This document shows, one piece after another, positions 1-64,000 of a stretch of DNA of 64,000 nucleotides (position 1 is the first letter of the stretch; every line of letters starts with the position of its first letter). This stretch comes from Rhodocyclales bacterium (lineage in GTDB: Bacteria > Pseudomonadota > Gammaproteobacteria > Burkholderiales > Rhodocyclaceae): positions 682,001 to 746,000 of the forward strand of contig JACRPA010000002.1 in the NCBI GenBank assembly GCA_016214145.1. The letters run 5' to 3'. A program made the translations under genes and the position numbers. The notes beneath the pieces were generated by a model. That model searched no databases and had not been told where the DNA came from. It saw only the letters and a program-made list of their open reading frames with translations.

Positions 1-1307
1 GTGGTGATGCGCGCGTCGCGCAGGTATTGCGCGGCGCCGGTCTCCTCGATGAAGCCCATGCCGCCGTGGATCTGCACGCCGAGCGAGGCGACCTCGATGC
101 CGGTCTCGGTGCTCCAGCCCTTCACCACCGGAATCATGAGATCGACGAAGGCCTGGTTGCGCTTGCGCTCCTCGCCGTCGGGATGGTGCGCCGCCGCGTC
201 GTGCGCCGCGGCCACGACGTAGGCCAGCGCCCGCATCGCCTCGGCCTGCGACTTCATCAGCATCAGCATGCGGCGGATGTCCGGGTGGCGGATGATCGGC
301 ACCGGACCCGAGCCGTCGGCGAGGTCGCGCCCCTGGATGCGCTCCTTCGCGTACTCCAGCGCGCGCTGGTAGGCGCGGTCGGCGATGGCCACGCCCTCCA
401 GGCCGACGGCGAAGCGCGCGGCGTTCATCATGACGAACATGTACTTGAGGCCTTCGTTCTCCTTGCCGACGAGGTAGCCGATGGCGCCGCCGTTGTCGCC
501 GAAGGCCATGACGCAGGTCGGGCTGGCGTGGATGCCGAGCTTGTGCTCGATGGAGACGCAGCGCGCGTCGTTGCGCTGGCCGGGGGTGCCGTCGGCGTTG
601 GGAAGGAACTTCGGCACGACGAAGAGCGAGATGCCCTTCACCCCCTCGGGCGCGTCCGGCGTGCGGGCCAGCACGAGATGGATGATGTTCTCCGTCATGT
701 CGTGCTCGCCGTAGGTGATGAAGATCTTCTGGCCGAAGATCCTGTAGCTGCCGTCGCCCTGCGGCACGGCGCGCGAGCGCACCAGCGACAGGTCCGAGCC
801 TGCCTGCGGCTCGGTCAGGTTCATGGTGCCGGTCCAGCTGCCCTCGATCATCTTCGGCAGGTAGGTTGCCTTCAGCCCGGGCGAACCGTTCAGGGTGATC
901 GCCTCGATGGCGCCGGTGGTGAGCAGCGGACACAGGGAAAAGGCCATGTTGGAGGCCTTCCACATTTCCTGCACGGCGGCGACCACCACCTTGGGCATGC
1001 CCTGCCCGCCGAATTCAGGCTCGCAGCCGATGCCGTTCCAGCCGTTCTCGATGAACTGGCGGTAGGCTTCCTTGAAGCCTTGCGGCATGGTGACATTGCT
1101 GTCGTGCCATTTGGCGCCCTCGTGATCGCCGGAACCGTTGATCGGCGAAAGCGCGCCGGAGGCGAACTTCCCCGCCTCCTCGAGAATGGCGTCCACCGTG
1201 TCGGGCGAGGCTTCCTCATAGCCGGGCAGCTTGGCAACCTGCTCGATGCCGGCCAGTTCGCGCAGCACGAAATGCATGTCGTTGAGGGGAGCGGAATAAG
1301 TACTCAT
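1..1307 (-). CDS. acyl-CoA dehydrogenase, C-terminus cut by window edge
   Basis: FAD-dependent alpha,beta-dehydrogenation of an acyl-CoA, passing electrons to ETF. About 435 codons are visible; the C-terminus lies off the left edge. The N-terminus (MSTYSAPLNDMHFVL) has the extension typical of the long acyl-CoA dehydrogenases related to DmdC and AidB rather than the short 380-residue family. The segment TMNLTEPQAGSDLSLVRS is the conserved FAD/substrate-binding region, and IHGGMGFIEE near the edge is the C-terminal signature. The ATG at 1307 has an AGGAG ribosome site just upstream. The etfBA genes lie upstream on the same strand, so the electron acceptor is encoded next door. The substrate is not determinable from sequence. 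Confidence 0.9.
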   Translation of the reverse strand, partial: MSTYSAPLNDMHFVLRELAGIEQVAKLPGYEEASPDTVDAILEEAGKFASGALSPINGSGDHEGAKWHDSNVTMPQGFKEAYRQFIENGWNGIGCEPEFGGQGMPKVVVAAVQEMWKASNMAFSLCPLLTTGAIEAITLNGSPGLKATYLPKMIEGSWTGTMNLTEPQAGSDLSLVRSRAVPQGDGSYRIFGQKIFITYGEHDMTENIIHLVLARTPDAPEGVKGISLFVVPKFLPNADGTPGQRNDARCVSIEHKLGIHASPTCVMAFGDNGGAIGYLVGKENEGLKYMFVMMNAARFAVGLEGVAIADRAYQRALEYAKERIQGRDLADGSGPVPIIRHPDIRRMLMLMKSQAEAMRALAYVVAAAHDAAAHHPDGEERKRNQAFVDLMIPVVKGWSTETGIEVASLGVQIHGGMGFIEETGAAQYLRDARIT

Positions 1308-1326
1308 GCTTTTCTCCTAATGGTAT

Positions 1327-2451
1327 TCACGCAGGACCGGAAAGCCGGTCATTCAGGATGTCTTCCAGCAGCAGTATCTCGGTCACCACCGAGACCGGGA
1401 AACCCATGCGCTCGCCGCCGCGATTGTCGACAAGCAGATGGCGCAGATACTCCAGGCAGGCGGCGTCGGGCCATGTTGCCTGAACCTTCGCCAGAATGTG
1501 GGGTATCTGCTCTAAACAGAGAATCTCCGTGTGCTCCTCGTCGTCGAAGAAGGAACGCAACGGCTCGCCCGCCACGCCCTCGTCCCAGCCCGGCACGCGC
1601 ACATTGAAATGGCCGTGCACGGTTGCGGCGGCGCGCTCGAAGTCCTCGCGCATGCCGGTCTGTCTGTGGAGATCGAGCAGTTTCAGCCACGGCCGCAAGG
1701 ATGTCGCCGGGTGGTCGTGCAGGTAATCCTTGAGCGCCTGCATGGCTCCCGTCGTGCGGCCGTAGCTCAGCATCACCTCGGCGAGACCGAGGGCGTGGTC
1801 CATTTCCTCGCGTACCGGATCGACGGGCAGGGACGGCGCCGCCTCCGGCGCGGGAACCGTGTGCCGCTTCAGGCCATCCGCAGCTTCGTCGGCTTGCGGC
1901 GGCGCTTCGGGCTCCGGCGGGACATCAGGTGCCGCCGGGGAGCGCGCCACGACAGCCGGGCGCGGCTGGCCTTGCGCACGGCGCATCCTGAACAGGAACA
2001 AAGTCAGCCCCCCCAGTACGGCGCCGGCCAGCGGCCACACCATGCCGCCCTTCTCCCTGACCGGACCCGCTAGCGGAACCGATGCCCCGGGCAATGCCAT
2101 CGCAATCGGCGCCGGCTCGGCGGGTGTCTTATCCAGGCCGGCCAGCAACCGCTGCGGTCGCGGCGCCGGGGCGCCTTCGATCAGGACGCGCAAACTGCTG
2201 ACCATGTCGGCCGTGCCGTGAATGCGTGCATTGAGATTGTCGAAGCCGACCCAGAATTCGCCGGCTCCCTGGATCAGGCGATATTCGCGCCGCAGCAGGT
2301 CGCGCTCGTCCTCGCTGGCGGCGGGCGCTGACAGTTGCCAGGCCAACTGCATCACCGGCTCCATCTGCATCGCGGAGGGAACCGCCAGGGCAGCCCGTGC
2401 GACAAGCAGCATGGTCGTCGCCAGCCAGCCCGCCACGCGACGCCGGCCCAT
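1327..2451 (-). CDS. FimV-like membrane protein
   Basis: A 374-residue protein with an N-terminal signal peptide (about residues 1-24), a periplasmic stretch, one transmembrane segment at about 137-156 followed by basic residues, an acidic/proline-rich linker, and a C-terminal helical domain (about 213-370) resembling the cytoplasmic part of FimV-type proteins. FimV proteins act at the cell pole in type IV pilus assembly, but no pilus genes lie here, so that role is only inferred from architecture. It starts 6 nt after the etfA stop codon and is probably cotranscribed with etfBA. It could be an unrelated TPR-like membrane protein. Confidence 0.6.
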
Positions 2452-2457
2452 CGGCGC

Positions 2458-3390
2458 TCAGCCCAGTTCGGCCACCAGTTCCGGTACGGCCTGGAACAGG
2501 TCGGCCACCAGGCCGTAGTCGGCCACCTGGAAGATCGGCGCCTCGGGATCCTTGTTGATGGCGACGATCACCTTGCTGTCCTTCATGCCGGCCAGGTGCT
2601 GGATGGCGCCCGAGATGCCGACGGCGATGTAGAGGTCCGGCGCGACGATCTTGCCGGTCTGGCCGACCTGGTAGTCGTTCGGCACGAAGCCCGCGTCAAC
2701 CGCCGCGCGGGAAGCGCCCAGCGCCGCGCCGAGCCTGTCGGCCAGCGGCTCGAGCACCTTGTGGTAGTTCTCGCCGCTGCCCATGCCGCGGCCGCCGGAA
2801 ACGATGATCTTGGCGGCGCCCAGCTCGGGCCGCGCGCTTTTGGTGAGCTCGCGGCCAATGAGCTTCGAGACGCCCAGATCGGCATTCGTCGCCAGCGCCT
2901 CGATGGCGGTCGAGCCGCCCTGGCCTGCAGCCTCGAAGGCGGTGCCGCGCACCGTGATGACCTTCACGCTGTCGGCGCTCTTCACCGTCGCCAGCGCGTT
3001 GCCCGCATAGATCGGGCGCACGAAGGTGTCGGCGGATTCGACCGCGACGATTTCGGAAATCTGCGCCACGTCGAGCAGCGCCGCCACGCGCGGCAGGAAG
3101 TTCTTGCCGAAGGTCGAGGCCGGCGCAAGGATGTGCGTGTAGCCTGCGGCATGGGCGACGACCAGCGCGGCCAGGTTCTCCGGCAACTGCCCGGCGTAGG
3201 GTGCGCCGTCGGCGACGCGCACCTTGGCGACGCCGTCGAGCTGCGCGGCGGCCTGGGCGGCGGCAGCGCAGCCGCTGCCCGCCACCAGCACGTGGATTTC
3301 GCCGCCGATCTTCTTCGCGGCGGTCAGGGTGTTCAGCGTCGCAGCCTTGAGCGACGCGTTGTCGTGTTCGGCGATAACGAGAATGGCCAT
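2458..3390 (-). CDS. etfA: electron transfer flavoprotein alpha subunit
   Basis: The 310-residue ETF alpha subunit carries the FAD that accepts electrons from acyl-CoA dehydrogenases and passes them to ETF:ubiquinone oxidoreductase. The C-terminal FAD domain is clear: [38 protein letters not shown], and [18 protein letters not shown] near residue 280. Length is normal. Its ATG overlaps the etfB stop codon by one base (TGATG), which points to translational coupling. Upstream of it is etfB; downstream are the FimV-like gene and the acyl-CoA dehydrogenase, consistent with one acyl-CoA oxidation transcript. Confidence 0.97.
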
Positions 3391-4139
3391 CAGATCACCT
3401 TCGCTTCGTTCTTGAGTTTGTCGACCAGTTGTTTGACGTCCGCCACCTTGACGCCGCCGGCGCGCTTGGGCGGCTCGGCGACCTTCAGCGTGGTCAGGCG
3501 CGGCGTCACATCGACGCCGAGGTCGGCCGGCTTCAGCGTGTCGAGCGGCTTCTTCTTGGCCTTCATGATGTTGGGCAGCGTGGCATAGCGCGGCTCGTTC
3601 AGGCGCAGGTCGGTGGTGACCACCGCCGGCAGCTTCATTTCGACGGTCTCCAGGCCCCCGTCGATCTCGCGCGTCACCGTGGCATTTCCATTGGCGATGA
3701 CGACCTTGGAGGCAAAGGTGGCCTGCGGCCAGCCCATCAGGGCGGCAAACATCTGGCCGGTCTGGTTGGCGTCGTCGTCGATGGCCTGCTTGCCGAAGAT
3801 GACCAGTTGCGGACCCTCCTTCGCGGCCACCGCCTGCATCAGCTTGGCCACCGCCAGCGGCTGCAGTTCGACGTCGCTCTCGACCAGGATGGCGCGGTCG
3901 GCGCCGATGGCCAGCGCCGTGCGCAGGGTCTCCTGGCAGGCGGCCATGCCGCAGCTCACCGCTATGACCTCGGTGGCGATGCCGGCTTCCCTCAGCCGCA
4001 CCGCCTCCTCGACGGCGATCTCGTCGAAGGGATTCATCGACATCTTGACGTTGGCGAGGTCCACGCCGGAACCGTCGCCCTTGACGCGCACCTTGACGTT
4101 GTAATCAACGACGCGCTTGACCGGTATGAGGATCTTCAA
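3390..4139 (-). CDS. etfB: electron transfer flavoprotein beta subunit
   Basis: The 249-residue ETF beta subunit partners EtfA and binds AMP. Recognisable parts are [17 protein letters not shown] at the N-terminus, [17 protein letters not shown], and the family signature [29 protein letters not shown] in the second half (residues split by this description into consecutive parts). Length matches the family. It is the first gene of the etfB-etfA operon and is divergent from the TetR gene, so the 186-nt gap between them must hold promoters for both directions. The TetR operator in that gap could also influence etfB. Confidence 0.97.
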
Positions 4140-4224
4140 ACCTGTTCTCCTTTGCGTTAGTGCAAACGCCGCGCCGCGCGCGGCCGCCTCTCCTCCGCCG
4201 GATTATGGCACCGGGCCGGAGGGT

Positions 4225-4277
4225 TTGACACGGCCGGGCGTTGCCGGCAGAATTCTTCCATACGCTACCGTATGGAA
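4225..4277 (+). promoter_or_regulatory. promoter and palindromic operator of the TetR gene
   Basis: TTGACA at 4225-4230 is followed after 17 nt by CAGAAT at 4248-4253, a credible sigma-70 promoter toward the TetR gene. Overlapping the expected start of transcription is a perfect inverted repeat, TTCCATACG (4256-4264) and CGTATGGAA (4269-4277), separated by CTAC. Two 9-nt arms and a short even spacer are typical of TetR-family operators, so autoregulation and possible control of divergent etfBA are inferred. Confidence 0.75.
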
Positions 4278-4325
4278 GGCGTATCCTAGCGCAAGCTTCC
4301 GGTCTTTTCAATACGCCCGACGACA

Positions 4326-4895
4326 ATGGCCAAACCAGAGCCGAACCGACAACAGCTGGACCGCGCCGCCTGGATCAAGGGCGCCCTCGACATCCTCGCC
4401 GAGAAGGGCCTCGACGGCATCCGCGTCGAGGTGCTGGCGAAGCGCCTGAAGGTCACCAAGGGCAGCTTCTACTGGCACTTCAAGGACCGCCGCGATCTCC
4501 TCGACGCCGTGCTGGACACCTGGAAGGACGGCCGCATCCGCGACATCCAGAAGCAGACGCGCGCCCTGCCGGGAGAGGAGTTGCCGCGCGCCTATCACGT
4601 CATCGACGTATACAGCGCCAACCGCAACCGCAAGGGCATGCTGATCGAGATCGCCATGCGCGACTGGGCGCGGCGCGATGCGGCCGCCGCCGCGGTGGTC
4701 GAGGAAGTCGACGCCGCCCGCCTGGAGTTCGGCCGCAAGGGCTTCGAGGCGCGCGGCATGCCGCCGCTGGAGGCCTCCAGCCGCAGCCTGCTGCTCTACG
4801 CCTACGTGTTCGGATTGAGCCTGATGAGCTGCGGCAAGTTCGATGCCGACATGGACGAAATGAAGCGCTGGATCGCCGACCGGATCGCTCGGTAG
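4326..4895 (+). CDS. TetR-family transcriptional regulator
   Basis: 189 residues. The N-terminal TetR DNA-binding domain is clear: ALDILAEKGLDGIRVEVLAKRL followed by VTKGSFYWHFKDRRDLLDAVL (about residues 19-63) gives the helix-turn-helix with its usual SFYWHF recognition helix. The C-terminal ligand-binding half has no recognisable signature. The ligand may be an acyl-CoA, given the flanking etf and acyl-CoA genes, but this is inference. A perfect palindrome sits just upstream of the gene. The stop codon TAG lies within the GTAG head of the REP repeat that follows. Confidence 0.92.
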   Translation: MAKPEPNRQQLDRAAWIKGALDILAEKGLDGIRVEVLAKRLKVTKGSFYWHFKDRRDLLDAVLDTWKDGRIRDIQKQTRALPGEELPRAYHVIDVYSANRNRKGMLIEIAMRDWARRDAAAAAVVEEVDAARLEFGRKGFEARGMPPLEASSRSLLLYAYVFGLSLMSCGKFDADMDEMKRWIADRIAR

Positions 4896-4947
4896 GTCGG
4901 CCTTCAGGCCGACATCGGCGTGGTCGTCGGCCTGAAGGCCGACCTAC
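4892..4947. repeat. GTAG-type REP inverted pair (REPIN)
   Basis: GTAG, then a GTCGGCCT/AGGCCGAC hairpin, a 13-nt centre, and the same unit inverted ending in CTAC. The pair lies between the convergent TetR and livM genes. Its GTAG and CTAC heads provide the stop codons of both genes, and the double hairpin may work as a bidirectional terminator. The tetranucleotide head plus hairpin is the hallmark of REPs mobilised by RAYT transposases; no RAYT gene is in the window. Confidence 0.9.
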
Positions 4948-5879
4948 CCTTTGCCGCCCAGCATCTTCTTGTACAGCGCCCCCAGCTCGCCAACGATGCC
5001 GCGGCGGAAGGCCAGCACGCAGACGACGAAGATCGCGCCCATGATGACGGTGACGAGCGAGCCGACCTTGTCGGCCAGCTCGTTCTGCAGGGTGACGATG
5101 GTGGCGGCGCCGACCACCGGTCCGAACACCGTGCCCATGCCGCCGAGCAGCGTCATCAGCACCACCTCGCCCGAGGTGTGCCAGTGGGCGTCGGTCAGGG
5201 TGGCGAAGCGGAACACCAGCGTCTTGGTGGCGCCGGCCAGCCCGGCCAGGCCGGCGGAGAGCACGAAGGCCAGCAGCTTGTACTTCGCCACGTCGTAGCC
5301 GAGCGAGATGGCGCGCGCCTCGTTCTCGCGTATGGCCTTCAGCACCTGGCCGAAGGGGGAATGGATGGTGCGGTGGATCAGCCAGAAGGCGAAGACGAAG
5401 ACCGCCAGGACGAAGTAGTAGAGGTTGTAGTCGTCGGCGAGATCGATGAAGCCGAGCAGCTTGCCGCGCGGCACGTCCTGCAGCCCGTCCTCGCCGCCGG
5501 TGAAGGGCGCCTGCAGGAAGAAGAAGTACATCATCTGCGCAAGCGCCAGGGTGATCATGGCGAAATAGATGCCCGAGCGGCGGATGGCCAGGCTGCCGAT
5601 CACCCAGCCCAGCGCGGCGGCCGCCAGCGCGGCGGCGATCAGGCCGAGTTCCGGCGGGAAACCCCACACCTTGATGCTGTGCCCGGCGACGTAGCCCGCC
5701 GTGCCGAGGAAGACGGCATGGCCGAAGGAGAGCAGCCCGGTGAAGCCGATCAGCAGGTTGAAGGCGCAGGCGAAGAGCGCGAAGCAGAGGATCTTCATCA
5801 CCAGCACCGGATAGAGCACTGCCGGCGCCGCCAGCATCAGCGCCAGCAGGATGCCGTAGCCGATCAACTGCCGGTTCAC
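4944..5879 (-). CDS. livM: Liv-type ABC transporter permease (LivM)
   Basis: 311 residues. Second permease of a branched-chain-amino-acid-type importer, a family that also carries aromatic and other carboxylates. It has about ten hydrophobic segments and the family motifs NLLIGFTGLLSFGHA near residue 42 and GLAGLAGA...LLGGMGTVFGP in the second half. I chose the GTG at 5879 because it overlaps the livH stop as GTGA, a coupling arrangement; reading further upstream runs through livH. The C-terminus ends within the REP repeat, whose CTAC supplies the stop codon. It forms a transporter with the livH, binding-protein, livF and livG genes that follow upstream on the strand. Confidence 0.93.
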   Translation of the reverse strand: MNRQLIGYGILLALMLAAPAVLYPVLVMKILCFALFACAFNLLIGFTGLLSFGHAVFLGTAGYVAGHSIKVWGFPPELGLIAAALAAAALGWVIGSLAIRRSGIYFAMITLALAQMMYFFFLQAPFTGGEDGLQDVPRGKLLGFIDLADDYNLYYFVLAVFVFAFWLIHRTIHSPFGQVLKAIRENEARAISLGYDVAKYKLLAFVLSAGLAGLAGATKTLVFRFATLTDAHWHTSGEVVLMTLLGGMGTVFGPVVGAATIVTLQNELADKVGSLVTVIMGAIFVVCVLAFRRGIVGELGALYKKMLGGKG

Positions 5880-6763
5880 TTTTCCCTCCCGAACAGGCCG
5901 GCCGGCCGCACCAGCAGCACGATGGCCATGATGATGAAGACCACCGTCGAGGAGGCTTCCGGATAGAACACCTTGGTCAGTCCCTCGATCACGCCGAGGC
6001 CGAGGCCGGTGACGATGGAGCCGAGGATGGAGCCCATGCCGCCGATCACCACCACGGCGAAGACGACGATGATGAGGTTGGAGCCCATCAGGGGGCTGAT
6101 CTGCATGGCCGGCGCCGCCAGCACGCCGGCGAAGCCCGCCAGCGCCACGCCGAAGCCGTAGGTCAGCATCACCATCAGCGGCACGTTGATGCCGAAAGCC
6201 TGGGTCAGCTTGGGATTCTCCGTCGCCGCGCGCAGGTAGGCGCCGAGCCGCGTCTTCTCGATGACGAACCAGGTGGCGAAGCACACCAGCAGCGAGGCGA
6301 GGATGACCCAGGCGCGGTACTTGGGGAGGAACATGAAGCCGAGGTTGTAGGCGCCGGCGAACTCCTCCGGAATCGAATACGGCAGGCCCGACACGCCGTA
6401 GAGGTCGCGGAACAGGCCCTCGAGGATCAGCGCCAGGCCGAAGGTGAGCAGCAGGCCGTAGAGGTGGTCGAGCTTGTAGAGCCATTGCAGCATGCTGCGC
6501 TCGATGAAGATGCCGATGACGCCGACGCCCAGCGGCGCCAGCAGCAGCGACCACCAGTAGCCGATGCCGAAGTAGTTCAGCCCCATCCAGGCCAGCATCG
6601 CCCCGGCCATGTACAGCGCACCGTGGGCGAAGTTGATGATGTTGAGCATGCCGAAGATGACGGCCAGCCCCAGGCTCAGCATGGCGTAGAACGAGCCATT
6701 GACCAGGCCCAGCATGAGCTGGCCCATGAAGGCCTGGATGGGGATGCCGAAAATCTCAGTCAT
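5876..6763 (-). CDS. livH: Liv-type ABC transporter permease (LivH)
   Basis: 295 residues, first permease of the importer. Family signatures: GLVNGSFYAMLSLGLAVIFGMLNIINFAHGALYM near the N-terminus and VIGGMGSILGSIVTGL near residue 235, with eight or so membrane segments. The end overlaps the livM start by 4 nt. The operon order read on the minus strand is livG-livF-binding protein-livH-livM, with a REP pair between the binding-protein gene and livH. Substrate is unknown; neighbours for acyl-CoA metabolism suggest an organic acid rather than an amino acid. Confidence 0.94.
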   Translation of the reverse strand: MTEIFGIPIQAFMGQLMLGLVNGSFYAMLSLGLAVIFGMLNIINFAHGALYMAGAMLAWMGLNYFGIGYWWSLLLAPLGVGVIGIFIERSMLQWLYKLDHLYGLLLTFGLALILEGLFRDLYGVSGLPYSIPEEFAGAYNLGFMFLPKYRAWVILASLLVCFATWFVIEKTRLGAYLRAATENPKLTQAFGINVPLMVMLTYGFGVALAGFAGVLAAPAMQISPLMGSNLIIVVFAVVVIGGMGSILGSIVTGLGLGVIEGLTKVFYPEASSTVVFIIMAIVLLVRPAGLFGREK

Positions 6764-6771
6764 GTCTTCAT

Positions 6772-6836
6772 GTAGGTCGGCCTTCAGGCCGACGCAGGCG
6801 AACCACGCGCCGTCGTCGGGCTGAAGCCCGACCTAC
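6772..6836. repeat. GTAG-type REP inverted pair (REPIN)
   Basis: GTAG plus GTCGGCCT/AGGCCGAC hairpin, then a GTCGGGCT/AGCCCGAC hairpin ending in CTAC, in inverted orientation. It lies between the binding-protein gene and livH within one operon. A stem-loop there could reduce expression of the permeases relative to the highly needed binding protein, as REP elements do in other transport operons. Confidence 0.88.
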
Positions 6837-6846
6837 AAATCCATTT

Positions 6847-8076
6847 CTATTTCTTCACCAGCGGGCAGCGCGACAGCGACATCGGCTGGAAGGCCTCGCT
6901 GCCGGGGATCACCGCCTTGATGTTGTAGTAGTCCCACGGCTCCTTCGATTCGGCCGGCTTCTTCACCTCGACCAGGTACATGTCGTGCACCATGCGGCCG
7001 TCCTCGCGGATCTTGCCGCCCTTGGCGAACATGTCGTTGATCGTCGTCGCCTTGAGGTGCTTCATCACCGCATCCGCCTCGTCGGTGCCTGTAGCCTGCA
7101 CCGCCTTGAGGTAGGTCATCACGGCCGAATAGGTGCCGGCGTGCAGCATGGACGGCATCTTCTTGTGCTTGCCGAAGAACTTGCGGCTCCACTCGCGCGT
7201 CTCGTTGTTGAGGTTCCAGTAGAAGCCCTCGGTGAACATCATGCCCTGCGTGGTCGGCAGTCCGAGCGCGTGGATGTCGATGATGGTGGTGAGCAGGCCG
7301 ACGATGGTCTGGGTCTTGGTCAGGCCGAACTCGTTGGCCGCCTTGATCGAGTTGATGGTGTCGCCGCCGGCATTGGCCAGGCCGACCACCTTCGCCTTGG
7401 AAGCCTGCGCCTGCAGCAGGAAGGAGGAGAAGTCGGAGGCATTCAGCGGATGGCGCACCGCGCCGATCACCTTGCCGCCGTTGGCCTTCACAGCGTCCAT
7501 GGTGTCCTTTTCCAGCGAATGGCCGAAAGCGTAGTCCGCGGTGAGGAAGTACCAGGAATCCTTGCCCTGCTTGGTGACGGCCTTGCCGGGGCCGTTGGCC
7601 AGGGCGTAGGTGTCGTAGACGTAATGCACCGTGTTGGGCGAGCAGTCCTCGTTGGTCAGCCGCGTCGAGGCGGCGCCGGTATCCAGCAAAATGCGCTTCT
7701 TCTCCAGCGTCACCTTGGAGACGGCCAGCGCCACCGCCGAGTTGAGCGCGTCGGTGATCATATCCACGCCCTGCGTGTCGTACCACTCGCGCGCCTTGTT
7801 GGAGCCGACGTCCGCCTTGTTCTGGTGGTCGGCATAGACCAGCTCGATCTTCCAGGACGGCTTGGCCTGCGCCTTGAAGTCGTCGATGGCCATCTGCGCG
7901 GCCGTCACCGAGCCCTGCCCGCCCAGGTCGGAATAGACGCCGGACATGTCGGTGAGGACGCCGATCTTCACCATGTCGCCGGACAGCTTAGCCGCCCCTT
8001 TCTGGGCGAACGCCTGTCCAGCTGCGAGGGACACCACGGCGGCGCCGACCAGGGCGCCGATCAATTTGCGTTTCAT
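6847..8076 (-). CDS. Liv-type ABC transporter substrate-binding protein
   Basis: 409 residues with a signal peptide (MKRKLIGALVGAAVVSLAAGQAFA, about 24 residues) and a type I periplasmic binding fold: VKIGVLTDMSGVYSDLGGQGSV, DWNKADVGSNKAREW-like region near residue 85, and SWYFLTADYAFGHSLEKD. This subfamily is frequent beside livFGHM sets in aromatic and acyl-CoA catabolic loci. I chose the ATG at 8076 because it gives a clean signal peptide and has a GAGAG ribosome site. The gene lies 20 nt downstream of livF and is followed by a REP pair before livH. Confidence 0.93.
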   Translation of the reverse strand: MKRKLIGALVGAAVVSLAAGQAFAQKGAAKLSGDMVKIGVLTDMSGVYSDLGGQGSVTAAQMAIDDFKAQAKPSWKIELVYADHQNKADVGSNKAREWYDTQGVDMITDALNSAVALAVSKVTLEKKRILLDTGAASTRLTNEDCSPNTVHYVYDTYALANGPGKAVTKQGKDSWYFLTADYAFGHSLEKDTMDAVKANGGKVIGAVRHPLNASDFSSFLLQAQASKAKVVGLANAGGDTINSIKAANEFGLTKTQTIVGLLTTIIDIHALGLPTTQGMMFTEGFYWNLNNETREWSRKFFGKHKKMPSMLHAGTYSAVMTYLKAVQATGTDEADAVMKHLKATTINDMFAKGGKIREDGRMVHDMYLVEVKKPAESKEPWDYYNIKAVIPGSEAFQPMSLSRCPLVKK

Positions 8077-8096
8077 CTCTCTCTCCTCTTGACTGG

Positions 8097-8804
8097 TTAA
8101 ACTCCAAGGTACTCGTGCAACAAAGCCTGCTTCTGTTCCAGTTCGTCTCTGCCGATCTCCGCCACGATGCGCCCGTGCTCGACGATGTACAGGCGGTCGG
8201 CCAGCGGCGCGGCAAAGTGGAAATTCTGCTCCACCAGGATGACGGTGAAGCCCTTCTCCTTCAGACTGCGGATCACCTCGCCCAGCTTCTGCACGATGAC
8301 CGGGGCCAGGCCCTCGGAAATCTCGTCGAGCAGCAGCAGCCTTGCGCCAGTTCGCAATATTCTCGCCATGGCCAGCATCTGCTGCTCGCCTCCCGACAGG
8401 CGCGAGCCCTGGCTCTGCCTGCGTTCCTCCAGATTGGGGAACATCCGGTAGATCTCCTCGACCGGCATGCCGCCGCTGCCGACCTGGGGCGGCAGCATCA
8501 GGTTCTCCTCGGTCGACAGGCTGGCATAGATGCCGCGCTCCTCCGGACAGTAGCCGACGCCCAGATGGGCGATGCGGTGGGTCGGCCAGCCGATCACCTC
8601 GCGGCCGTTGAGCATGACCGAGCCGGTGCGCCGGCCGGTCAGGCCGAGGATGGCCTTCAGGGTCGTGGTGCGCCCGGCGCCGTTGCGCCCCAGCAGGGTG
8701 ACGCATTCGCCGCTGTTTACGCGGAAATCCATGCCGTGCAGGATGTGCGACTCGCCGTAGAAGGCGTGCAGGTCGGTGACACGCAGGTATTCCGCGGCGG
8801 TCAT
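8097..8804 (-). CDS. livF: Liv-type ABC transporter ATPase (LivF), variant Walker A
   Basis: 235 residues. ABC ATPase with signature LSGGEQQMLAMARIL, Walker B LLLLDEISEGLAP, and switch histidine region VILVEQNFHFA. The Walker A reads GRNGAGRTT: the invariant lysine is an arginine (codon read as CGG on the coding strand), unlike the normal GRNGMGKTT of the second LivF in this window. Similar LivF variants may exist as a subfamily. The start overlaps the livG stop by one base (TGATG). With LivG it would form the asymmetric ATPase pair. Confidence 0.93.
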   Translation of the reverse strand: MTAAEYLRVTDLHAFYGESHILHGMDFRVNSGECVTLLGRNGAGRTTTLKAILGLTGRRTGSVMLNGREVIGWPTHRIAHLGVGYCPEERGIYASLSTEENLMLPPQVGSGGMPVEEIYRMFPNLEERRQSQGSRLSGGEQQMLAMARILRTGARLLLLDEISEGLAPVIVQKLGEVIRSLKEKGFTVILVEQNFHFAAPLADRLYIVEHGRIVAEIGRDELEQKQALLHEYLGV

Positions 8805-9556
8805 CAGTGTGCCGTACCCATGTACGCTTCGATCACCGCCGGGTTCTTCGACACCTCGGCATAGGGGCCTTCCGCCAGCACGGCGCCGCGCGCCAGGACG
8901 GTGATCGTGTCGGAGATGCCCGCCACGACGCCCATGTTGTGCTCGACCATCAGCACGGTGCGGTTGGCCGAGACTTTCTTGATGAGATCCCGCACCAGGT
9001 CGACGTCCTCGTGGCCCATGCCCTGGGTCGGTTCGTCGAGCAGCATCAGTTCGGGTTCGAGCGCCAGCGTAGTGGCGATCTCCAGCGCGCGCTTGCGGCC
9101 GTAGGGCAGTTCCACGGCCACCATGCCGGCGAAGGATTCCAGCCCCACCTGGGCGAGCAGTTCCATGGCGCGGCCGTTGAGGGCCTCCAGGCTCCGGTCG
9201 GAACGCCAGAAATGGAAGGAAATGCCGAGCTTGCGCTGCAGCGCGATGCGTACGTTCTCCAGCACGGTCAGGTGCGGGAAGACGGCGGAAATCTGGAAGG
9301 AGCGGACGATGCCGCGGCGGGCGATCTGCGCCGAATGTTCCGGCGTGATGTCCTCGCCGTTGTAGTGGATGCTGCCGCGCGTCGGACCGAGAAACTTGGT
9401 GAGCAGGTTGAAGACCGTGGTCTTGCCGGCCCCATTCGGGCCGATCAGCGCGTGGATGTGCCCGCGCCTGACCTTCAGGCTGACGTCGTTGACGGCGATG
9501 AAACCCTTGAATTCCTTGACGAGGTTTCTTGTCTCGAGAATGTAGTCCTCTGCCAC
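8804..9556 (-). CDS. livG: Liv-type ABC transporter ATPase (LivG)
   Basis: 250 residues. Canonical Walker A GPNGAGKTT near residue 38, Walker B LMLLDEPTQGMGHED, and VLMVEHNMGVVAGISDTITVL. The N-terminal ILETRNLVKEFKGFIAVNDVSL is typical of LivG. It is the first gene of the transporter operon on the minus strand. Because LivF has an arginine in Walker A, LivG may be the main ATP-hydrolysing subunit; this is inference. A perfect FNR-type palindrome lies about 35 nt upstream of the start codon. Confidence 0.95.
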   Translation of the reverse strand: MAEDYILETRNLVKEFKGFIAVNDVSLKVRRGHIHALIGPNGAGKTTVFNLLTKFLGPTRGSIHYNGEDITPEHSAQIARRGIVRSFQISAVFPHLTVLENVRIALQRKLGISFHFWRSDRSLEALNGRAMELLAQVGLESFAGMVAVELPYGRKRALEIATTLALEPELMLLDEPTQGMGHEDVDLVRDLIKKVSANRTVLMVEHNMGVVAGISDTITVLARGAVLAEGPYAEVSKNPAVIEAYMGTAH

Positions 9557-9583
9557 TCCACCCTCTGCCTCTTGGCAGTTATT

Positions 9584-9597
9584 TTGATTTACATCAA
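9584..9597. promoter_or_regulatory. FNR/ANR-type palindrome upstream of livG
   Basis: TTGATTTACATCAA is an exact match to the FNR consensus TTGAT-N4-ATCAA. It is centred about 35 nt upstream of the livG start, too close for a normal class II activator site unless transcription starts at the start codon. Repression by an FNR homologue, or a chance match, is possible. Confidence 0.5.
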
Positions 9598-9629
9598 GAA
9601 TTCATATTAACCGGAATTGCCGGCCTCTG

Positions 9630-10433
9630 CTACCGGCCTTTCCATTGCGGCATGGGCTGCTTGGCGACGAAGGCGTCGATGCCGCCCTGCGCATCCTCCG
9701 CCATCATGTTGCAGGCCATGGTCTCGGCCGCCAGCTGGTAGGCGGCATCCAGTCCCATCTCGCCCTGTTTGTAGAACGCCTGCTTGCCCATCGCCACCGC
9801 CAGCGGCGACTTGGCGCAGATCGAATCGGTCAGCTTCTTCACCTCGGCATCCAGCTCGCCGGCCGGCACGACGCGATTGACCAGTCCGCGCGCGCAGGCC
9901 GTGGCCGCGTCCATGAACTCCCCGGTCACCAGCATCTCGAAGGCCTGCTTGCGCGGCAGGTTGCGCGACAGCGGCACGGCAGGCGTGCTGCAGAACAGGC
10001 CGAGGTTGACGCCGGAGACGGCGAACTTCACCTCGCTGGCCGCGACCGCCAGGTCGCACATGGCGACCAGCTGGCAACCCGCCGCCACGGCCATACCGTG
10101 CACCCGCGCGACCACCGGCTGCGGCAACTCGACCAGCTTCATCATCATCCTGCCGCATTTTCTGAACAACGCCTGCTGGTAGGCCTTGTCCGGATGGGAA
10201 CGCATCTCCTTCAGGTCGTGGCCGGCGCAGAAGGCCTTGCCGGCGCCGGCCAGCACGACGACGCGCACGGACTTGTCCCGGGCGATGGCATCCAGCGCCG
10301 ACTGCAACTCGTCGATCAGCGCATCCGAGAGGGAATTGAACTGGCCCGGCCGGTTCAATGTGAGGGTCGCCACGCCGTTGTCGTCGCGGCGCAGCAGCAG
10401 CGGTTCGTTGGAGGATTGCATGACAGCGCTCAT
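9630..10433 (-). CDS. enoyl-CoA hydratase/isomerase-family protein
   Basis: 267 residues of the crotonase fold. The oxyanion-hole segments are visible: AGAGKAFCAGHDLKEM near residue 65 and VARVHGMAVAAGCQLVAMCDLAVAA near residue 110. In place of the usual catalytic glutamates the second active-site region reads FAVSGVNLGLFCSTPAVPL, as in the ECHDC3-like subfamily, so classical hydratase activity is not assured. The gene lies upstream of livG and downstream of the acyl-CoA synthetase gene on the same strand. A role in acyl-CoA breakdown with the adjacent synthetase is inferred. Confidence 0.88.
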   Translation of the reverse strand: MSAVMQSSNEPLLLRRDDNGVATLTLNRPGQFNSLSDALIDELQSALDAIARDKSVRVVVLAGAGKAFCAGHDLKEMRSHPDKAYQQALFRKCGRMMMKLVELPQPVVARVHGMAVAAGCQLVAMCDLAVAASEVKFAVSGVNLGLFCSTPAVPLSRNLPRKQAFEMLVTGEFMDAATACARGLVNRVVPAGELDAEVKKLTDSICAKSPLAVAMGKQAFYKQGEMGLDAAYQLAAETMACNMMAEDAQGGIDAFVAKQPMPQWKGR

Positions 10434-10457
10434 TAGTTCTCCTTGCGGCCTCGCCGC

Positions 10458-10521
10458 GTAGGTCGGCCTTCAGGCCGACAGGCCCAAGTCGGGCTGAAGC
10501 CCGACCTACAGCCCGACCTAC
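10458..10521. repeat. GTAG-type REP pair with extra partial unit
   Basis: A GTAG-headed GTCGGCCT/AGGCCGAC hairpin and an inverted GTCGGGCT/AGCCCGAC hairpin ending in CTAC, followed by a second GCCCGACCTAC that looks like a partial duplication of the right end. It lies between the acyl-CoA synthetase and the hydratase-like gene. Confidence 0.88.
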
Positions 10522-10527
10522 AGGTTG

Positions 10528-12168
10528 TCATTCGATGGCCTGCGTCGATTTCGCCTTCTCGCGCAGGACGAATTTCTGGATCTTGCCGGTGGACGTCTTC
10601 GGCAGGGGGCCGAACACCACCTTCTTGGGCACCTTGAAGCGCGCCATGCGCTCGCGGCAGAAAGCGATGAACTCCGCCTCCGTCGCCTGCGCGCCCTCCT
10701 TCAGCTCGATGAAGGCGCAGGGCACCTCGCCCCATTTCGGGTCGGGCGCGGCGACCACCGCCGCCGCCAGCACCGCGGCGTGGCGATAGAGCACGTCCTC
10801 CACCTCGACCGAGGAGATGTTCTCGCCGCCGGAGATGATGACATCCTTGGAGCGGTCCTTGATCTTGACGTAGCCGTCCGGCTGCATCACCGCCAGGTCG
10901 CCGGAGTGGTACCAGCCGCCGCGAAAAGCCTCCTCGGTGGCCTGCGGATTCTTCAGGTAGCCCTTCATGGTGATGTTGCCGCGGAACATGATCTCGCCCA
11001 TGGTTTCGCCGTCCCGCGGCACGAGCTGCATCGTCTCCGGATCCATCACCGTGACGCCTTCCTGCATGTGGTAGCGCACGCCCTGGCGGCCGTTCAGGCG
11101 CACCTGCTCCTCCAGCGGCAGATCGCTCCACTCGGGGTGCTTGGCGCACACCGCGGCCGGGCCGTAGGTCTCGGTCAGGCCATACACGTGCGTGATGTCG
11201 AAGCCGATCGTGTTCATGCCCTCGATCATCGAGGCCGGCGGCGGCGCCGCCGCCACCAGGGCGCTGACTTTGTGCCCGATGCCGGCGCGCCACTCCGCCG
11301 GCGCGTTGATCAGCATGGAATGCACGATCGGCGCGCCGCAGTAGTGCGTCACCTTGTGTTCCCGGATGGCGTCGAGGATCGGTTTCGCCTCGACGCGGCG
11401 CAGGCAGACGTTGGTGCCGGCATTGGCCGCCATGGTCCACGGGAAGCACCAGCCGTTGCAGTGGAACATCGGCAGCGTCCACAGGTACACCGCGTGCGGC
11501 GGCATGCCCCAGGAAACGATGTTCGAGGTGGCGTTGAGATAGGCGCCGCGATGGTGGTAGACCACGCCCTTCGGGTTGCCGGTGGTGCCCGAGGTGTAGT
11601 TGAGCGAGATGGCATCCCATTCGTCGGCCGGCCCCTGCCAGGCGAACTGCGGGTCGCCCGAAGCCAGGAAAGCTTCGTATTCGACGCTGCCCAGCCGTGC
11701 GCCCGGCCCAACGTACTCGGGATCGTCCACGTCGATCACCAGCAAGTCGCGCCCGGCCTGCGCCAGCGCCCTGGAGACAGTCGGCGAGAACTCGCGGTCG
11801 GCGATGAGGACCTTCGCCTCGCCGTGATTGAGCATGAAGGCGATGGCCTCGGCATCCAGGCGGGTATTCAGCGTATTGAGCACGGCGCCGCTCATCGGCA
11901 CGCCGAAATGGCATTCCACCATTTCCGGCGTATTGGACAGCATCGCCGCGACGGTGTCGCCCTTGCCGATGCCGCGCGCCTGCAGGGCGGAAGCCAGCCG
12001 GCGGCAGCGGGCATAGGTCTCGCCCCAGGTGAAACGGCGCGCGCCATGGATGACGGAAGTCCGCTGCGGGTAGACGGTCGCCGTCCGTTCGATGAACGAC
12101 AGCGGGGACAGGGGCGTGTAGTTGGCGGCGTTCTTGTCGAGGCCGTCCTGGTAGGGATGTTCCGGCAT
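10528..12168 (-). CDS. AMP-dependent acyl-CoA synthetase
   Basis: 546 residues. ANL-superfamily ligase that activates a carboxylic acid with ATP and CoA. Motifs: P-loop YTSGTTGNPKGV near residue 180, THVYGLTETYGP near 310, the adenylate-binding YHSGDLAVMQPDGYVKIKDRSKD near 410, and the catalytic lysine region PKTSTGKIQKFVLRE near the C-terminus. The family includes medium-chain acyl-CoA synthetases and DmdB-like enzymes; the exact acid is unknown. I prefer the ATG at 12168 over a GTG 30 nt upstream because the protein then begins MPEHPYQDGLDKN. Together with the hydratase, ETF and dehydrogenase it would form a beta-oxidation-like set. Confidence 0.92.
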   Translation of the reverse strand: MPEHPYQDGLDKNAANYTPLSPLSFIERTATVYPQRTSVIHGARRFTWGETYARCRRLASALQARGIGKGDTVAAMLSNTPEMVECHFGVPMSGAVLNTLNTRLDAEAIAFMLNHGEAKVLIADREFSPTVSRALAQAGRDLLVIDVDDPEYVGPGARLGSVEYEAFLASGDPQFAWQGPADEWDAISLNYTSGTTGNPKGVVYHHRGAYLNATSNIVSWGMPPHAVYLWTLPMFHCNGWCFPWTMAANAGTNVCLRRVEAKPILDAIREHKVTHYCGAPIVHSMLINAPAEWRAGIGHKVSALVAAAPPPASMIEGMNTIGFDITHVYGLTETYGPAAVCAKHPEWSDLPLEEQVRLNGRQGVRYHMQEGVTVMDPETMQLVPRDGETMGEIMFRGNITMKGYLKNPQATEEAFRGGWYHSGDLAVMQPDGYVKIKDRSKDVIISGGENISSVEVEDVLYRHAAVLAAAVVAAPDPKWGEVPCAFIELKEGAQATEAEFIAFCRERMARFKVPKKVVFGPLPKTSTGKIQKFVLREKAKSTQAIE

Positions 12169-12212
12169 GGGTCTCTCGTCAGGTTGAGCGGCCGGCACGC
12201 CCGGAATCCGGA

Positions 12213-12815
12213 TCAGCGGCAGCGCTGAACGATATTCAATCCCGAGGCGGAAGTCCGGTCAAGCCCGCCCAGCCAGTCGTGCAATTCCGTGGAGAGCGCC
12301 TCGACCGCCCCGGCCAGGGCCGCCACCCCGCCGCCCGCATCGGCGCTGGCGGCCGGGCGCGACAGGTTGAAGCTGCGCCGCGCCAGGATGTCGCCGCCGG
12401 TCGGCGCAACGAGCTGCACCCGCGCCTCCAGCACGACCCGGCTGGCGCTGGCCGTGTCGAAGACCTGGGCGAACTCGTCCAGATCGACACGCAGTCGGCA
12501 GGCGCCGCCCGCCTCGCCGGACAGCATGCGCTTGCGCAAGGTCTGGCCGACCAGTTCCGCCGGCGGCGCCACCCAGCGGCTCTCGGCATAGTTCTGCCGC
12601 CGCTGGTTGGCCGCATAGAGCAGGCGGTACTGGATGGCCGAGGAGTCCAGCCAGGACACGGCGAACACGTCGATGCTGCGCAGGCTGGCGACGATGCGGT
12701 TGTTCGGCACCGGCTGCACCGCGCCCAGATCGAAATAGGCGACATTCGACGTCGATTTGGACCCGACCCCGCAGCCGGCGAGCAGCAGGGCGGCAAGCAG
12801 CATCGTCTTCTTCAT
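12213..12815 (-). CDS. ABC transport auxiliary lipoprotein (MlaD-associated, PqiC-like)
   Basis: 200 residues, with a lipoprotein signal peptide and lipobox LLLAGC (Cys at about residue 15). The body matches the auxiliary lipoprotein family found with MCE transporters: YFDLGAVQ, SWLDSSAIQYRLLYA, and SRWVAPPAELVGQTLRKR. It is the last gene of the operon permease-ATPase-MCE protein-lipoprotein, 7 nt after the MCE gene. The expected role is an outer-membrane or periplasmic partner in phospholipid or other lipid transport between membranes. Confidence 0.85.
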   Translation of the reverse strand: MKKTMLLAALLLAGCGVGSKSTSNVAYFDLGAVQPVPNNRIVASLRSIDVFAVSWLDSSAIQYRLLYAANQRRQNYAESRWVAPPAELVGQTLRKRMLSGEAGGACRLRVDLDEFAQVFDTASASRVVLEARVQLVAPTGGDILARRSFNLSRPAASADAGGGVAALAGAVEALSTELHDWLGGLDRTSASGLNIVQRCR

Positions 12816-12822
12816 GGCGTCC

Positions 12823-13740
12823 TCATTTTGCTGCGAATCCCGCTTCGCCCGGACCGGGGCGACGCGCTTCGCGGCCGAATATCAGCATGCTGGGAGACTC
12901 CTCGATCTGGTCGAGCAGGCGCGACATCTGGCGGGAATTGACGGACAGCTCCTGCAGCAGGACATTCAGCCGGGGCAACGTGGTCTGCGTAATTTCGCCG
13001 CCCGTCTCGCCCAGCAGCGCGTCGAGCTTTTTCGACACGCCCTGCAGGTTGGCGATCAGCGGCGCCGCCTCGCCGCTGGCCTTCTCCATGTTGGCCAGCG
13101 TCACGCTCAGGCGCTTCATGTTCTCCTCGTTGAGCGCCTGCTTGAGCGAAGCCATCACCTGCGGCAGGTCCTTCAAGCTGCCGGAAATTCCGGCCGTGGC
13201 CGTCTCGACATTGGCCAGCGTCTTGCCGATGTTCTTGACGTTCTGTTCCGAGAGAAGCGCGGTAGTGCGCTCGGCGACCTGGCGCATCCGGGTCATCAGC
13301 TCGGTGGCGTCATCCCCCAGGGTGTCCATGAAGTTCGGCTGCAGCGCGATGCGCGGCGGCTCGTCGTCGGTGCCCTTGAGCGGTTCGAGGTTTTCGCCCT
13401 TGTCCTCGAGGAGGACGGAGGCCAGCCCGGTGACGCCCTGGTAGTTGAGGCGCGCCGTGGTGCCCTTGGTCACCGGCATGTCGGCATCGATGCTGATGGC
13501 GATGAGGATGTTGCGCGGATCCTTCGGATCGAGCCCGATGTCGCGCACCTTGCCGGCGCGAAGGCCGCGGAAGCGCACCTGGGCCTGGGTGTTGAGTCCG
13601 CTGACGCTCTTCTGCGTCACCAGGACGTAATCGTTGGTGGCTTCCCGCTTGCCGGACAGCCAGAAGACGGCGAGGGCGCTGGCCAGCCCGAGGAGCAAGG
13701 TGAAGATCCCGGCGGCAAGCGCGTGAGCCCGGCTTTCCAT
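12823..13740 (-). CDS. MCE-domain lipid transport protein (MlaD family)
   Basis: 305 residues. One N-terminal transmembrane segment (about 8-29), then an MCE domain from about 40 to 120 (YVLVTQKSVSGLNTQAQVRFRGLRAGKVRDIGLDP, described in two parts) and a long helical, coiled-coil-prone C-terminal region. Larger than E. coli MlaD (about 183 residues) and closer to the MlaD-like proteins with extended helices that may span the periplasm. Its start codon lies 2 nt from the ATPase stop codon. Works with the adjacent MlaE/MlaF-type proteins as the substrate channel. Confidence 0.9.
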   Translation of the reverse strand: MESRAHALAAGIFTLLLGLASALAVFWLSGKREATNDYVLVTQKSVSGLNTQAQVRFRGLRAGKVRDIGLDPKDPRNILIAISIDADMPVTKGTTARLNYQGVTGLASVLLEDKGENLEPLKGTDDEPPRIALQPNFMDTLGDDATELMTRMRQVAERTTALLSEQNVKNIGKTLANVETATAGISGSLKDLPQVMASLKQALNEENMKRLSVTLANMEKASGEAAPLIANLQGVSKKLDALLGETGGEITQTTLPRLNVLLQELSVNSRQMSRLLDQIEESPSMLIFGREARRPGPGEAGFAAK

Positions 13741-13742
13741 AA

Positions 13743-14522
13743 TTAGACTTTTTCCTCGGACATGCGGCTCTGCAGCGCCCGCTGAGCCCGGTCGCAGCAG
13801 AAGAAGTTGCGGATGAAGGGATGGTCTACTTTCATTATTTCCTGAACCGATCCCAGCGCGAGTATACGCTGTTCGGCCAGCACCGCAACGCGCGCCGCCA
13901 GGCCGGCCAGCGTGTCGAGGTCGTGCGTCACCAGCACCACGGTCAGCCCGAGCTGCTCGTGCAGGCTGCGGATCAACCGCACGAAGGACTCGCTGCGGTC
14001 CGGGTCGAGGCCTGCCGTCGGCTCGTCGAGCAGCAGCAGTTCCGGCTCCATCGACAGGGCGCGCGCCAGGGCGACGCGCTTGATCATGCCGCCGGAGAGT
14101 TCGGACGGCATCAGCCAGGCATGGCGCGGCAGCAATTCCACCATCGAGAGCTTGAGCATGACCAGGTCGTGGATCAGTTTCTCGTCGACGACGCCCAGCT
14201 CGCGCAGCGGAAAGGCGATGTTCTGGAAGACGGTGAAGGAGGAATACAGCGCGCCGTACTGGAACAGCATGCCGAAACGGCGGCGCAGGTTGCGCTCCTG
14301 CTCCGCATTGCCCGTGAACAGCGGCTCGCCGAAGAGCCGGATCTGCCCCTTGGTCGGATGCAGCAGGCCGACCATCTGCCGCAGCAGCGTCGTCTTGCCG
14401 CTGCCCGAGCCGCCCACCAGCGCCATCACCTCGCCCTCCTCGATGACGAGGTTCAGATCGCGGTGCACCCAGTGCTCGTCGAAGCGCGTGGACAGGTGGT
14501 CGACTTCGATGACGGCGGTCAT
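13743..14522 (-). CDS. ABC transporter ATPase (MlaF family)
   Basis: 259 residues. Walker A GGSGSGKTT near residue 37, Q-loop FGMLFQYGALYSSFTVFQN (with the FQ..ALFDS-like segment typical of MlaF), signature LSGGMIKRVALARAL, and Walker B LLLLDEPTAGLDP. The start MTAVIEVDHLSTRF at 14522 was chosen because it begins just before the conserved first strand. It energises lipid transport with the MlaE-type permease. A 115-nt gap separates it from the permease gene, with a small GC hairpin. Confidence 0.92.
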   Translation of the reverse strand: MTAVIEVDHLSTRFDEHWVHRDLNLVIEEGEVMALVGGSGSGKTTLLRQMVGLLHPTKGQIRLFGEPLFTGNAEQERNLRRRFGMLFQYGALYSSFTVFQNIAFPLRELGVVDEKLIHDLVMLKLSMVELLPRHAWLMPSELSGGMIKRVALARALSMEPELLLLDEPTAGLDPDRSESFVRLIRSLHEQLGLTVVLVTHDLDTLAGLAARVAVLAEQRILALGSVQEIMKVDHPFIRNFFCCDRAQRALQSRMSEEKV

Positions 14523-14601
14523 GCCGCCTCCGCCGGGCCGTCCCAAGGAGGCGGCAAGTCAATGCGCGGAAGCTGCGCTGTGCGCAGCTGAACCTCTGTC
14601 A

Positions 14602-14622
14602 CCCCCTTCCTCGGGAAGGGGG
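14602..14622. repeat. GC-rich hairpin in the mlaE-mlaF gap
   Basis: CCCCCTTCC (14602-14610) and GGAAGGGGG (14614-14622) form a perfect 9-bp stem with a 3-nt loop, followed by a run of G. It lies in the 115-nt stretch between the permease and ATPase genes; nothing else is recognisable in that stretch. It could attenuate downstream expression. Confidence 0.7.
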
Positions 14623-14637
14623 AGGGGGGGATGGCGG

Positions 14638-15762
14638 TCATATGGGCAACCCGATGCTGCGCGTGGCGATGGCGAACACGGCATCGACCAGGATCACGAC
14701 GGTGATCGAACTCACCACCGAGGCGGTGGTGTTCGACGACAGGCTTTCCGTGTTCGGCCGCACGCGCAGGCCGAAGTGGCAGGCCACCAGCGCCACCAGG
14801 ATGCCGAAGGTGACGCCCTTGGCCAGCGCGATGTACAGGTTGGCCACCGGCACCACCTTGGGCAGGGTGTCGATGAAGAAGCCGTAGGAAATGTCGAGCT
14901 GGAACTGGGCGGAAACCGCGCCGCCCATGAGCGCAATCGAGCTGGTCCACAGCACCAGCAGCGGCATCGCCAGCGCCAGCGCGGCGACCTTCGGGAAGAC
15001 CAGCCGCAGGCTGCGCGAGACGCCCATCGTCGCCAGGGCGTCGATCTCCTCGGTGACGCGCATCACGCCGAGCTGGGCCGTCATGGCCGAACCGGAGCGC
15101 CCCGCCACCAGCACCGCCACCAGCACCGGCCCCAGCTCGCGGATGATGCCCATGCCGAGGATGTTCACGATGAAGATGTCGGCGCCGAAGTTCTTCAGCT
15201 GCAGCGCGGACAGGTAGGACAGCACGATGCCGATGAGGAAGCCGACCAGCGCCGTGACCGGCATGGCGCGCACGCCGCTCTTGTACAGGTTGGCCGAACT
15301 CTCGCGCCAGGGCCCCTCGCGGGGGTTGCGCACGACGTGGGCGACGTCGAGCATGAGCTGGCCGACCAGCGCGGTGAAATCCACCAGGTGCCGCCACAGG
15401 CGCAGGCTGAGGCCGCCGACGGTGACGACCCACTCGAACGGCAGCCTGGGCGCCGGCCCGGTTTCCTTCAGCTTGCCGGCGGCGTAGAGCCGCGCGAACA
15501 CCGGCTCCAGCTCGTCGCGCGTCGTCAGATTGTCCGGGAAGCGCTGTCCCCAGGCGCGCCACAGCATCATGGCGCCGACGGAATCCAGCGACTCGATGCC
15601 GCGGATGTCCCAGCCGAGATCGGCCTCCGCCGCACGCGTCGTCAGCTCGGCGATCAGGGCTGCGTAGCGTGGCGCCAGCGCCATCAGGCGCCACTCGCCC
15701 GCCAGGCGCAGCCAGCGCCGGCCTTCGGCATCCGTCTCAAGCGTCAAGCTTGCGCCGCTCAC
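14638..15762 (-). CDS. ABC transporter permease (MlaE family) with N-terminal STAS-like extension
   Basis: 374 residues. The C-terminal 250 residues are an MlaE permease: SGVRAMPVTALVGFLIGIVLSYLSA, LGMGIIRELGPVLVAVLVAGRSGSAMTAQLG and EEIDALATMGVS are conserved family segments. Residues 1-100 form a soluble domain resembling the STAS-like N-terminal part of two-domain MlaE proteins, which replaces the separate MlaB of E. coli. The GTG at 15762 was chosen for its GGGAGA ribosome site. First gene of the four-gene lipid transport operon. Confidence 0.9.
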   Translation of the reverse strand: MSGASLTLETDAEGRRWLRLAGEWRLMALAPRYAALIAELTTRAAEADLGWDIRGIESLDSVGAMMLWRAWGQRFPDNLTTRDELEPVFARLYAAGKLKETGPAPRLPFEWVVTVGGLSLRLWRHLVDFTALVGQLMLDVAHVVRNPREGPWRESSANLYKSGVRAMPVTALVGFLIGIVLSYLSALQLKNFGADIFIVNILGMGIIRELGPVLVAVLVAGRSGSAMTAQLGVMRVTEEIDALATMGVSRSLRLVFPKVAALALAMPLLVLWTSSIALMGGAVSAQFQLDISYGFFIDTLPKVVPVANLYIALAKGVTFGILVALVACHFGLRVRPNTESLSSNTTASVVSSITVVILVDAVFAIATRSIGLPI

Positions 15763-15817
15763 CCTGTCTCCCTCGATTGACCTTTCCCGCCGCCTGTTGA
15801 GGCGGGATGACGACGCA

Positions 15818-17332
15818 TTATGCCGCAGCCTGCGATTTGCCGCGCCCGGCCTTGATCCTGATGTCCATGCCCAGACCGGACCACTGCCGGCCCTCCTCCT
15901 CCAGCGCCGCCGCCGAAAGCGGCGAGGCGGCCAGCCAATGGGGATCGACGCCGACGCCGAACCCCCGCTCGTTGCGCCGCACCGTGATGGCCGGCAGGGG
16001 CGCATCGTCGCGCGAGCGATGCAGGATCACGGCCAGGCGCAGGCTGAAGATGAGCAGCCAGTCCAGGCTGTCCGGCATGATCTCCTGCACCCGCTCCAGC
16101 TTGCCGCGATGGGCCAGCACGATGCGCGACAGGCGCGCCTGGTCCATCTTCGAGAAACCCGGCATGTCGGCATTGGCGAGGATGTAGGCGCTGTGCTTGT
16201 GGTAGCTGGAATGCGCCACGGAGATGCCGATCTCGTGCATCAGCGCCGCCCAGTCGAGGACCTGCGCATCGGGATGCTCCCCGGCGGCCGCCCCGGGCAG
16301 CAGCTGCAGGAGGAAGCCGCGCGCCGTCGCCGCCACCCGCGCCGCCTGGCTGGCGTCCGCCTGGTAGCGGCGCATGAACTGCTGCACCGTGGCATTGCGC
16401 AGGTCCTGGTGGTGGTAGCGGCCGAGCAGGTCGTAGAGCACGCCGAGGCGCAGCGCTCCTTCCGAGAATGTCATGTGTTCGATGCCGAATTCCTTGAACA
16501 CCGCCAGCATGATGGCCAGCCCGCCCGGCAGCACCAGCAGGCGGTCGGGCCGCAGGCCCTGCAAAGTCAGTCTCCCCATATCGCCGGCATGCAGCAGAAT
16601 GCCGCGCAGGCGATCCAGTCCGTCGCGCGCGATGCCGGCCTCCCCCGCCTCGGACAAGCCGTTCATCTCGAGGATGTCGGCCAGCGCCTTGGCGGTGCCG
16701 CTGGAGCCGACCGCCTCCTCCCAGCCGGTCTTCTTGTACTGCCGCACGATGGCCTGCAGTTCCTTGCGCGCCGCCAGCTCGGCCTCCTTCATGCCGGATT
16801 TCTCGATGCGGCCGCGCGGGAAGTACTTCAGGCTGAAGCCGACGCAGCCCATGTAGAGCGACTCCAGCTCGATCGGCTCGATGTCGCGTCCGATGATGAA
16901 TTCCGTCGAGCCGCCGCCGATGTCGACCACCAGCTGCTGGGTGCGCGGGTTCGGCAGCGTGTGGGCGACGCCGAGGTAGATCAGGCGCGCCTCCTCGCGG
17001 CCGGCGATGATCTCGATGGGGAAGCCCAGCGCCGCCTCGGCCTGGGCGAGGAACTGCGGCGCGTTCTTCGCCACGCGCAGGGCGTTGGTCGCCACGGCAC
17101 GCACGGCGCCGGCATCGAAGCCGCGCAGCCGCTCGCCGAAGCGGGCGAGCGCCTCCAGCGCGCGCAGTTGCGACGGGCCGTCGAGGATTTTCTGCGCGGT
17201 GAGGCCGGCCGCCAGGCGCACCGGCTCCTTGAGGGAGTCGAGCGGATAGATCTGGTCGTCCACCACCCGGCCGACCTGCAGGCGGAAGCTGTTGGAGCCC
17301 AGATCGACTGCGGCGACGAGTTCGTAAGCCAT
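15818..17332 (-). CDS. ppx: exopolyphosphatase / pppGpp phosphohydrolase (Ppx/GppA)
   Basis: 504 residues. Removes terminal phosphate from polyphosphate, and possibly pppGpp. The ASKHA-fold phosphate loops are clear: AAVDLGSNSFRLQVG at the N-terminus and VVDIGGGSTEFIIG near residue 140; GSSGTAKAL lies near 215. The C-terminal part has the HD-like helical domain of long Ppx proteins (WAALMHEIGISVAHSSYHKHSAYIL near 375). The ATG at 17332 is preferred over a TTG two codons earlier. It is divergent from ppk, with a Pho box in the 109-nt gap. relA is close by, so polyphosphate and ppGpp metabolism are clustered. Confidence 0.95.
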   Translation of the reverse strand: MAYELVAAVDLGSNSFRLQVGRVVDDQIYPLDSLKEPVRLAAGLTAQKILDGPSQLRALEALARFGERLRGFDAGAVRAVATNALRVAKNAPQFLAQAEAALGFPIEIIAGREEARLIYLGVAHTLPNPRTQQLVVDIGGGSTEFIIGRDIEPIELESLYMGCVGFSLKYFPRGRIEKSGMKEAELAARKELQAIVRQYKKTGWEEAVGSSGTAKALADILEMNGLSEAGEAGIARDGLDRLRGILLHAGDMGRLTLQGLRPDRLLVLPGGLAIMLAVFKEFGIEHMTFSEGALRLGVLYDLLGRYHHQDLRNATVQQFMRRYQADASQAARVAATARGFLLQLLPGAAAGEHPDAQVLDWAALMHEIGISVAHSSYHKHSAYILANADMPGFSKMDQARLSRIVLAHRGKLERVQEIMPDSLDWLLIFSLRLAVILHRSRDDAPLPAITVRRNERGFGVGVDPHWLAASPLSAAALEEEGRQWSGLGMDIRIKAGRGKSQAAA

Positions 17333-17365
17333 GGCCAAATTTTAACAGGCCGCCGCGCCGTCTCA

Positions 17366-17394
17366 CGGTCATTTCCCCGTCATAGGCCTGTCAT
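17366..17394 (+). promoter_or_regulatory. three-repeat Pho box between ppx and ppk
   Basis: Three direct 7-mers CGGTCAT (17366-17372), CCGTCAT (17377-17383) and CTGTCAT (17388-17394) share GTCAT and are spaced exactly 11 nt apart, the geometry of PhoB binding (CTGTCAT with 11-nt period). They point toward ppk. A TATAAG at 17412-17417 is a possible -10, though its distance from the last repeat is longer than in E. coli phoA. Confidence 0.75.
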
Positions 17395-17441
17395 ACACTC
17401 CGGCTTGAACATATAAGGAATTCCTGATTCAATTGGACGCA

Positions 17442-19556
17442 ATGAACAAGCCATCCAGCGTCAGGCGCTTCCCCGCCGAGCATTTCCTCAACCGGGAACT
17501 TTCCCTGCTCGCCTTCAACCGCCGCGTCCTCGGCCAGGCGGCCGACGGCGGCGTGCCGCTGCTCGAACGCCTGCGCTTCCTCTGCATCGTCTCCAGCAAT
17601 CTCGACGAATTCTTCGAGATCCGCGTCGCCGGCCTGAAGGAGCAGATCAAGCTCGGCGCCGTCGCCCCCAGCAACGACGGCCTGACGCCGCACGAGGTCT
17701 TCCGCCTCGTAGCCGCCCAGGCCCACGACTTGGTGGAGGAGCAGTACGCCCTGCTCAACGACGCCATGCTGCCGGCGCTGGACAAGCAGGGCATCCGCTT
17801 CCTGCGCCGCAGTTCCTGGAACGAGACGCAGGCGGCCTGGATCAAGGATTATTTTTTCCGCGAGGTGATGCCGGTGCTGACACCGATCGGCCTCGACCCG
17901 GCGCATCCCTTCCCGCGCGTGCTCAACAAGAGCCTCAACTTCGCCGTCGAGCTGGAGGGCAAGGACGCCTTCGGCCGCAGTTCCGGCGCCGCCATCGTGC
18001 AGGCGCCGCGCGTGCTGCCGCGCGTCATCCAGCTGCCCGAGTCCATCGCCGGCGTGCCGCACGGCTTCGTCTTCCTCTCCTCGGTGCTGCACGCCCACGT
18101 CGGCGAACTGTTCTCCGGCATGAACGTGCTCGGCTGCTACCAGTTCCGCGCAACCCGCAACAGCGACCTGTGGGTGGACGAAGAGGAGATCAAGAACCTG
18201 CGCCTCGCCCTGCAGGGCGAGCTGCCGCAGCGCCACTTCGGCGACGCCGTGCGCCTGGAGGTCGCCGACAACTGCTCGGAGGTCATGGCCGACTTCCTGC
18301 TGCAGCAGTTCGCGCTGGGCTACGACGACCTCTACCGCGTTTCAGGCATCGTGAACCTGGTGCGCCTGATGCAGGTGCCCGACCTGGTCGACCGCCCCGA
18401 TCTGAAATACCCGCCCTTCCAGTCCGGCCTGCCCAAGGTGCTGACCAAGCACTACGACGTCTTCGCCAGCATCCGCAAGCAGGACGTGCTGCTGCACCAT
18501 CCCTACCAGTCGTTCAGCCCGGTCGTCGAATTCCTCGAGCAGGCTGTGGACGATCCCGCCGTCGTCGCCATCAAGATGACGATCTACCGCACCGGCACCG
18601 ACTCCATCCTCATGGAGCTGCTGCTGCGCGCCGCCCGCCAGGGCAAGGAAGTGACGGTGGTGGTCGAGCTGATGGCGCGCTTCGACGAGGAGGCCAACAT
18701 CAACTGGGCCTCGCGGCTGGAGGAGGTCGGCGCCCATGTCGTGTATGGCGTGTTCGGCTACAAGACCCACGCCAAGATGCTCATGGTGGTGCGGCGCGAG
18801 GAAGGTGACGAGGCTGGCAAAGGCGGCAGCGTGCTGCGCCGCTACGTGCACCTGGGCACCGGCAACTACCACCCGCGCACCGCCAGGCTGTACACCGACT
18901 TCGGCCTGCTCAGCTGCAACGACGGCCTCTGCGCCGACGTCAACGAAGTCTTCAAGCAGCTCACCGGCCTCGGCAAGGCGAGCAAGCTCAACCACCTCCT
19001 GCTGGCGCCGTTCACCCTGCACAACGCCATGCTTGCCGCCATCCGCGCGGAAGCCGACAACGCCCGCGCCGGCAAGCGCGTGCGCATCATCGCCAAGATG
19101 AACGCCCTGCTCGACCCGGAAATCATCGAGGCGCTCTACGACGCCTCGCAGGCCGGCGTGACCATCGACCTCATCATCCGCGGCGTCTGCGCCCTGCGGC
19201 CGGGCATCGAGGGGCTTTCCGACAACATCAGCGTGCGTTCCATCGTCGGCCGCTTCCTCGAACACACCCGCGTGTTCTACTTCTACGCCGACGGCGCGCA
19301 GAAGATGTACCTCTCCAGCGCCGACTGGATGGAGCGCAACTTCTTCCGCCGCATCGAACTGTGCTTCCCGGTGCTGGAGCCCAAGCTCAAGCGCCGCATC
19401 CTCAAGGAAGGCCTGATGCCCTACCTGGCCGACAACAGCCAGGCCTGGGAAATGGACGGCAAAGGCGACTACCGCCGTAAGCGCTCGCGCAAGAAAGGCT
19501 TCTCGGCGCAGGAAGCGCTGCTCGTCGAGCTGTCCGTCGCCGCGCCGGCGGCCTGA
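17442..19556 (+). CDS. ppk1: polyphosphate kinase
   Basis: 704 residues. Makes polyphosphate reversibly from ATP. Domain landmarks: FLNRELSLLAFNRRVL at the N-terminus, KMTIYRTGTDS and VVELMARFDEEANINW in the middle, and the phospholipase-D-like catalytic segments RRYVHLGTGNYHPRTARLYTD and FLEHTRVFYFYADG with the phosphorylated and second active histidines. Length is normal for PPK1. The ATG at 17442 is used; a TTG 9 nt upstream is also possible because neither has a well-placed ribosome site. Phosphate-starvation control is inferred from the upstream Pho box. Confidence 0.97.
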   Translation: MNKPSSVRRFPAEHFLNRELSLLAFNRRVLGQAADGGVPLLERLRFLCIVSSNLDEFFEIRVAGLKEQIKLGAVAPSNDGLTPHEVFRLVAAQAHDLVEEQYALLNDAMLPALDKQGIRFLRRSSWNETQAAWIKDYFFREVMPVLTPIGLDPAHPFPRVLNKSLNFAVELEGKDAFGRSSGAAIVQAPRVLPRVIQLPESIAGVPHGFVFLSSVLHAHVGELFSGMNVLGCYQFRATRNSDLWVDEEEIKNLRLALQGELPQRHFGDAVRLEVADNCSEVMADFLLQQFALGYDDLYRVSGIVNLVRLMQVPDLVDRPDLKYPPFQSGLPKVLTKHYDVFASIRKQDVLLHHPYQSFSPVVEFLEQAVDDPAVVAIKMTIYRTGTDSILMELLLRAARQGKEVTVVVELMARFDEEANINWASRLEEVGAHVVYGVFGYKTHAKMLMVVRREEGDEAGKGGSVLRRYVHLGTGNYHPRTARLYTDFGLLSCNDGLCADVNEVFKQLTGLGKASKLNHLLLAPFTLHNAMLAAIRAEADNARAGKRVRIIAKMNALLDPEIIEALYDASQAGVTIDLIIRGVCALRPGIEGLSDNISVRSIVGRFLEHTRVFYFYADGAQKMYLSSADWMERNFFRRIELCFPVLEPKLKRRILKEGLMPYLADNSQAWEMDGKGDYRRKRSRKKGFSAQEALLVELSVAAPAA

Positions 19557-19584
19557 GCGGCTGAGCCTCCGCACCCAGGCACGA

Positions 19585-19609
19585 AAAAGTCAGTCCCCGT
19601 AATACGGCG
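19585..19609 (-). repeat. GCCGT-N8-GACTGACTTTT motif, copy 1
   Basis: Minus-strand copy, about 30 nt after the ppk stop. N8 is ATTACGGG. It faces copy 2 across a REP pair, so the ppk/relA convergent gap carries an inverted pair of this motif. Confidence 0.85.
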
Positions 19610-19651
19610 AGATAACGAGGTGGGAGGCTGCTGCCGGCCAGGAGCGGCCTT

Positions 19652-19719
19652 GTAGGTCGGGCTTCAGCCCGACTTGAGCGCCCGAGCAACCGCCGCTGTC
19701 GGCCTGAAGGCCGACCTAC
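19652..19719. repeat. GTAG-type REP inverted pair (REPIN)
   Basis: GTAG-GTCGGGCT/AGCCCGAC hairpin and inverted GTCGGCCT/AGGCCGAC hairpin ending in CTAC, in the gap between convergent ppk and relA. It is nested between two copies of the GACTGACTTTT motif. Confidence 0.9.
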
Positions 19720-19754
19720 AGACAAACGGCCGCAACGGGTCGATAGCATCCGCT

Positions 19755-19779
19755 CGCCGTACCACCGGGACTGACTTTT
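19755..19779 (+). repeat. GCCGT-N8-GACTGACTTTT motif, copy 2
   Basis: Plus-strand copy, N8 ACCACCGG, 10 nt before the end of relA. Forms an inverted arrangement with copy 1, about 150 nt away. Confidence 0.85.
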
Positions 19780-19788
19780 CCAAACGCC

Positions 19789-21969
19789 TCAACTGCGGCT
19801 GGCGCGCTCCACGCCGCCGATCTCCTCGATCAGCTTCAAGGCACGCTGCAGTTGCGCGACGCCGCTCACCTCGATGGTGAAGGCCATGCGGGCGTTGCCC
19901 TGCTTCGACAGGGTGTTCACCGCCGTGACATTGATCTTCTCGCGCGAGAGCACTTCGGAGATGTCGCGCAGCAGGCCCTGGCGGTCCTGCGCCTCGACGA
20001 CGATGTCCGCCGGGTAGAGCGCGTCCGTGCCGCCGCCCCACTCGACGCCGATGACCCGCTCCGGGTTGCGCGCGCCCATGTTGCGGAAGTTGCTGCAATC
20101 GACGCGGTGGATGGAAACGCCCTTGCCGCGCGTGACGAAACCGGCGATGGCATCCGGCGGCGCCGGCTTGCAGCATCGGCCGAGCTGGGTCATCAGCTTG
20201 TCCACGCCGACGATGAGCACGCGGCTGCCCGAGCTGCCTGCCTTGCTGCGTCGCGTCTGGATTTCCGGCTCGACCGGCGCTTGCTCCGGCGCGCCGCGCA
20301 ACGCCGTCTGCAACTGGCGTTGGCCGACTTCGTTCCTCGCCGCCGCGAGATACAGCGCGTCGGCGTTTGCGAAGCCCAGCTTGTGCGCCAGCTCGTCGAT
20401 ATTGGCGCCCGACTGGCCCTCGCGCTGCATCTCGCGCGTGACGATTGAGCGGCCCTGCGCCTGCGTCTCGGCTTCCTCCTGCACGGTGAACCATTGCCGC
20501 ACCTTGGCGCGCGCGCGCGTGGTGGCGAGATAGCCCTGCTCCGGCTGCAGCCAGTCGCGCGACGGCCCGCCCTGCTTGACGGTGGCGATCTCGACGGTCT
20601 GACCGTTCTGCAGCGGCGTGTTGAGCGGCACCAGCGCGCCATTGACCTTGGCGCCGCGGCAGCGGTGGCCAAGGTCGGTGTGCAGGCGGTAGGCGAAGTC
20701 CACCGGCGTCGCCCCGCTCGCCAGGTCGATGACGCGGCCCTGCGGCGTCAGCACGTAGATGGTGTCGTCGAGCGCGGCGCGCTTGAACTGGCGCACCCAC
20801 TCGGAGGAGTCGCTGATCTCGTCGCGCCACGACAGCAACTGACGCAGCCAGGCGATCTTGTCGTCGTAGCGCGCATCCTGCCCGGCGCCTTCCTTGTAGC
20901 GCCAGTGGGCGGCGACGCCCAGCTCGGCGTGGCGGTGCATCTCATGGGTGCGGATCTGCACTTCCAGCGCCCGCCCGCCGGGGCCGATCACGGCGGTGTG
21001 CAGCGAACGGTAGTTGTTGCCCTTCGGGTGCGCGATGTAGTCGTCGAACTCCTGCGGGATCGGCTGCCAGATGTGGTGCACGATGCCGAGCACGGTGTAG
21101 CAGTCCTTGATGTCGCCGACCAGCACGCGCAGCGCGCGCACGTCGTACACTTCCTCGAAATCGACGCGCTTCGCCCGCATCTTGCTGTAGATGCTGTAGA
21201 TGTGCTTGGGCCGGCCGGCCACCTCGGCCTCGATGCCGGCCGCCGCCAGCTCGGCCTTCATGCGGGCGATCGCCTCGTCGATGAACTGCTCGCGCTCGAC
21301 GCGGCGCTCGTCGAGCTTTTTCGCGATGCGCTTGTAGGTGTCCGGTTCGAGGAAGCGGAAGGAGAGGTCCTCCAGCTCCCACTTCAGGTGCCAGACGCCG
21401 ATGCGGTTGGCCAGCGGCGCGTAGATGTCGAGGCTTTCGCGCGCCACCTCGTTGCGTTCCGCCTCGGGACGGTCGGCCAGGTGGCGCAGGGTCTGCGTGC
21501 GGCTGGCCAGGCGCAGCAGCACGACGCGGATGTCCGCCGACATCGCAAGCAGCATCTTGCGCAGCACTTCCGCCTGCGCCTTGACGCTCTGCGCGCGCTC
21601 GTCCTTGCCGGTCACCAGTTGCAGGCCCTTCAGCCGGCGCAGGCCGTCTACCAGCTCCGCCACCGGCGCGCCGAATTCGGCCGTCAGCTTTTCCGTGGCG
21701 TCGTCGAGATAGTCGGAGACGGCGAAGAGCAGCGCCGCCCGTCGCGTGTCGAGGTCCAGCCGCAGCGAGGCCGCCACCAGCGCCATGCCGACGGCGTGCT
21801 GCCAGGCTTCCTCGCCCGTGCCGAGGCGGCGCTCCGCGTAGAGCGCCTTGGCGAAGCCGGCGGCACGCGCGAGTTGTTCGCGCGATTCGGCCGGCAGGCC
21901 TTCGGCGAGCAGGTCGAGCTGCGCTTCCTCGGCGCCGGCCTGGGCGATGGAATGGGTGACGGAGACCAC
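19789..21969 (-). CDS. relA: (p)ppGpp synthetase RelA
   Basis: 726 residues. Makes (p)ppGpp on amino-acid starvation. The N-terminal hydrolase domain is degenerate: where bifunctional SpoT/Rel has an HD pair this protein reads AALLFAVSDYLDDA, so it should be synthetase only. The synthetase domain has RPKHIYSIYSKM, YDVRALRVLV, the RelA-type acidic EFDD motif (QEFDDYIAHPKGNNYRSLHT), and EVQIRTHEMH. A TGS domain (TIYVLTPQGRVIDL), a CC-containing region (LGRCCKPAPPDAI) and a C-terminal ACT domain follow. I place the start at the GTG at 21969 (VVSVTHS), which resembles relatives; no good ribosome site is visible. Confidence 0.94.
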   Translation of the reverse strand: MVSVTHSIAQAGAEEAQLDLLAEGLPAESREQLARAAGFAKALYAERRLGTGEEAWQHAVGMALVAASLRLDLDTRRAALLFAVSDYLDDATEKLTAEFGAPVAELVDGLRRLKGLQLVTGKDERAQSVKAQAEVLRKMLLAMSADIRVVLLRLASRTQTLRHLADRPEAERNEVARESLDIYAPLANRIGVWHLKWELEDLSFRFLEPDTYKRIAKKLDERRVEREQFIDEAIARMKAELAAAGIEAEVAGRPKHIYSIYSKMRAKRVDFEEVYDVRALRVLVGDIKDCYTVLGIVHHIWQPIPQEFDDYIAHPKGNNYRSLHTAVIGPGGRALEVQIRTHEMHRHAELGVAAHWRYKEGAGQDARYDDKIAWLRQLLSWRDEISDSSEWVRQFKRAALDDTIYVLTPQGRVIDLASGATPVDFAYRLHTDLGHRCRGAKVNGALVPLNTPLQNGQTVEIATVKQGGPSRDWLQPEQGYLATTRARAKVRQWFTVQEEAETQAQGRSIVTREMQREGQSGANIDELAHKLGFANADALYLAAARNEVGQRQLQTALRGAPEQAPVEPEIQTRRSKAGSSGSRVLIVGVDKLMTQLGRCCKPAPPDAIAGFVTRGKGVSIHRVDCSNFRNMGARNPERVIGVEWGGGTDALYPADIVVEAQDRQGLLRDISEVLSREKINVTAVNTLSKQGNARMAFTIEVSGVAQLQRALKLIEEIGGVERASRS

Positions 21970-22046
21970 TTGATGGATGCGGGAACGGCCCGGAGATCGG
22001 GCCAACGGGGGAATTATCGCCGAAAAGGCGCAGCGGCGGACGAAGC

Positions 22047-22071
22047 CGCCGTATCACGGAGACTGACTTTT
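22047..22071 (+). repeat. GCCGT-N8-GACTGACTTTT motif, copy 3
   Basis: N8 is ATCACGGA. It ends 4 nt from the korB stop codon, between korB and relA on the same strand. The inner CCGT-ATC-ACGG could form a tiny hairpin. Confidence 0.85.
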
Positions 22072-22075
22072 GACT

Positions 22076-22981
22076 TTAGCGCTTCGCCGCCTTGCGCGCC
22101 GGCTTGGCGGCCGGCTTGCCGGGCAGTTCGCCGCCGGCCTTCTCCACCAGGCCGTCGAGCGCGTCGCCCAGGGTGGGCCGCTCCTCGCGGTAATACAGGC
22201 CGAGCGCCGGCGTCGCATCGTTCATGGCTTCGCGCATGGCCGCCAGTCGGTCGGTCGGATCGTGGTCGGCCGGCAGGTCGCGCACCTGCATGCCGAGGTT
22301 CTGGTAGGTGCGGTGCGTCTTGTCGAAGGTGACGCAGGGCGACAGGATGTGCAGGTAGGAAAAGCCGCGATGCGCCATCGCCTGCGTGATCATCCTGTGC
22401 AGGTGGTCCGGCCGGCCGGCGTAGGCCTGGCCGACCCAGCTGGCGCCGTGGGAGAGCAGCATCAGCAGCGCATTGAGCGGACGGTCCGGGTTGTCGTAGG
22501 GCGAGGTCGGCGTGCGGAAGCCGACCGCGGAGAGGGGGGAAGTCTGTCCCTTGGTCAGGCCGTAGATGCCGTTGTCGAAAAGCAGGTAGGTCATGTCCAC
22601 GTTGCGCCGCGCCGCGTGCGGCACGTGGCCGCCGCCGATGGCGAAGCCGTCGCCGTCGCCGCCCACCGCCACCACCGTCAGCGCATCGTTCGCGGTTTTC
22701 ACGCCGGTGGCGACCGGCAGGGCGCGGCCGTGCAGGGTGTGCATGCCGTAGGTGTTCACAAAGAAGGGGAAGCGCGAGGAGCAGCCGATGCCGGAGACCA
22801 TCACCGCGTTCTCGTTCGGGATGCCCAGCTCGCACAGCGAAGCGGCCACCGCCTCGACGATGGAAAAGTAGCCGCAGCCCGGACACCAGGTCGGCAGCGT
22901 CTTGGAGCGGTAGTCGAGCCGCCCGCTCTCCTCGATTTCCTTGAGCTTTTCCTCGAGGTAGATTGGTTTGATTTCGCCCAT
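22076..22981 (-). CDS. korB: 2-oxoacid:acceptor oxidoreductase beta subunit (thiamine-diphosphate binding)
   Basis: 301 residues. Decarboxylates a 2-oxoacid, most likely 2-oxoglutarate, to the acyl-CoA and passes electrons to an iron-sulfur centre. Signatures: WCPGCGYFSIVEAV near residue 32, SGIGCSSRFPFFVNTYG, and the thiamine diphosphate motif GGDGDGFAIGGGH near residue 108. Ends in a Lys/Ala-rich tail. It is the last gene of the four-gene set; a REP pair separates it from korA. The assignment to 2-oxoglutarate rather than another oxoacid comes from similarity to KorAB of aromatic degraders and is inference. Confidence 0.9.
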   Translation of the reverse strand: MGEIKPIYLEEKLKEIEESGRLDYRSKTLPTWCPGCGYFSIVEAVAASLCELGIPNENAVMVSGIGCSSRFPFFVNTYGMHTLHGRALPVATGVKTANDALTVVAVGGDGDGFAIGGGHVPHAARRNVDMTYLLFDNGIYGLTKGQTSPLSAVGFRTPTSPYDNPDRPLNALLMLLSHGASWVGQAYAGRPDHLHRMITQAMAHRGFSYLHILSPCVTFDKTHRTYQNLGMQVRDLPADHDPTDRLAAMREAMNDATPALGLYYREERPTLGDALDGLVEKAGGELPGKPAAKPARKAAKR

Positions 22982-22997
22982 GTCGTTTCCTTTCGAT

Positions 22998-23054
22998 GTA
23001 GGTCGGGCTTCAGCCCGACACCGGCCGCTGCTGTCGGCCTGAAGGCCGACCTAC
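22998..23054. repeat. GTAG-type REP inverted pair (REPIN)
   Basis: GTAG-GTCGGGCT/AGCCCGAC and inverted GTCGGCCT/AGGCCGAC-CTAC, lying in the 78-nt gap between korA and korB. In an operon whose two products form one complex this hairpin could alter their ratio. Confidence 0.9.
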
Positions 23055-23059
23055 GGGGC

Positions 23060-24850
23060 CTACGCGGCTTTCTGCGCCGCCTTCCGCCCGGCCAGGCGGC
23101 GGATTTCATCGAGGATGTCCTCGACCTTCATCGGTTCGCCCGATACGCGGTTGAGCCGCGTCACCGGCCGCGCCACATTGGCCTGCAGCAGGTTGGCGAA
23201 CTGTCCCTGGTAGTTCAGCTCCGGCACCAGCACCTGCTTGCAGTCGGTCATGAAGGCCGTCACGCCGTGCGTCGGGAAGGGCGAAAGCATCACCACCTTC
23301 ATGGCGGCGCAGCGGATGCCCTCGCCACGCGCCTTGATCATCGCCTCCAGGCACTCGCCGAAGGTCGAGCCCCAGGAGATCACGCCGACATCGACCGGCC
23401 CCTCGTCGCCGAAGCGCTTGAAGTGGGTGAAATCCGGATGCCGCAGCGCCGCCTTGAGCTTCTCGTGCCGCTTGCGGCTCATCGCCTCGTGCATTTCGGC
23501 CGAGTCGTTGGGGCGCCCGAGCTCGTTGTGCTCAAGGCCGGTGACGACGTGCATGTTGCCCTTCTCGCCGGGAATGGCGCGCGGGCTGATATGGTCGGCC
23601 GTCAGGGCGAAGCGCTTGTACTGGGCGCCGGCCGCCAGCTTGCCCGGCTTGCGGTTCGTGTCGGCCTCGAAGGGCGGACGGGACGGGAACACCACCGTCT
23701 CGTAGCGGTTGGACAGATACAGATCGATCAGCACGATCACCGGCGTCTGGTAGGCCTCGGCCATCTCGAAGGCCTTGCCGCCGCAGCGGTAGCAGCCGTC
23801 GACGTTGGTCGGCGCGATGACGATGCGCGGCGCGTCGCCGTGGCCGCCGTACACCGCCATGTGCAGGTCGGACTGCTCGGTCTTGGTCGGCATGCCGGTG
23901 GACGGCCCGCCGCGCTGCGAGACGAATACCACGCTCGGCACTTCGCCGATGACGCCCATGCCGAGCATCTCCGCCATCAGCGAGAGGCCCGGCCCGGAGG
24001 TCGAGGTCGCCGCGCGCGCGCCGGCGAAACCGGCGCCGACGACGGCGGAAATGGCCGCAATCTCGTCTTCGGTCTGCAGCAGGCGGCCGCCGCGCTTGGG
24101 CATCTCGGTCGCCAGCCGCTCCATGATCGAGGTGGCCGGCGTGATCGGGTAGCCGAAGAAAGTGTCGATGCCGGCGTCCAGCGCGCCGCGCACGATGGCG
24201 GCGTTGCCGCTGATCATCTCGACGGTCGCGCCCGCCACCACGGTGGACACCGGCGGACCGAACAGCACGTCGTCGAGCTTGAAGGTCTGCGCCGCGAAGT
24301 CCTGCCCGGCGCGGAAGGCCGCCTCGCCGGCTTCCGCCGCTGCCGCCTTGCGCTTGAACTTCTTGGCGATGGCCTTCTGGAAAGCCTCGGCGGGCAGCTT
24401 GAGCAGGCCGGCGAGGAATCCCAGCACGACGATGTTGCGCGAGCGGTTGGCGCCGGTGCTCTTCTCGGACAGTTCGCGGATCGGCACCGGATAGGGCAGT
24501 TGGCCCGGCCCGATATGGGCGCTCATGTGGCCGCCTTCGGGCAACTGCACGATGGAGCCGCGCTCGTAGATCACGGCGCCGCATTCGCGCACTTCATCGG
24601 CGTGCGGAATGGCATGGCTGTCGTCGAGCGACACCAGCACGTCGGACTTGTGCTTGAGCGAATAGGCCTGCTCGGTGGTGATGCGCATGCGCGCGATGCA
24701 CTTGCCGAAGCCGCGGATTTCCGGCGGATAGACGTCGAAGCTGATCACCTTGTAGCCCATGCCGGCCAGCGCGCCGCGCAGGATTTCGCCGGCGGCGATG
24801 GTGCCGTCGCCGGCCGAGCCGACGATGGAAATTTGAATGTCTGTCGCCAT
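23060..24850 (-). CDS. korA: 2-oxoacid:acceptor oxidoreductase, fused gamma-alpha subunit
   Basis: 596 residues. The N-terminal 190 residues are the gamma domain (ISIVGSAGDGTIAAGEILRGAL and DVYPPEIRGFGKC), and from about residue 215 the alpha domain follows (ISGNAAIVRGALDAGIDTFFGYPITPATSIMERLA in two conserved parts, TSTSGPGLSLMAEMLGMGV, VFVSQRGGPSTGMPTKTEQSDL). Gamma-alpha fusion is usual for KorA-type enzymes. The ATG overlaps the previous gene's TAA by one base. In denitrifying aromatic degraders such an enzyme reduces ferredoxin for benzoyl-CoA reductase; no such reductase is in the window. Confidence 0.92.
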   Translation of the reverse strand: MATDIQISIVGSAGDGTIAAGEILRGALAGMGYKVISFDVYPPEIRGFGKCIARMRITTEQAYSLKHKSDVLVSLDDSHAIPHADEVRECGAVIYERGSIVQLPEGGHMSAHIGPGQLPYPVPIRELSEKSTGANRSRNIVVLGFLAGLLKLPAEAFQKAIAKKFKRKAAAAEAGEAAFRAGQDFAAQTFKLDDVLFGPPVSTVVAGATVEMISGNAAIVRGALDAGIDTFFGYPITPATSIMERLATEMPKRGGRLLQTEDEIAAISAVVGAGFAGARAATSTSGPGLSLMAEMLGMGVIGEVPSVVFVSQRGGPSTGMPTKTEQSDLHMAVYGGHGDAPRIVIAPTNVDGCYRCGGKAFEMAEAYQTPVIVLIDLYLSNRYETVVFPSRPPFEADTNRKPGKLAAGAQYKRFALTADHISPRAIPGEKGNMHVVTGLEHNELGRPNDSAEMHEAMSRKRHEKLKAALRHPDFTHFKRFGDEGPVDVGVISWGSTFGECLEAMIKARGEGIRCAAMKVVMLSPFPTHGVTAFMTDCKQVLVPELNYQGQFANLLQANVARPVTRLNRVSGEPMKVEDILDEIRRLAGRKAAQKAA

Positions 24851-25899
24851 TATTCGTATTCCCAGAAAGGAGACTGGATATTGCCGTCCGCCGTCACGTG
24901 CAGCGTCTCGTCCTGCGCCGGCACCCAGGGGTCGGCGCCGCCGGCGATGTTGCGCGCGGCGAGGTCGCCCATCGCCCGCACGTTCTTCCAGCCGTAGTAG
25001 AAGCGGTAGCGCCGCTCGGCGTCCGACCATATCTGGCAGACGTCGCCGGCGGCATAGATGCCTTCGTTGGTGGTGCGCAGGGCGGGGTTGACCAGCAGGC
25101 CGCGCTCGATGTCGACGCCCGAGCCGAGCATGAACTCGACCGAGGGCACCAGGCCGAAGAAGGGCATCACCACGTCGCCGTACAGCTCGGTGCCGTCCTT
25201 GAACAGGACGCGCCGCGACGACAGGCCGCGCGCGCCCTTCTCGATCGAGGCGATGCCGCCGGCGTCCGCCCCCTCGACCACCTCGATGCCCATTTTCTCC
25301 AGCGCGGCAACCAGCCCCGGTCGCTCATCCGCGCCCACCTCGTGCGGCCAGAACGTCTGCGGGCCGGCCACCAGGGTGACGCGGTGGCGGGTGTCGAGCA
25401 GCGTGCGCGCCAGGTCCAGCCCGATCATGTCGCCGCCGAGCATGATGACGTGGCCCCGGTCGGGCACCTCGTTGGCGGCGACCATGGCTTCGGTGTAGCT
25501 GGAGAAGGGATGCATCAACGGACGGAACTCGGACAGCTCCTCGGGAACGTAGCCGCGCCCGCCGGAGGCCACCAGCAGCGTGTCGAAGCGGATTTCCTCC
25601 TTGTGGTCGAGCAGGATGGCGCGCCGCTTCGCATCCACCCCGGCGACGCGGCTGCAACGCCGCATGCCGATGCGCCGCTCGCGGTAGTACTCGGCGGGAT
25701 AGGCGAGGAACTCGCGCCAGTCGCGGTGTCCGCGAAACACTTTTGGCAGGTCGTAGCGGTTGTAGAAGAGCAGGCTGGACAGCGTCAGGATGGTGACGCG
25801 GGCGTCGGGTTCGCATTCGCGCAGCGTCTCCGCCGCCTGGCTGCCGGCGACGCCGCTGCCGATGACCACGTGATGACGTACGTTTTTGGCCGTTGCCAT
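24850..25899 (-). CDS. FAD/NAD(P)-dependent oxidoreductase, probable Kor electron-transfer subunit
   Basis: 349 residues. Two-dinucleotide-fold flavoprotein: VVIGSGVAGSQAAETLRE at the N-terminus for FAD, a second glycine-rich VIMLGGDMIGLDLARTLLD near residue 152 for NAD(P), and the C-terminal FAD motif TNEGIYAAGDVCQIW. It overlaps korA by one base and starts 1 nt after the next upstream gene, so it is part of the complex or its supply chain. A three-subunit NADP-linked 2-oxoglutarate oxidoreductase with a flavin subunit has been described in Azoarcus evansii; this gene is a candidate for such a subunit. Confidence 0.85.
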   Translation of the reverse strand: MATAKNVRHHVVIGSGVAGSQAAETLRECEPDARVTILTLSSLLFYNRYDLPKVFRGHRDWREFLAYPAEYYRERRIGMRRCSRVAGVDAKRRAILLDHKEEIRFDTLLVASGGRGYVPEELSEFRPLMHPFSSYTEAMVAANEVPDRGHVIMLGGDMIGLDLARTLLDTRHRVTLVAGPQTFWPHEVGADERPGLVAALEKMGIEVVEGADAGGIASIEKGARGLSSRRVLFKDGTELYGDVVMPFFGLVPSVEFMLGSGVDIERGLLVNPALRTTNEGIYAAGDVCQIWSDAERRYRFYYGWKNVRAMGDLAARNIAGGADPWVPAQDETLHVTADGNIQSPFWEYE

Positions 25900-25900
25900 A

Positions 25901-27703
25901 TTAGATTTCCACCTCCGTCAGCTCGCAGCGCGAGATCGAGATGCACTGCACCGGGCAGGCGGTGTAGCACTGGCCGCAGCGGATGCACTCGTTGTTGTCG
26001 ATCCAGATGGCGCCGACCTGGTTCCACTCCTTGGTCTCCAGCAGCTTGCCGTAGGCGCCGTCCTCATTGATCTCCACGCCGCGCACCAGCTTGATGCAGT
26101 TGCGCGGCGCCACCTCGATGCAGGCGCGGCAGAAGATGCAGCGGTCGACGTCGATCTCGTAGCGCAGGTTGCACAGGTAGCAGCGCTTGGCCTCCTCGAA
26201 GGCCAGCTTTTCGTCGAGGCCGAGCTCGACCTCGTGTTTGCCGTCCTTCATGCGCTCGGCAAGCTGGGCGGTCGGCATGTGCTGGCGCGGAATGAAGTCG
26301 AAGGCCCGCTCGCGCAGCGGCTTCTCCACCGGCACGATGCGCACCACCTGCTTGCGCCGCTCGCGGCCCATCAGCCAGGCGTCGATGCGCTTCGCCACCA
26401 GGCGGCCGTGGCCGACCGCCTGCACCACCGTCGAGGCGCCGTTGACATAGTCGCCGGCGGCAAAGAGACCCTTGTGCGAGGTCATGCCATCCACGCCGAC
26501 GCGCACATTGCCCCAGCGGTCGAGTTCCAGTTTGGTGCCGAGAAAGTCGTTCACCGTCTGCTGGCCGATGGCGATGATGATCGTGTCGCAGGGCTCGTGG
26601 AACTCCGAGCCCTCGATGGGGATGGCCTGGCGGCGCCCGCTGTTGCGCCAGCCGCCGAGGCGGTTCTGCACGAACTCGATGCCGGTCAGGCGGTTGCCCT
26701 CCGCCGTCAGGCCGACCGGGGTGCGCAGGCCCTTGATGCGCACGCCCTCGCGCTTGGCCTCGAAGATCTCCTCCTGCGTGACCGGGATGTATTCCTCGGC
26801 GGTGCGGATGTGGATGGTCACCTCCTGCGCGCCGAGCCGCGCCGCCACGCGCGCGCAGTCGAGCGCCGTGAAGCCGGCCCCGACCACCGCCACGCGCCTG
26901 CCGACGGTCTTCTTCACGCCGCGGTGCATCTGCACAAGGAAATCCAGGCCGTATTCGACGCCCTCCAGGCCGCGCAGGTCGCGCTTCTCCCACTCGCCCT
27001 GCAGCGGCAGCGGCGAGGCCGCCATGCAGCCGGTGGCGAGCAGCACGGCGTCGAATTCCGCTTCCAGCCTGCTCATCGGGATCTGGCCGGCGCCGTTGCC
27101 GATCTCCGCCCCGGTGCGCATCTGCACGCCGAGGCGCAGGGCATTGTGCATCTCGATGTCCAGCGTGCCGCGCGGCAGGCGGAACTCCGGGATGCCGTAG
27201 CGCAGCATGCCGCCCGGGCGCTCCTCGCGCTCGAAGATCACCACGTCGTGGCCGAGCAGCGAGAGGTCGTGCGCCGCCGACACGCCGGCCGGTCCCGCGC
27301 CGACGATGGCCACCCGCTTGCCGGTGGGCGAATAGAGGCGCTCGGTGATGCGGTGGCCGGCGTCCTTCAGGTCGGACGCGACGCGCTTCAGGTGGCAGAT
27401 CGCCACCGGCTCGCCGTTGCCGGCCCAGCCGTGGCGGCACTGCGACTCGCAGGGCCGCGAGCAGATGCGGCCGAGCACGCCGGGCAGGACATTCGCTTCG
27501 CGGTTGGTTTCGTAGGAGCGGCCGTACTGGCGCTCGATGATTTCCCGGATGTAGACCGGGACGTTGGTGCCTGCCGGACAGGCCGTCTGGCAGGGCACGT
27601 TCTGCCTGACCCAGCCGATGTCGCGCGGGTCGTCGGAGAGGTATTCGCGCTGTGCTGCCGCCGGCGCCCCGGGTTCGCCGGACGGCGGTTTGATCTCGCC
27701 CAT
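25901..27703 (-). CDS. GltD-like NAD(P) oxidoreductase with 4Fe-4S domains
   Basis: 600 residues. N-terminal cysteine-rich domain (CQTACPAGTNVPVYI, CSRPCESQCRHGW) as in glutamate synthase small subunit and NfnB, then two dinucleotide folds (VAIVGAGPAGVSAAHDL, VAVVGAGFTALDCARVAARL), then a C-terminal ferredoxin-like part with two clusters: CIFCRACIEVAPRNC (one cysteine spaced unusually, EVAPRNC instead of CP) and CIRCGQCYTACPVQC. It could link NAD(P)H to the oxoacid oxidoreductase through iron-sulfur clusters. Start ATG 27703 is chosen for its GGAGG site 5 nt upstream; longer reading frames exist. First gene of the operon. Confidence 0.88.
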   Translation of the reverse strand: MGEIKPPSGEPGAPAAAQREYLSDDPRDIGWVRQNVPCQTACPAGTNVPVYIREIIERQYGRSYETNREANVLPGVLGRICSRPCESQCRHGWAGNGEPVAICHLKRVASDLKDAGHRITERLYSPTGKRVAIVGAGPAGVSAAHDLSLLGHDVVIFEREERPGGMLRYGIPEFRLPRGTLDIEMHNALRLGVQMRTGAEIGNGAGQIPMSRLEAEFDAVLLATGCMAASPLPLQGEWEKRDLRGLEGVEYGLDFLVQMHRGVKKTVGRRVAVVGAGFTALDCARVAARLGAQEVTIHIRTAEEYIPVTQEEIFEAKREGVRIKGLRTPVGLTAEGNRLTGIEFVQNRLGGWRNSGRRQAIPIEGSEFHEPCDTIIIAIGQQTVNDFLGTKLELDRWGNVRVGVDGMTSHKGLFAAGDYVNGASTVVQAVGHGRLVAKRIDAWLMGRERRKQVVRIVPVEKPLRERAFDFIPRQHMPTAQLAERMKDGKHEVELGLDEKLAFEEAKRCYLCNLRYEIDVDRCIFCRACIEVAPRNCIKLVRGVEINEDGAYGKLLETKEWNQVGAIWIDNNECIRCGQCYTACPVQCISISRCELTEVEI

Positions 27704-27756
27704 TCCTTCCTCCATCATGGCCGGGCGCAGGGAAGCGCCGCTCGGGCCATTGATAG

Positions 27757-27800
27757 GCATAATGGTGCCATAAATCGGGCATCGATTTGACTTCGATCAA
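27757..27800 (-). promoter_or_regulatory. FNR-type site and -10 of the kor operon
   Basis: TTGACTTCGATCAA at 27787-27800 matches the FNR consensus at 9 of 10 defined bases. On the minus strand a -10-like CATTAT (27761-27766) is centred 30 nt downstream of the site, the spacing of class II FNR-dependent promoters, giving an expected start near 27752. The site is also 43 nt from the catalase-like gene on the other strand. Confidence 0.6.
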
Positions 27801-27836
27801 CCCCAGGGCGAACGCCTGGAAAAAAGGAGAAACGGA

Positions 27837-28814
27837 ATGCTCCCCAGCACGGATTGGCGCGAACAGGTCGCCCCGGACGAAACGGAACGCTTCGAGCGCT
27901 ACGCGCGCGACATCGCCGCCATGCAGGCGGGCAAGTCGCGCAAATACGGCAACGGCCGCGCCCTGCACCGCAAGCAGCTGCTCGGCCTGCAGGCCGAATT
28001 CGAGGTGCTGCCCGGCCTGCCGGCGCCGGCGCGCCACGGGCTGTTCGCCGCGCCCGGCCGGCACCCCGCCTGGGTGCGCCTGTCCAATGGCGACCCGGCC
28101 CGGGCCGCCGACGCCAAGCCGGACATCCGCGGCTTCGCCATCAAGGTGTTCGGCGTCGCGGGCCCCGGCGCGCTCGGCGCGGGCGACGCCGCCAGCCAGG
28201 ACTTCCTGCTCATCAACCAGCCGGCCTTCGCCTTCCCGAAGAGCGACGAGTTCGTCGGCCTGGCGATGGCCGTGACGCGGGGCGGCGGCGCCCTCCTCAA
28301 ATATGTCTTCGGGCGCTACGGCATCGGCGGCGGCCTGCGCCTTATCAGCCGCCTGGCGAAAACCATGGCGAAGCCCTTCAGCGGCTTCGCCAGCGAAACT
28401 TTCTTCAGCGCGGCGCCCATGGCCTGCGGGCCCTATGCCGTGCGGCTGAGGCTGCTGCCGGCAAGCGGCCGCGCCGCCGAAAACGCGGCGTCGGACTGGG
28501 CGCGGGACATCCAGGATCGACTGGGGCAGGCGCCCCTCGCCTTCGACTTCCAGCTGCAGTTCTTCACGGACGAGGCGACCACCCCCATCGAGGACGCCTC
28601 GGTGGACTGGCCGGCGCCCTACGTCACCGTCGGCCGCCTGCATGTGCCCAGGCAGGATTTCACTTCGGAGGAAATCCGGCAGCTGCAGGACAGGGTGGAG
28701 GCGGCCGCCTTCGATCCCTGGTCGGCGCTGATGGAACATCGACCGCTCGGCGATGTGATGCGCGCCCGCAAGGTCGTCTATTTCTCCAGCCAGAAAACGC
28801 GCGGCGCTGTTTGA
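27837..28814 (+). CDS. catalase-family (heme peroxidase-like) protein
   Basis: 325 residues, shorter than true catalases (about 480). Recognisable catalase-fold segments are HPAWVRLSNGDPARAADAKPDIRGFAIKVFGV near residue 75 and DFLLINQPAFAFP near 125; RALHRKQLLG near residue 42 could hold the distal histidine. These short catalase-related proteins often act as peroxidases or in lipid hydroperoxide chemistry; the reaction is not established. It is divergent from the kor operon and shares the intergenic FNR-type site. An AAGGAG ribosome site precedes the ATG. Confidence 0.8.
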   Translation: MLPSTDWREQVAPDETERFERYARDIAAMQAGKSRKYGNGRALHRKQLLGLQAEFEVLPGLPAPARHGLFAAPGRHPAWVRLSNGDPARAADAKPDIRGFAIKVFGVAGPGALGAGDAASQDFLLINQPAFAFPKSDEFVGLAMAVTRGGGALLKYVFGRYGIGGGLRLISRLAKTMAKPFSGFASETFFSAAPMACGPYAVRLRLLPASGRAAENAASDWARDIQDRLGQAPLAFDFQLQFFTDEATTPIEDASVDWPAPYVTVGRLHVPRQDFTSEEIRQLQDRVEAAAFDPWSALMEHRPLGDVMRARKVVYFSSQKTRGAV

Positions 28815-28817
28815 CCG

Positions 28818-28842
28818 CGCCGTCCTGCAGCGACTGACTTTT
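28818..28842 (+). repeat. GCCGT-N8-GACTGACTTTT motif, copy 4
   Basis: N8 is CCTGCAGC. The copy begins 3 nt after the catalase-like stop and its last two T bases form part of the TTG start codon of the EamA gene. Confidence 0.85.
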
Positions 28843-29743
28843 GTCCGCCTCCCCCGCCCCTTCGCGCGCCTTCGCCTACCTCCTGCTGACCCTGACCGTG
28901 CTGTTCTGGTCGGGCAACTGGGTGGTCGGCCGCTGGATCCGCGGCGACGTGCCGCCCATCGCGCTTTCCTTCTGGCGCTGGGTCATCGCCTTCGCCTGCC
29001 TGCTGCCCTGGGCCTGGCCGCACTTGCGCGCGCAATGGCGAGAAACCCTCGCCCACTGGAAAGTGCTGGCCATGCTCGGGCTCTTCGGCGGCGCCTGCCA
29101 CAACGCGCTGACCTACACCGGCCTCGCCCACACCACCGCCACCAACGGCGTGCTGCTCGCCTCGGCCACGCCGATCATGATCATCGGCCTGTCCTGGGCG
29201 CTGTTCGGCAAGCGCCTGCGCCCGCTGGAATGGCTGGGGGTGATGGTGTCCTTCTCGGGCATCGTGGCCATCGTCGCCCACGGCGAGCTGGCGCGGCTGA
29301 CGGAACTGCGCCCCAACGAAGGCGACCTCTGGGTGCTGGCGGCGATGCTCTTCTGGGCGCTGTACACCGTGCTGCTGGCGCGCCGGCCGGCGGGGCTGCA
29401 CGCCCTCGCCTTCCTCGCCGCCGTCACGCTGTGGGGCCTGATCGGGCTGGCGCCCTTCTACCTGTGGGAAATGGCCTCGGGCAGGCTCATCGTGCCGGGC
29501 CTGCCGGCCTTCGCCGCCATCGCCTACGCCGGCATCTTCCCGGCGGCGCTCGGCTTCATCTTCTGGAACCGCGCCGTGGCCGAGGTCGGCGGCAACCGCG
29601 CCGGCCAGTTCATGCACCTCATGCCGGCCTTCGGCACCATTCTTTCGATGATTTTCCTCGGCGAGCAGCCGGCGCTCTACCACCTCGCCGGCATCGTCCT
29701 CATCCTGGCGGGGATTTTCCTGACCACACGCGTGCGGGCATGA
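28841..29743 (+). CDS. EamA/DMT-family transporter
   Basis: About 300 residues with ten predicted membrane segments in two EamA repeats (about 8-140 and 155-295). Motifs include LFWSGNWVVGRWIRG near the start, TYTGLAHTTATNGVLLASATP near residue 92, and FIFWNRAVAEVGGNRAGQFMHLMPAFG in the second repeat. The family exports small metabolites and amino acids. The only reasonable start is a TTG, without a ribosome site, lying at the end of a GACTGACTTTT motif; the motif may have displaced the original start region. Confidence 0.85.
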   Translation: MSASPAPSRAFAYLLLTLTVLFWSGNWVVGRWIRGDVPPIALSFWRWVIAFACLLPWAWPHLRAQWRETLAHWKVLAMLGLFGGACHNALTYTGLAHTTATNGVLLASATPIMIIGLSWALFGKRLRPLEWLGVMVSFSGIVAIVAHGELARLTELRPNEGDLWVLAAMLFWALYTVLLARRPAGLHALAFLAAVTLWGLIGLAPFYLWEMASGRLIVPGLPAFAAIAYAGIFPAALGFIFWNRAVAEVGGNRAGQFMHLMPAFGTILSMIFLGEQPALYHLAGIVLILAGIFLTTRVRA

Positions 29744-29762
29744 CGCGGGCTATGCTGTAGTT

Positions 29763-30524
29763 ATGCTCGACACCCTGAAAAAGCTGTTCGGCCAGGCCGA
29801 ACCGCCCCTGCCCGAAGTCACCGAGCGCCAGTGGTCGCGGGTGGAAGCCGGCCTGCCCTTCCTGGATCACCTATCCGAAGCAGACCGCGCCCGCCTGCGC
29901 GGCATGGCGCTGGAATTCATCGCGCAGAAGGAATGGCACGGCGCGCAGGGGCTGGAACTGACACCGGACATCCAGCTCTCCATCGCGCTGCAGGCCTGCC
30001 TGCCGGTGCTCAACCTCGGCCTCGACTCCTACCGCGGCTGGGTCGGCGTCATCGTCTATCCGGGCGACTTCGTCATTCCGCGCAAGCAGATGACCGAGGA
30101 CGGCGTGGTGCACGAATTCGACGACGAGGTGGCCGGCGAGGCCTGGGAGAACGGCCCGGTGCTGCTGTCGTGGTTCGACCATCCCGAGGACGCCGGCGGC
30201 ATGAACGTCGTCCTCCACGAGTTCGCCCACAAGCTGGACATGCTCAACGGCCCGCCCGACGGCCTGCCGCCGCTGCACGAGGGCATGAACCGCCAAGCCT
30301 GGGTCGACGCCATCGAGCCGGCCTACCGCGACTTCTGCGCGCGCGTCGACGACGGCGAGGACACCTTCATCGACCCCTACGCGGCGGAACACCCCGCCGA
30401 GTTCTTTGCCGTGACGAGCGAGGTGTTCTTCGAGGCGCCCGACCTGCTGCAAGCGGAATATCCGGCGGTGTACGAACAGCTGCGCCAGTTCTACCGGCAG
30501 GACCCTGCCGCGGCCCTGCGGTAG
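29763..30524 (+). CDS. mtfA: MtfA-type zinc metallopeptidase
   Basis: 253 residues. M90-family peptidase; in E. coli MtfA binds the Mlc repressor and so affects glucose uptake. The zinc site HEFAHKLD is at residues 152-159, with E at 153 as catalytic base, and the distal part AAEHPAEFFAVTSEVFFEAP near 205 is conserved and supplies the third ligand. Full length. It starts 19 nt after the EamA stop and may be cotranscribed with it. Confidence 0.92.
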   Translation: MLDTLKKLFGQAEPPLPEVTERQWSRVEAGLPFLDHLSEADRARLRGMALEFIAQKEWHGAQGLELTPDIQLSIALQACLPVLNLGLDSYRGWVGVIVYPGDFVIPRKQMTEDGVVHEFDDEVAGEAWENGPVLLSWFDHPEDAGGMNVVLHEFAHKLDMLNGPPDGLPPLHEGMNRQAWVDAIEPAYRDFCARVDDGEDTFIDPYAAEHPAEFFAVTSEVFFEAPDLLQAEYPAVYEQLRQFYRQDPAAALR

Positions 30525-30533
30525 AATGCCGGC

Positions 30534-30884
30534 ATGACCATGCTGCACGCCACTTTCCCGCCTCATCTGACGCCCTTCGAGCGCTCGCGCCTGGAAGCGC
30601 TGCTCGCCCGCCTTGCGGCGGAACCGCTGCTTTCCCGCGTCGTCGTATTCGGCAGCCGCGCGCGCGGCCGATCGAGAGCGGATTCCGATCTCGACCTGGC
30701 TGTCTATTTCGCATCGCCGCGCAGCCGCCATCTGGAGCGCTGGCTGGATGCGCAGGCGACAGCGGGCGGGGATGATTTCGACGCGCCGCGGCTTCAGCTC
30801 GTGCCGTTTTTTGCGGGCGAGCCGCCGAACCGCCTAGATACCGCATTGAAACGCGAGGGCATCGTGCTATGGACGAAAAACTGA
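30534..30884 (+). CDS. MNT-domain nucleotidyltransferase (type VII antitoxin-like)
   Basis: 116 residues. Minimal nucleotidyltransferase with the GSX10DXD active site: GSRARGRSRADSDLDLAV near residue 40. Such MntA-like proteins modify (AMPylate) the HEPN toxin next to them. It overlaps the following HEPN gene by 16 nt, the usual coupled arrangement. An alternative start is the ATG two codons downstream. Confidence 0.88.
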   Translation: MTMLHATFPPHLTPFERSRLEALLARLAAEPLLSRVVVFGSRARGRSRADSDLDLAVYFASPRSRHLERWLDAQATAGGDDFDAPRLQLVPFFAGEPPNRLDTALKREGIVLWTKN

Positions 30885-31306
30885 AGCTCGCCGAAGCCGA
30901 GCTGCAACTCGTCGCCGAGAACCTCGCCGCCGCACGGCTGGTGGCCGACAACCGGCTATACCGCAACGCGGTCACCGATCTTTATTACGCCGCCTATCAT
31001 GCCGCAGTAGCCTTGCTCGCCGCCCACGGCATCGAAACGGCCAGCCACGACGGCGTGCAAACCCAGTTCGGATTGCATTTCGTCAAGACCGGCGCCCTCG
31101 ACAAGAACGCCGGGAAATACCTCGGCAATCTTTACCACGCCCGCCTCACCGCCGATTACAAGGGCTATGTCGATCTGGATCGCAGCGATTACGAGGAAGC
31201 CGCCCGGCAGGCCAGGCAGGTTGTCGAGGCCGTTTCCGGCTTCCTCGATCAGCACTTTCCCTCGCTCGATCTGAATCGCATCCGCGCCCTGACCGAGCAC
31301 CTCTGA
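30869..31306 (+). CDS. HEPN-domain protein
   Basis: 145 residues. All-helical HEPN domain with RNAVTDLYYAAYHAAVALLAAHGI near residue 32. The catalytic RX4-6H motif of HepT RNases is not obvious here; the region RNAVTDLYYAAYH places an arginine 12 residues before a histidine, so it belongs to the longer HEPN subgroup. It forms a probable toxin-antitoxin or substrate-binding pair with the upstream MNT protein. Confidence 0.85.
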   Translation: MDEKLKLAEAELQLVAENLAAARLVADNRLYRNAVTDLYYAAYHAAVALLAAHGIETASHDGVQTQFGLHFVKTGALDKNAGKYLGNLYHARLTADYKGYVDLDRSDYEEAARQARQVVEAVSGFLDQHFPSLDLNRIRALTEHL

Positions 31307-31329
31307 GCGGCGGATTCGACCTTCGCGTC

Positions 31330-31788
31330 TTGCAAAAGCGCCTGCTTATCGTCTATCACACGCAGGGCGGCCACACCGGCGCCATGGCCGAAGCCGTGCT
31401 GCGCGGCGCACGGCGCGCGACGGAAACCGAGACCGTGATGAAGCGCGCCGGCGAGGCCACGCTGGAGGACCTGCTCGGCTGCCAGGGCCTGATCGTCGGC
31501 ACGCCGGAGAATTTCGGCTATATGGCCGGCATGGTGAAGGACTTCTTCGACCGCACCTACTACCCGGCCGAGGGCAAGACCGTCGGCCTGCCCTATGCCC
31601 TCTTCGTCAGCGCCGGCAACGACGGCAGCGGCGCGGTGACGCAGATCGACCGCATCGCCACCGGCTACGGCTGGAAGCGCGTCGCCGAGCCGCTCATCGC
31701 GCGCCACGAGGTGACGGAGGCCGACCTCGCCGCCTGCGGGGAACTCGGCGAGGCGATGGCGAGCGGCGTGGCGCTGGGGATTTTCTAG
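31330..31788 (+). CDS. flavodoxin-like NAD(P)H-dependent oxidoreductase
   Basis: 152 residues. Flavodoxin fold: LLIVYHTQGGHTGAMAEAVLRG near the N-terminus is the FMN phosphate loop, followed by GLIVGTPENFGYMAGMVKDFFDR and LPYALFVSAGNDGSGAVTQIDRI. The start is a TTG at 31330; an in-frame ATG at codon 19 would remove the FMN loop, so it is rejected. It lies 2 nt before the metalloprotease-like gene and is probably cotranscribed. Confidence 0.82.
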   Translation: MQKRLLIVYHTQGGHTGAMAEAVLRGARRATETETVMKRAGEATLEDLLGCQGLIVGTPENFGYMAGMVKDFFDRTYYPAEGKTVGLPYALFVSAGNDGSGAVTQIDRIATGYGWKRVAEPLIARHEVTEADLAACGELGEAMASGVALGIF

Positions 31789-31790
31789 TC

Positions 31791-32303
31791 GTGCGCTTCG
31801 CCTATTACGACCGGCTTCCCGCGGCGAGCAAGCGCATCTACGACAAGAGCGATGCCATGGAGCGCATCGACCTGCCCGACGCGGCCACGCTGCGTCCGTT
31901 CGTCGCCCCGCTCGAGGCCGCCCTGAAAGCGGAGAACCGCACCGAAGCCGGGCGCCTGTGCAGCGCCATTGCCACCGGGATAGCCAGTCAGCTGGGAGCG
32001 CCGCCCCTGCGCGTGACGGTGCTCGCGGTGCGCCCGAGCGACGACTGGGGCGAGCTGCACGGCCTCTACCTGCCCGAGGACGACGGCGAGACGGCCGTCA
32101 TCAAGCTGTGGATGCGCACGGCGAAGAACCAGCGCGTGGTGGCCTTCCGCAGCTTCCTGCGCACGCTGCTGCACGAGCTGTGCCACCACCTCGACTACGA
32201 GCTGTACAAGCTGGAGGAGACCTTCCACACCGAGGGTTTCTACAAGCGCGAATCGAGCCTGTTCCACCAGCTCGTGCCTAAGGAATCCGTCATTCCCGCG
32301 TAA
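31791..32303 (+). CDS. putative zinc metalloprotease-like protein, C-terminus altered by repeat
   Basis: 170 residues from a GTG start. HELCHHLDY near residue 126 is a zinc-binding HEXXH motif with a third histidine close by; FHTEGFYKRESSLFHQL follows. This small conserved family has no known substrate. The last residues (KESVIPA) and the stop codon come from an ATTCCCGC/GCGGGAAT repeat, so the original C-terminus has probably been replaced. It is 2 nt after the flavodoxin-like gene. Confidence 0.72.
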   Translation: MRFAYYDRLPAASKRIYDKSDAMERIDLPDAATLRPFVAPLEAALKAENRTEAGRLCSAIATGIASQLGAPPLRVTVLAVRPSDDWGELHGLYLPEDDGETAVIKLWMRTAKNQRVVAFRSFLRTLLHELCHHLDYELYKLEETFHTEGFYKRESSLFHQLVPKESVIPA

Positions 32304-32311
32304 GCGGGAAT
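32292..32311. repeat. ATTCCCGC/GCGGGAAT hairpin repeat (dRS3-like)
   Basis: ATTCCCGC, loop GTAA, GCGGGAAT. Same family as the copy at 58198-58217. It overlaps the 3' end of the metalloprotease-like gene and lies between convergent genes, where it could terminate both. Confidence 0.85.
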
Positions 32312-32319
32312 CCAGTTCC

Positions 32320-32676
32320 TTACGCCGCCATCACCAGCCCGAGCGCAATCGCTCCCGGCAGCGCCTGCACCCAGAGGATTTTCCGGCTGGCGGTGAGCGC
32401 GCCGAAGACGCCGGCGACGATCACGCAGCCGAGGAAAAAGATTTTCACCGGCCCGCCGGCCGCGCCCAGCCAAATCCCCCACACCAGCCCGGCAACGAGA
32501 AAGCCGTTGTACAGCCCCTGGTTCGCGGCGAGGCCCTTCGAAGCCTTGGCGAACTCCGGCGTCAGGCCGAAGGCGCGGCGGCCGAGCGGCTTGTCCCAGA
32601 AGAACATCTCCAGCACGAGGAAATACAGGTGCAGCAGCGCGACCAGCGCGACGGCGATGTTGGCGGCGATTGTCAT
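32320..32676 (-). CDS. DUF1304 membrane protein
   Basis: 118 residues, four hydrophobic segments. ALLHLYFLVLEMFFWDKPLGRRAFGL near the N-terminus and ANQGLYNGFLVAGLVWG are the family signatures. Function unknown. It is convergent with the metalloprotease-like gene and lies 22 nt downstream of the SDR gene on the same strand. Confidence 0.88.
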   Translation of the reverse strand: MTIAANIAVALVALLHLYFLVLEMFFWDKPLGRRAFGLTPEFAKASKGLAANQGLYNGFLVAGLVWGIWLGAAGGPVKIFFLGCVIVAGVFGALTASRKILWVQALPGAIALGLVMAA

Positions 32677-32698
32677 GGTCTCTCCTTGTTGTAGTTGT

Positions 32699-33511
32699 CT
32701 ACTGCTTTCTGCCCGTGAACTCGTCCATGCTTTTCGTAATGCCGAAGAAGCCCATCAGCGCGTCGAACCACGCCACCGGCAGCAGGCGCAGTGGGAAGGC
32801 GAAGCGGACGAACCACGGCAGGATCACCCGCGCCTCGTCGCACTCGATGGCGCGCACGATGCGCTCGACGACCGCCTCCGGCTTCATGATGGGCAGCAGC
32901 AGCGGGAAACGCGTGCGCACGCCCGCGAACATGCCGGTGGCAATGTAATAGGGACAGACCACGGTGGTCCGCACAGGCAGGCAGTCGTGTGCCAGTTCCA
33001 GCCGCAGCGATTCGTCGAAGGCGATGGCGGCGGCCTTGCTGGCGGAGTAGTCGGCCAGGCGCGGCACGGCGGCGATGCCGGCGGCCGAGGCGATGGTGAC
33101 GACGTGCCCCCCGCCCTGCGCCAGCATGCCCGGCAGGAAAGCGCGCACCGTGCGGAACGGCGCCAGCGTGTTCACCGCGAAGGTGCGCACGATCTCCTCG
33201 TCGGTGGCCTCCAGCAGGCGCTTGCCATCCACGATGCCGGCGTTGTTGATGAGGATGTCGACCGCGCCGTGATCCTGCAGCGTGCGCGCGGCGGCGGCCT
33301 CGATGGCCTCGCGCTCGGCGAGGTTGCAGGCATACACCGACGCCTGCCCGCCAGCAGCCGCGATTTCGGCGGCAACAGCCGCAAGGTGCGCCTCGTCCAC
33401 ATCCCACAGGATCAGCCGCCCGCCCCGCGCCGCGATGCGCAGCGCCAGCAGATGGCCGATGCCGCTGGCGGCGCCGGTGATCAGTACCCTGCGATTCCTG
33501 AAGTCGGTCAT
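32699..33511 (-). CDS. short-chain dehydrogenase/reductase
   Basis: 270 residues. Classical SDR: NAD(P) motif TGAASGIG near residue 12, NNAG at about 90, catalytic Ser in TIASAAGI, and YSASK (Tyr/Lys pair) near 158. The extended C-terminus with hydrophobic segments (FPLRLLPVAWFDALMGFFGI) resembles RDH10- and DHRS3-type membrane-associated SDRs acting on lipophilic alcohols. ATG 33511 follows a GGAGG site. Substrate unknown. Confidence 0.9.
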   Translation of the reverse strand: MTDFRNRRVLITGAASGIGHLLALRIAARGGRLILWDVDEAHLAAVAAEIAAAGGQASVYACNLAEREAIEAAAARTLQDHGAVDILINNAGIVDGKRLLEATDEEIVRTFAVNTLAPFRTVRAFLPGMLAQGGGHVVTIASAAGIAAVPRLADYSASKAAAIAFDESLRLELAHDCLPVRTTVVCPYYIATGMFAGVRTRFPLLLPIMKPEAVVERIVRAIECDEARVILPWFVRFAFPLRLLPVAWFDALMGFFGITKSMDEFTGRKQ

Positions 33512-33764
33512 GTCGCCTCCTTGCCCAGCGTGCATTATGGCGCAGGCCGGAGCAGCCGCCGTGCCATGGAGACTGACTTTTGTTTTGCGCTTATCAGTCG
33601 GCAACACGGCCAACCGCGCCCCCCCCGATAAGGGTGTTGTTATACGGACAGGGAGGAACGGAACCCATTGCCCGTCAATTGATTACGGTGGCATTATGGC
33701 GTCTGAATCAATAGAGAATATCCGGACCCAGGCGTCCGTTCACTAACTGTTAGGCCTCGTTTCA
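33512..33764. other. left edge of accessory island, no clear gene
   Basis: This 253-nt stretch holds a plus-strand GCCGT-N8-GACTGACTTTT motif at 33557-33581 (copy 5, N8 GCCATGGA) and, at 33749-33755, GTTAGGC, which matches the right core of integron attC sites and lies 10 nt before the next start codon. A 16-codon frame at 33696-33746 could be a gene remnant. From here the base composition falls well below that of the flanking chromosome. Confidence 0.5.
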
Positions 33765-34106
33765 ATGCGTCTCATCAGTCGAATCGCTATTGTTGCGTGG
33801 GGTGTGGCCCTTGGCGCAGCCAACATCTACCTTTCTTTTCCGTACAACAGTTCTGCCGGCTCGTATCAATCAGACGCGGTAGCAACGCAATCCATAATGT
33901 TCATCTTCCCCTTAATAGGGATTACATTGATTGCTGCCAGTAAGCAAAAAGCGAACGTATTTGCTCTCGTTTTAATGTTCTTTCTTAGTGCTTCTACTGC
34001 CTATATTCTCTTACAGGGTCCGCCCAGTTTAAGCGGTGGTGTAGTGCTGATGGTGAACCTTGTTGTTACCTGGGTTGGTGTAATTGCTGCATTTGCACTC
34101 CTATAA
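33765..34106 (+). CDS. small integral membrane protein, unknown
   Basis: 113 residues with four hydrophobic segments (about 5-22, 45-60, 66-82, 93-112). No family recognised. It is AT-richer than its neighbours outside the island. Its start lies just after GTTAGGC, as in integron cassettes. Confidence 0.65.
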   Translation: MRLISRIAIVAWGVALGAANIYLSFPYNSSAGSYQSDAVATQSIMFIFPLIGITLIAASKQKANVFALVLMFFLSASTAYILLQGPPSLSGGVVLMVNLVVTWVGVIAAFALL

Positions 34107-34112
34107 CCCAGT

Positions 34113-34193
34113 GGTACCGGAGTCGATTTCTTTCCGAGAATAAACCGACTCCGGTACCTACTGATGGTAGTACCTACTGATGGTACCTACTAC
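34113..34193. repeat. GGTACC hairpin plus short tandem repeat
   Basis: GGTACCGGAGTCG (34113-34125) and CGACTCCGGTACC (34146-34158) form perfect 13-bp arms. The hairpin is followed by about two and a half copies of TACCTACTGATGG, the last running to the start of the next gene. Related hairpins lie at 35025, 37294 and 38907. Confidence 0.8.
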
Positions 34194-34194
34194 C

Positions 34195-34905
34195 ATGCTC
34201 AAGACGCTGCTCATTGAAGAAATACGATTGCTGGCGTTCCGACCGGTTAGCTCTGCGATCAACACGCATTGGCGCGCATTTCTTGCCTTTGGACTTCTCT
34301 TCACCTGGCTCGCAGGTGTTGGTCGTTACTGGGACAACCCCAAGGCTCAGCTCTGGCAGTATTTCGGCCTCGGGTCCATTGCATACGTTTTTGTTCTGGC
34401 CATAATTGTTTGGGGGCTGTTGGCGCCGCTCCGACCGAAGAACTGGTCTTACCGAAACGTTCTGCTGTTCATAACACTTACATCGCCGCCGGCAGTGCTC
34501 TATGCCATTCCCGTCGAGAAGTTCATGGCTGCTGATGCAGCAAGAACCGCAAATGCTTGGTTCTTGATTGTCGTTGCCACCTGGAGGGTCGCCCTCTTCT
34601 TCGTGTTTCTTCGGCGCGTAGCGGCGCTAACCGCAGGCACGGTGGTGATTGCGACGTTGCTCCCGCTGGTCATAATCATCATTGCGCTATACGCGCTGAA
34701 TCTTGAGCATGTTGTCTTCAGCCTGATGAGTGGAGTTCGTGAGGAAGACCGGAGTCCAAATGACGCAGCCTATGGCGTAGTGTTTCTTCTTTCAATGCTG
34801 TCATTTGCTGCCGCCCCCTTTCTTGCCATTGGTTACGTTGTTGCGATCATTCAAGCGTGGAGCAAAACCCAACCCGGAAGTCGGCAGGAGGACGCTGGGC
34901 GGTGA
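34195..34905 (+). CDS. multi-pass membrane protein, unknown
   Basis: 236 residues with six probable membrane segments and a charged tail. No family recognised. Start is uncertain: ATG 34195 is used, but ATG 34180 five codons earlier is in frame and lies in the tandem repeat; neither has a ribosome site. Composition is that of the island. Confidence 0.6.
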   Translation: MLKTLLIEEIRLLAFRPVSSAINTHWRAFLAFGLLFTWLAGVGRYWDNPKAQLWQYFGLGSIAYVFVLAIIVWGLLAPLRPKNWSYRNVLLFITLTSPPAVLYAIPVEKFMAADAARTANAWFLIVVATWRVALFFVFLRRVAALTAGTVVIATLLPLVIIIIALYALNLEHVVFSLMSGVREEDRSPNDAAYGVVFLLSMLSFAAAPFLAIGYVVAIIQAWSKTQPGSRQEDAGR

Positions 34906-34951
34906 TGATCGCTGCATCCTGTTGCTTTGAACGTTCTGAAAGTTCCCAGAA

Positions 34952-35017
34952 AAAAGTCAGTCCTCGCGACACGGCGCCTGAATCCTGCTGCACGCCATAC
35001 CACAGCGACTGACTTAT
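34952..35017. repeat. inverted pair of GCCGT-N8-GACTGACTTTT motifs, copies 6 and 7
   Basis: Copy 6 (minus, 34952-34976, N8 GTCGCGAG) and copy 7 (plus, 34993-35017, N8 ACCACAGC, with CGCCAT and CTTAT variants) face outward as a 66-nt unit whose ends are AAAAGTCAGTC and GACTGACTTAT. The unit looks like a small element with terminal inverted repeats. Confidence 0.82.
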
Positions 35018-35024
35018 AAATCTC

Positions 35025-35071
35025 AGTACCGGCGTCGTTTTGGTTTTTTGTATGAAATCAACTTCGGTACC
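35025..35071. repeat. degenerate GGTACC hairpin
   Basis: AGTACCGGCGTCG on the left and ACTTCGGTACC on the right, with a T-rich centre; a diverged copy of the 34113 hairpin. It lies directly after a motif pair and about 120 nt before the antitoxin gene. Confidence 0.6.
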
Positions 35072-35145
35072 ATCTGATTTATGGCGCAGATGCGCGTCAT
35101 CCAAGACAGGAGCAAGCCCGGCGGCCATATTTCGCTTGCCGCAAT

Positions 35146-35178
35146 TACGTACAGTACGTAGAATTACATGTACAGTAC
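35146..35178 (+). promoter_or_regulatory. candidate operator of the Phd/VapC pair
   Basis: GTACAGTAC occurs at 35149-35157 and again at 35170-35178, exactly 21 nt apart (two helical turns). The first lies inside TACGTACAGTACGTA, a near-perfect palindrome. Such phased sites just upstream of an antitoxin start are typical for cooperative autoregulation by the toxin-antitoxin complex. Confidence 0.65.
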
Positions 35179-35192
35179 CTATGGAGTACGCC

Positions 35193-35432
35193 ATGCACAA
35201 GCTGACGATTACGGCCCTGCGCCAGAAGCTTTTCCAGGTGGCCGATGAAGTGCTGGAGAGCGGCATACCCGTCGCGATCCAGCGCCGCGGCAAGACGCTG
35301 CTGTTGGTAGCGGAAGCTGCCGGCAAGCCCAGGCTGGCCGCTCTCAAGCGCCGCAAGCTCATCAAGGGCGCGGCCGAGCAGCTTGTCGAAACGAAGGTGG
35401 GCGAATGGCGCGAACCGAAAAACCTGGGCTGA
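35193..35432 (+). CDS. Phd/YefM-like antitoxin
   Basis: 79 residues. ITALRQKLFQVADEVLESGIPVAIQRRGKTLLLVAE is the Phd/YefM DNA-binding domain, followed by a basic tail that would wrap the toxin. ATG 35193 has a GGAG site 6 nt upstream. The end overlaps the toxin gene by 28 nt. High GC compared with the surrounding island, suggesting separate acquisition. Confidence 0.85.
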   Translation: MHKLTITALRQKLFQVADEVLESGIPVAIQRRGKTLLLVAEAAGKPRLAALKRRKLIKGAAEQLVETKVGEWREPKNLG

Positions 35433-35803
35433 TCCACCTCGACACGCACATCGTCTGCTGGCTGTACGAGGCCCGCGTCGACCTGCTCTCCGAACTCGCC
35501 CGCGCCGCCATCGAGCGCGGGCGCCTTTTCGTTTCGCCGATCGTCGATCTGGAGTTGCAGTACCTGCATGAGATCGGCCGCATCACCAAGGGGCCGGCGG
35601 CGGTTCTCTCAGTTCTGGCGGCGGAAATCGGCCTCGCTGTCGACAAGCACCCGCTTGAGGAGATCGTCGGCCGCGCGCGGGAACTCCACTGGACGCGCGA
35701 TCCCTTCGACCGCCTCATTGTGGCCTCGGCCTTGCTCGCCGGCGGCCGGCTGGTCACCAAGGACACCCTCATCAGGAAGCACTGCAAGTCGGCGCTCTGG
35801 TAG
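35405..35803 (+). CDS. vapC: PIN-domain toxin (VapC-like RNase)
   Basis: 132 residues. PIN-domain acidic residues are visible: Asp in IHLDTHIVCW (residue 13), Glu in PIVDLELQY, Asp pair in TRDPFDRLIVASA (about 98-102), and TKD near 117. These form the metal-dependent RNase site. Probably cleaves RNA when the upstream antitoxin is lost. Coupled to the antitoxin by overlap. Confidence 0.88.
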   Translation: MARTEKPGLIHLDTHIVCWLYEARVDLLSELARAAIERGRLFVSPIVDLELQYLHEIGRITKGPAAVLSVLAAEIGLAVDKHPLEEIVGRARELHWTRDPFDRLIVASALLAGGRLVTKDTLIRKHCKSALW

Positions 35804-35840
35804 TTCCCGGCCACCCGCCTGCGAGGCGCTGCCCGGTTTT

Positions 35841-35864
35841 GCCGTATCACGAAGACTGACTTTT
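35841..35864 (+). repeat. GCCGT-N8-GACTGACTTTT motif, copy 8
   Basis: N8 is ATCACGAA. It lies 37 nt after the vapC stop and about 57 nt before the hydrolase-like fragment, the same order (motif, then hydrolase 3' end) seen at 41182 and 42010. Confidence 0.85.
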
Positions 35865-35920
35865 GCTCCGCTCAACGTCCGCTCACGCGAGCATCGGTCT
35901 TCTCCGGAACTTCATTTTCA

Positions 35921-36003
35921 GGAAATCCGTTCGATGAACCCGGTCAACGCCTCGACCGTGGCTTGGGACTGGTTCTTGTGCCGGGAAAGACAACTGGCAG
36001 CGG
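35921..36003 (-). pseudogene. diverged fragment of the alpha/beta hydrolase 3' end
   Basis: About 80 nt aligns with the last codons of the hydrolase gene at 42092 and with the better fragment at 41221: shared stretches are GAAATCCGTTCGATGAACC, CGTGGCTTGGGACTGGTTC and TTGTGCCGGGAA, with many substitutions and a premature end at the Sel1 gene. Oldest of three copies. Confidence 0.7.
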
Positions 36004-36009
36004 GCCAAA

Positions 36010-37146
36010 TCAAAAGCGCTCTCTCAGCACCAATTCGGCATTTGCATAACCGCTATCCCTCGCTCGTTCAAACCATTTCCTTGCCTCTTCTTTGTTGGCT
36101 TCTAGCCCACGGCCATAAAGATGAAATATTCCCAAGTTATATTGGGCTTGGCCGAGCCCTTGCTCTCCCGCCTTCCGGTACCACCGAATTGCCTCCGCGT
36201 CATCCTGCTTCGTGCCGCGGCCTTTGTCGTAAATTACGCCCAGGTAACCCTGAGCCTCGCGGTAGCCTCCCTCAGCCGATTTTCGATACCACTCGATAGC
36301 TCGGCTCATATTGCGATCCACTCCTCTGCCATCTTCGTACCGCATGGCCAATTCACACTGGGCTTTCGCGTTACCTGACTGGGCCGCAGTCAGATCCGAT
36401 TCGAGTGTCGCCGTATCCTGCCTGCGTGATTTCAATTGCTCCATTATCTGCTCTTGCCGCTGCAGAATCGGAATAGCGCGTTCATAACCGCCCTTGGCAG
36501 CCATGACCATCCAGTGAAGCGCTTCCTCTTCATTTTTTTCAACGCCGTCGCCTTGAGCATACGCATAACTCAAATTGAACTGAGCCACGGGATACCCCTG
36601 TTCGGCTGCTTTACGGGTCAGATTTGCAAATTCGTTATGATCCACACGGCCGGCTCCAGAGCCAACCGATAGGTAAAGCATCGCCAATTCGGATTGAGCC
36701 GATGCGACCCCTTGATTGGCCAGATCGCGAACTTCTTCGAAGTATGACTTCGCACTGTCTTTCCATTGATAGCCGGACGACAGCAAGCACATGACGTACC
36801 GATCCGAAAGATCGTCGGAAGAAGACGTACCGATGAAACTCTCTCTGCGGACAGGATAGCCCTCCTCAGTCGCTACTGGAGAGGAGCGACGGGAGAGCAT
36901 CGTTGTGTAAATGAACCCGCCAGTGTTCCGATTCTTTAGAACATATTTCTTGAGATCATCGAATATTCCAAGAATGGAATAGCTCTCCTGCCGGGTGGTC
37001 TGCCCTTGCGCAACAGCGAGACACCGCCACATATCTTTCGCCCTGCTTTCTCTGGAAGAACTTGCTGGCGCGGCCAGTTCCTGACTCGATGCAAGTGCCG
37101 GAAAAAATAACACACCGACAATTGCCAGAATAAATCGCATATACAT
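36010..37146 (-). CDS. secreted or periplasmic Sel1-repeat protein
   Basis: 378 residues, with a signal peptide (MRFILAIVGVLFFPALASS, cleavage near residue 22). From about residue 140 there are Sel1-like repeats: SAQSELAMLYLSVG, VAQFNLSYAYAQGDG, KAQCELAMRYEDGRG, EAQGYLGVIYDKGRG, QAQYNLGIFHLYGRG. Such proteins bind partners in signalling or envelope functions. The only minus-strand gene of the island. I use ATG 37146; ATG 37140 is also possible. The function is not known. Confidence 0.82.
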   Translation of the reverse strand: MYMRFILAIVGVLFFPALASSQELAAPASSSRESRAKDMWRCLAVAQGQTTRQESYSILGIFDDLKKYVLKNRNTGGFIYTTMLSRRSSPVATEEGYPVRRESFIGTSSSDDLSDRYVMCLLSSGYQWKDSAKSYFEEVRDLANQGVASAQSELAMLYLSVGSGAGRVDHNEFANLTRKAAEQGYPVAQFNLSYAYAQGDGVEKNEEEALHWMVMAAKGGYERAIPILQRQEQIMEQLKSRRQDTATLESDLTAAQSGNAKAQCELAMRYEDGRGVDRNMSRAIEWYRKSAEGGYREAQGYLGVIYDKGRGTKQDDAEAIRWYRKAGEQGLGQAQYNLGIFHLYGRGLEANKEEARKWFERARDSGYANAELVLRERF

Positions 37147-37293
37147 GTACAGGTCTCCCCAAAATGCCACGCTTCGATACTGGTTAGCCCGGAATCAACA
37201 AGAAAAAAAAGCGTTAATTCAGATGGGGTAATAATATCCCAGCCGTATTGGGGCTGCCACATTGCTTGGATGGGAGCTGCAACTACAAAGCAC

Positions 37294-37386
37294 AGGAGTC
37301 GATTTCTTGCACAAACTGATCGACTCAGGTACCTAACGATCTACAGGATCTGACAGGCGTTAATTGAATCTCTTGCGTGTCAGATC
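37294..37386. repeat. GGTACC-family hairpin and second inverted repeat
   Basis: AGGAGTCGATTTCTTGC to CGACTCAGGTACC (37294-37333) is another member of the 34113 family. Just after it, GATCTGACA (37347-37355) and TGTCAGATC (37378-37386) form a perfect 9-bp stem. The rest of the roughly 300-nt gap between the Sel1 and lipoprotein genes shows nothing else recognisable. Confidence 0.7.
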
Positions 37387-37446
37387 AATACAATGGCATT
37401 ATGCAGCCTTACAGAAATTCTGCTTCGACGTCCGAATGGCCTTCAA

Positions 37447-38088
37447 ATGAAACCCTATTACTCGTTAGTCGCCGCACTCATGCTCTCCGCCTGCAGCTCC
37501 ATTCCTGACGTAAGGAATGAGTATCAAGGTTCTGATGCGGGAAGAGTTGCAATCGGCATTGGCGCCTCGTCCAATACCTATTACTCGAGCTATGCATTCA
37601 TGTTCAGAAAGGTCGGGGAAAACAATGTGGATTCGAATCGCTTTGTCTATTTTCAAGACAACGTATTCTCAGCCCAGAAGCGCGACTACGACAATCCAGA
37701 AGAGAACGGCGTTGTTCAGTCGTTTAGGCTGGCACCGGGTTACTACGAAATATTCAATTTCGATGTTTTCCTGAACGGTGGCACGATACAAAAAAACTTT
37801 GGCTCCAAGAAAGATTTTTCCATCCCCTTCAACGTGCGCCCTAACGAAACGACCTATTTGGGTAACTATCAGGCCAACATGGTGACGGGGAAGAATTTCT
37901 TCGGATTTACTATTCTTGCTGGCGCCGTGTTTGTTGTCACGGACAGAGAGAAAGCAGACCTTGATCACGTTAAGAAACGTCTTCCTAATGTTTCGTTTGG
38001 CCCTGTATCGAACGCAACGCCCAAGGTCAAGGCCATTGCCAATCCATTCCTCGTTGAGGCAACAGACATGCCACTCCCATCTCGTTAG
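37447..38088 (+). CDS. lipoprotein, unknown
   Basis: 213 residues, with lipoprotein signal LVAALMLSACSS (Cys at about residue 16). The body is beta-rich with APGYYEIFNFDVFLNGG near residue 100, recalling small outer-membrane lipoproteins that bind or modify surface polymers, but no family is named. One hydrophobic segment (FFGFTILAGAVFVVT) near 160. Start ATG 37447 is chosen because it creates the lipobox at a normal distance. Confidence 0.7.
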   Translation: MKPYYSLVAALMLSACSSIPDVRNEYQGSDAGRVAIGIGASSNTYYSSYAFMFRKVGENNVDSNRFVYFQDNVFSAQKRDYDNPEENGVVQSFRLAPGYYEIFNFDVFLNGGTIQKNFGSKKDFSIPFNVRPNETTYLGNYQANMVTGKNFFGFTILAGAVFVVTDREKADLDHVKKRLPNVSFGPVSNATPKVKAIANPFLVEATDMPLPSR

Positions 38089-38126
38089 ACCTCTCAACTG
38101 TACAGTGACAATAAGGTGAAATCGCA

Positions 38127-38900
38127 ATGGAAGGTAAAGTCATCCCGGCCATCACTCCAGATAGAACTTACGAGAACTGGAAAACGTTGGGCACAGTATT
38201 ATTTGGCTTCATGACCGCATTGATATTTGTGGTTCTCCAAATGGCCACAATGACATTTATTGTGGTCAGCAGAAAACCCGAACTCACTGCGCCACAGTTG
38301 CAGGATATGTTGCTCGCTGCGCAGAGCGATGGCTTCGTCATATCGCTGACAACAATCGTTACCATGATTGTTTGCTGCGCAATTGTCGCCGGAGTAATAA
38401 AGCTGAAGCGGGGTTCTAATCTGGCGGATTATCTGGCAATTAAGTCCGTTCCAACAAGGGCACTCATCGCCTGGCTCGGAATTCTGATTGCATTGATCGC
38501 AGCATCAGACTTGGTCTCCCTCTATCTCGGCAGGCCACTCGTTCCATCGTTTATGACTTCTACGTATGCAACAGCACAACCCGTTTGGTTGCTTTGGGTG
38601 GCGCTGGTTTTCGCAGCCCCAGTTTTTGAGGAGATATTCTTCCGCGGCTTTCTTTACAAGGGCTTTGCATCAGGCTTCATTGGCCCGATGGGTAGCGTTA
38701 TCCTGATTGCAGGTCTTTGGGCCGCGATTCACACTCAGTACGATGCATATGATATGGGGACAATATTCATCACAGGAGTAGCCCTGGGTCTGGCAAGAAT
38801 GCGCACTGGCTCACTTCTTGTGCCTCTCGCAATGCACGCAACGGCAAACATCGTGGCCAATGCAGAAGTGGCAATTCTGAGTTGGTACAGCGTCACCTAA
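38127..38900 (+). CDS. CPBP-family intramembrane metalloprotease
   Basis: 257 residues and about eight membrane segments. Family motif 1 FEEIFFRGFLYKG with Glu-Glu at 168-169 and Arg at 173, motif 2 AAIHTQYD with His near 207, and motif 3 AMHATANIVAN. CPBP proteases (CAAX/Abi) act in prenyl-protein maturation or bacteriocin self-immunity. The start is 39 nt after the lipoprotein gene, so the two may be one unit. The stop TAA lies in ACCTAAC, an attC-like left core. Confidence 0.88.
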   Translation: MEGKVIPAITPDRTYENWKTLGTVLFGFMTALIFVVLQMATMTFIVVSRKPELTAPQLQDMLLAAQSDGFVISLTTIVTMIVCCAIVAGVIKLKRGSNLADYLAIKSVPTRALIAWLGILIALIAASDLVSLYLGRPLVPSFMTSTYATAQPVWLLWVALVFAAPVFEEIFFRGFLYKGFASGFIGPMGSVILIAGLWAAIHTQYDAYDMGTIFITGVALGLARMRTGSLLVPLAMHATANIVANAEVAILSWYSVT

Positions 38901-38906
38901 CCTAAA

Positions 38907-38926
38907 GGTACCGGACTGTACCTATT
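38907..38926. repeat. short GGTACCGG repeat remnant
   Basis: GGTACCGGACTGTACC is a truncated member of the GGTACC hairpin family, 6 nt after the CPBP stop codon. The about 70 nt between it and the acetyltransferase start show nothing else. Confidence 0.5.
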
Positions 38927-38998
38927 GATAATTACAAGTGCATACTGCAGGCTGAATAGCTATCCCAATCCGAGCCGGCCCGGTTGTCAGGCCACATC

Positions 38999-39493
38999 AT
39001 GAACTACCGCATCCTTCCGATCGCAGAAGAACTTATTCCAAGTTTTAGGGAAACCGCTGACGCCATATTTCGGGAATCGCGGATGTTTTCGTTTTTCGAG
39101 GCGCCCCCGCTTGAACAATTCAAGCAGTTCGTCCAGAGCACCATCAGAAATGACGAGCCTCAATTCGTTGCAGTGAGCGGAGATGCCGTGATCGGCTGGT
39201 GCGACATCTTAATAAAACCGCGACCCGCCCAGCGACACAGCGGTGTGCTCGGCGTTGGCGTGTTGAGTGCCTACCGTCGTCAAGGCGTCGGGATGGCTTT
39301 GCTGGAAGCAACGATTAACACGGCAAGGAACAAGGGGCTCACTCGCATCGAGTTGTATGTGCGAACCGACAACGAGAATGCCCGAAGACTCTATGAGAAA
39401 TTCGGTTTCGCCGTGGAGGGCCTGCTTCGCAAGCACATCATCATCGATGGGGCGTATCGAGACAGCTATATCATGTCAATGATATCCGAGTAG
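38999..39493 (+). CDS. GNAT-family N-acetyltransferase
   Basis: 164 residues. The acetyl-CoA site is HSGVLGVGVLSAYRRQGVGMALLEATI (motif A with RRQGVG near residue 98), followed by LYVRTDNENARRLYEKFGFAVEG, the motif B pattern. Resembles RimI/ribosomal or small-molecule acetyltransferases; substrate unknown. Start ATG 38999 is used rather than TTG 38984. The stop codon is immediately followed by an attC-like half site. Confidence 0.85.
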   Translation: MNYRILPIAEELIPSFRETADAIFRESRMFSFFEAPPLEQFKQFVQSTIRNDEPQFVAVSGDAVIGWCDILIKPRPAQRHSGVLGVGVLSAYRRQGVGMALLEATINTARNKGLTRIELYVRTDNENARRLYEKFGFAVEGLLRKHIIIDGAYRDSYIMSMISE

Positions 39494-39522
39494 GCCCAAC
39501 CATTCCTTCAAGAGGACGGGCG
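39494..39522. other. attC-like half site
   Basis: GCCCAAC followed by CATTCCTTCAAGAGGACG resembles the left half of integron attC sites, where the stop codon of the cassette gene abuts the RYYYAAC core. No matching right half lies before the next gene, so the site would be truncated. Confidence 0.4.
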
Positions 39523-39556
39523 ACCCTTGAACCGCGAACCAACAATTGAGCCACTT

Positions 39557-39985
39557 ATGCGTTACCGTTTTGCCTCATCGGAAGACTCAGAACAGCTCGC
39601 CAAGATGAATCTTCGACTCATAGCCGACGAAGGTCATCTCAATCCGATGAACATCCCACGGCTCGCTGAGCGAATGACCGGGTGGCTGCAGAGCGAATAT
39701 CAGGCGGTACTCTTCGAGGAGGACAACATCCCGGTGGGCTATGCGCTCTTCAGGCATGAGCCGGAGTACGTGTATCTCAGGCAGTTGTTCGTCGCCCCCG
39801 AGCGTCGGCGCCAAGGTATCGCCAGAAACGCTCTCTCCTGGCTTTGGGCCAATGCATGGCAGTCTGCGCCTCGCCTCCGCATCGACGTTCTCGTCGGCAA
39901 CGCAGCGGGCCGAGGGTTCTGGCGCTCGGCAGGCTTCACCGAGTACTGCATAACCATGGAGGCTTCCGCCCCCATGGCGCGATGA
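39557..39985 (+). CDS. GNAT-family N-acetyltransferase
   Basis: 142 residues. Motif A VYLRQLFVAPERRRQGIARNALSWL near residue 75 and VLVGNAAGRGFWRSAGFTEYCITME at the C-terminus. Different subfamily from the acetyltransferase just upstream. ATG 39557 is used; a TTG at 39527 is the alternative. The next small gene begins 1 nt after its stop codon. Confidence 0.84.
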   Translation: MRYRFASSEDSEQLAKMNLRLIADEGHLNPMNIPRLAERMTGWLQSEYQAVLFEEDNIPVGYALFRHEPEYVYLRQLFVAPERRRQGIARNALSWLWANAWQSAPRLRIDVLVGNAAGRGFWRSAGFTEYCITMEASAPMAR

Positions 39986-39986
39986 A

Positions 39987-40193
39987 ATGAAATTCGATAT
40001 CTACGGCCGATTCCAACTCGAAGTGCTTCGCGAAAACGATTCGTGGGCGGTTTATCACCTCGGACCAGGAACACGACTGCCCGCAGACGAAGTTGTGCTT
40101 CCGGCCGAACTCAAGGCCAGTGAACTTGCGGTTTTTCTTGACGACCTGTTTCACGAGCTCGATGGAAACAACTGTGGCGTTCGCGAACTTTAA
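39987..40193 (+). CDS. small conserved protein, unknown
   Basis: 68 residues: MKFDIYGRFQLEVLRENDSW at the start and ELAVFLDDLFHELDG near the end. It looks like a small conserved family of unknown function often found beside acetyltransferases. One nt separates it from the upstream gene, so translational coupling is likely. Confidence 0.65.
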   Translation: MKFDIYGRFQLEVLRENDSWAVYHLGPGTRLPADEVVLPAELKASELAVFLDDLFHELDGNNCGVREL

Positions 40194-40208
40194 CCGGGCT
40201 TCCCTGCC

Positions 40209-40496
40209 ATGACTGACTGCCCGCCCGGCTTCGCACAGTTCCTGCGCAGCGCGAAGGCGGCCACCTATGCTGCCCAAGGCGACGATGCGTCCGTCACCCC
40301 CGTTCTGCCGGACTCCAGGCAGCTCGAGTATCGCGATGGCGCCTTTCTCTACCGCGATATCTACGTTGGCATGTTCCGGTTCGTCGGTCAGGAAGTGGTC
40401 TATCAGAATGACCGGGCCGTCTGGTCGACGAGCTATGCCGGCGGTCTGGCGCAGGACGTCTCCGGAAGTGCCGTACCGTCTCGTAACATTGGCTGA
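40209..40496 (+). CDS. DUF5680-like protein, probably truncated
   Basis: 95 residues. FAQFLRSAKAATYAAQGDDA, LEYRDGAFLYRDIYVGMFRFVGQEVVYQ and VWSTSYAGGLAQ fit the DUF5680 pattern. The family normally continues for some 15-25 more residues after YAGG; here the reading frame diverges to DVSGSAVPSRNIG and stops, so the C-terminus is probably lost. Function unknown. Confidence 0.65.
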   Translation: MTDCPPGFAQFLRSAKAATYAAQGDDASVTPVLPDSRQLEYRDGAFLYRDIYVGMFRFVGQEVVYQNDRAVWSTSYAGGLAQDVSGSAVPSRNIG

Positions 40497-40519
40497 GAGT
40501 CATTGGTAACCAAGACAAG

Positions 40520-40592
40520 GTTTATCCGCCGCCATGACGCCGCGCCCTCATCAACCTCTTCCGCTGCGGCGGATAAACGCTATTCGTTAGGC
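40520..40592. other. hairpin ending in GTTAGGC, attC-like
   Basis: GTTTATCCGCCGC (40520-40532) and GCGGCGGATAAAC (40566-40578) form perfect 13-bp arms with a 33-nt loop, followed after 7 nt by GTTAGGC (40586-40592) at the start of the next cassette-like gene. A long stem plus a GTTRRRY core is the attC pattern, but the left RYYYAAC core is not convincing. Confidence 0.45.
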
Positions 40593-40610
40593 GGCATGAA
40601 AGGAGACTCC

Positions 40611-41021
40611 GTGCGCTTTGTTACCTTGGTCTGTCTTGCCATAGCTACAGGCACAGCATTCGCTGAGGTTACTTCCGAGCAACTGACCGAGTTGTACGCG
40701 AAACCCAGCCCGTTCGAAAACGTCGCCCCCGAACGATATATAGCTGAATCCGAGAACGCGTTTGCAATTCGAGACAAAAATCCTCAAGCTCCGGTACATA
40801 TCCTTGTCATTCCCAAGAAGAGGGTTCCTACCCTCCTCCAAGCACCACCAGAATTGGTGGCTGAAATGATCGCGCTGGCCAAGCGGGTCGCGAAACAAGA
40901 GGGGCTTGAAAACGATGGCTACCGTCTCGTCATCAACACACACCCCAACGGGGGTCAAGGTGTTTACCACCTTCACATGCACGTTCTCGGCGGAAGGCAA
41001 ATGAAGTGGCCACCAGGGTAG
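40611..41021 (+). CDS. secreted HIT-family protein
   Basis: 136 residues from a GTG start with an AGGAG site 6 nt upstream. A signal peptide (FVTLVCLAIATGTAFA) is unusual for HIT proteins, which are normally cytosolic nucleotidyl hydrolases. The fold is clear: SPFENVAPERYIAES, PVHILVIPKKRV, YRLVINTHPNGGQGVYHLHMHVLGG with the HLHMH histidine triad near the end. It may hydrolyse extracytoplasmic nucleotide conjugates. An ATG 15 nt upstream is also in frame. Confidence 0.85.
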   Translation: MRFVTLVCLAIATGTAFAEVTSEQLTELYAKPSPFENVAPERYIAESENAFAIRDKNPQAPVHILVIPKKRVPTLLQAPPELVAEMIALAKRVAKQEGLENDGYRLVINTHPNGGQGVYHLHMHVLGGRQMKWPPG

Positions 41022-41142
41022 TCTCTTCGCATACCATGCCGCCCAATCCGGCGGTCGACCCCGTTCGCTTCGCTCTCTGGACGCTGCGCGATAAAGCCGC
41101 GCAGCGCCGGTCACCTTGAACATTCTCTGAAAGCCCCCTGAC

Positions 41143-41206
41143 AAAAGTCAGTCCCGTCAGCACGGCATGAAAACCCGCCCCCGCCGTATCCCAGCGACTG
41201 ACTTTT
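41143..41206. repeat. inverted pair of GCCGT-N8-GACTGACTTTT motifs, copies 9 and 10
   Basis: Copy 9 (minus, 41143-41167, N8 GCTGACGG) and copy 10 (plus, 41182-41206, N8 ATCCCAGC), a 64-nt unit like the one at 34952. Copy 10 also begins the 314-nt segment duplicated at 42010. Confidence 0.85.
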
Positions 41207-41220
41207 CTCTGCGTGCGTTG

Positions 41221-41495
41221 CTTCGATACGGCGGCAATGCCGCCTACTCAGCACGAACGGAGTAGCTAGCAAATCCGCTCGATGAACCCCGCCATCGCCT
41301 CCAGCGTGGCTTGGGGCTGGTCCTTGTGCGGGGAATGACGGCAGTCGGCGAGCATCAGCACTTCGACTTCGCCCTTGCCTGCCTGCGGATGGCTTCGACC
41401 TGCGCCGGCGTGCCGTACTCGTCGTCCTCGCCCTGAATGGCTGACACGGGGCAGGTCACGTGCGGCAGATACTCCTCGATGTTCCGGGCGCGGAA
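41221..41495 (-). pseudogene. duplicated 3' end of the alpha/beta hydrolase
   Basis: This segment is about 90% identical to 42049-42323, covering a CTTCGATACGG repeat and roughly the last 75 codons of the hydrolase gene. Several in-frame changes and a base loss near 41375 prevent it from being functional. It lies 514 nt from the intact copy, with hicBA between them. Confidence 0.88.
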
Positions 41496-41534
41496 CGGGT
41501 TACAATCCTTACAACCCTCTACCGGAGTTCGATC

Positions 41535-41744
41535 ATGAATTTCACCATTGAATGCGAGGAAGAAGTTGATGGCCGCTGGATCGCCGAGGTTCCGCAGTTG
41601 CCCGGCGTTCTGAGCTATGGCAATACGGCTGAGGAAGCCATGGCGAAGGCTGAAGTGCTGGCCCTGCGTACCATGGCCGAGCGCCTCGAAAATGGCGAAT
41701 CGCGTCCGATTGAAATCAACATTTCCATTCCGCTCGCTGCATGA
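41535..41744 (+). CDS. hicB: HicB-family antitoxin
   Basis: 69 residues. MNFTIECEEEVDGRWIAEVPQLPGVLSYGNTAEEAMAKAE is the HicB partial RNase-H-like fold. It lacks an obvious C-terminal DNA-binding domain, so it is the short type. ATG 41535 follows CCGGAG. Overlaps hicA by 4 nt (ATGA). Confidence 0.9.
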   Translation: MNFTIECEEEVDGRWIAEVPQLPGVLSYGNTAEEAMAKAEVLALRTMAERLENGESRPIEINISIPLAA

Positions 41745-41953
41745 GTCAATGGCCAGCCGTCAAGGCCAAGCGATTACTTGCCGCGCTGTTTGGTGTTGGG
41801 TGGAAACTCAAGCGCCAGTCCGGATCTCACCGCACACTGTCGCGTGACGGCTGGCCGGACTTCGTCTTCGCCTTTCACGATGGCGAGGAAGTTGGCCCGA
41901 GAATGCTTGTTCGCATCGCAAAGCACACCGGTATTACCCCTAAAGACCTGTAG
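41741..41953 (+). CDS. hicA: HicA-family mRNA interferase toxin
   Basis: 70 residues, double-stranded-RNA-binding-like fold. Catalytic histidine in QSGSHRTLSR near residue 28; VRIAKHTGITPKDL at the end is typical. Blocks translation by cleaving mRNA when HicB is degraded. Here the antitoxin comes first, the less common order. The pair sits between two copies of the hydrolase 3' end. Confidence 0.92.
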   Translation: MSQWPAVKAKRLLAALFGVGWKLKRQSGSHRTLSRDGWPDFVFAFHDGEEVGPRMLVRIAKHTGITPKDL

Positions 41954-42009
41954 TCCAATTCGAGGTTGCCACGGTTTCGGCCCCGTTTATCACGGCGCAT
42001 CACTCATGT

Positions 42010-42034
42010 CGCCGTCCTGCGGCGACTGACTTTT
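42010..42034 (+). repeat. GCCGT-N8-GACTGACTTTT motif, copy 11
   Basis: N8 is CCTGCGGC. First part of the 314-nt segment duplicated at 41182-41495. Confidence 0.85.
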
Positions 42035-42048
42035 CATCTCACACGATG

Positions 42049-42088
42049 CTTCGATACGGCGGCGAAGCCGCCTACTCAGCACGAACGG
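42049..42088. repeat. CTTCGATACGGCGGC repeat next to the hydrolase stop
   Basis: CTTCGATACGGCGGC, a GCCGCC complement and CTACTCAGCACGAACGG; the second copy is at 41221-41260 with two changes. The inner GGCGGC/GCCGCC can form a hairpin that may terminate the hydrolase transcript. Confidence 0.8.
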
Positions 42089-42091
42089 TAG

Positions 42092-42862
42092 CTAGCTGAT
42101 CCGCTCGATGAACCCCGCCATCGCCTCCAGCGTGGCCTGGGGCTGGTCCTTGTGGGGGGAGTGGCGGCAGTCGGCGAGCATCAGCACTTCGACCTCGCCC
42201 GCCGCCTGCCGCCGGATGGCGTCGACCTGCGCCGGCGTGCCGTATTCGTCGTCCTCGCCCTGAATGGCTGACACCGGGCAGGTCACGTGCGGCAGGTATT
42301 CCTCGATGTTCCAGGCGCGGAAATCGGGATGCAGCCAGATGTCGTTCCAGCCCCAAAATGTTCTTACGGGATCGCGGTGGTACTTGCCGAGCTTCTGCGC
42401 GAGGTCGGTGGTCTCGAAGGCGACCTTGGCCTGGGCGATGCTGGCGATGGAGAGGTCCTCGACGAAGACGTGCGGCGCCATGAGGATGAGGCCGGCGACT
42501 TCGCGCCCGGCCCCGCCGGCGTGGATCAGCGCGATGGAGCCGCCGTCGGAGTGGCCGATCAGCACCGGCTTGTCGATGTCCAGCTTGTCGAGGAGCTCGG
42601 GCAGCGCGACCAGCGCCTCGTCGTGCATGTAGCGCACGGTGAAGGATTCCGTGAGTCCGTCGGACTGGCCGTAGCCGTAGCGCGAGTACACCAGCGTGCG
42701 GCAGCCGGTGGCGGCGGCCACCTTGGCCGGGAAGTCGCGCCACATCGCCAGCGAGCCGAGGCCCTCGTGCAGGAACACCAGCGTCGGCCGGTTGAGCTGA
42801 TGCGCCGGGATGAGCTGGTATTCGAGGTTGTGGCCGGCGGCCTGAATGAAACCGGATTGCAT
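42092..42862 (-). CDS. alpha/beta hydrolase of the benzoate cluster
   Basis: 256 residues. Catalytic triad: Ser in GHSDGG near residue 101, Asp in QGEDDEYGTP near 205, His in DCRHSPHKDQP near 236. Similar hydrolases sit beside aerobic benzoyl-CoA (box) genes in related bacteria; hydrolysis of an ester, CoA thioester or lactone intermediate is possible. It is downstream of the Liv transporter genes on the same strand, separated by a CACAGAGAA repeat. Its 3' end recurs twice in the island to the left. Confidence 0.85.
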   Translation of the reverse strand: MQSGFIQAAGHNLEYQLIPAHQLNRPTLVFLHEGLGSLAMWRDFPAKVAAATGCRTLVYSRYGYGQSDGLTESFTVRYMHDEALVALPELLDKLDIDKPVLIGHSDGGSIALIHAGGAGREVAGLILMAPHVFVEDLSIASIAQAKVAFETTDLAQKLGKYHRDPVRTFWGWNDIWLHPDFRAWNIEEYLPHVTCPVSAIQGEDDEYGTPAQVDAIRRQAAGEVEVLMLADCRHSPHKDQPQATLEAMAGFIERIS

Positions 42863-42888
42863 GATTAACCGGTGTGGGAAAAATCTTT

Positions 42889-42972
42889 AACCACAGAGAA
42901 CACAGAGAACACAGAGGAAAGCTCAAAAAAAAGGTTTTGCTTTTCTCTGTGCCCTCTGTGTTCTCTGTGGTT
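42889..42972. repeat. AACCACAGAG inverted repeat, copy 1
   Basis: AACCACAGAGAACACAGAG on the left and CTCTGTGTTCTCTGTGGTT on the right, with an A-rich centre. A second copy is at 54421-54505. Both lie between genes of the benzoate block and can form long stems. Confidence 0.9.
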
Positions 42973-42985
42973 CATGCTTTTTGTC

Positions 42986-43691
42986 CTAGACGCCGAGGAA
43001 GCGGTGCATCAACTCCTCGTTGTCGGTCAGCTCGGTCGACGATCCGGCGAAGACGATGCGGCCCTTGACCAGGACCACGCTGCGGTCGGCGAGCGCCATC
43101 ACCGCGCCGTAGTTCTTGTCCACGATCACTGTGGCGATGCCGGAGGCGCGGATGGTGCGGATGATGTTCCAGATTTCCTTCGCGATGAGTGGCGCCAGGC
43201 CCTCGGTCGCCTCGTCGAGAATGAGCAGGTCGGGGTTGGTCATCAGGGCGCGGCCGATGGTGAGCATCTGCTGCTCGCCGCCGGAGAGCTGGGCGCCGCC
43301 GTTGTTGATGCGCTCGCCCAGGCGCGGGAAGGTGGCCATGACGCGCTCGAAGTCCCACTCGCGGCGGCCGTCCACGCCGGCGCGCGCGGCCATGACGAGG
43401 TTCTCGCGCACCGTGAGATTCGGGAAGATGCCGCGCCCTTCCGGCACGTAGGCGATGCCGGCGCGGGCGATGGCGTGCGGCGCGGCCTGGGTCATGTCGC
43501 GGCCGCGCACCTTGACGCTGCCCTCTTTCGGCCGCACCAGGCCAAGCATGGATTTCAGCAGCGTGGTCTTGCCCATGCCGTTGCGGCCCATCAGGCCGAT
43601 GGTCTCGCCGCGCTGCACGGAGAAATCGACGCCGTGCAGGATGTGGCTGACGCCGTAAAAGCTGTGCAGTCCCTGCGCTTCGAGCAACAGT

Positions 43692-43699
<8 letters not shown>
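42986..43699 (-). CDS. livF: benzoate-cluster Liv-type ATPase (LivF)
   Basis: 237 residues. Normal Walker A GRNGMGKTT near residue 37, signature LSGGEQQMLTIGRAL, Walker B LLILDEATEGLAP, and TVIVDKNYGAVM where most LivF have VEQN. Overlaps livG by 8 nt. With the other four genes it should import benzoate or a related aromatic acid, because the box genes and benzoate-CoA ligase lie alongside. Confidence 0.94.
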
Positions 43700-44445
<746 letters not shown>

Positions 44446-44453
<8 letters not shown>

Positions 44454-45438
44454 CGGCTGCCTCCGCCGCTTCCGGTTTCCTGCCGAATTTCTGCAGCAGG
44501 CCGGCGAGGCCCTGCGGCAGATAGAGCGCCACCAGCATGATGAAGACGCCCATCGCCAATTGCCAGTGCTTGGCCGAAGGGCCGAACCAGGCCTGGTTGG
44601 AAAGCACTTCCTGCAGCAGCACGAAGGCGAAGGCGCCGATGACCGGGCCGTAGAGCGTGCCCATGCCGCCGAGGATGACCATCATGAGCACGGCGCCCGA
44701 CTGGTGCCAGGAGAGGATCTCCGGGTTCACGAAGCCGTACTGCACGGCGGCGAGGTAGCCGGCCATGCCCGCCAGCGCGCCGGAGAGCACGAAGCTCGCC
44801 AGCTGGTAGCGGAAGACCGGAAAGCCGAGGGCGCGCATGCGGTGCTCGTTGACCTTGATGCCGACCAGGGCGCGGCCGAAGGTCGAGCCGAGCACGCGGC
44901 GCAGCAGCAGGTAGGCCGCCGCCGCGAGAACCAGCACCAGCCAGTAGAAGTGCTCCAGCTTTTCCAGGTTGGCCAGAACGAAGTCGCCGAGCTTCATTTC
45001 GGGCTTCATGTAGATGTAGATGCCGTCCGAGCCGCCGCCGATCTTGGTGTCGTGGAAGATGAAGAACAGCATCTGGGCGAAAGCCAGCGTGACCATGATG
45101 AAAAAGATGCCGCGCGTGCGCAGCACCAGCGTGCCGGTCAGCAGCGCGAACAGGGCGCAGGCCCCTATCGCCGCGGGCAGCGACCACCACAGGCTGGCCG
45201 CCTCGTACTTGGGCCCCATCAGCGCCAGGGCGTAGCCGGCCAGGCCGAAATAGGCGGCGTGGCCGAAGCTGACCAGCCCCGTGTAGCCGACCAGCAGATC
45301 GAGGCTCATGGCGAAGACGGCCATGATGAGGACCTTGGTGAGCAACTGCGTATAGAAGACGCTGTCGACCAGCGGGAACAGCGCAAGCAGGAGCGCGACG
45401 ACGGCCAGCAGCAGGTTGGACAGGCGGGTTTTTTCCAT
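44446..45438 (-). CDS. livM: benzoate-cluster Liv-type permease (LivM)
   Basis: 330 residues, about ten membrane segments. DLLVGYTGLVSFGHAAYFGLAGYALAL near residue 48 and GALAGMAGYL...ILGGMGTLYGPVIGAF in the second half mark the family. Its start is 4 nt after the livH stop. Confidence 0.94.
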
Positions 45439-45442
45439 TCAG

Positions 45443-46309
45443 TCAGATCCGCCTGAAGAGGCCCTCGGGCCGCCACACCAGCACGGCCGCCATGAGGACG
45501 TAGACGATCATGCCGGCCACTTCCGGCACCAGCACCTGGCCGAAGGTCTCGGCCAGTCCGATCAGGAGCGACGCGGCCATGGCGCCCTTGACCGAGCCGA
45601 TGCCGCCGATGACGACGACGACGAAGCAGATGATGAGCACCTGGCTACCCATGTTCGGGAACACCGACGACAGCGGCGAGTTGATCATGCCGGCGAAGGC
45701 CGCCAGCGCGATGCCGAGGGCGAACACCAGCGTGTAGATCAGCTTGATGTCGATGCCGAGCGATTGCACCATGTCGCGGTTGGAAGCGCCGGCGCGGATC
45801 ATCATGCCCAGCCGCGTTTTCTGGATGAGGAAATACAGCCCTGAGGCGAGCAGCAGGCAGACGCCCGAGATGGCGAGGCGATATACCGGGTAGGACAGGT
45901 TTTCCGTCAGCGGGATGGAATGGCCGAGCAGGGCCGGCACCGCCACGCCGTGCACGTCGTCGCCCCAGATCACGCTGCGCAACTCCTCGAAGACGAGAAT
46001 CAGGCCGTAGGTGAGCAGCACCTGGTAGAGGTGGTCGCGCTGGTAGAGATGGCGGAACAGCAGCCGTTCCAGTCCCATGCCGAGGATCACCGTCAGCGGG
46101 ATGGCCAGCAGGATCGCCGCCGCCAGGCTGCCGGTCGTCTCGGCCAGCGACCAGGCGAGATAGGCGCCGACCATGTAGAAGCTGCCATGGGCCAGGTTGA
46201 TGATGCCCATGATGCCGAAGATCAGCGTCAGGCCGCTGGCGACGAGAAACAGCAGCAGGCCGTATTGCAGGCCGTTCAGCAGCTGGATCAGGAAAAAGGC
46301 GGAATCCAT
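45443..46309 (-). CDS. livH: benzoate-cluster Liv-type permease (LivH)
   Basis: 288 residues. LNGLQYGLLLFLVASGLTLIFGIMGIINLAHGSFYM at the N-terminus and VVVIGGIGSVKGAMAASL near 230 are conserved. About eight membrane segments. Separated from the binding-protein gene by 148 nt containing a perfect 25-bp inverted repeat. Confidence 0.94.
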   Translation of the reverse strand: MDSAFFLIQLLNGLQYGLLLFLVASGLTLIFGIMGIINLAHGSFYMVGAYLAWSLAETTGSLAAAILLAIPLTVILGMGLERLLFRHLYQRDHLYQVLLTYGLILVFEELRSVIWGDDVHGVAVPALLGHSIPLTENLSYPVYRLAISGVCLLLASGLYFLIQKTRLGMMIRAGASNRDMVQSLGIDIKLIYTLVFALGIALAAFAGMINSPLSSVFPNMGSQVLIICFVVVVIGGIGSVKGAMAASLLIGLAETFGQVLVPEVAGMIVYVLMAAVLVWRPEGLFRRI

Positions 46310-46313
46310 TTAT

Positions 46314-46452
46314 GCGTGAGGAGTGAGGGGTGAGGAGTCAGGAGAGAAAACCTCGCCGTTCGGCGCTATGCACATTGAACGCCACATTCCGGAACACGAC
46401 GGCAAAAAAACAATGGTTTTACTCCTCACTCCTCACCCCTCACTCCTCACGC
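46314..46452. repeat. perfect 25-bp inverted repeat between binding-protein gene and livH
   Basis: GCGTGAGGAGTGAGGGG continuing to AGGAGT (46314-46338) is exactly complementary to 46428-46452; the right arm has an extra ACTCCTC unit. The centre of about 90 nt has no gene. It is placed like the REP pair of the first Liv operon, between binding protein and permease. Confidence 0.88.
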
Positions 46453-46457
46453 TGTAC

Positions 46458-47666
46458 TTACGCCTTGCAGCCGCGCGCCGGATCGGCCAGCGCCTTCCAG
46501 GCGACGCCCTGCACCTTGTTCTCCTTGCCGACCACCTTGCGCAGGTACATGTCCTGCACCGGGTTGTGCGCCTTGGAGAGCGTCCAGGGGCCGCGCGGAC
46601 TGTCGATCTTGGCGGCTTCCATGGCCTTGATCATGGCGGCCTTGTTGCCGATGTTGCCTTTCACCGCATCGAGGCCGGCGGCCAGCAGCTGGCCGGCATC
46701 GTAGCCCTGCACGGCATACACGTCGGGCTGCAGCTTGAAGGTTTTGGCATAGGCCAGGCGGAAGGCGTTGTCCTTCTTGGTGTTCAGGCCGTCCGCATAG
46801 TGCAGCGTCGTCTCGACGCCCTCGCCGGCATCGCCCACGGCATCCAGCACGCCGTCGGTGAGGAAGCCCGAGCCGTAAAGCGGAATCTTGCCCTTGAGGC
46901 CGGCAGCCTGATAGTCCTTGAGGAACTTGGCCGCGCCGCCGCCGGCGAAGAAGGCCACCACGGCGTCCGGCTTGATGCTGGCGATCTCGGTGAGCAGCGC
47001 CTGGAATTCCACCTGCGGGAACGGCACGTAGAGTTCCTTCGTCAGCTTGCCGCCCTCCTTCTCGAAGCCCTCCTTGAAGCCCTGCATCATCTCCTCGCCG
47101 GCGGCGTACTTCCAGGTGATGAAGACGGCGTTCTTGTGGCCCCTGGCCTTGAGCACCTTGCCGAGGGCGTGCGTCGTCTGCCAGTTGGAGAAGGAGGTGC
47201 GGAAGATGTTCGGCGCGCACAGCGGGCCGGTGACGTCGCCGGCGCCGGCGTTCGGGTTGATCCACAGCGTGCCGGCCTCACGGATCACCTTGGCCATGCC
47301 CATCGCCACGCCGGAGTGCACCGTGCCGATGATGACGTCGACCTTGTCGCGCTGCACCAGCTTGTTGGCATTTTCCGGCGCCTTGGCCGGGTTGGATTCG
47401 TCGTCGACGACGAAGTATTCGATCTCGCGGCCGCCGAGCTTGCCGCCGCGCTCCTCGACCGCCAGCTTGAAGCCGTTGGTGATGGCGTTGCCGAGCGCGG
47501 TGAAAGTCCCGGTGTACGGCAGCATCAGGCCGACCTTGATCTTGCCCGCCTGGGCATGCGCCAGACCAAGCGGCGCCAGCGTGCCGACGGCAGTGGCGCC
47601 GGCGATGGCGGCCGTGCCCTTCAGAAACTCGCGGCGGTCGAACCCGGGTTTTTCTTGATCCTTCAT
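46458..47666 (-). CDS. benzoate-cluster substrate-binding protein
   Basis: 402 residues. Tat-like signal DRREFLKGTAAIAGATAVG, cleaved near AHAQA at residue 39. Type I periplasmic binding fold: IKVGLMLPYTGTFTALGNAI, DVIIGTVHSGVAMGMAKV, HKNAVFITWKYAAGEEMM. Binding proteins of this subgroup commonly serve aromatic acids; benzoate is the inferred ligand from context. First gene of the transporter operon on the minus strand. Confidence 0.92.
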   Translation of the reverse strand: MKDQEKPGFDRREFLKGTAAIAGATAVGTLAPLGLAHAQAGKIKVGLMLPYTGTFTALGNAITNGFKLAVEERGGKLGGREIEYFVVDDESNPAKAPENANKLVQRDKVDVIIGTVHSGVAMGMAKVIREAGTLWINPNAGAGDVTGPLCAPNIFRTSFSNWQTTHALGKVLKARGHKNAVFITWKYAAGEEMMQGFKEGFEKEGGKLTKELYVPFPQVEFQALLTEIASIKPDAVVAFFAGGGAAKFLKDYQAAGLKGKIPLYGSGFLTDGVLDAVGDAGEGVETTLHYADGLNTKKDNAFRLAYAKTFKLQPDVYAVQGYDAGQLLAAGLDAVKGNIGNKAAMIKAMEAAKIDSPRGPWTLSKAHNPVQDMYLRKVVGKENKVQGVAWKALADPARGCKA

Positions 47667-47774
47667 TGTCTCCTCCTCTTTGATTGACTGGGCCGCCTGT
47701 GCGGCATCATGGCGCGGCTATAACAACACTTCCGTATCGGGTCGTCAAGCGATTGCCCGGTATTCAAACAACCT

Positions 47775-47855
47775 GTAGGTCGGCCTTCAGGCCGATGACC
47801 GAAGGAAATCCCTGTGGGACAGCCGCGGCCGTTGTCGGCCTGAAGGCCGACCTAC
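47775..47855. repeat. GTAG-type REP inverted pair (REPIN)
   Basis: GTAG-GTCGGCCT/AGGCC hairpin and an inverted GTCGGCCT/AGGCCGAC-CTAC unit with a longer, 35-nt centre. It lies in the gap between the ligase and binding-protein genes. Confidence 0.88.
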
Positions 47856-47864
47856 AGGAACGAC

Positions 47865-49448
47865 TTACCGCTGCCTCAGCCTGAAGCGCTGGATCTTGCC
47901 GGTCGCCGTCTTCGGCAGCTCGGCGACGAACTCCAGCCAGCGCGGATACTTGTAGGGCGCCAGCTGGTCCTTGACGTGCTGTTTCAATTTATCCGACAGC
48001 GCGTCCGAGGCCTCGATGCCGGGCTTGAGCACGACCCAGGCCTTCGGCTTGATGAGTTCGTCGGTGTCGGCGTGCGCCACCACGGCGGCTTCCAGCACCG
48101 CCTCGTGGGTCATCAGCGCCGCCTCCACCTCGAAGGGCGAGACGTAGATGCCGGAGACCTTGAGCATGTCGTCGGAGCGGCCGCAGTACTGGTAGTAGCC
48201 GTCCGCCGTCTCGATGTACTTGTCGCCGCTGCGCGTCCACTCGCCCATGAAGGTGTGGCGCGACTTCTCGCGCTGGTTCCAGTACATGACGGCCGCGGAC
48301 GGGCCGCTGATCTGCAGCTCGCCGATCTCGCCCTGCGCGACCGGCTGGCCGTCCTCGCCGATGAGGCGGATGCCGTAGCCGGGCACCGCCTTGCCGGTGG
48401 TGCCGTAGCGCACCTCGCCGGGGCGGTTGGAGAGGAAGATGTGCAGCATCTCGGTGGAGCCGATGCCGTCGAGAATCTCGACGCCGAAATGCTCGGTCCA
48501 GCGGCGGCCGATGTCCGCCGGCAGCGCCTCGCCGGCCGAGGTGCACACGCGCAGGCGCAGGTCTTCGCGCTTCGGCAGCTCGGGGCTGACGAGCAGCGCG
48601 GCATACAGCGTCGGCACGCCGTAGAAGATGGAAGGCTTGTGATCGCGCAGGCGCTTGAACACCGACTGCGGCGTCGGCCGCTCGGCCATCAGCACCGCGG
48701 TGGCGCCGACCGCCATCGGAAAGGTCATGCCGTTGCCGAGGCCGTAGGCGAAGAACAGCTTGGCGGCGGAAAACACCAGGTCGTCCTCGCGGATGCCGAG
48801 CACGCCGCGCGCATACAGCTCGGCCGTCTGGATCAGGTGCGAGTGCAGGTGCACCGTGCCCTTCGGCGCGCCGGTGGAGCCGGAGGAATACAGCCAGAAG
48901 CACATGTCGTCGCAGGTGGTCGGCGCCGGCTCGAATTGCGTACCGGCCTTGGCCATCAGGTCTGCGAACAGCGGGTGGCCCTTGCCGTCCTTGCCGGAAA
49001 CGATGATATGCCTGAGGGACTTGTGCTTGCCGACGATGGGCGCGAACTGCGGCCACAGCGCCTCCGAGACGACCAGCGCCTGGGCGCGCGAATCGCCGAG
49101 CATGAAATCGTAGTCGCCGCTCGTCAGGAGCGTGTTGGCGGCGATCGGCACGATGCCGGCCTGGATGCTGCCGAGGAAGGCGGTCGGAAAATCGATGGTG
49201 TCGAGCAGGCACAGCATGACCCGCGATTCCTGTTCCAGCCCGAGGCCTGCCAGGACGTTGCCAAAGCGGTTCACCCGCTCGGCCAGTTCGCCGTAGGTAT
49301 AGGCGCCGGCATCGTCGATGAAGGCGGCCTTGCCGGCGCGGCCGGCCTGCAGGTTGCGCTGGATCAGGTCATGGGCCGCGTTGAAGTCGCGCGGCACCGT
49401 GACGCGCGGCGGCGAGAAGCGGTGGTCGGCCGTGGATAGCTGCGGCAT
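47865..49448 (-). CDS. bclA: benzoate-CoA ligase
   Basis: 527 residues. Forms benzoyl-CoA from benzoate, ATP and CoA. P-loop FWLYSSGSTGAPKGTVHLHSHL (near 175) is typical of the BclA/hydroxybenzoate ligase group, with VFSAAKLFFAYGLGNGMTFPM after it, GIGSTEMLHIFLSNRPGEVRYG, and the C-terminal PKTATGKIQRFRLR lysine motif. The neighbouring box genes use its product. A 4-hydroxybenzoate preference cannot be excluded. A triple REP cluster lies just upstream. Confidence 0.92.
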   Translation of the reverse strand: MPQLSTADHRFSPPRVTVPRDFNAAHDLIQRNLQAGRAGKAAFIDDAGAYTYGELAERVNRFGNVLAGLGLEQESRVMLCLLDTIDFPTAFLGSIQAGIVPIAANTLLTSGDYDFMLGDSRAQALVVSEALWPQFAPIVGKHKSLRHIIVSGKDGKGHPLFADLMAKAGTQFEPAPTTCDDMCFWLYSSGSTGAPKGTVHLHSHLIQTAELYARGVLGIREDDLVFSAAKLFFAYGLGNGMTFPMAVGATAVLMAERPTPQSVFKRLRDHKPSIFYGVPTLYAALLVSPELPKREDLRLRVCTSAGEALPADIGRRWTEHFGVEILDGIGSTEMLHIFLSNRPGEVRYGTTGKAVPGYGIRLIGEDGQPVAQGEIGELQISGPSAAVMYWNQREKSRHTFMGEWTRSGDKYIETADGYYQYCGRSDDMLKVSGIYVSPFEVEAALMTHEAVLEAAVVAHADTDELIKPKAWVVLKPGIEASDALSDKLKQHVKDQLAPYKYPRWLEFVAELPKTATGKIQRFRLRQR

Positions 49449-49469
49449 GTCCTTCCTCCTTTGGTTTCC

Positions 49470-49573
49470 GTAGGTCGGGCTTCAGCCCGACAACAACCAT
49501 CATTCGTAGGTCGGCCTTCAGGCCGACTCGGACGAGCGATCAGCCGCTGCTGTCGGGCTAAAGCCCGACCTAC
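49470..49573. repeat. cluster of three GTAG-type REPs
   Basis: Two direct REPs (GTAG heads at 49470 and 49506) and one inverted REP ending in CTAC at 49573. It lies between the DUF4863 gene and bclA. Confidence 0.9.
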
Positions 49574-49582
49574 AGCCCGTCC

Positions 49583-50056
49583 CTATTTCGTGAATTCGAT
49601 CGCTCCGCCCGGCAGCAGGTAGAGCACGATGGCCTTGCCGCCCGTCACGGTCGGATAGTGGGCATGTCCGGACGGATAGACCAGCCAGCCCTTGCCGCGT
49701 CCGTCGAACTCCGCCCCGGCGTCGAGCGGCATGATCATGTCGATCTCGCCGTTCGGATGGCGGTGGTGCGGGCCCCTGCAATCCTTCATCTCGACGACGT
49801 CGACGCTGAAGCCGTGGATCGCGTCGCCCGGCTTGATGACGCGGCCGAACTTGATGCCGCCCGCTTCCCGGTCGCACATCCAGCCGGCGGCGATGGCGGC
49901 CTTGCAGGCTTCGAAAACGCGATTGAATTCGGCGCCGTCCGCCGGGAATTCCGCATTCAGCCTGGCATCGAGCTGGCTGTCCAGCGTCTGGCCGGCGATG
50001 CGCCCGGTGATGCCGGCGATCAAGGCGGTAAATTCTTCGACTGTGATATTTCCCAT
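49583..50056 (-). CDS. DUF4863-family protein of the box cluster
   Basis: 157 residues. The middle forms a cupin-like pattern with GPHHRHPNGEIDMIMPL and YPSGHAHYPTVTGGKAIVLYLLPGG, resembling the 4-hydroxylaminobenzoate lyase (PnbB)-like family DUF4863, which often lies in benzoyl-CoA clusters. Several His and Glu residues could bind a metal. Its function in benzoate breakdown is unknown. Divergent from boxR. Confidence 0.8.
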   Translation of the reverse strand: MGNITVEEFTALIAGITGRIAGQTLDSQLDARLNAEFPADGAEFNRVFEACKAAIAAGWMCDREAGGIKFGRVIKPGDAIHGFSVDVVEMKDCRGPHHRHPNGEIDMIMPLDAGAEFDGRGKGWLVYPSGHAHYPTVTGGKAIVLYLLPGGAIEFTK

Positions 50057-50189
50057 TTCAGGTTAGCCCGTATCTACAGTTTGCAGTATAGTTCCTGAGA
50101 ATGCCCTGCCAGGCCTCCACAGCAGCTTGCCTGACAGCCTGATCGAGTCTATGGCTTTGTGTCACCACAACGACTATTGGCCAGTATAA

Positions 50190-50223
50190 TGCATAACAAC
50201 AATATGGCAAGTGTTATAGTGCA
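50190..50223. promoter_or_regulatory. candidate BoxR operator region
   Basis: In the 226-nt gap between the DUF4863 gene and boxR, TGCA occurs at 50190-50193 and 50220-50223, 30 nt apart, within an AT-rich stretch with repeated ATTGTGC-like and AACAAT elements. TGCA repeats are known to be recognised by BzdR/BoxR-type regulators in Azoarcus. Both divergent genes, and box genes through boxR, could be controlled. Confidence 0.5.
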
Positions 50224-50282
50224 TCATTGTGCGCTAATATGCGAACCGACACCCAGCACCTGACAGCAAGGGGGAATACCCA

Positions 50283-51176
50283 ATGATGGCCGAATCCTCC
50301 CAGTTACCCGCCGAGCCGCCGCCGGACGAGCAATCCTATCTGCAGCAGCTCGGGGCGCGCGTGCGGGATGCGCGCACCCGCCTCGGCGTTTCGCGCAAGG
50401 CGCTGGCCGGCAAGTCCGGCGTGTCGGAACGCTATCTCGCCCAACTCGAAAGCGGACAGGGCAACATCTCCATTCTCCTGCTGCGCCAGGTGGCGTCCGC
50501 GCTGGAATGCCCCCTGACGGAACTGCTCAGCGAGCGGGACGGCCACCCCATCGAACTGACCCTGCTGGTGCAATACCTGGCGAAACTCTCGCCGAAAAAG
50601 CTGCTCCAGGCCAAGGCCATCCTGTCGAGCGCCTTCGGCGAGCAGGATCCCCTCGAACGGCGCAACCGCATCGCCCTCATCGGCTTGCGCGGCGCCGGCA
50701 AGACCACGCTCGGCCGGCGTTTCGCGGAACACCTTGGCGTGCCTTTTGTCGAATTGAACGAGGAAATCCAGCGCGAGGCCGGCGTGCCGATGAGCGAAAT
50801 CTTCTCGCTCTACGGCGAGAACGCCTATCGCCGCCTGGAGCGCCGCTGCCTGGAGCGCGTGCTGGAGCGCAACGACCGGGCGGTGATCGCCACCGGCGGC
50901 GGCCTCGTCACCGAAACCCCCACTTATGAACTGCTGCGCTCGGCCTGCTACACCGTCTGGATCAAGGCCAGCCCGGAGGAGCACATGCAGCGCGTCATTG
51001 CCCAGGGCGATCTGCGCCCCATGCATGGCCGCGAGGAATCCATGGCCGACCTGCGCCGCATCCTGGCCGAAAGGAACGATCTGTATGGTCAGGCCGATGC
51101 GGTGATTGACACCTCAAACAAAACAGTTGACGAAAATCAAGAACAGCTGCAAAATATGTATAATATTTCGACTTAA
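50283..51176 (+). CDS. boxR: BoxR-type regulator with shikimate-kinase-like domain
   Basis: 297 residues. N-terminal XRE helix-turn-helix (about 24-82: VRDARTRLGVSRKALAGKSGVSERYLAQLESGQGNIS, in two parts), then a linker and a C-terminal P-loop domain like shikimate kinase (IALIGLRGAGKTTLGRRFAEHLG with Walker A at about 134-142, AVIATGGGLVTE). In BzdR/BoxR that domain binds benzoyl-CoA and releases repression. ATG 50283 or 50286. It directly precedes boxC. Confidence 0.93.
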   Translation: MMAESSQLPAEPPPDEQSYLQQLGARVRDARTRLGVSRKALAGKSGVSERYLAQLESGQGNISILLLRQVASALECPLTELLSERDGHPIELTLLVQYLAKLSPKKLLQAKAILSSAFGEQDPLERRNRIALIGLRGAGKTTLGRRFAEHLGVPFVELNEEIQREAGVPMSEIFSLYGENAYRRLERRCLERVLERNDRAVIATGGGLVTETPTYELLRSACYTVWIKASPEEHMQRVIAQGDLRPMHGREESMADLRRILAERNDLYGQADAVIDTSNKTVDENQEQLQNMYNIST

Positions 51177-51240
51177 AGCTCATGTCTGCACTTTAATTCA
51201 TCATGTGCCGACCGGGCAGCAACCCCAAGGAGGCACAGAG

Positions 51241-52881
51241 ATGATCACTTACGATACCGACCCATCCCGCTACGCCCACTGGCGCCTGGCCTTCGACGGC
51301 CCCATCGCCACCCTCACCCTGGACATCCAGGAAGACCGCGGCATCAAGCCCGGCTATAAGCTCAAGCTGAACTCCTACGACCTCGGCGTCGACATGGAAC
51401 TGCACGATGCCGTGCAGCGCATCCGCTTCGAACATCCCGAGGTCAAGTGCGTCGTCATCACCAGCGGCAAGTCGCGCATGTTCTGCTCCGGCGCGAACAT
51501 CTACATGCTCGGCCTGTCCACCCATGCCTGGAAGGTGAACTTCTGCAAATTCACCAACGAGACGCGCAACGGGCTGGAGGATTCCAGCGAGCACTCCGGC
51601 CTGAAGTTCCTCGCTGCGCTCAACGGCGCCACCGCCGGCGGCGGCTACGAGATGGCGCTGGCCTGCGACGAGATCGCCATGATCGACGACCGCTCCACTT
51701 CGGTCAGCCTGCCCGAAGTGCCGCTGCTCGGCGTGCTGCCAGGCACCGGCGGCCTCACCCGCCTGGTGGACAAGCGCAGGATGCGCCGCGACCTCGCCGA
51801 CGTGTTCTGCACCACCTCGGAAGGCGTGCGCGCCGAGCGGGCGAAGGAATGGAAGCTGGTCGACCACATCGCCAAGCCGCAGCAGTTCGAGGAGATGGTC
51901 AAGGTTCGCGCCGCCGAGCTGGCGAAGCAGTCCGACCGACCCGGCGGCCAGGGCATCGCCCTCACCCCGCTCAACCGCAAGGACGATGAAAAGGGCTACC
52001 ACTACACCCACGTGGACGTCGAAATCGACCGCGCCGCCCGCACCGCCACGCTCACCGTCACGGCGCCGATGGGCCGCCAGCCCGACGAGCTGGAGGAAAT
52101 CCTCACGCAAGGCGCACGCTGGTGGCCGCTGGCCATGGCGCGCGAGCTGGACGACGCCATCCTCATGCTGCGCACCAACGACCTCGACATCGGCCTCTGG
52201 CAACTGAAGACGCGCGGCGACATCGGTGCCGTGCTGGAAGCCGACGCGACGATGGCGAAGTTCAAGGACAACTGGTTCGTGCGCGAGACCATCGGCATGC
52301 TGCGCCGCTGCCTGCGCCGCATCGATGTTTCCTCGCGCTCGCTGTTCGCCGTGCTCGACGAAGGCTCCTGCTTCGGCGGCCTGTTCTTCGAGCTGGCGCT
52401 CGCCGCCGACCGCAGCTTCATGCTGAAGATCGAGGACGACTTCGCCCGCGCGCCGAAAGTCGCGCTGTCGGAAGCCAACTTCGGCCTCTATCCGATGAAC
52501 AACGGCCTGTCGCGCCTGGCCACCCGCTTCGCCAATGAGTCCGCGCCGGTGGACGCCGCCCGCGCCACCCTCGGCAAGGCGCTGGAAGCCGACCAGGCCG
52601 CCGAACTCGGCCTCGTCACCTTCACGCCGGACGAGCTCGACTGGGACGAGGAGCTGCGCATCGCCATCGAGGAGCGCACCGCGCTTTCGCCGGACGCGCT
52701 GACGGGCATGGAAGCCTCCTTGCGCTTCGCCGGCGGCGAGACCATGGACACGCGCATCTTCGGCCGACTCACCGCCTGGCAGAACTGGATTTTCAACCGG
52801 CCGAACGCGGTCGGCGAAACTGGGGCGCTGAAAGTGTACGGCACCGGCGCCAAGGCGAAATTCAATTGGGAACGGGTGTAG
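51241..52881 (+). CDS. boxC: benzoyl-CoA-dihydrodiol lyase
   Basis: 546 residues. Cleaves 2,3-epoxybenzoyl-CoA by hydrolysis to 3,4-dehydroadipyl-CoA semialdehyde and formate. Double crotonase-like architecture; FCSGANIYMLGLSTHAWKVNFCKF near residue 80, LAALNGATAGGGYEMALACDE near 125 and CFGGLFFELALAADRSFML near 380 are diagnostic for BoxC. AAGGAGG lies 9 nt before the ATG. The stop codon TAG is the first three bases of the GTAG head shared by a REP. Confidence 0.96.
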   Translation: MITYDTDPSRYAHWRLAFDGPIATLTLDIQEDRGIKPGYKLKLNSYDLGVDMELHDAVQRIRFEHPEVKCVVITSGKSRMFCSGANIYMLGLSTHAWKVNFCKFTNETRNGLEDSSEHSGLKFLAALNGATAGGGYEMALACDEIAMIDDRSTSVSLPEVPLLGVLPGTGGLTRLVDKRRMRRDLADVFCTTSEGVRAERAKEWKLVDHIAKPQQFEEMVKVRAAELAKQSDRPGGQGIALTPLNRKDDEKGYHYTHVDVEIDRAARTATLTVTAPMGRQPDELEEILTQGARWWPLAMARELDDAILMLRTNDLDIGLWQLKTRGDIGAVLEADATMAKFKDNWFVRETIGMLRRCLRRIDVSSRSLFAVLDEGSCFGGLFFELALAADRSFMLKIEDDFARAPKVALSEANFGLYPMNNGLSRLATRFANESAPVDAARATLGKALEADQAAELGLVTFTPDELDWDEELRIAIEERTALSPDALTGMEASLRFAGGETMDTRIFGRLTAWQNWIFNRPNAVGETGALKVYGTGAKAKFNWERV

Positions 52882-52953
52882 GTCGGATGTAGGTCGGGCT
52901 TCAGCCCGACAACAGCGCCACTCGACCCCATGTCGGCCTGAAGGCCGACCTAC
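52878..52953. repeat. GTAG-type REPs supplying the boxC stop codon
   Basis: A partial REP head (GTAGGTCGG at 52878) overlaps the boxC stop codon; a full inverted pair (GTAG at 52889 to CTAC at 52953) follows. It separates boxC from boxB within the operon. Confidence 0.9.
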
Positions 52954-52979
52954 AGAACTGAAACAAGACAGGAGACACC

Positions 52980-54404
<1,425 letters not shown>

Positions 54405-54420
54405 AAGAGCAATAATCTTG

Positions 54421-54505
54421 AACCACAGAGGACACAGAGTGCACAGAGAAATCCAATAATGTCTTTTCTCTGCTCGTCTCTGTGTCCTCTGTGCTCTCTG
54501 TGGTT
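54421..54505. repeat. AACCACAGAG inverted repeat, copy 2
   Basis: AACCACAGAGGACACAGAG on the left and CTCTGTGCTCTCTGTGGTT on the right, between boxB and boxA. The stem may affect the boxB:boxA ratio. Copy 1 lies at 42889-42972. Confidence 0.9.
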
Positions 54506-54529
54506 AAGGATTTTGGTTTGGAGTTTCCC

Positions 54530-55741
54530 ATGACCACCGCCGAACTCACCAAGCAGCATCTCATCGACCCGGGCATCTGCATCCGCTGCAACACCTGCGA
54601 GGAGACCTGCCCGGTCAAGGCGATCAGCCACGACGCGCGCAACTACGTCGTGGACGCCGCGATCTGCAAGGACTGCCGCGCCTGCGTGCCGCCCTGCCCC
54701 ACCGGCGCCATCGACAACTGGTTCCCCATCGAAAAGGGCAAGCCGTACAGCCTGGAGGAGCAGCTCTCCTGGGACGAACTGCCGGCCGCGGCGCCGGTGG
54801 CGACCGCCGTCGGCGAACCGGAAGACGTGGCGCGGCTCACCACCGTAGCCACCGCCGGACAGGGCGGCCCGGTCGCCGCGCCCTGGTCGGCGGAAAAGCC
54901 GGCGGTCAATCTCTACAGCGAGAAGGGCCCGATCACCGCCACGCTGGCCGGCAACTTCCGCCTCACCGGCGACGATGCCAGCGCCGACATCCGCCACATC
55001 GTGCTCGACTTCGGCGGCGTGCATTTCCCCCTGCTCGAGGGCCAGAACATCGGCATCATCCCGCCCGGCGCCGACGCCAGCGGCCGGCCGCACCACGTCC
55101 GTCTTTATTCGGTGGCGAGCCCGCGCGACGGCGAGCGTCCCGGCTACCACAACTGCGCCATCACGGTGAAGCGCGTCGCCGAGGATCACGAAGGCAAACC
55201 GGTCAAGGGCGTCTGCTCGAACTACCTGTGCGACCTGAAGAAGGGCGACAAGGTGCAGGTCATCGGCCCCTTCGGCGCCACCTTCCTCATGCCCAACCAT
55301 GCGGGCTCCAGCCTGATGATGATCTGCACCGGCACCGGCTCGGCGCCGATGCGCGCCATGACCGAACGGCGCCGCCGCCGCATGGACCTCAATGAAGGCG
55401 GCGAACTGATGCTCTTCTTCGGCGCCCGCGCGCCGGACGAGCTGCCCTACTTCGGCCCGCTCATGAAGCTGCCGAAGGAATTCATCGACATCAACTTCGC
55501 CTTCTCGCGCGTGCCCGGCCAGCCCAAGCAGTACGTGCAGGACCTCATCCGCGCCCGCCACGACGCCGTCTGGCGCCAGCTCAACGACGAGAACTGCTAC
55601 ATCTACCTGTGCGGCCTGAAGGGCATGGAGAAAGGCGTCGACGAAGCCTTCCGCGACGTCTGCCGCCAGCACGGCGGCGACTGGGACAAGCTGCTGCCGC
55701 AGCTACGGGAGAAGAGCCGGTATCACGTCGAGACGTACTGA
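54530..55741 (+). CDS. boxA: benzoyl-CoA 2,3-epoxidase, reductase component
   Basis: 403 residues. NADPH-dependent flavoprotein that reduces BoxB. Two 4Fe-4S motifs at the N-terminus: [11 protein letters not shown] (Cys17, 20, 23, 27) and [11 protein letters not shown] (Cys46, 49, 52, 56). Then an FNR-type module: [14 protein letters not shown] for [20 protein letters not shown], and the NADPH part [15 protein letters not shown] with [21 protein letters not shown] at the end. ATG 54530 is the start that begins just before the first cluster. Confidence 0.97.
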
Positions 55742-55758
55742 GAACCGGCGGTGCTAAT

Positions 55759-55812
55759 GTAGGTCGGGCTTCAGCCCGACTGCGGCGTCTGTCGGCCTGA
55801 AGGCCGACCTAC
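55759..55812. repeat. GTAG-type REP inverted pair (REPIN)
   Basis: GTAG-GTCGGGCT/AGCCCGAC and inverted GTCGGCCT/AGGCCGAC-CTAC, 18 nt after boxA, where it could end the box transcript. Confidence 0.9.
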
Positions 55813-55820
55813 AAGAGCGC

Positions 55821-55878
55821 TGGGAGCGGCGTCCACGCCGCGATTCAGGGCCGATTCGCGGCCTGGAGGCCGCTCCCA
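55821..55878. repeat. second REP-like family (GGGAGCGGC), inverted pair
   Basis: TGGGAGCGGCGTCCACGCCGC and an inverted GCGGCCTGGAGGCCGCTCCCA, each with its own GC hairpin. A GGAG head in place of GTAG suggests a distinct REP family; one copy only in this window. Confidence 0.8.
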
Positions 55879-55880
55879 CA

Positions 55881-55905
55881 GAAAGTCAGTCTCCGCAATA
55901 CGGCG
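55881..55905 (-). repeat. GCCGT-N8-GACTGACTTTT motif, copy 12
   Basis: Minus-strand copy, N8 ATTGCGGA, last T of the core replaced by C. It follows the GGAG REP pair and precedes the HepT-like gene end. Confidence 0.8.
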
Positions 55906-55931
55906 AAGTTCGATTGCCTCGCCATTCAGGC

Positions 55932-56291
55932 CTATCGACGGCCGCGCGGAGCCGGGGCGAGGATTGCTTCGATTGCCCGGATCAGATCCGGCACGCCCTT
56001 CGTCGCCACGGCGTACAGCCGCTCGTAGTTGATCTCGCCGTACTCATGCGCAAGCACATTGCGGAAGCCGATGATGGGCGCCCAGGGAATCCCGTCATGC
56101 CGGCGCCGGCACTCCACCGAGACGCGCCTGGCGGCTTCGCCGACGATTTCCAGCAACCGCTCGACGGCAAGCCGGGTGCGCTCGTCAGCCATCAAGGCGT
56201 CGTAGGAAATCCCCTTCATCATGTCCCGCGTGCGGCTCGCCGCATCCAGCATGTCCCACAAGTGGGCCGCATCGTGCTCACCGGGCTTCAT
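55932..56291 (-). CDS. hepT: HepT-like HEPN RNase toxin
   Basis: 119 residues (DUF86). The RNase motif RX4HXY reads RNVLAHEY near residue 87, followed by GEINYERLYAVATKGVPDLI. Start ATG 56291 is used; the longer frame upstream lies within the MntA gene. Overlaps mntA by 14 nt. In type VII systems MntA modifies the tyrosine of this motif. Confidence 0.92.
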   Translation of the reverse strand: MKPGEHDAAHLWDMLDAASRTRDMMKGISYDALMADERTRLAVERLLEIVGEAARRVSVECRRRHDGIPWAPIIGFRNVLAHEYGEINYERLYAVATKGVPDLIRAIEAILAPAPRGRR

Positions 56292-56952
56292 ACAGCACCC
56301 TGAGATCGGGCAGGATCGATTTGCGTCGATAGGGATTGCGCAGGATGCCCGGCGGCGCCAGGTCGATGCGCCGGTTGCCAAACAGCCCGGCAAGCGCACT
56401 TTCCATTTCCGGCGCGCTCCACAACGAAGGCGCCTTCTCCGGCTCGAACTCCACCATCAGGTCGATGTCGCTCTCGGGCGTCAATTCGTTGCGCGCCGCT
56501 GAACCGAACAGGCTCAATTTCCGGATGCCGTACTTGCGGCACAGCGCCGCCAGTTTCGCGCGCGGAATCCGCAGCGCCTTCTTGTCGGCGGCCCGATAGG
56601 GCGCAACCGGGCTGTGCAGCGCCAGGGCCGGGGCAACGGCCTCCTGCCTATAGGCCACCGGCACGGCTTCGGCATTGATCGTTTTCCGGACCAGGCCGGC
56701 GATTTCGCGGAAAACCGGCGAGCGCCGGTTCGCCTGGTAATGCTTCTGGTTGCCGATCCAGGCAACCGTCAGCAACCCGGCCGCCGCAAGCCGCTCCAGT
56801 TCACGCTGTACCGCACCGATGCCGGCACCAGCATGACGCACGATCTCGTTGGCGAAAAAACTGCGTTCCGGATGGCCGAACAGCAACCCCAGCACGCGCC
56901 GCTGTGTCTTGGTAAAAAGCGCCTCGGAAGGGCTCGCCTCTATAGTTCCCAT
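56278..56952 (-). CDS. MntA-like nucleotidyltransferase with N-terminal winged helix
   Basis: 224 residues. C-terminal MNT domain with GSAARNELTPESDIDLMVEF near residue 150 (GSX10DXD). Unusually, residues 1-95 form a winged-helix DNA-binding domain (LFTKTQRRVLGLLFGHPERSFFANEIVRHAG, AAGLLTVAWIGNQKHYQANR), so antitoxin and regulator are fused. The start chosen, ATG 56952, lies inside an operator palindrome at the probable start of transcription; 56988 is the only other ATG of interest and lies in the -35 box. Confidence 0.88.
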   Translation of the reverse strand: MGTIEASPSEALFTKTQRRVLGLLFGHPERSFFANEIVRHAGAGIGAVQRELERLAAAGLLTVAWIGNQKHYQANRRSPVFREIAGLVRKTINAEAVPVAYRQEAVAPALALHSPVAPYRAADKKALRIPRAKLAALCRKYGIRKLSLFGSAARNELTPESDIDLMVEFEPEKAPSLWSAPEMESALAGLFGNRRIDLAPPGILRNPYRRKSILPDLRVLYEAR

Positions 56953-56988
56953 ATTGGGAATGATAGCTCCCAATACGGGAATCATCAA
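56946..56988 (-). promoter_or_regulatory. self-regulated promoter of the MntA/HepT pair
   Basis: On the minus strand, TTGATG (56983-56988), 17 nt, TATCAT (56960-56965). Two matching operators: TCCC-N5-GGGA (56968-56980) in the spacer and TTCCCA-N3-TGGGAA (56946-56960) just after the -10. The MntA start codon lies in the second operator, so the message may be leaderless. Confidence 0.75.
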
Positions 56989-57013
56989 GGCCGGGGGAAT
57001 CAGACCGGCAGGA

Positions 57014-58024
57014 TCACCCCGCGGCTTTCACCTCCACCACCACCTTCCCGGTGGCGTGGCCGGCCTCGCTATAGGCCAGCGCCTCGCGCACCTGGTCGAG
57101 CGAAAACACCTTGTCGATGACCGGCCGCACGCTGCCCTCAGCGAGCAGCCGGCCGATCTGCGCGAGCTGCTCGCCGCTCGGGTGCATGAACAGGTACTCG
57201 TAGCGCACGCCGTGCTTTTTCGCCAGGCGCAGGGTCTTGCGGCTGAGGAAATCGAGCAGCACGCCGAGGAGGGGATTCAGCCCGAATTCACGCGCCAGGC
57301 GGCCGTCCGGCTTGCCGGCGATGCTCACCAGCGCGCCGCCGCGCTTGAGCACGGCGAAGGAACGGTGCTGGATGTCGCCGGCCTGCGTGTCGAAGACCAG
57401 GTCCTGGCCGCTGACGACGTCCTCGAAACGCTGCGCCTTGTAGTCGATGACGATGTCGGCGCCCAGGCCGCGGGCCAGATCCGCATTGCGCGCGCCGACG
57501 GTGGTGGCGACCGTCGCGCCGGCGTGATGGGCGAGCTGGATGGCGAAGCTGCCCACGCCGCCCGAGCCGCCGTGGATCAACACCTTCTGCCCGGCCTCCA
57601 GGCGGCCGATCTCGAACAGCGCCTGCCAGGCCGTCAGGCCGGCCAGCGGCACCGCGGCCGCCTCGATGTGAGTGAGGTTCGCCGGCCTGGCGGCGGCATC
57701 CGCCTCGGCCACCACGGCAAACTCGGCGAAGGCGCCGATGCGCTTCTTGTCCATGCGCGCGAACACCGCGTCGCCGGGCCTGAAGCGCGTCACGCCGGCG
57801 CCGACCGCCTGCACCACGCCCGAGAAGTCGTTGCCGAGGATGAGCGGAAAGCCGAAGGGGACGATCATCTTCAGCATGCCGTCGCGAATCTTGAAGTCCA
57901 CCGGGTTCACGCTGGCGGCATGCACTTCCACCAGCAGCTCGCCCGGCCCCGCCTGCGGCGCCGGCAGTTCGCCGACTTCGACGACCTTGTTGCCGCCGTA
58001 GCGGCGGATGAAGGCGGCTTTCAT
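57014..58024 (-). CDS. zinc-free NADP-dependent oxidoreductase (quinone-oxidoreductase type)
   Basis: 336 residues. Medium-chain dehydrogenase fold: NDFSGVVQAVGAGVTRFRPGDAVFA, AAAVPLAGLTAWQAL and the NADP motif IHGGSGGVGSFAIQLAHHAGATV near residue 148. No zinc ligands are seen, so quinone or enone reduction is likely. ATG 58024 begins MKAAFIRRYGG. It overlaps the end of the broken antitoxin frame. Confidence 0.92.
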   Translation of the reverse strand: MKAAFIRRYGGNKVVEVGELPAPQAGPGELLVEVHAASVNPVDFKIRDGMLKMIVPFGFPLILGNDFSGVVQAVGAGVTRFRPGDAVFARMDKKRIGAFAEFAVVAEADAAARPANLTHIEAAAVPLAGLTAWQALFEIGRLEAGQKVLIHGGSGGVGSFAIQLAHHAGATVATTVGARNADLARGLGADIVIDYKAQRFEDVVSGQDLVFDTQAGDIQHRSFAVLKRGGALVSIAGKPDGRLAREFGLNPLLGVLLDFLSRKTLRLAKKHGVRYEYLFMHPSGEQLAQIGRLLAEGSVRPVIDKVFSLDQVREALAYSEAGHATGKVVVEVKAAG

Positions 58025-58190
58025 TTGCGGGAGCTGGAGTAACGCGGCGCCTTCAGGCGGCATTGCCACCGCTCGGCCCCAAGTGCCTTGCCGGCCATGA
58101 CTTCACCACCATGCCGCGCCGGGTCGAATCGCGCCAGCCGCTCTTCCAGGCTCGGCATGGCATCGATATGGCTGACGATCTCCCGAAACG
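58021..58190 (-). pseudogene. MazE/AbrB-type antitoxin, C-terminal remnant
   Basis: The residues MPSLEERLARFDPARHGGEVMAG and ALGAERW match the C-terminal toxin-binding tail of MazE-type antitoxins. The N-terminal DNA-binding half is missing; the reading frame instead runs into two hairpin repeats (58198-58264). No MazF gene follows. A gene broken by repeat insertion or deletion. Confidence 0.75.
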
Positions 58191-58197
58191 CTCCGTC

Positions 58198-58264
58198 ATT
58201 CCCGCGCACGCGGGAATCCATTGTCTTTGTTTGAACGCCGCTGGGTCCCCGCTTTCGCGGGGAC
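58198..58264. repeat. two adjacent ATTCCCGC / GTCCCCGC hairpins
   Basis: ATTCCCGCG-CA-CGCGGGAAT (58198-58217) and GTCCCCGC-TTTC-GCGGGGAC (58245-58264). The first belongs to the same family as 32292-32311. They interrupt the MazE-like antitoxin. Confidence 0.88.
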
Positions 58265-58320
58265 GACGATTTATTCTCAGTCATTTACACGCTCTCCAGG
58301 GAATGGGACGCCCAGTCCGC

Positions 58321-59178
58321 TCACTTCGCCAGCAGGAACTCCCGCACCACCGCCACCTGCGCCTCGTCGAGGAACATCGGCGCGTGGCCGACGCCGGGGA
58401 TCTCGGCGATGGTCGCCTTCGGGCCGCGCAGGCCCATCTCCAGGCAGGTCTCGTGCGAAAGCAGGTCGGACTCGGCGCCACGCACCACCAGGGTCGGGCA
58501 GCGGATGGCGTCGTAGAGCGGCCAGAGGAGCACGTCCTCGCCGTCCATCGCCTTGCGGAAGGGCTCGGCGATGCCCGGGTCGTAGACGAACTCGTAGCCG
58601 CCGTCGGCCTTCTGCCGCGTGACGTGCTCGGTGAGGTGCTTCCACTGCGCGTCGGTCAATTGCCCGAAGGTCGCGCTGACCAGGCGCACGTACTGCTCGG
58701 CCTCGGCGAAGGAGGCGAACTGCGGCGCAAGGCCGACGTATTCGCCGATGCGCTTCACCGCCGCCGCCTTGATCACCGGGCCGACGTCGTTGAGCACCAG
58801 CCGGGTGATCGGGGAATCCGTCTGCGCGGCGAGCGCCATGCCGATCATGCCGCCCATCGAGGTGCCGACCCAGTGCACCTCGTCCACGTTGAGCCGCGCG
58901 ATCAGCGTCACCATGTCGGCGGCGTACTGATGCACCTGGTAGTTATCCTTGAGTCGCAGCCAGTTGCTGCGGCCGCGGCCGACCACGTCGGGGCAGACGA
59001 CGCGGTAGTGCCCCGACAGCGACTGCGCCAGGACGTCGAAGTCGCGCGCGTTGCGCGTGAGGCCGTGCACGCAGACCAGTACGCGCGGATTGTGCGGATC
59101 GCCCCACTCGACGTAGGCCATGCGGTGCAGGCCGCCGGGGCTGAGGCACTGTACGGTGTGTTGGCGCATTTCGCTCAT
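58321..59178 (-). CDS. alpha/beta hydrolase
   Basis: 285 residues. Ser in GTSMGG near residue 110, Asp in VRGAESDLLS near 227, His in GVGHAPMFLDE near 260; oxyanion segment VHGLTRNARDFD near 38. The N-terminal part CLSPGGLHRMAYVEWG is shared with hydrolases of many proteobacterial genomes; substrate unknown. ATG 59178 chosen because a GGAG lies 6 nt upstream; the ATG two codons earlier abuts the GGAG. Confidence 0.9.
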   Translation of the reverse strand: MSEMRQHTVQCLSPGGLHRMAYVEWGDPHNPRVLVCVHGLTRNARDFDVLAQSLSGHYRVVCPDVVGRGRSNWLRLKDNYQVHQYAADMVTLIARLNVDEVHWVGTSMGGMIGMALAAQTDSPITRLVLNDVGPVIKAAAVKRIGEYVGLAPQFASFAEAEQYVRLVSATFGQLTDAQWKHLTEHVTRQKADGGYEFVYDPGIAEPFRKAMDGEDVLLWPLYDAIRCPTLVVRGAESDLLSHETCLEMGLRGPKATIAEIPGVGHAPMFLDEAQVAVVREFLLAK

Positions 59179-59231
59179 GGACATCTCCTTTGACGGGAAG
59201 TTTAGCAGTTCGATACGATAAACTCGTCGCC

Positions 59232-60524
59232 ATGACGTTCGGTCGCCGCCGCTTTCTTGCCGCCTCTCTCGCCGCCTGCTCTGCACCGCTCTTCGCACAG
59301 GCGCCGCCGGCCCTGCTGCCCGCCTCGAAAGGCCGGCGCGTCGTCATTGTCGGCGGCGGCTGGGGCGGCCTGTCGGCGGCGCGCCACCTGCGCGCGCTGG
59401 CGCCGGAACTGGACGTCGTGTTGCTGGAGAAAAACCCGTCCTTCTTCTCCATGCCGCTGTCGAACAAGTGGCTGGCCGGGCTGGTCGACGAAAAGCTGCT
59501 GACGCACGACTGCCGCGCCGCCGCGAACGCCTACGGCTACACCTTCCTCCAGGCCGAGGTCACGGCGCTCGACCGCGAGCGGCGCCGCGTACACACCGCG
59601 CAGGGTACGGTCGACTACGACTGGCTGGTGCTCGCCGTCGGCATTCGCCACGACTACGCCGCCTGGTTCGGCGAGGATGCCCGCGCCATCGCACATACAA
59701 GGCAGAACTACTTCTGCGCGTACACGCCGGGCGCCGAGTTCCGCGCCCTCAAGGCGAAGCTGGAAAACTTCAAGGGCGGCGACCTCGTCATGACGATTCC
59801 GCCGCCGCCCTACCGCTGCCAGCTCTCGCCCTACGAGCGGGCGCTGATGATCGGCCACCTGTTCAAGTCGCGCGCCGTGTCAGGGAGACTGACTTTGCTC
59901 GACCCCAACCCGCTGCCGCAGCGCTTCGCCGACGTTTTCCGCGAGCAGTACAGGGACCAGATCGCGCATGTGCCGCATGCGCGGGTGAAGTCGGTTGACC
60001 CCTTCGCCAGGACCATCGCCACCGAGTTCGACGACATCCGCTTCGACGAGGCCATCCTCATGCCGCCGCAGCAGGCCGGAGACCTCGCCTGGCAGGCGGA
60101 CCTCATTGGCCGCGATGCCGGGGGCAAGCCAAGCGGCTGGGCGGCGCAGGAGCCGCTGCATCTGCATGCCGTGGGGGACGAGCGGGTCTTTCTCGTCGGC
60201 GACATGATCGACCGCGCCTCGCCCTTGTTCGGCCACTACCCCAAGAGCGGCCACATGGCGAGCCGCCTCGGCCGCATCGCCGCGCAGGAGATCGCCGCGC
60301 GCGCCGGCGGCAAGGCGCCCGAAACGCTGTTGCCGGAAAGCAGCTGCTTCATCACCACAAGGCTGGAACCGCAGGAATCGCTGCGCCTCGACACGCACTA
60401 CCGCCTGCGCGGCGACGGGCTCATCGTGCAGTCGGCGAAGCAGAACGTCGATCCCAACCCGCGCGGGGAGGACGTCGACTGGGCGAAGGGGATGTTCGGG
60501 GAGTTTCTTGCCTACAGGCCCTGA
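59232..60524 (+). CDS. FAD-dependent sulfide dehydrogenase-like protein (FccB family)
   Basis: 430 residues. Tat signal GRRRFLAASLAACSAPLFAQA, then FAD fold VVIVGGGWGGLSAARHLRALAP, later YDWLVLAVGIRHDY and VFLVGDMIDRASPLFGHYPKSGHMA. This matches flavocytochrome c sulfide dehydrogenase flavoprotein subunits, which oxidise sulfide in the periplasm; no cytochrome partner gene is next to it, so another substrate is possible. Residues SGRLTL near 220 coincide with an in-frame GACTGACTTT motif. Confidence 0.85.
   Translation: MTFGRRRFLAASLAACSAPLFAQAPPALLPASKGRRVVIVGGGWGGLSAARHLRALAPELDVVLLEKNPSFFSMPLSNKWLAGLVDEKLLTHDCRAAANAYGYTFLQAEVTALDRERRRVHTAQGTVDYDWLVLAVGIRHDYAAWFGEDARAIAHTRQNYFCAYTPGAEFRALKAKLENFKGGDLVMTIPPPPYRCQLSPYERALMIGHLFKSRAVSGRLTLLDPNPLPQRFADVFREQYRDQIAHVPHARVKSVDPFARTIATEFDDIRFDEAILMPPQQAGDLAWQADLIGRDAGGKPSGWAAQEPLHLHAVGDERVFLVGDMIDRASPLFGHYPKSGHMASRLGRIAAQEIAARAGGKAPETLLPESSCFITTRLEPQESLRLDTHYRLRGDGLIVQSAKQNVDPNPRGEDVDWAKGMFGEFLAYRP
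59873..59897 (+). repeat. GCCGT-N8-GACTGACTTTT motif inside a gene, copy 13
   Basis: N8 is GTCAGGGA; the last base is G instead of T. It encodes AVSGRLTL in the flavoprotein without obvious insertion or frame change. Confidence 0.75.
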
Positions 60525-60534
60525 ACACCACCCT

Positions 60535-60591
60535 GTAGGTCGGCCTTCAGGCCGACTTCGGCGCTTGTCGTCGGGCTAAAGCCCGACCTAC
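60535..60591. repeat. GTAG-type REP inverted pair (REPIN)
   Basis: GTAG-GTCGGCCT/AGGCCGAC and inverted GTCGGGCT/AGCCCGAC-CTAC between the convergent flavoprotein and DUF411 genes. Confidence 0.9.
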
Positions 60592-60599
60592 GAAACAGC

Positions 60600-61085
60600 T
60601 TAGTGCCGCGCCCAGACTTTGGTCTTGCCGTCGGGCAGGACCAGCAGGGTGTCGTAGAACTCGCGGCGCGGCGGCGCGTTCTCGCGGTCGACGATGGTGC
60701 AGCCGCGCTCGCAGCTGAAATCGGCGCCGGTCGGCTCTCGCCCCGGCGCGCCCATCGGCAGGCCGGGCACGGCGAGGCCGCGCGCCTTCGGCTTTTCCTT
60801 CAGCAATTCCTTGATGTCCTCGGCCGGCACGTGGCCTTCGATGAAATACCCTGCCACCTTCGCGGTCATGCGCGACTCGACCGCGGCCGGCACCTTGAAG
60901 CGGCGCTTGATGGCATCGATATCGTCGACCTCCTTCACCGTGACCTTGAAGCCGTTCTGCCGCAGGTGCTCGGCCCAGTCGATGCAGGACAGGCAGACCT
61001 TCGGCACGTAGACCTCGACCGGCGGCAGGGTTTCCGCCGCCGCCGGCAGGGCCGCCAGCGCGGCGAGGAGGATCAGTCTTTTCAT
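60600..61085 (-). CDS. DUF411-family secreted protein
   Basis: 161 residues, signal peptide KRLILLAALAALPAAA. VEVYVPKVCLSCIDWAEHLRQNGF near residue 28 carries the CxxC pair; the family often sits with copper-resistance genes and may bind metal. The C-terminal extension with CERGC (near 128) is longer than usual for DUF411. Start ATG 61085; it lies 20 nt downstream of the comEC stop. Confidence 0.82.
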   Translation of the reverse strand: MKRLILLAALAALPAAAETLPPVEVYVPKVCLSCIDWAEHLRQNGFKVTVKEVDDIDAIKRRFKVPAAVESRMTAKVAGYFIEGHVPAEDIKELLKEKPKARGLAVPGLPMGAPGREPTGADFSCERGCTIVDRENAPPRREFYDTLLVLPDGKTKVWARH

Positions 61086-61105
61086 GGCTGCATTTTCGTT
61101 CAATC

Positions 61106-63448
61106 TCATTGTCCGTGCCAGTAGCGGCGGCGCGCCTCGCGCTGCAAAGTCAGTCCCGGCGGGACGGCGCCGAAGCGCAGCGTGACGGCGCCGTCGCGGT
61201 CGGTGCGCAGCAGCTGCGCGCCGGTGGCTTCGTAGCGCCGCAGCACCTCGGCGTTCGGATGCCGGAAACGGCTGCGGTAGCCTACCGGGAAAATCACCGT
61301 CTTTGCCCCCACCGCCGCGAGGAATTCCGCCGACGAGGAGCTGCGGCTGCCATGGTGCGGCGCCAGCAGCACATCCGCGCGCAGCCGCTCGCCATGCCGC
61401 TTCAACATCGCCTGCTCGGAAACGGTTTCGATGTCTCCAGTGAGCAGCACGCTGCCATTCGCGGCGATGATCTTCAGCACGCAACTCATGTCGTTCGTTT
61501 TGCGAACGGTCCTTTCGTAATCGGCCGCCTCCGGATGCAGCATCTCGAAGCGCACGCCGTCCCACTCCCAGGACTGGCCGTCGAAGCAGGGCCGGTGCCC
61601 GGGCGCCTCGCGGAAGGGATGGTCTTCGGGCATGGAACTCGCCGTCCAGCCGATGGGCAGGCCGTCGAGCAACGACAGCGCGCCGCCCGAGTGGTCCTTG
61701 TCCAGGTGCGTCACGATCAGTCCGTCGAGCCGGCGCACGCCGGCGGCACGCAGATAGGGCAGGAGGATGCGGTTGCCGCTGTTGGCGTCGGGCGAGAACT
61801 GCGGCCCGGTGTCGTAGACCAGGTCGTGCTCCGACGTCTGCGCATGCACGGCCAGTCCCTGGCCGACGTCGAGCACGGTCAGGCGCAACTCGCCCCCGGC
61901 CGGCCGCGCCGGCGCCACCAGCACCAGCGGCAGCATGAGGAATGCGCCAACGCCGCGCGAGGGAAAGCCGCGCGGCAGCAGCAGCCACACGCAACCCAGC
62001 GTCGCCAGCCCCACCGCCCAGCCTGGCGGCGCATGCTGCTGCCAGACGGCTGACGGCAGGTCGGCCAGCCACCCGATGAAAAGCATCAGCCAGGCGAGCA
62101 ACTGATGCGCCAGCACCAGCACCACATCGAACGGCAGCAGCGCCCCGACCAGCGCCAGCGGCGTGATGACGAAACTGACTATTGGAATCGCGACGGCATT
62201 GGCCAGCGGCGAGACGAGGGAGAATTGCTGGAACAGCGCCAGCAGCGCCGGGATCATGCCGATCGTGATGGCCCATTGCGCCCGGCCCCATTCGGCCAGC
62301 CAGTGGCCCGGCGCCACCCGCCCCGAGCCGATGTAGAACAGCAGCGCCACCGCGCCGAAGGACAGCCAGAAGCCGGCCGAGAGCACCGCCCAGGGATCGA
62401 GCAGCAGCACGATCAACAGGGCCAGCGCCAGCACGCGGCTGCCCGATGCCGCGCGGCCGAGCCACAGCGCCAGCGCCACCACCGAGATCATGTACAGCGT
62501 GCGCTGCGCCGGCACGCCGAAGCCGGCCAGCAGGCAGTAGGCGAAGGCCGTCGCCCAGCCGGCCGCGGCGGCAGCCTTCTGCGCCGGCAGGCGCAGCATG
62601 AGGGCGGGCCGGCGGCGCCAGTAGAAGGAAGCCAGCCAGGCGCCGAGTCCGGCCACCATGGTGACGTGCAGGCCCGAGATGGACATGAGATGCGAAATTC
62701 CGGTGCGGGCAAACAGTTGCCAGAGGCCGCCATCGATGGCGCGCTGGTCGCCCACCACCAGCGCCACCAGCACGCCGGCGTAGTCATGCTCCGGCAGGGA
62801 GCGGAAGAAGCGCTCGCGGATCAGCTCGCGCAGCCGCTCGACGGCCAGGTCAAAGCGCGCCACGAAGGCGGCCAGGCGCCGGTTGTCCTCGGCGTTGCGC
62901 ACGTAGCCCGTCGCGCGCACGCCGCGCTCGAACAGCCAGGCCTCGTAGTCGAAGCCCTGCGGGTTGAGGTTGCCGTGCGGGCGCTTGAGCCGCACGGTGA
63001 GCTGCCAGCGTTCGCCGGCGTGCACCTCGGGCGCGGCATGCCACTCGTCGCTCTCCTCGGTGCGCCAGCCGCGATACCAGGCGAGCGAGATCAGCGACGG
63101 CACCGCCGCCTCGGCGTTCTCCACCTCGAAGTCGAAGCGCACGCCGTTCTCGTAGGACTGCGGCAGGGCGGCGACGACGCCCGTCACGCGGATGTCGCGG
63201 CCTTCGTTTTCGGATGGCAGATGATCGGCCAGGCGCCACTGGCCGAACGCCGCGGCCCAGGCGAAGCCCGCCAGCAGCGCGGCCAGGCAGGCCAGCGACC
63301 GTCTCCACCGTCCCCGCGCATACCACGCAGCAAAAGTCAGTCCCGCCAGGACGGCGGCGAGCGCCGCCAGCGCGCCCCAGCCTGGCAGAAAGGGCTGCTG
63401 TTGCAGAAACCCGACGCCCAGCGCGAAGCACAGGATGGTTAATCGCAT
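61106..63448 (-). CDS. comEC: ComEC/Rec2 DNA-uptake channel
   Basis: 780 residues. Inner-membrane channel for transformation. N-terminal DUF4131-like region with two or three membrane segments, the competence domain (HYDYAG-like SLPEHDYAGVLVALVVGDQRAI, LMSISGLHVTMVAGLGAW near residue 260) and a C-terminal metallo-beta-lactamase domain (LTVLDVGQGLAVHAQ, VTHLDKDHSGGALSLL with HLDKDH, LLAPHHGSRSS). ATG 63448 used instead of TTG 63457. Two GACTGACTTT motifs lie in frame near both ends. Confidence 0.93.
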   Translation of the reverse strand: MRLTILCFALGVGFLQQQPFLPGWGALAALAAVLAGLTFAAWYARGRWRRSLACLAALLAGFAWAAAFGQWRLADHLPSENEGRDIRVTGVVAALPQSYENGVRFDFEVENAEAAVPSLISLAWYRGWRTEESDEWHAAPEVHAGERWQLTVRLKRPHGNLNPQGFDYEAWLFERGVRATGYVRNAEDNRRLAAFVARFDLAVERLRELIRERFFRSLPEHDYAGVLVALVVGDQRAIDGGLWQLFARTGISHLMSISGLHVTMVAGLGAWLASFYWRRRPALMLRLPAQKAAAAAGWATAFAYCLLAGFGVPAQRTLYMISVVALALWLGRAASGSRVLALALLIVLLLDPWAVLSAGFWLSFGAVALLFYIGSGRVAPGHWLAEWGRAQWAITIGMIPALLALFQQFSLVSPLANAVAIPIVSFVITPLALVGALLPFDVVLVLAHQLLAWLMLFIGWLADLPSAVWQQHAPPGWAVGLATLGCVWLLLPRGFPSRGVGAFLMLPLVLVAPARPAGGELRLTVLDVGQGLAVHAQTSEHDLVYDTGPQFSPDANSGNRILLPYLRAAGVRRLDGLIVTHLDKDHSGGALSLLDGLPIGWTASSMPEDHPFREAPGHRPCFDGQSWEWDGVRFEMLHPEAADYERTVRKTNDMSCVLKIIAANGSVLLTGDIETVSEQAMLKRHGERLRADVLLAPHHGSRSSSSAEFLAAVGAKTVIFPVGYRSRFRHPNAEVLRRYEATGAQLLRTDRDGAVTLRFGAVPPGLTLQREARRRYWHGQ
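61145..61169 (-). repeat. GCCGT-N8-GACTGACTTTT motif inside comEC, copy 14
   Basis: N8 is CCCGCCGG; last base G. It encodes GAVPPGLTLQ near the C-terminus of ComEC. Confidence 0.75.
63332..63356 (-). repeat. GCCGT-N8-GACTGACTTTT motif inside comEC, copy 15
   Basis: N8 is CCTGGCGG; the core is complete. It encodes AAVLAGLTFA in the N-terminal membrane region of ComEC. Confidence 0.78.
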
Positions 63449-63492
63449 GGGACGCAATTGTAAGCGCGTGGCACAGGCTACAATGCAGCAGC

Positions 63493-64000
63493 ATGCGCAA
63501 GCACCTCCGCAAATTCCTTCCCGACCACGAGGCCATCCGCGCGAACCGCTGGCTGGCGCCGTTCGGGAACACGCTGCTGCATCCGCGGCTGTGGCACCTC
63601 AACCGCCATTCGGCGGCCGGCGCCGTGGCGGCGGGCATGTTCTGCGGCCTCATTCCCGGTCCGTTCCAGATGCTCGGCGCGGCGATCTGCGCCGTGATCT
63701 TCCGCGTCAACCTGCCGCTGGCGCTGTTTACCACGCTGTACACCAACCCCTTCACCATCGTGCCGCTGTATTTCCTGGCTTACGGGCTGGGAAGGCTTGC
63801 GCTGGGCGGCGCGGACGGAGAGTTCGTCGCGCCGCCCGACTGGGGCCCGGAGGGAATGCTGGCCTGGGTCAGGGCATTGATGGACTGGATGGCGCACCTG
63901 GGCAAGCCGCTCGCCCTCGGCCTGGTGCTGCTCGCCTCGCTGCTGGCGGCGACCGGCTACCTGTTGGCGCGCGTCGCCTGGCGCTATTACCTGGTCTGGG
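63493..64000 (+). CDS. DUF2062 membrane protein, cut by window edge
   Basis: About 169 residues visible; the end lies off the right edge. HSAAGAVAAGMFCGLIPGPFQMLGAA and LYTNPFTIVPLYFLAYGLG are the DUF2062 signature. Two or three membrane segments. Divergent from comEC, with 44 nt between start codons. Confidence 0.9.
   Translation, partial: MRKHLRKFLPDHEAIRANRWLAPFGNTLLHPRLWHLNRHSAAGAVAAGMFCGLIPGPFQMLGAAICAVIFRVNLPLALFTTLYTNPFTIVPLYFLAYGLGRLALGGADGEFVAPPDWGPEGMLAWVRALMDWMAHLGKPLALGLVLLASLLAATGYLLARVAWRYYLVW

What the first reader, a model, noticed from the sequence alone, without database searches (positions are those of the whole stretch)
19585..63356. A 24-25 nt dispersed motif, GCCGT-N8-GACTGACTTTT, in at least 15 copies with a fixed 8-nt spacer
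Fifteen copies (19585-, 19755+, 22047+, 28818+, 33557+, 34952-, 34993+, 35841+, 41143-, 41182+, 42010+, 55881-, 59873+, 61145-, 63332-) keep GCCGT (one GCCAT) and GACTGACTT, always separated by exactly 8 nt that vary. The motif is not a long palindrome, unlike REPs. Twelve copies lie between genes; three lie in frame inside genes, where the encoded SGRLTL/PGLTL/AGLTF segments look like normal parts of the protein, so they seem to have arisen by substitution or homologous exchange and not by insertion of 25 nt. Candidates: an uptake-sequence-like signal (the window carries comEC), a binding site for a chromosome-organising protein, or ends of a small mobile unit.
Basis: seen in the sequence. 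Interest (0 to 1): 0.85.

Follow-up and report, generated by a model that had tools for sequence, protein, structure and literature searches.

The report
Likely DNA-uptake watermark in Rhodocyclaceae bacteria
A 25-letter DNA tag is scattered through the chromosome of this bacterium and its relatives, with different genera using different spellings, and it looks most like the tags that let some other bacteria recognise and take up DNA of their own kind, although uptake itself has not been tested.

Summary
The unit is a 25-bp motif, CGCCGT-N8-GACTGACTTTt, spacer exactly 8. The own genome has 500 copies at up to 1 mismatch (reversed control 3). The genus includes Candidatus Desulfobacillus denitrificans (Rhodocyclaceae); 12 of its 15 other sampled genomes carry 220-545 copies. 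Some other Rhodocyclaceae genera carry hundreds of copies of the same architecture in other spellings, e.g. CGCCGTcCCGCCAGCGCCGACTTTt. 386 genomes of other families have 0-11. In three sampled genomes 89 of 146 copies are genic, in both orientations; 30 of 57 intergenic ones lie between convergent genes. At 30 gap-free orthologous sites the fixed letters are 97.6% identical, flanks 83.1%. This is the profile of Neisseriaceae DUS and Pasteurellaceae USS, which a 2025 paper calls the only families known. comEC is in 23 of 24 genomes, dprA in 14 of 16 carriers. Best explanation: a third, family-level self-DNA uptake signal (0.72). Not shown: uptake and receptor; my receptor leads failed. G009 lacks the motif yet keeps comEC and dprA. 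A chromosome-organising binding site is not excluded.

The parts
1999..2023 (-).
19585..19609 (-). motif copy, intergenic between convergent genes (polyphosphate kinase and RelA/SpoT-like)
19755..19779 (+). motif copy, same convergent intergenic region
22047..22071 (+). motif copy, intergenic
28818..28842 (+). motif copy, 3 nt after the stop of 27837-28814
33557..33581 (+). motif copy, intergenic
34952..34976 (-). motif copy, left arm of an inverted pair (18 nt between the 22-mers)
34993..35017 (+). motif copy (GCCAT variant), right arm of the same pair
35840..35864 (+). motif copy, edge of a low-GC stretch
41143..41167 (-). motif copy, left arm of an inverted pair (16 nt between the 22-mers)
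41182..41206 (+). motif copy, right arm; within a segment duplicated at 42010
42010..42034 (+). motif copy within the duplicated segment; the core is kept, the spacer differs from the 41182 copy
55881..55905 (-). motif copy, convergent intergenic region
59873..59897 (+). motif copy in frame in an FCSD-like flavoprotein gene (59232-60524)
61145..61169 (-). motif copy in frame near the 3' end of comEC
63332..63356 (-). motif copy in frame near the 5' end of comEC; kept in 10 of the 14 same-genus orthologues (own included) that cover the site
61106..63448 (-). comEC (DNA internalization competence protein, TIGR00361, 354 bits against a cut-off of 190)

Best explanation
The motif is a self-DNA uptake signal (working like DUS/USS) of Rhodocyclaceae. 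A surface receptor, probably a type IV pilus component, binds the bipartite 25-bp sequence on free DNA. DNA carrying it is taken in through the pilus/ComEC route and recombined. Copies are kept intact, and new ones spread, because tagged alleles are imported preferentially (molecular drive and/or selection). Receptor and motif drift together, which gives genus-specific dialects. Shown here: abundance, exact architecture, dialects, positional conservation, change by substitution or local replacement at the few variable sites examined, and competence genes in most carriers tested. Inferred: the uptake bias, the receptor and the drive.
For: 500 copies at up to 1 mismatch in the own genome against 3 for the reversed control, 254 forward and 246 reverse. 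[quoted passage not shown] 12 of 15 other genomes of the genus have 220-545 copies. Dialects with the same blocks and spacing occur in other genera: G023 476 exact; G076 634, G385 521, G138 380, G185 344 at 1 mismatch, controls 23-33. On a ComEC tree the sampled genomes of the own genus form one clade (100/100), and the four genera outside it whose spelling was read (G138, G385, G076, G023) use CRCCGACTT (g90, which uses GACTGACTT, was not in the tree). Genic copies 89 of 146 in sampled stretches of three genomes, 60 in the gene's orientation and 29 opposed (p = 0.001); intergenic density 5.7 times higher; 30 of 57 intergenic copies lie in convergent regions that make up 18% of that DNA, p = 4e-9. 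Of 33 unique orthologous site pairs among G000/G001/G002, 28 keep at least 13 of 14 core letters; in the 30 gap-free pairs core 97.6%, flanks 83.1%, spacer 83.3% identical; over all 33 pairs the core is 433 of 462, 93.7%. PMC2397512 reports 97% for DUS against about 85% for conserved sequence (passages); a preferred orientation in reading frames is reported for uptake sequences (abstract). comEC in 23 of 24 genomes, dprA in 19 of 21, minor pilins. In 2.9 million viral contigs only 20 stretches match the exact 16-letter pattern, one match each (no expectation was computed).
Against: No uptake data and no receptor found: the ComP/FimT pilin pair is the front of a general minor-pilin operon also present in motif-free G018, and an MshC-like pilin does not track the motif. 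G009 lacks the motif but keeps comEC and dprA; two carriers, G001 (507 copies) and G385, gave no dprA match. The competence genes are also in motif-free genomes. Copy density (about 1 per 6.8 kb) is lower than I recall for H. influenzae or N. meningitidis. Inverted pairs are few (3 close pairs among 78 copies). Low-GC 4-kb windows are not poor in copies overall. Conserved positions are also what a chromosomal protein-binding site would show.
Confidence: 0.72

Rival explanations
1. The motif is the chromosomal binding site of a cytoplasmic protein that organises or segregates the chromosome, with binding protein and site co-evolving in each genus.
For: Core much more conserved than the flanks at fixed orthologous positions; present in genes and between genes; bipartite with a fixed spacer, like a dimeric protein's site.
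Against: No strand polarity seen along the complete G002 chromosome: the 100 listed of 128 forward hits (exact 16-letter pattern) spread roughly evenly over 2.43 Mb, 17-24 per half megabase (tallied by hand; reverse positions were not listed). Spacing is near random (coefficient of variation 0.93). About 34 bits for 500 sites far exceeds the roughly 14 bits needed to find them (my arithmetic). Absent from G009. Bias to convergent regions and dialect drift are not features that I recall of parS, matS, KOPS or SlmA sites.
Confidence: 0.15
2. The copies are ends or remnants of a small mobile or REP/MITE-like element.
For: Dispersed, hundreds of copies, some inverted pairs. The two close-relative sites that lack the motif do have gaps at the site.
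Against: The interior 8 nt vary while both outer parts are fixed and nothing beyond 25 bp is conserved; 89 of 146 copies are in genes. At comEC copy 1 four same-genus orthologues lack the motif without a gap. The two gapped sites differ by 18 nt one way and 15 nt the other, with the neighbouring residues changed too, so they are no clean 25-nt insertions. Three single copies folded alone are no more stable than shuffles.
Confidence: 0.03
3. An RNA-level element such as a terminator or 3' end signal.
For: Enriched between convergent genes; one inverted pair folds with z -4.7 and another with z -2.2.
Against: Three single copies tested fold no better than shuffles; many copies are inside genes, 29 of 89 antisense; no Rfam match in the window. 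Secondary terminator use of a few inverted pairs is compatible with uptake sequences.
Confidence: 0.04
4. Some other genome-wide signal (recombination hot spot, restriction or methylation target, unknown).
For: Abundance alone.
Against: At 25 bp it is longer than any Chi or restriction site that I recall; dialect behaviour of this kind is not something I recall for those.
Confidence: 0.06

Closest known systems
DNA uptake sequences (DUS) of Neisseriaceae, receptor ComP
   Same: Hundreds of copies genome-wide, genus-level dialects, about 97% conservation at fixed sites, copies in genes and between genes, stop codon TGA inside one frame of the own dialect, competence genes present
   Different: 25-bp bipartite motif with an 8-nt spacer instead of a contiguous motif of up to about 13 nt; the DUS inner core CTG is not kept (CCG in several dialects); no ComP-like pilin found that tracks the motif; few inverted pairs in the 464 kb examined; another family
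Uptake signal sequences (USS) of Pasteurellaceae, candidate receptor PpdA/ComN
   Same: Long discontinuous motif, family-specific types, in genes and between genes
   Different: No GCGG inner core kept across dialects; the fixed 5' block GCCGT and the 8-nt spacer have no counterpart that I know of; Gammaproteobacteria
REP/BIME and MITE repeats (features recalled)
   Same: Dispersed, hundreds of copies
   Different: Not palindromic, mostly in genes, variable interior, no insertion signature found
KOPS / matS / parS chromosome sites (features recalled)
   Same: Chromosome-wide protein-binding motifs in a general sense
   Different: No polarity seen in the listed hits, far longer, dialects

Membership tests
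Uptake sequences (DUS/USS as a functional class) | Hundreds to thousands of near-perfect copies far above chance | tested here: met
   500 against 3 reversed control in the own genome; 55 exact, 23 one-mismatch, 16 two-mismatch in 464 kb
Uptake sequences (DUS/USS as a functional class) | Dialects that follow phylogeny within a family | tested here: met
   spellings of g2, g47 and g88 not read; g90 not placed on the tree
Uptake sequences (DUS/USS as a functional class) | Motif much more conserved than its flanks at orthologous sites | tested here: met
   97.6% core, 83.1% flank in 30 gap-free of 33 site pairs; 93.7% core over all 33
Uptake sequences (DUS/USS as a functional class) | Copies both in and between genes, one orientation preferred in reading frames | tested here: met
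   89 genic, 57 intergenic; 60 same, 29 opposed
Uptake sequences (DUS/USS as a functional class) | Frequent inverted pairs acting as terminators | tested here: inconclusive
   3 close inverted pairs among 78 copies in 464 kb; the two folded are more stable than shuffles
Uptake sequences (DUS/USS as a functional class) | Rare in recently acquired DNA | tested here: inconclusive
   One low-GC stretch without copies, but low-GC 4-kb windows are not depleted overall; 20 single matches in 2.9 million viral contigs, expectation not computed
Uptake sequences (DUS/USS as a functional class) | Competence machinery in carriers | tested here: met
   comEC 23 of 24 (only a short piece at a contig end in G185), dprA 14 of 16 carriers, missing in G001 and G385, minor pilins; also present in non-carriers, so not specific
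Uptake sequences (DUS/USS as a functional class) | Sequence-specific DNA uptake | not testable with these tools
   needs experiment
Neisseriaceae DUS proper | Contiguous motif of up to about 13 nt with inner core CTG | tested here: not met
   25-bp bipartite; CCGACTT in several dialects; definition from PMC12616744 introduction
Neisseriaceae DUS proper | ComP receptor | tested here: inconclusive
   PF16732 pilins in 18 of 20 genomes but also in motif-free ones
Pasteurellaceae USS proper | Inner core GCGG in a 9-nt core | tested here: not met
   not conserved across dialects; definition
REP/BIME/MITE repeats | Palindromic, extragenic, spread by insertion | tested here: not met
KOPS-type polar segregation motif | Strand polarity along replichores | tested here: not met
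   roughly even spread of 100 of 128 forward hits over 2.43 Mb of G002; reverse positions not listed

The most novel reading that the evidence does not exclude
Rhodocyclaceae hold a third, independently evolved self-DNA uptake system with a long bipartite signal, several living dialects, an unknown receptor and at least one apparent loss, in environmental bacteria known mostly from metagenome assemblies.
Probability: 0.62. Interest if true: 0.92.

Novelty: new variant of a known kind. Interest (0 to 1): 0.84.

Why it matters
[quoted passage not shown] A third family, with several dialects and an apparent loss inside one genus, would make open questions testable by comparison: why such signals evolve, how receptor and motif change together, and whether drive or selection keeps them. 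It would also predict natural transformation in this genus, one member of which is reported from anammox bioreactors (PMC8402940, abstract in the listing), and would give a marker of self and foreign DNA in these genomes.

Tried and rejected
Receptor leads. (1) A compact ComP_DUS + FimT pilin pair looked motif-linked but proved to be the front of a general minor-pilin operon, beside ispH (name recalled) in several genomes and also present in motif-free G018. My prediction that G018 would show its own repeat failed: no comparable 8-12-mer in 176 kb. (2) An MshC-like orphan pilin (name recalled) was tested in 45 genomes: no strong match in carriers G010, G014, G015 and G084, strong matches in G100, G032, G022 and G025, which showed no excess of the motif.

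Mobile-element, RNA-element and polar-motif readings were tested and set aside. The low-GC test did not show depletion. A first ortholog test on named loci used 74 of the 80 listed loci (one search found 96 stretches); six from unrelated taxa were left out. The ortholog test dropped alignments under 55% identity and sites without 7 aligned codons on either side; of its 33 unique pairs two kept only 4 core letters, both with gaps at the site, where one motif gene is 18 nt longer and the other 15 nt shorter than its partner. Literature searches for an uptake sequence or this motif in Rhodocyclaceae found none in the held library: (listings only, of which 29, 59 and 65 were longer than what was shown). 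Papers: PMC12616744 (abstract, outline, introduction), PMC3630211 and PMC2397512 (passages), PMC2346458 (abstract and outline), PMC8402940 (start of the abstract in a listing).
Full report
Where it is. The window lies at G000:C3:682001-746000 of a 3.42-Mb genome in 12 contigs. Other named carriers are mostly metagenome assemblies labelled Rhodocyclaceae, Betaproteobacteria or Sulfuritalea. Six of the 80 listed loci came from unrelated taxa and are taken as chance.

The observation. One search finds 17 matches to GCCGT-N8-GACTGACTT at up to 2 mismatches, against 0.38 in shuffles. In 464 kb around the window there are 78 copies at up to 1 mismatch. The aligned consensus is CGCCGTnYYgcgGRGACTGACTTTt, 25 bp with no strongly conserved flank, about 34 bits. 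Spacer 8 gives 78 copies and spacers 7 and 9 give none; 200 scrambles of the two halves give a mean of 0.15, maximum 3; 55 of the 60 exact GACTGACTT sites carry GCCGT exactly 8 nt upstream. The most tolerated change is A to G at position 15, 10 of the 23 one-mismatch copies.

Genome and genus. The own genome has 254 forward and 246 reverse copies at up to 1 mismatch; the reversed-pattern control has 3. In one search (60 rows including the own genome) 12 of 15 other genomes of the genus have 220-545 copies. G009 (98% complete) has 7, G012 (81% complete) 26 and G013 (85%) 55. The 44 genomes outside the genus have 0-13; 12 of the 13 in G054 are one identical sequence, and the 8 in G023 led to the dialects.

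Dialects. Relaxing the pattern showed G023, another genus, to hold hundreds of GCCGTCYCGCCAGCACCGACTT. A survey of 395 genomes of the family with GCCGT-N9-ACYGACTT showed 476 in G023 and small excesses in several other genera; in most of the 68 genera the counts are at the level of the control. At 1 mismatch seven genomes with a small excess reached 634 (G076), 521 (G385), 380 (G138), 344 (G185), 272 (G373), 226 (G287) and 132 (G061), against controls of 13-37; G009 had 18 against a control of 23. Read from fetched stretches, the consensus is CGCCGTcCCGCCAGCGCCGACTTTt in G138, with the same spelling in G076 and, from listed sites, in genus g19 (G033 134, G117 258 matches to a combined pattern). 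It is CRCCGACTT in G023 and GGCGTRCCRCCACGACTGACTT in G185. The two blocks and their spacing are shared; the T-rich end was seen where flanks were read. In G007, inside the own genus, 6 of 10 listed copies read ACCGACTT, so the spelling also varies within the genus. Outside the family, 386 genomes of 50 families have 0-11 matches to the combined pattern GCCGTNNYRNNNNNRCYGACTT; only G475 has 11 and the next have 4. That pattern would miss a GGCGT dialect or more distant spellings. Several of the few copies outside have the exact CGCCGACTT spelling; foreign DNA and assembly contamination cannot be told apart here. A ComEC tree puts the sampled genomes of the own genus in one clade (100/100), with G009 and G013 inside it, which suggests loss, although the inner forks are weak.

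Placement. With my own gene caller, 89 of 146 copies in sampled stretches of G000, G001 and G002 are in genes and 57 between genes, 0.13 and 0.73 per kb. In genes 60 run with the gene and 29 against it. Frame 1 in the gene's orientation would read TGA: the three such copies in the 464 kb are at gene ends, where the motif supplies the stop. Thirty of 57 intergenic copies are in convergent regions, which form 18% of intergenic DNA. Forward-strand hits are spread roughly evenly over the complete G002 chromosome (100 of 128 listed, tallied by hand). Spacing between copies is near random.

Conservation and mode of change. In comEC the 5' copy is present in frame, at 13 or 14 of 14 core letters, in 10 of the 14 same-genus orthologues that cover the site (own included). 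The four without it (G004, G009, G011, G013) align there without a gap; in G009 the 5' block remains and the 3' block is altered by substitutions. The 3' copy is more variable, with one-codon gaps in several orthologues. Across 33 unique orthologous site pairs of G000, G001 and G002, 28 keep at least 13 of 14 core letters. In the 30 gap-free pairs the core is 97.6% identical, spacer 83.3%, flanks 83.1%, p about 1e-17 treating letters as independent; over all 33 pairs the core is 93.7%. Three pairs have gaps inside the motif. In one of them the motif is complete on both sides. In the other two it is absent from the partner, and there the motif-bearing gene is 18 nt longer in one case and 15 nt shorter in the other, with neighbouring residues changed too. 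That looks like local replacement, as by recombination, and not like insertion of a 25-nt unit. In the window a duplicated segment kept the motif core while the spacer changed. A similar contrast, 97% against about 85%, is reported for Neisseria DUS, as is the view that many recent DUS arose by recombination (PMC2397512, passages).

Machinery. comEC is found in 23 of 24 genomes tested, including G009; the miss is the fragmented G012, and G185 shows only a short piece at a contig end. dprA is found in 19 of 21, missing in G001 and G385, both carriers. ComP_DUS-family and FimT/GspH pilins are each found in 18 of 20. These genes also occur in motif-free genomes, so they make uptake possible but do not prove it. 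I found no receptor: see Tried and rejected.

Reading. High copy number of a long motif with a variable interior, kept far better than its flanks, on both strands of genes, with genus dialects and at least one apparent loss, is explained with fewest additions by a self-DNA uptake signal. The uptake step, the receptor and the drive are inferred. A chromosome-organising site remains possible (0.15). By sequence it is not a member of DUS or USS: the inner cores CTG and GCGG are not kept across dialects and the architecture differs. PMC12616744 (introduction) names Neisseriaceae and Pasteurellaceae as the only families known to have uptake sequences; my searches found no report for Rhodocyclaceae in the held open-access library, which lacks most subscription papers.

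Noticed in passing
window 35900-42300: A low-GC stretch (51% in 36-40 kb) with GNAT, HIT and CAAX-protease genes, mostly in one direction, a PIN-domain gene just before it, and no motif copies between 35865 and 41142; it is bordered by copies of duplicated segments (113 nt at 35914, 41262, 42088; 95 nt at 41377, 42204). It looks like an acquired island or cassette-like array.
   Followed up: partly
G007 (same genus): Mixed spelling: 6 of 10 listed copies read ACCGACTT and not ACTGACTT, possibly a dialect in transition.
   Followed up: no
G475, G046, G428, G436, G590 (other families of the order): A few copies of Rhodocyclaceae-like spellings, 2 to 11 per genome; transferred DNA, an early stage, or assembly contamination.
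   Followed up: no
G054 (other family): 12 of its 13 matches are the identical GCAGTTTTGCGGGGACTGACTT, probably one unrelated repeat.
   Followed up: no
G009 stretches (L158, L186-L190): An over-represented TGTTGGCTGT/ACAGCCAACA repeat in the motif-free relative; may be a local array.
   Followed up: no
G000:C3 464-kb stretch: TCTCTGTG (45 copies, 1.6 expected) and TGTAGGTCGG (39 copies, 1.2 expected) are also strongly over-represented.
   Followed up: no
G001 (one contig, 507 copies): No DprA match although comEC is intact.
   Followed up: no
minor-pilin operon beside ispH, G000:C10 around 377900-385800 (L257): The minor-pilin operon varies strongly between species of the genus; the largest protein at its end (PilY1-like by position, name recalled) ranges from 1178 to 1830 aa in four genomes.
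   Followed up: partly
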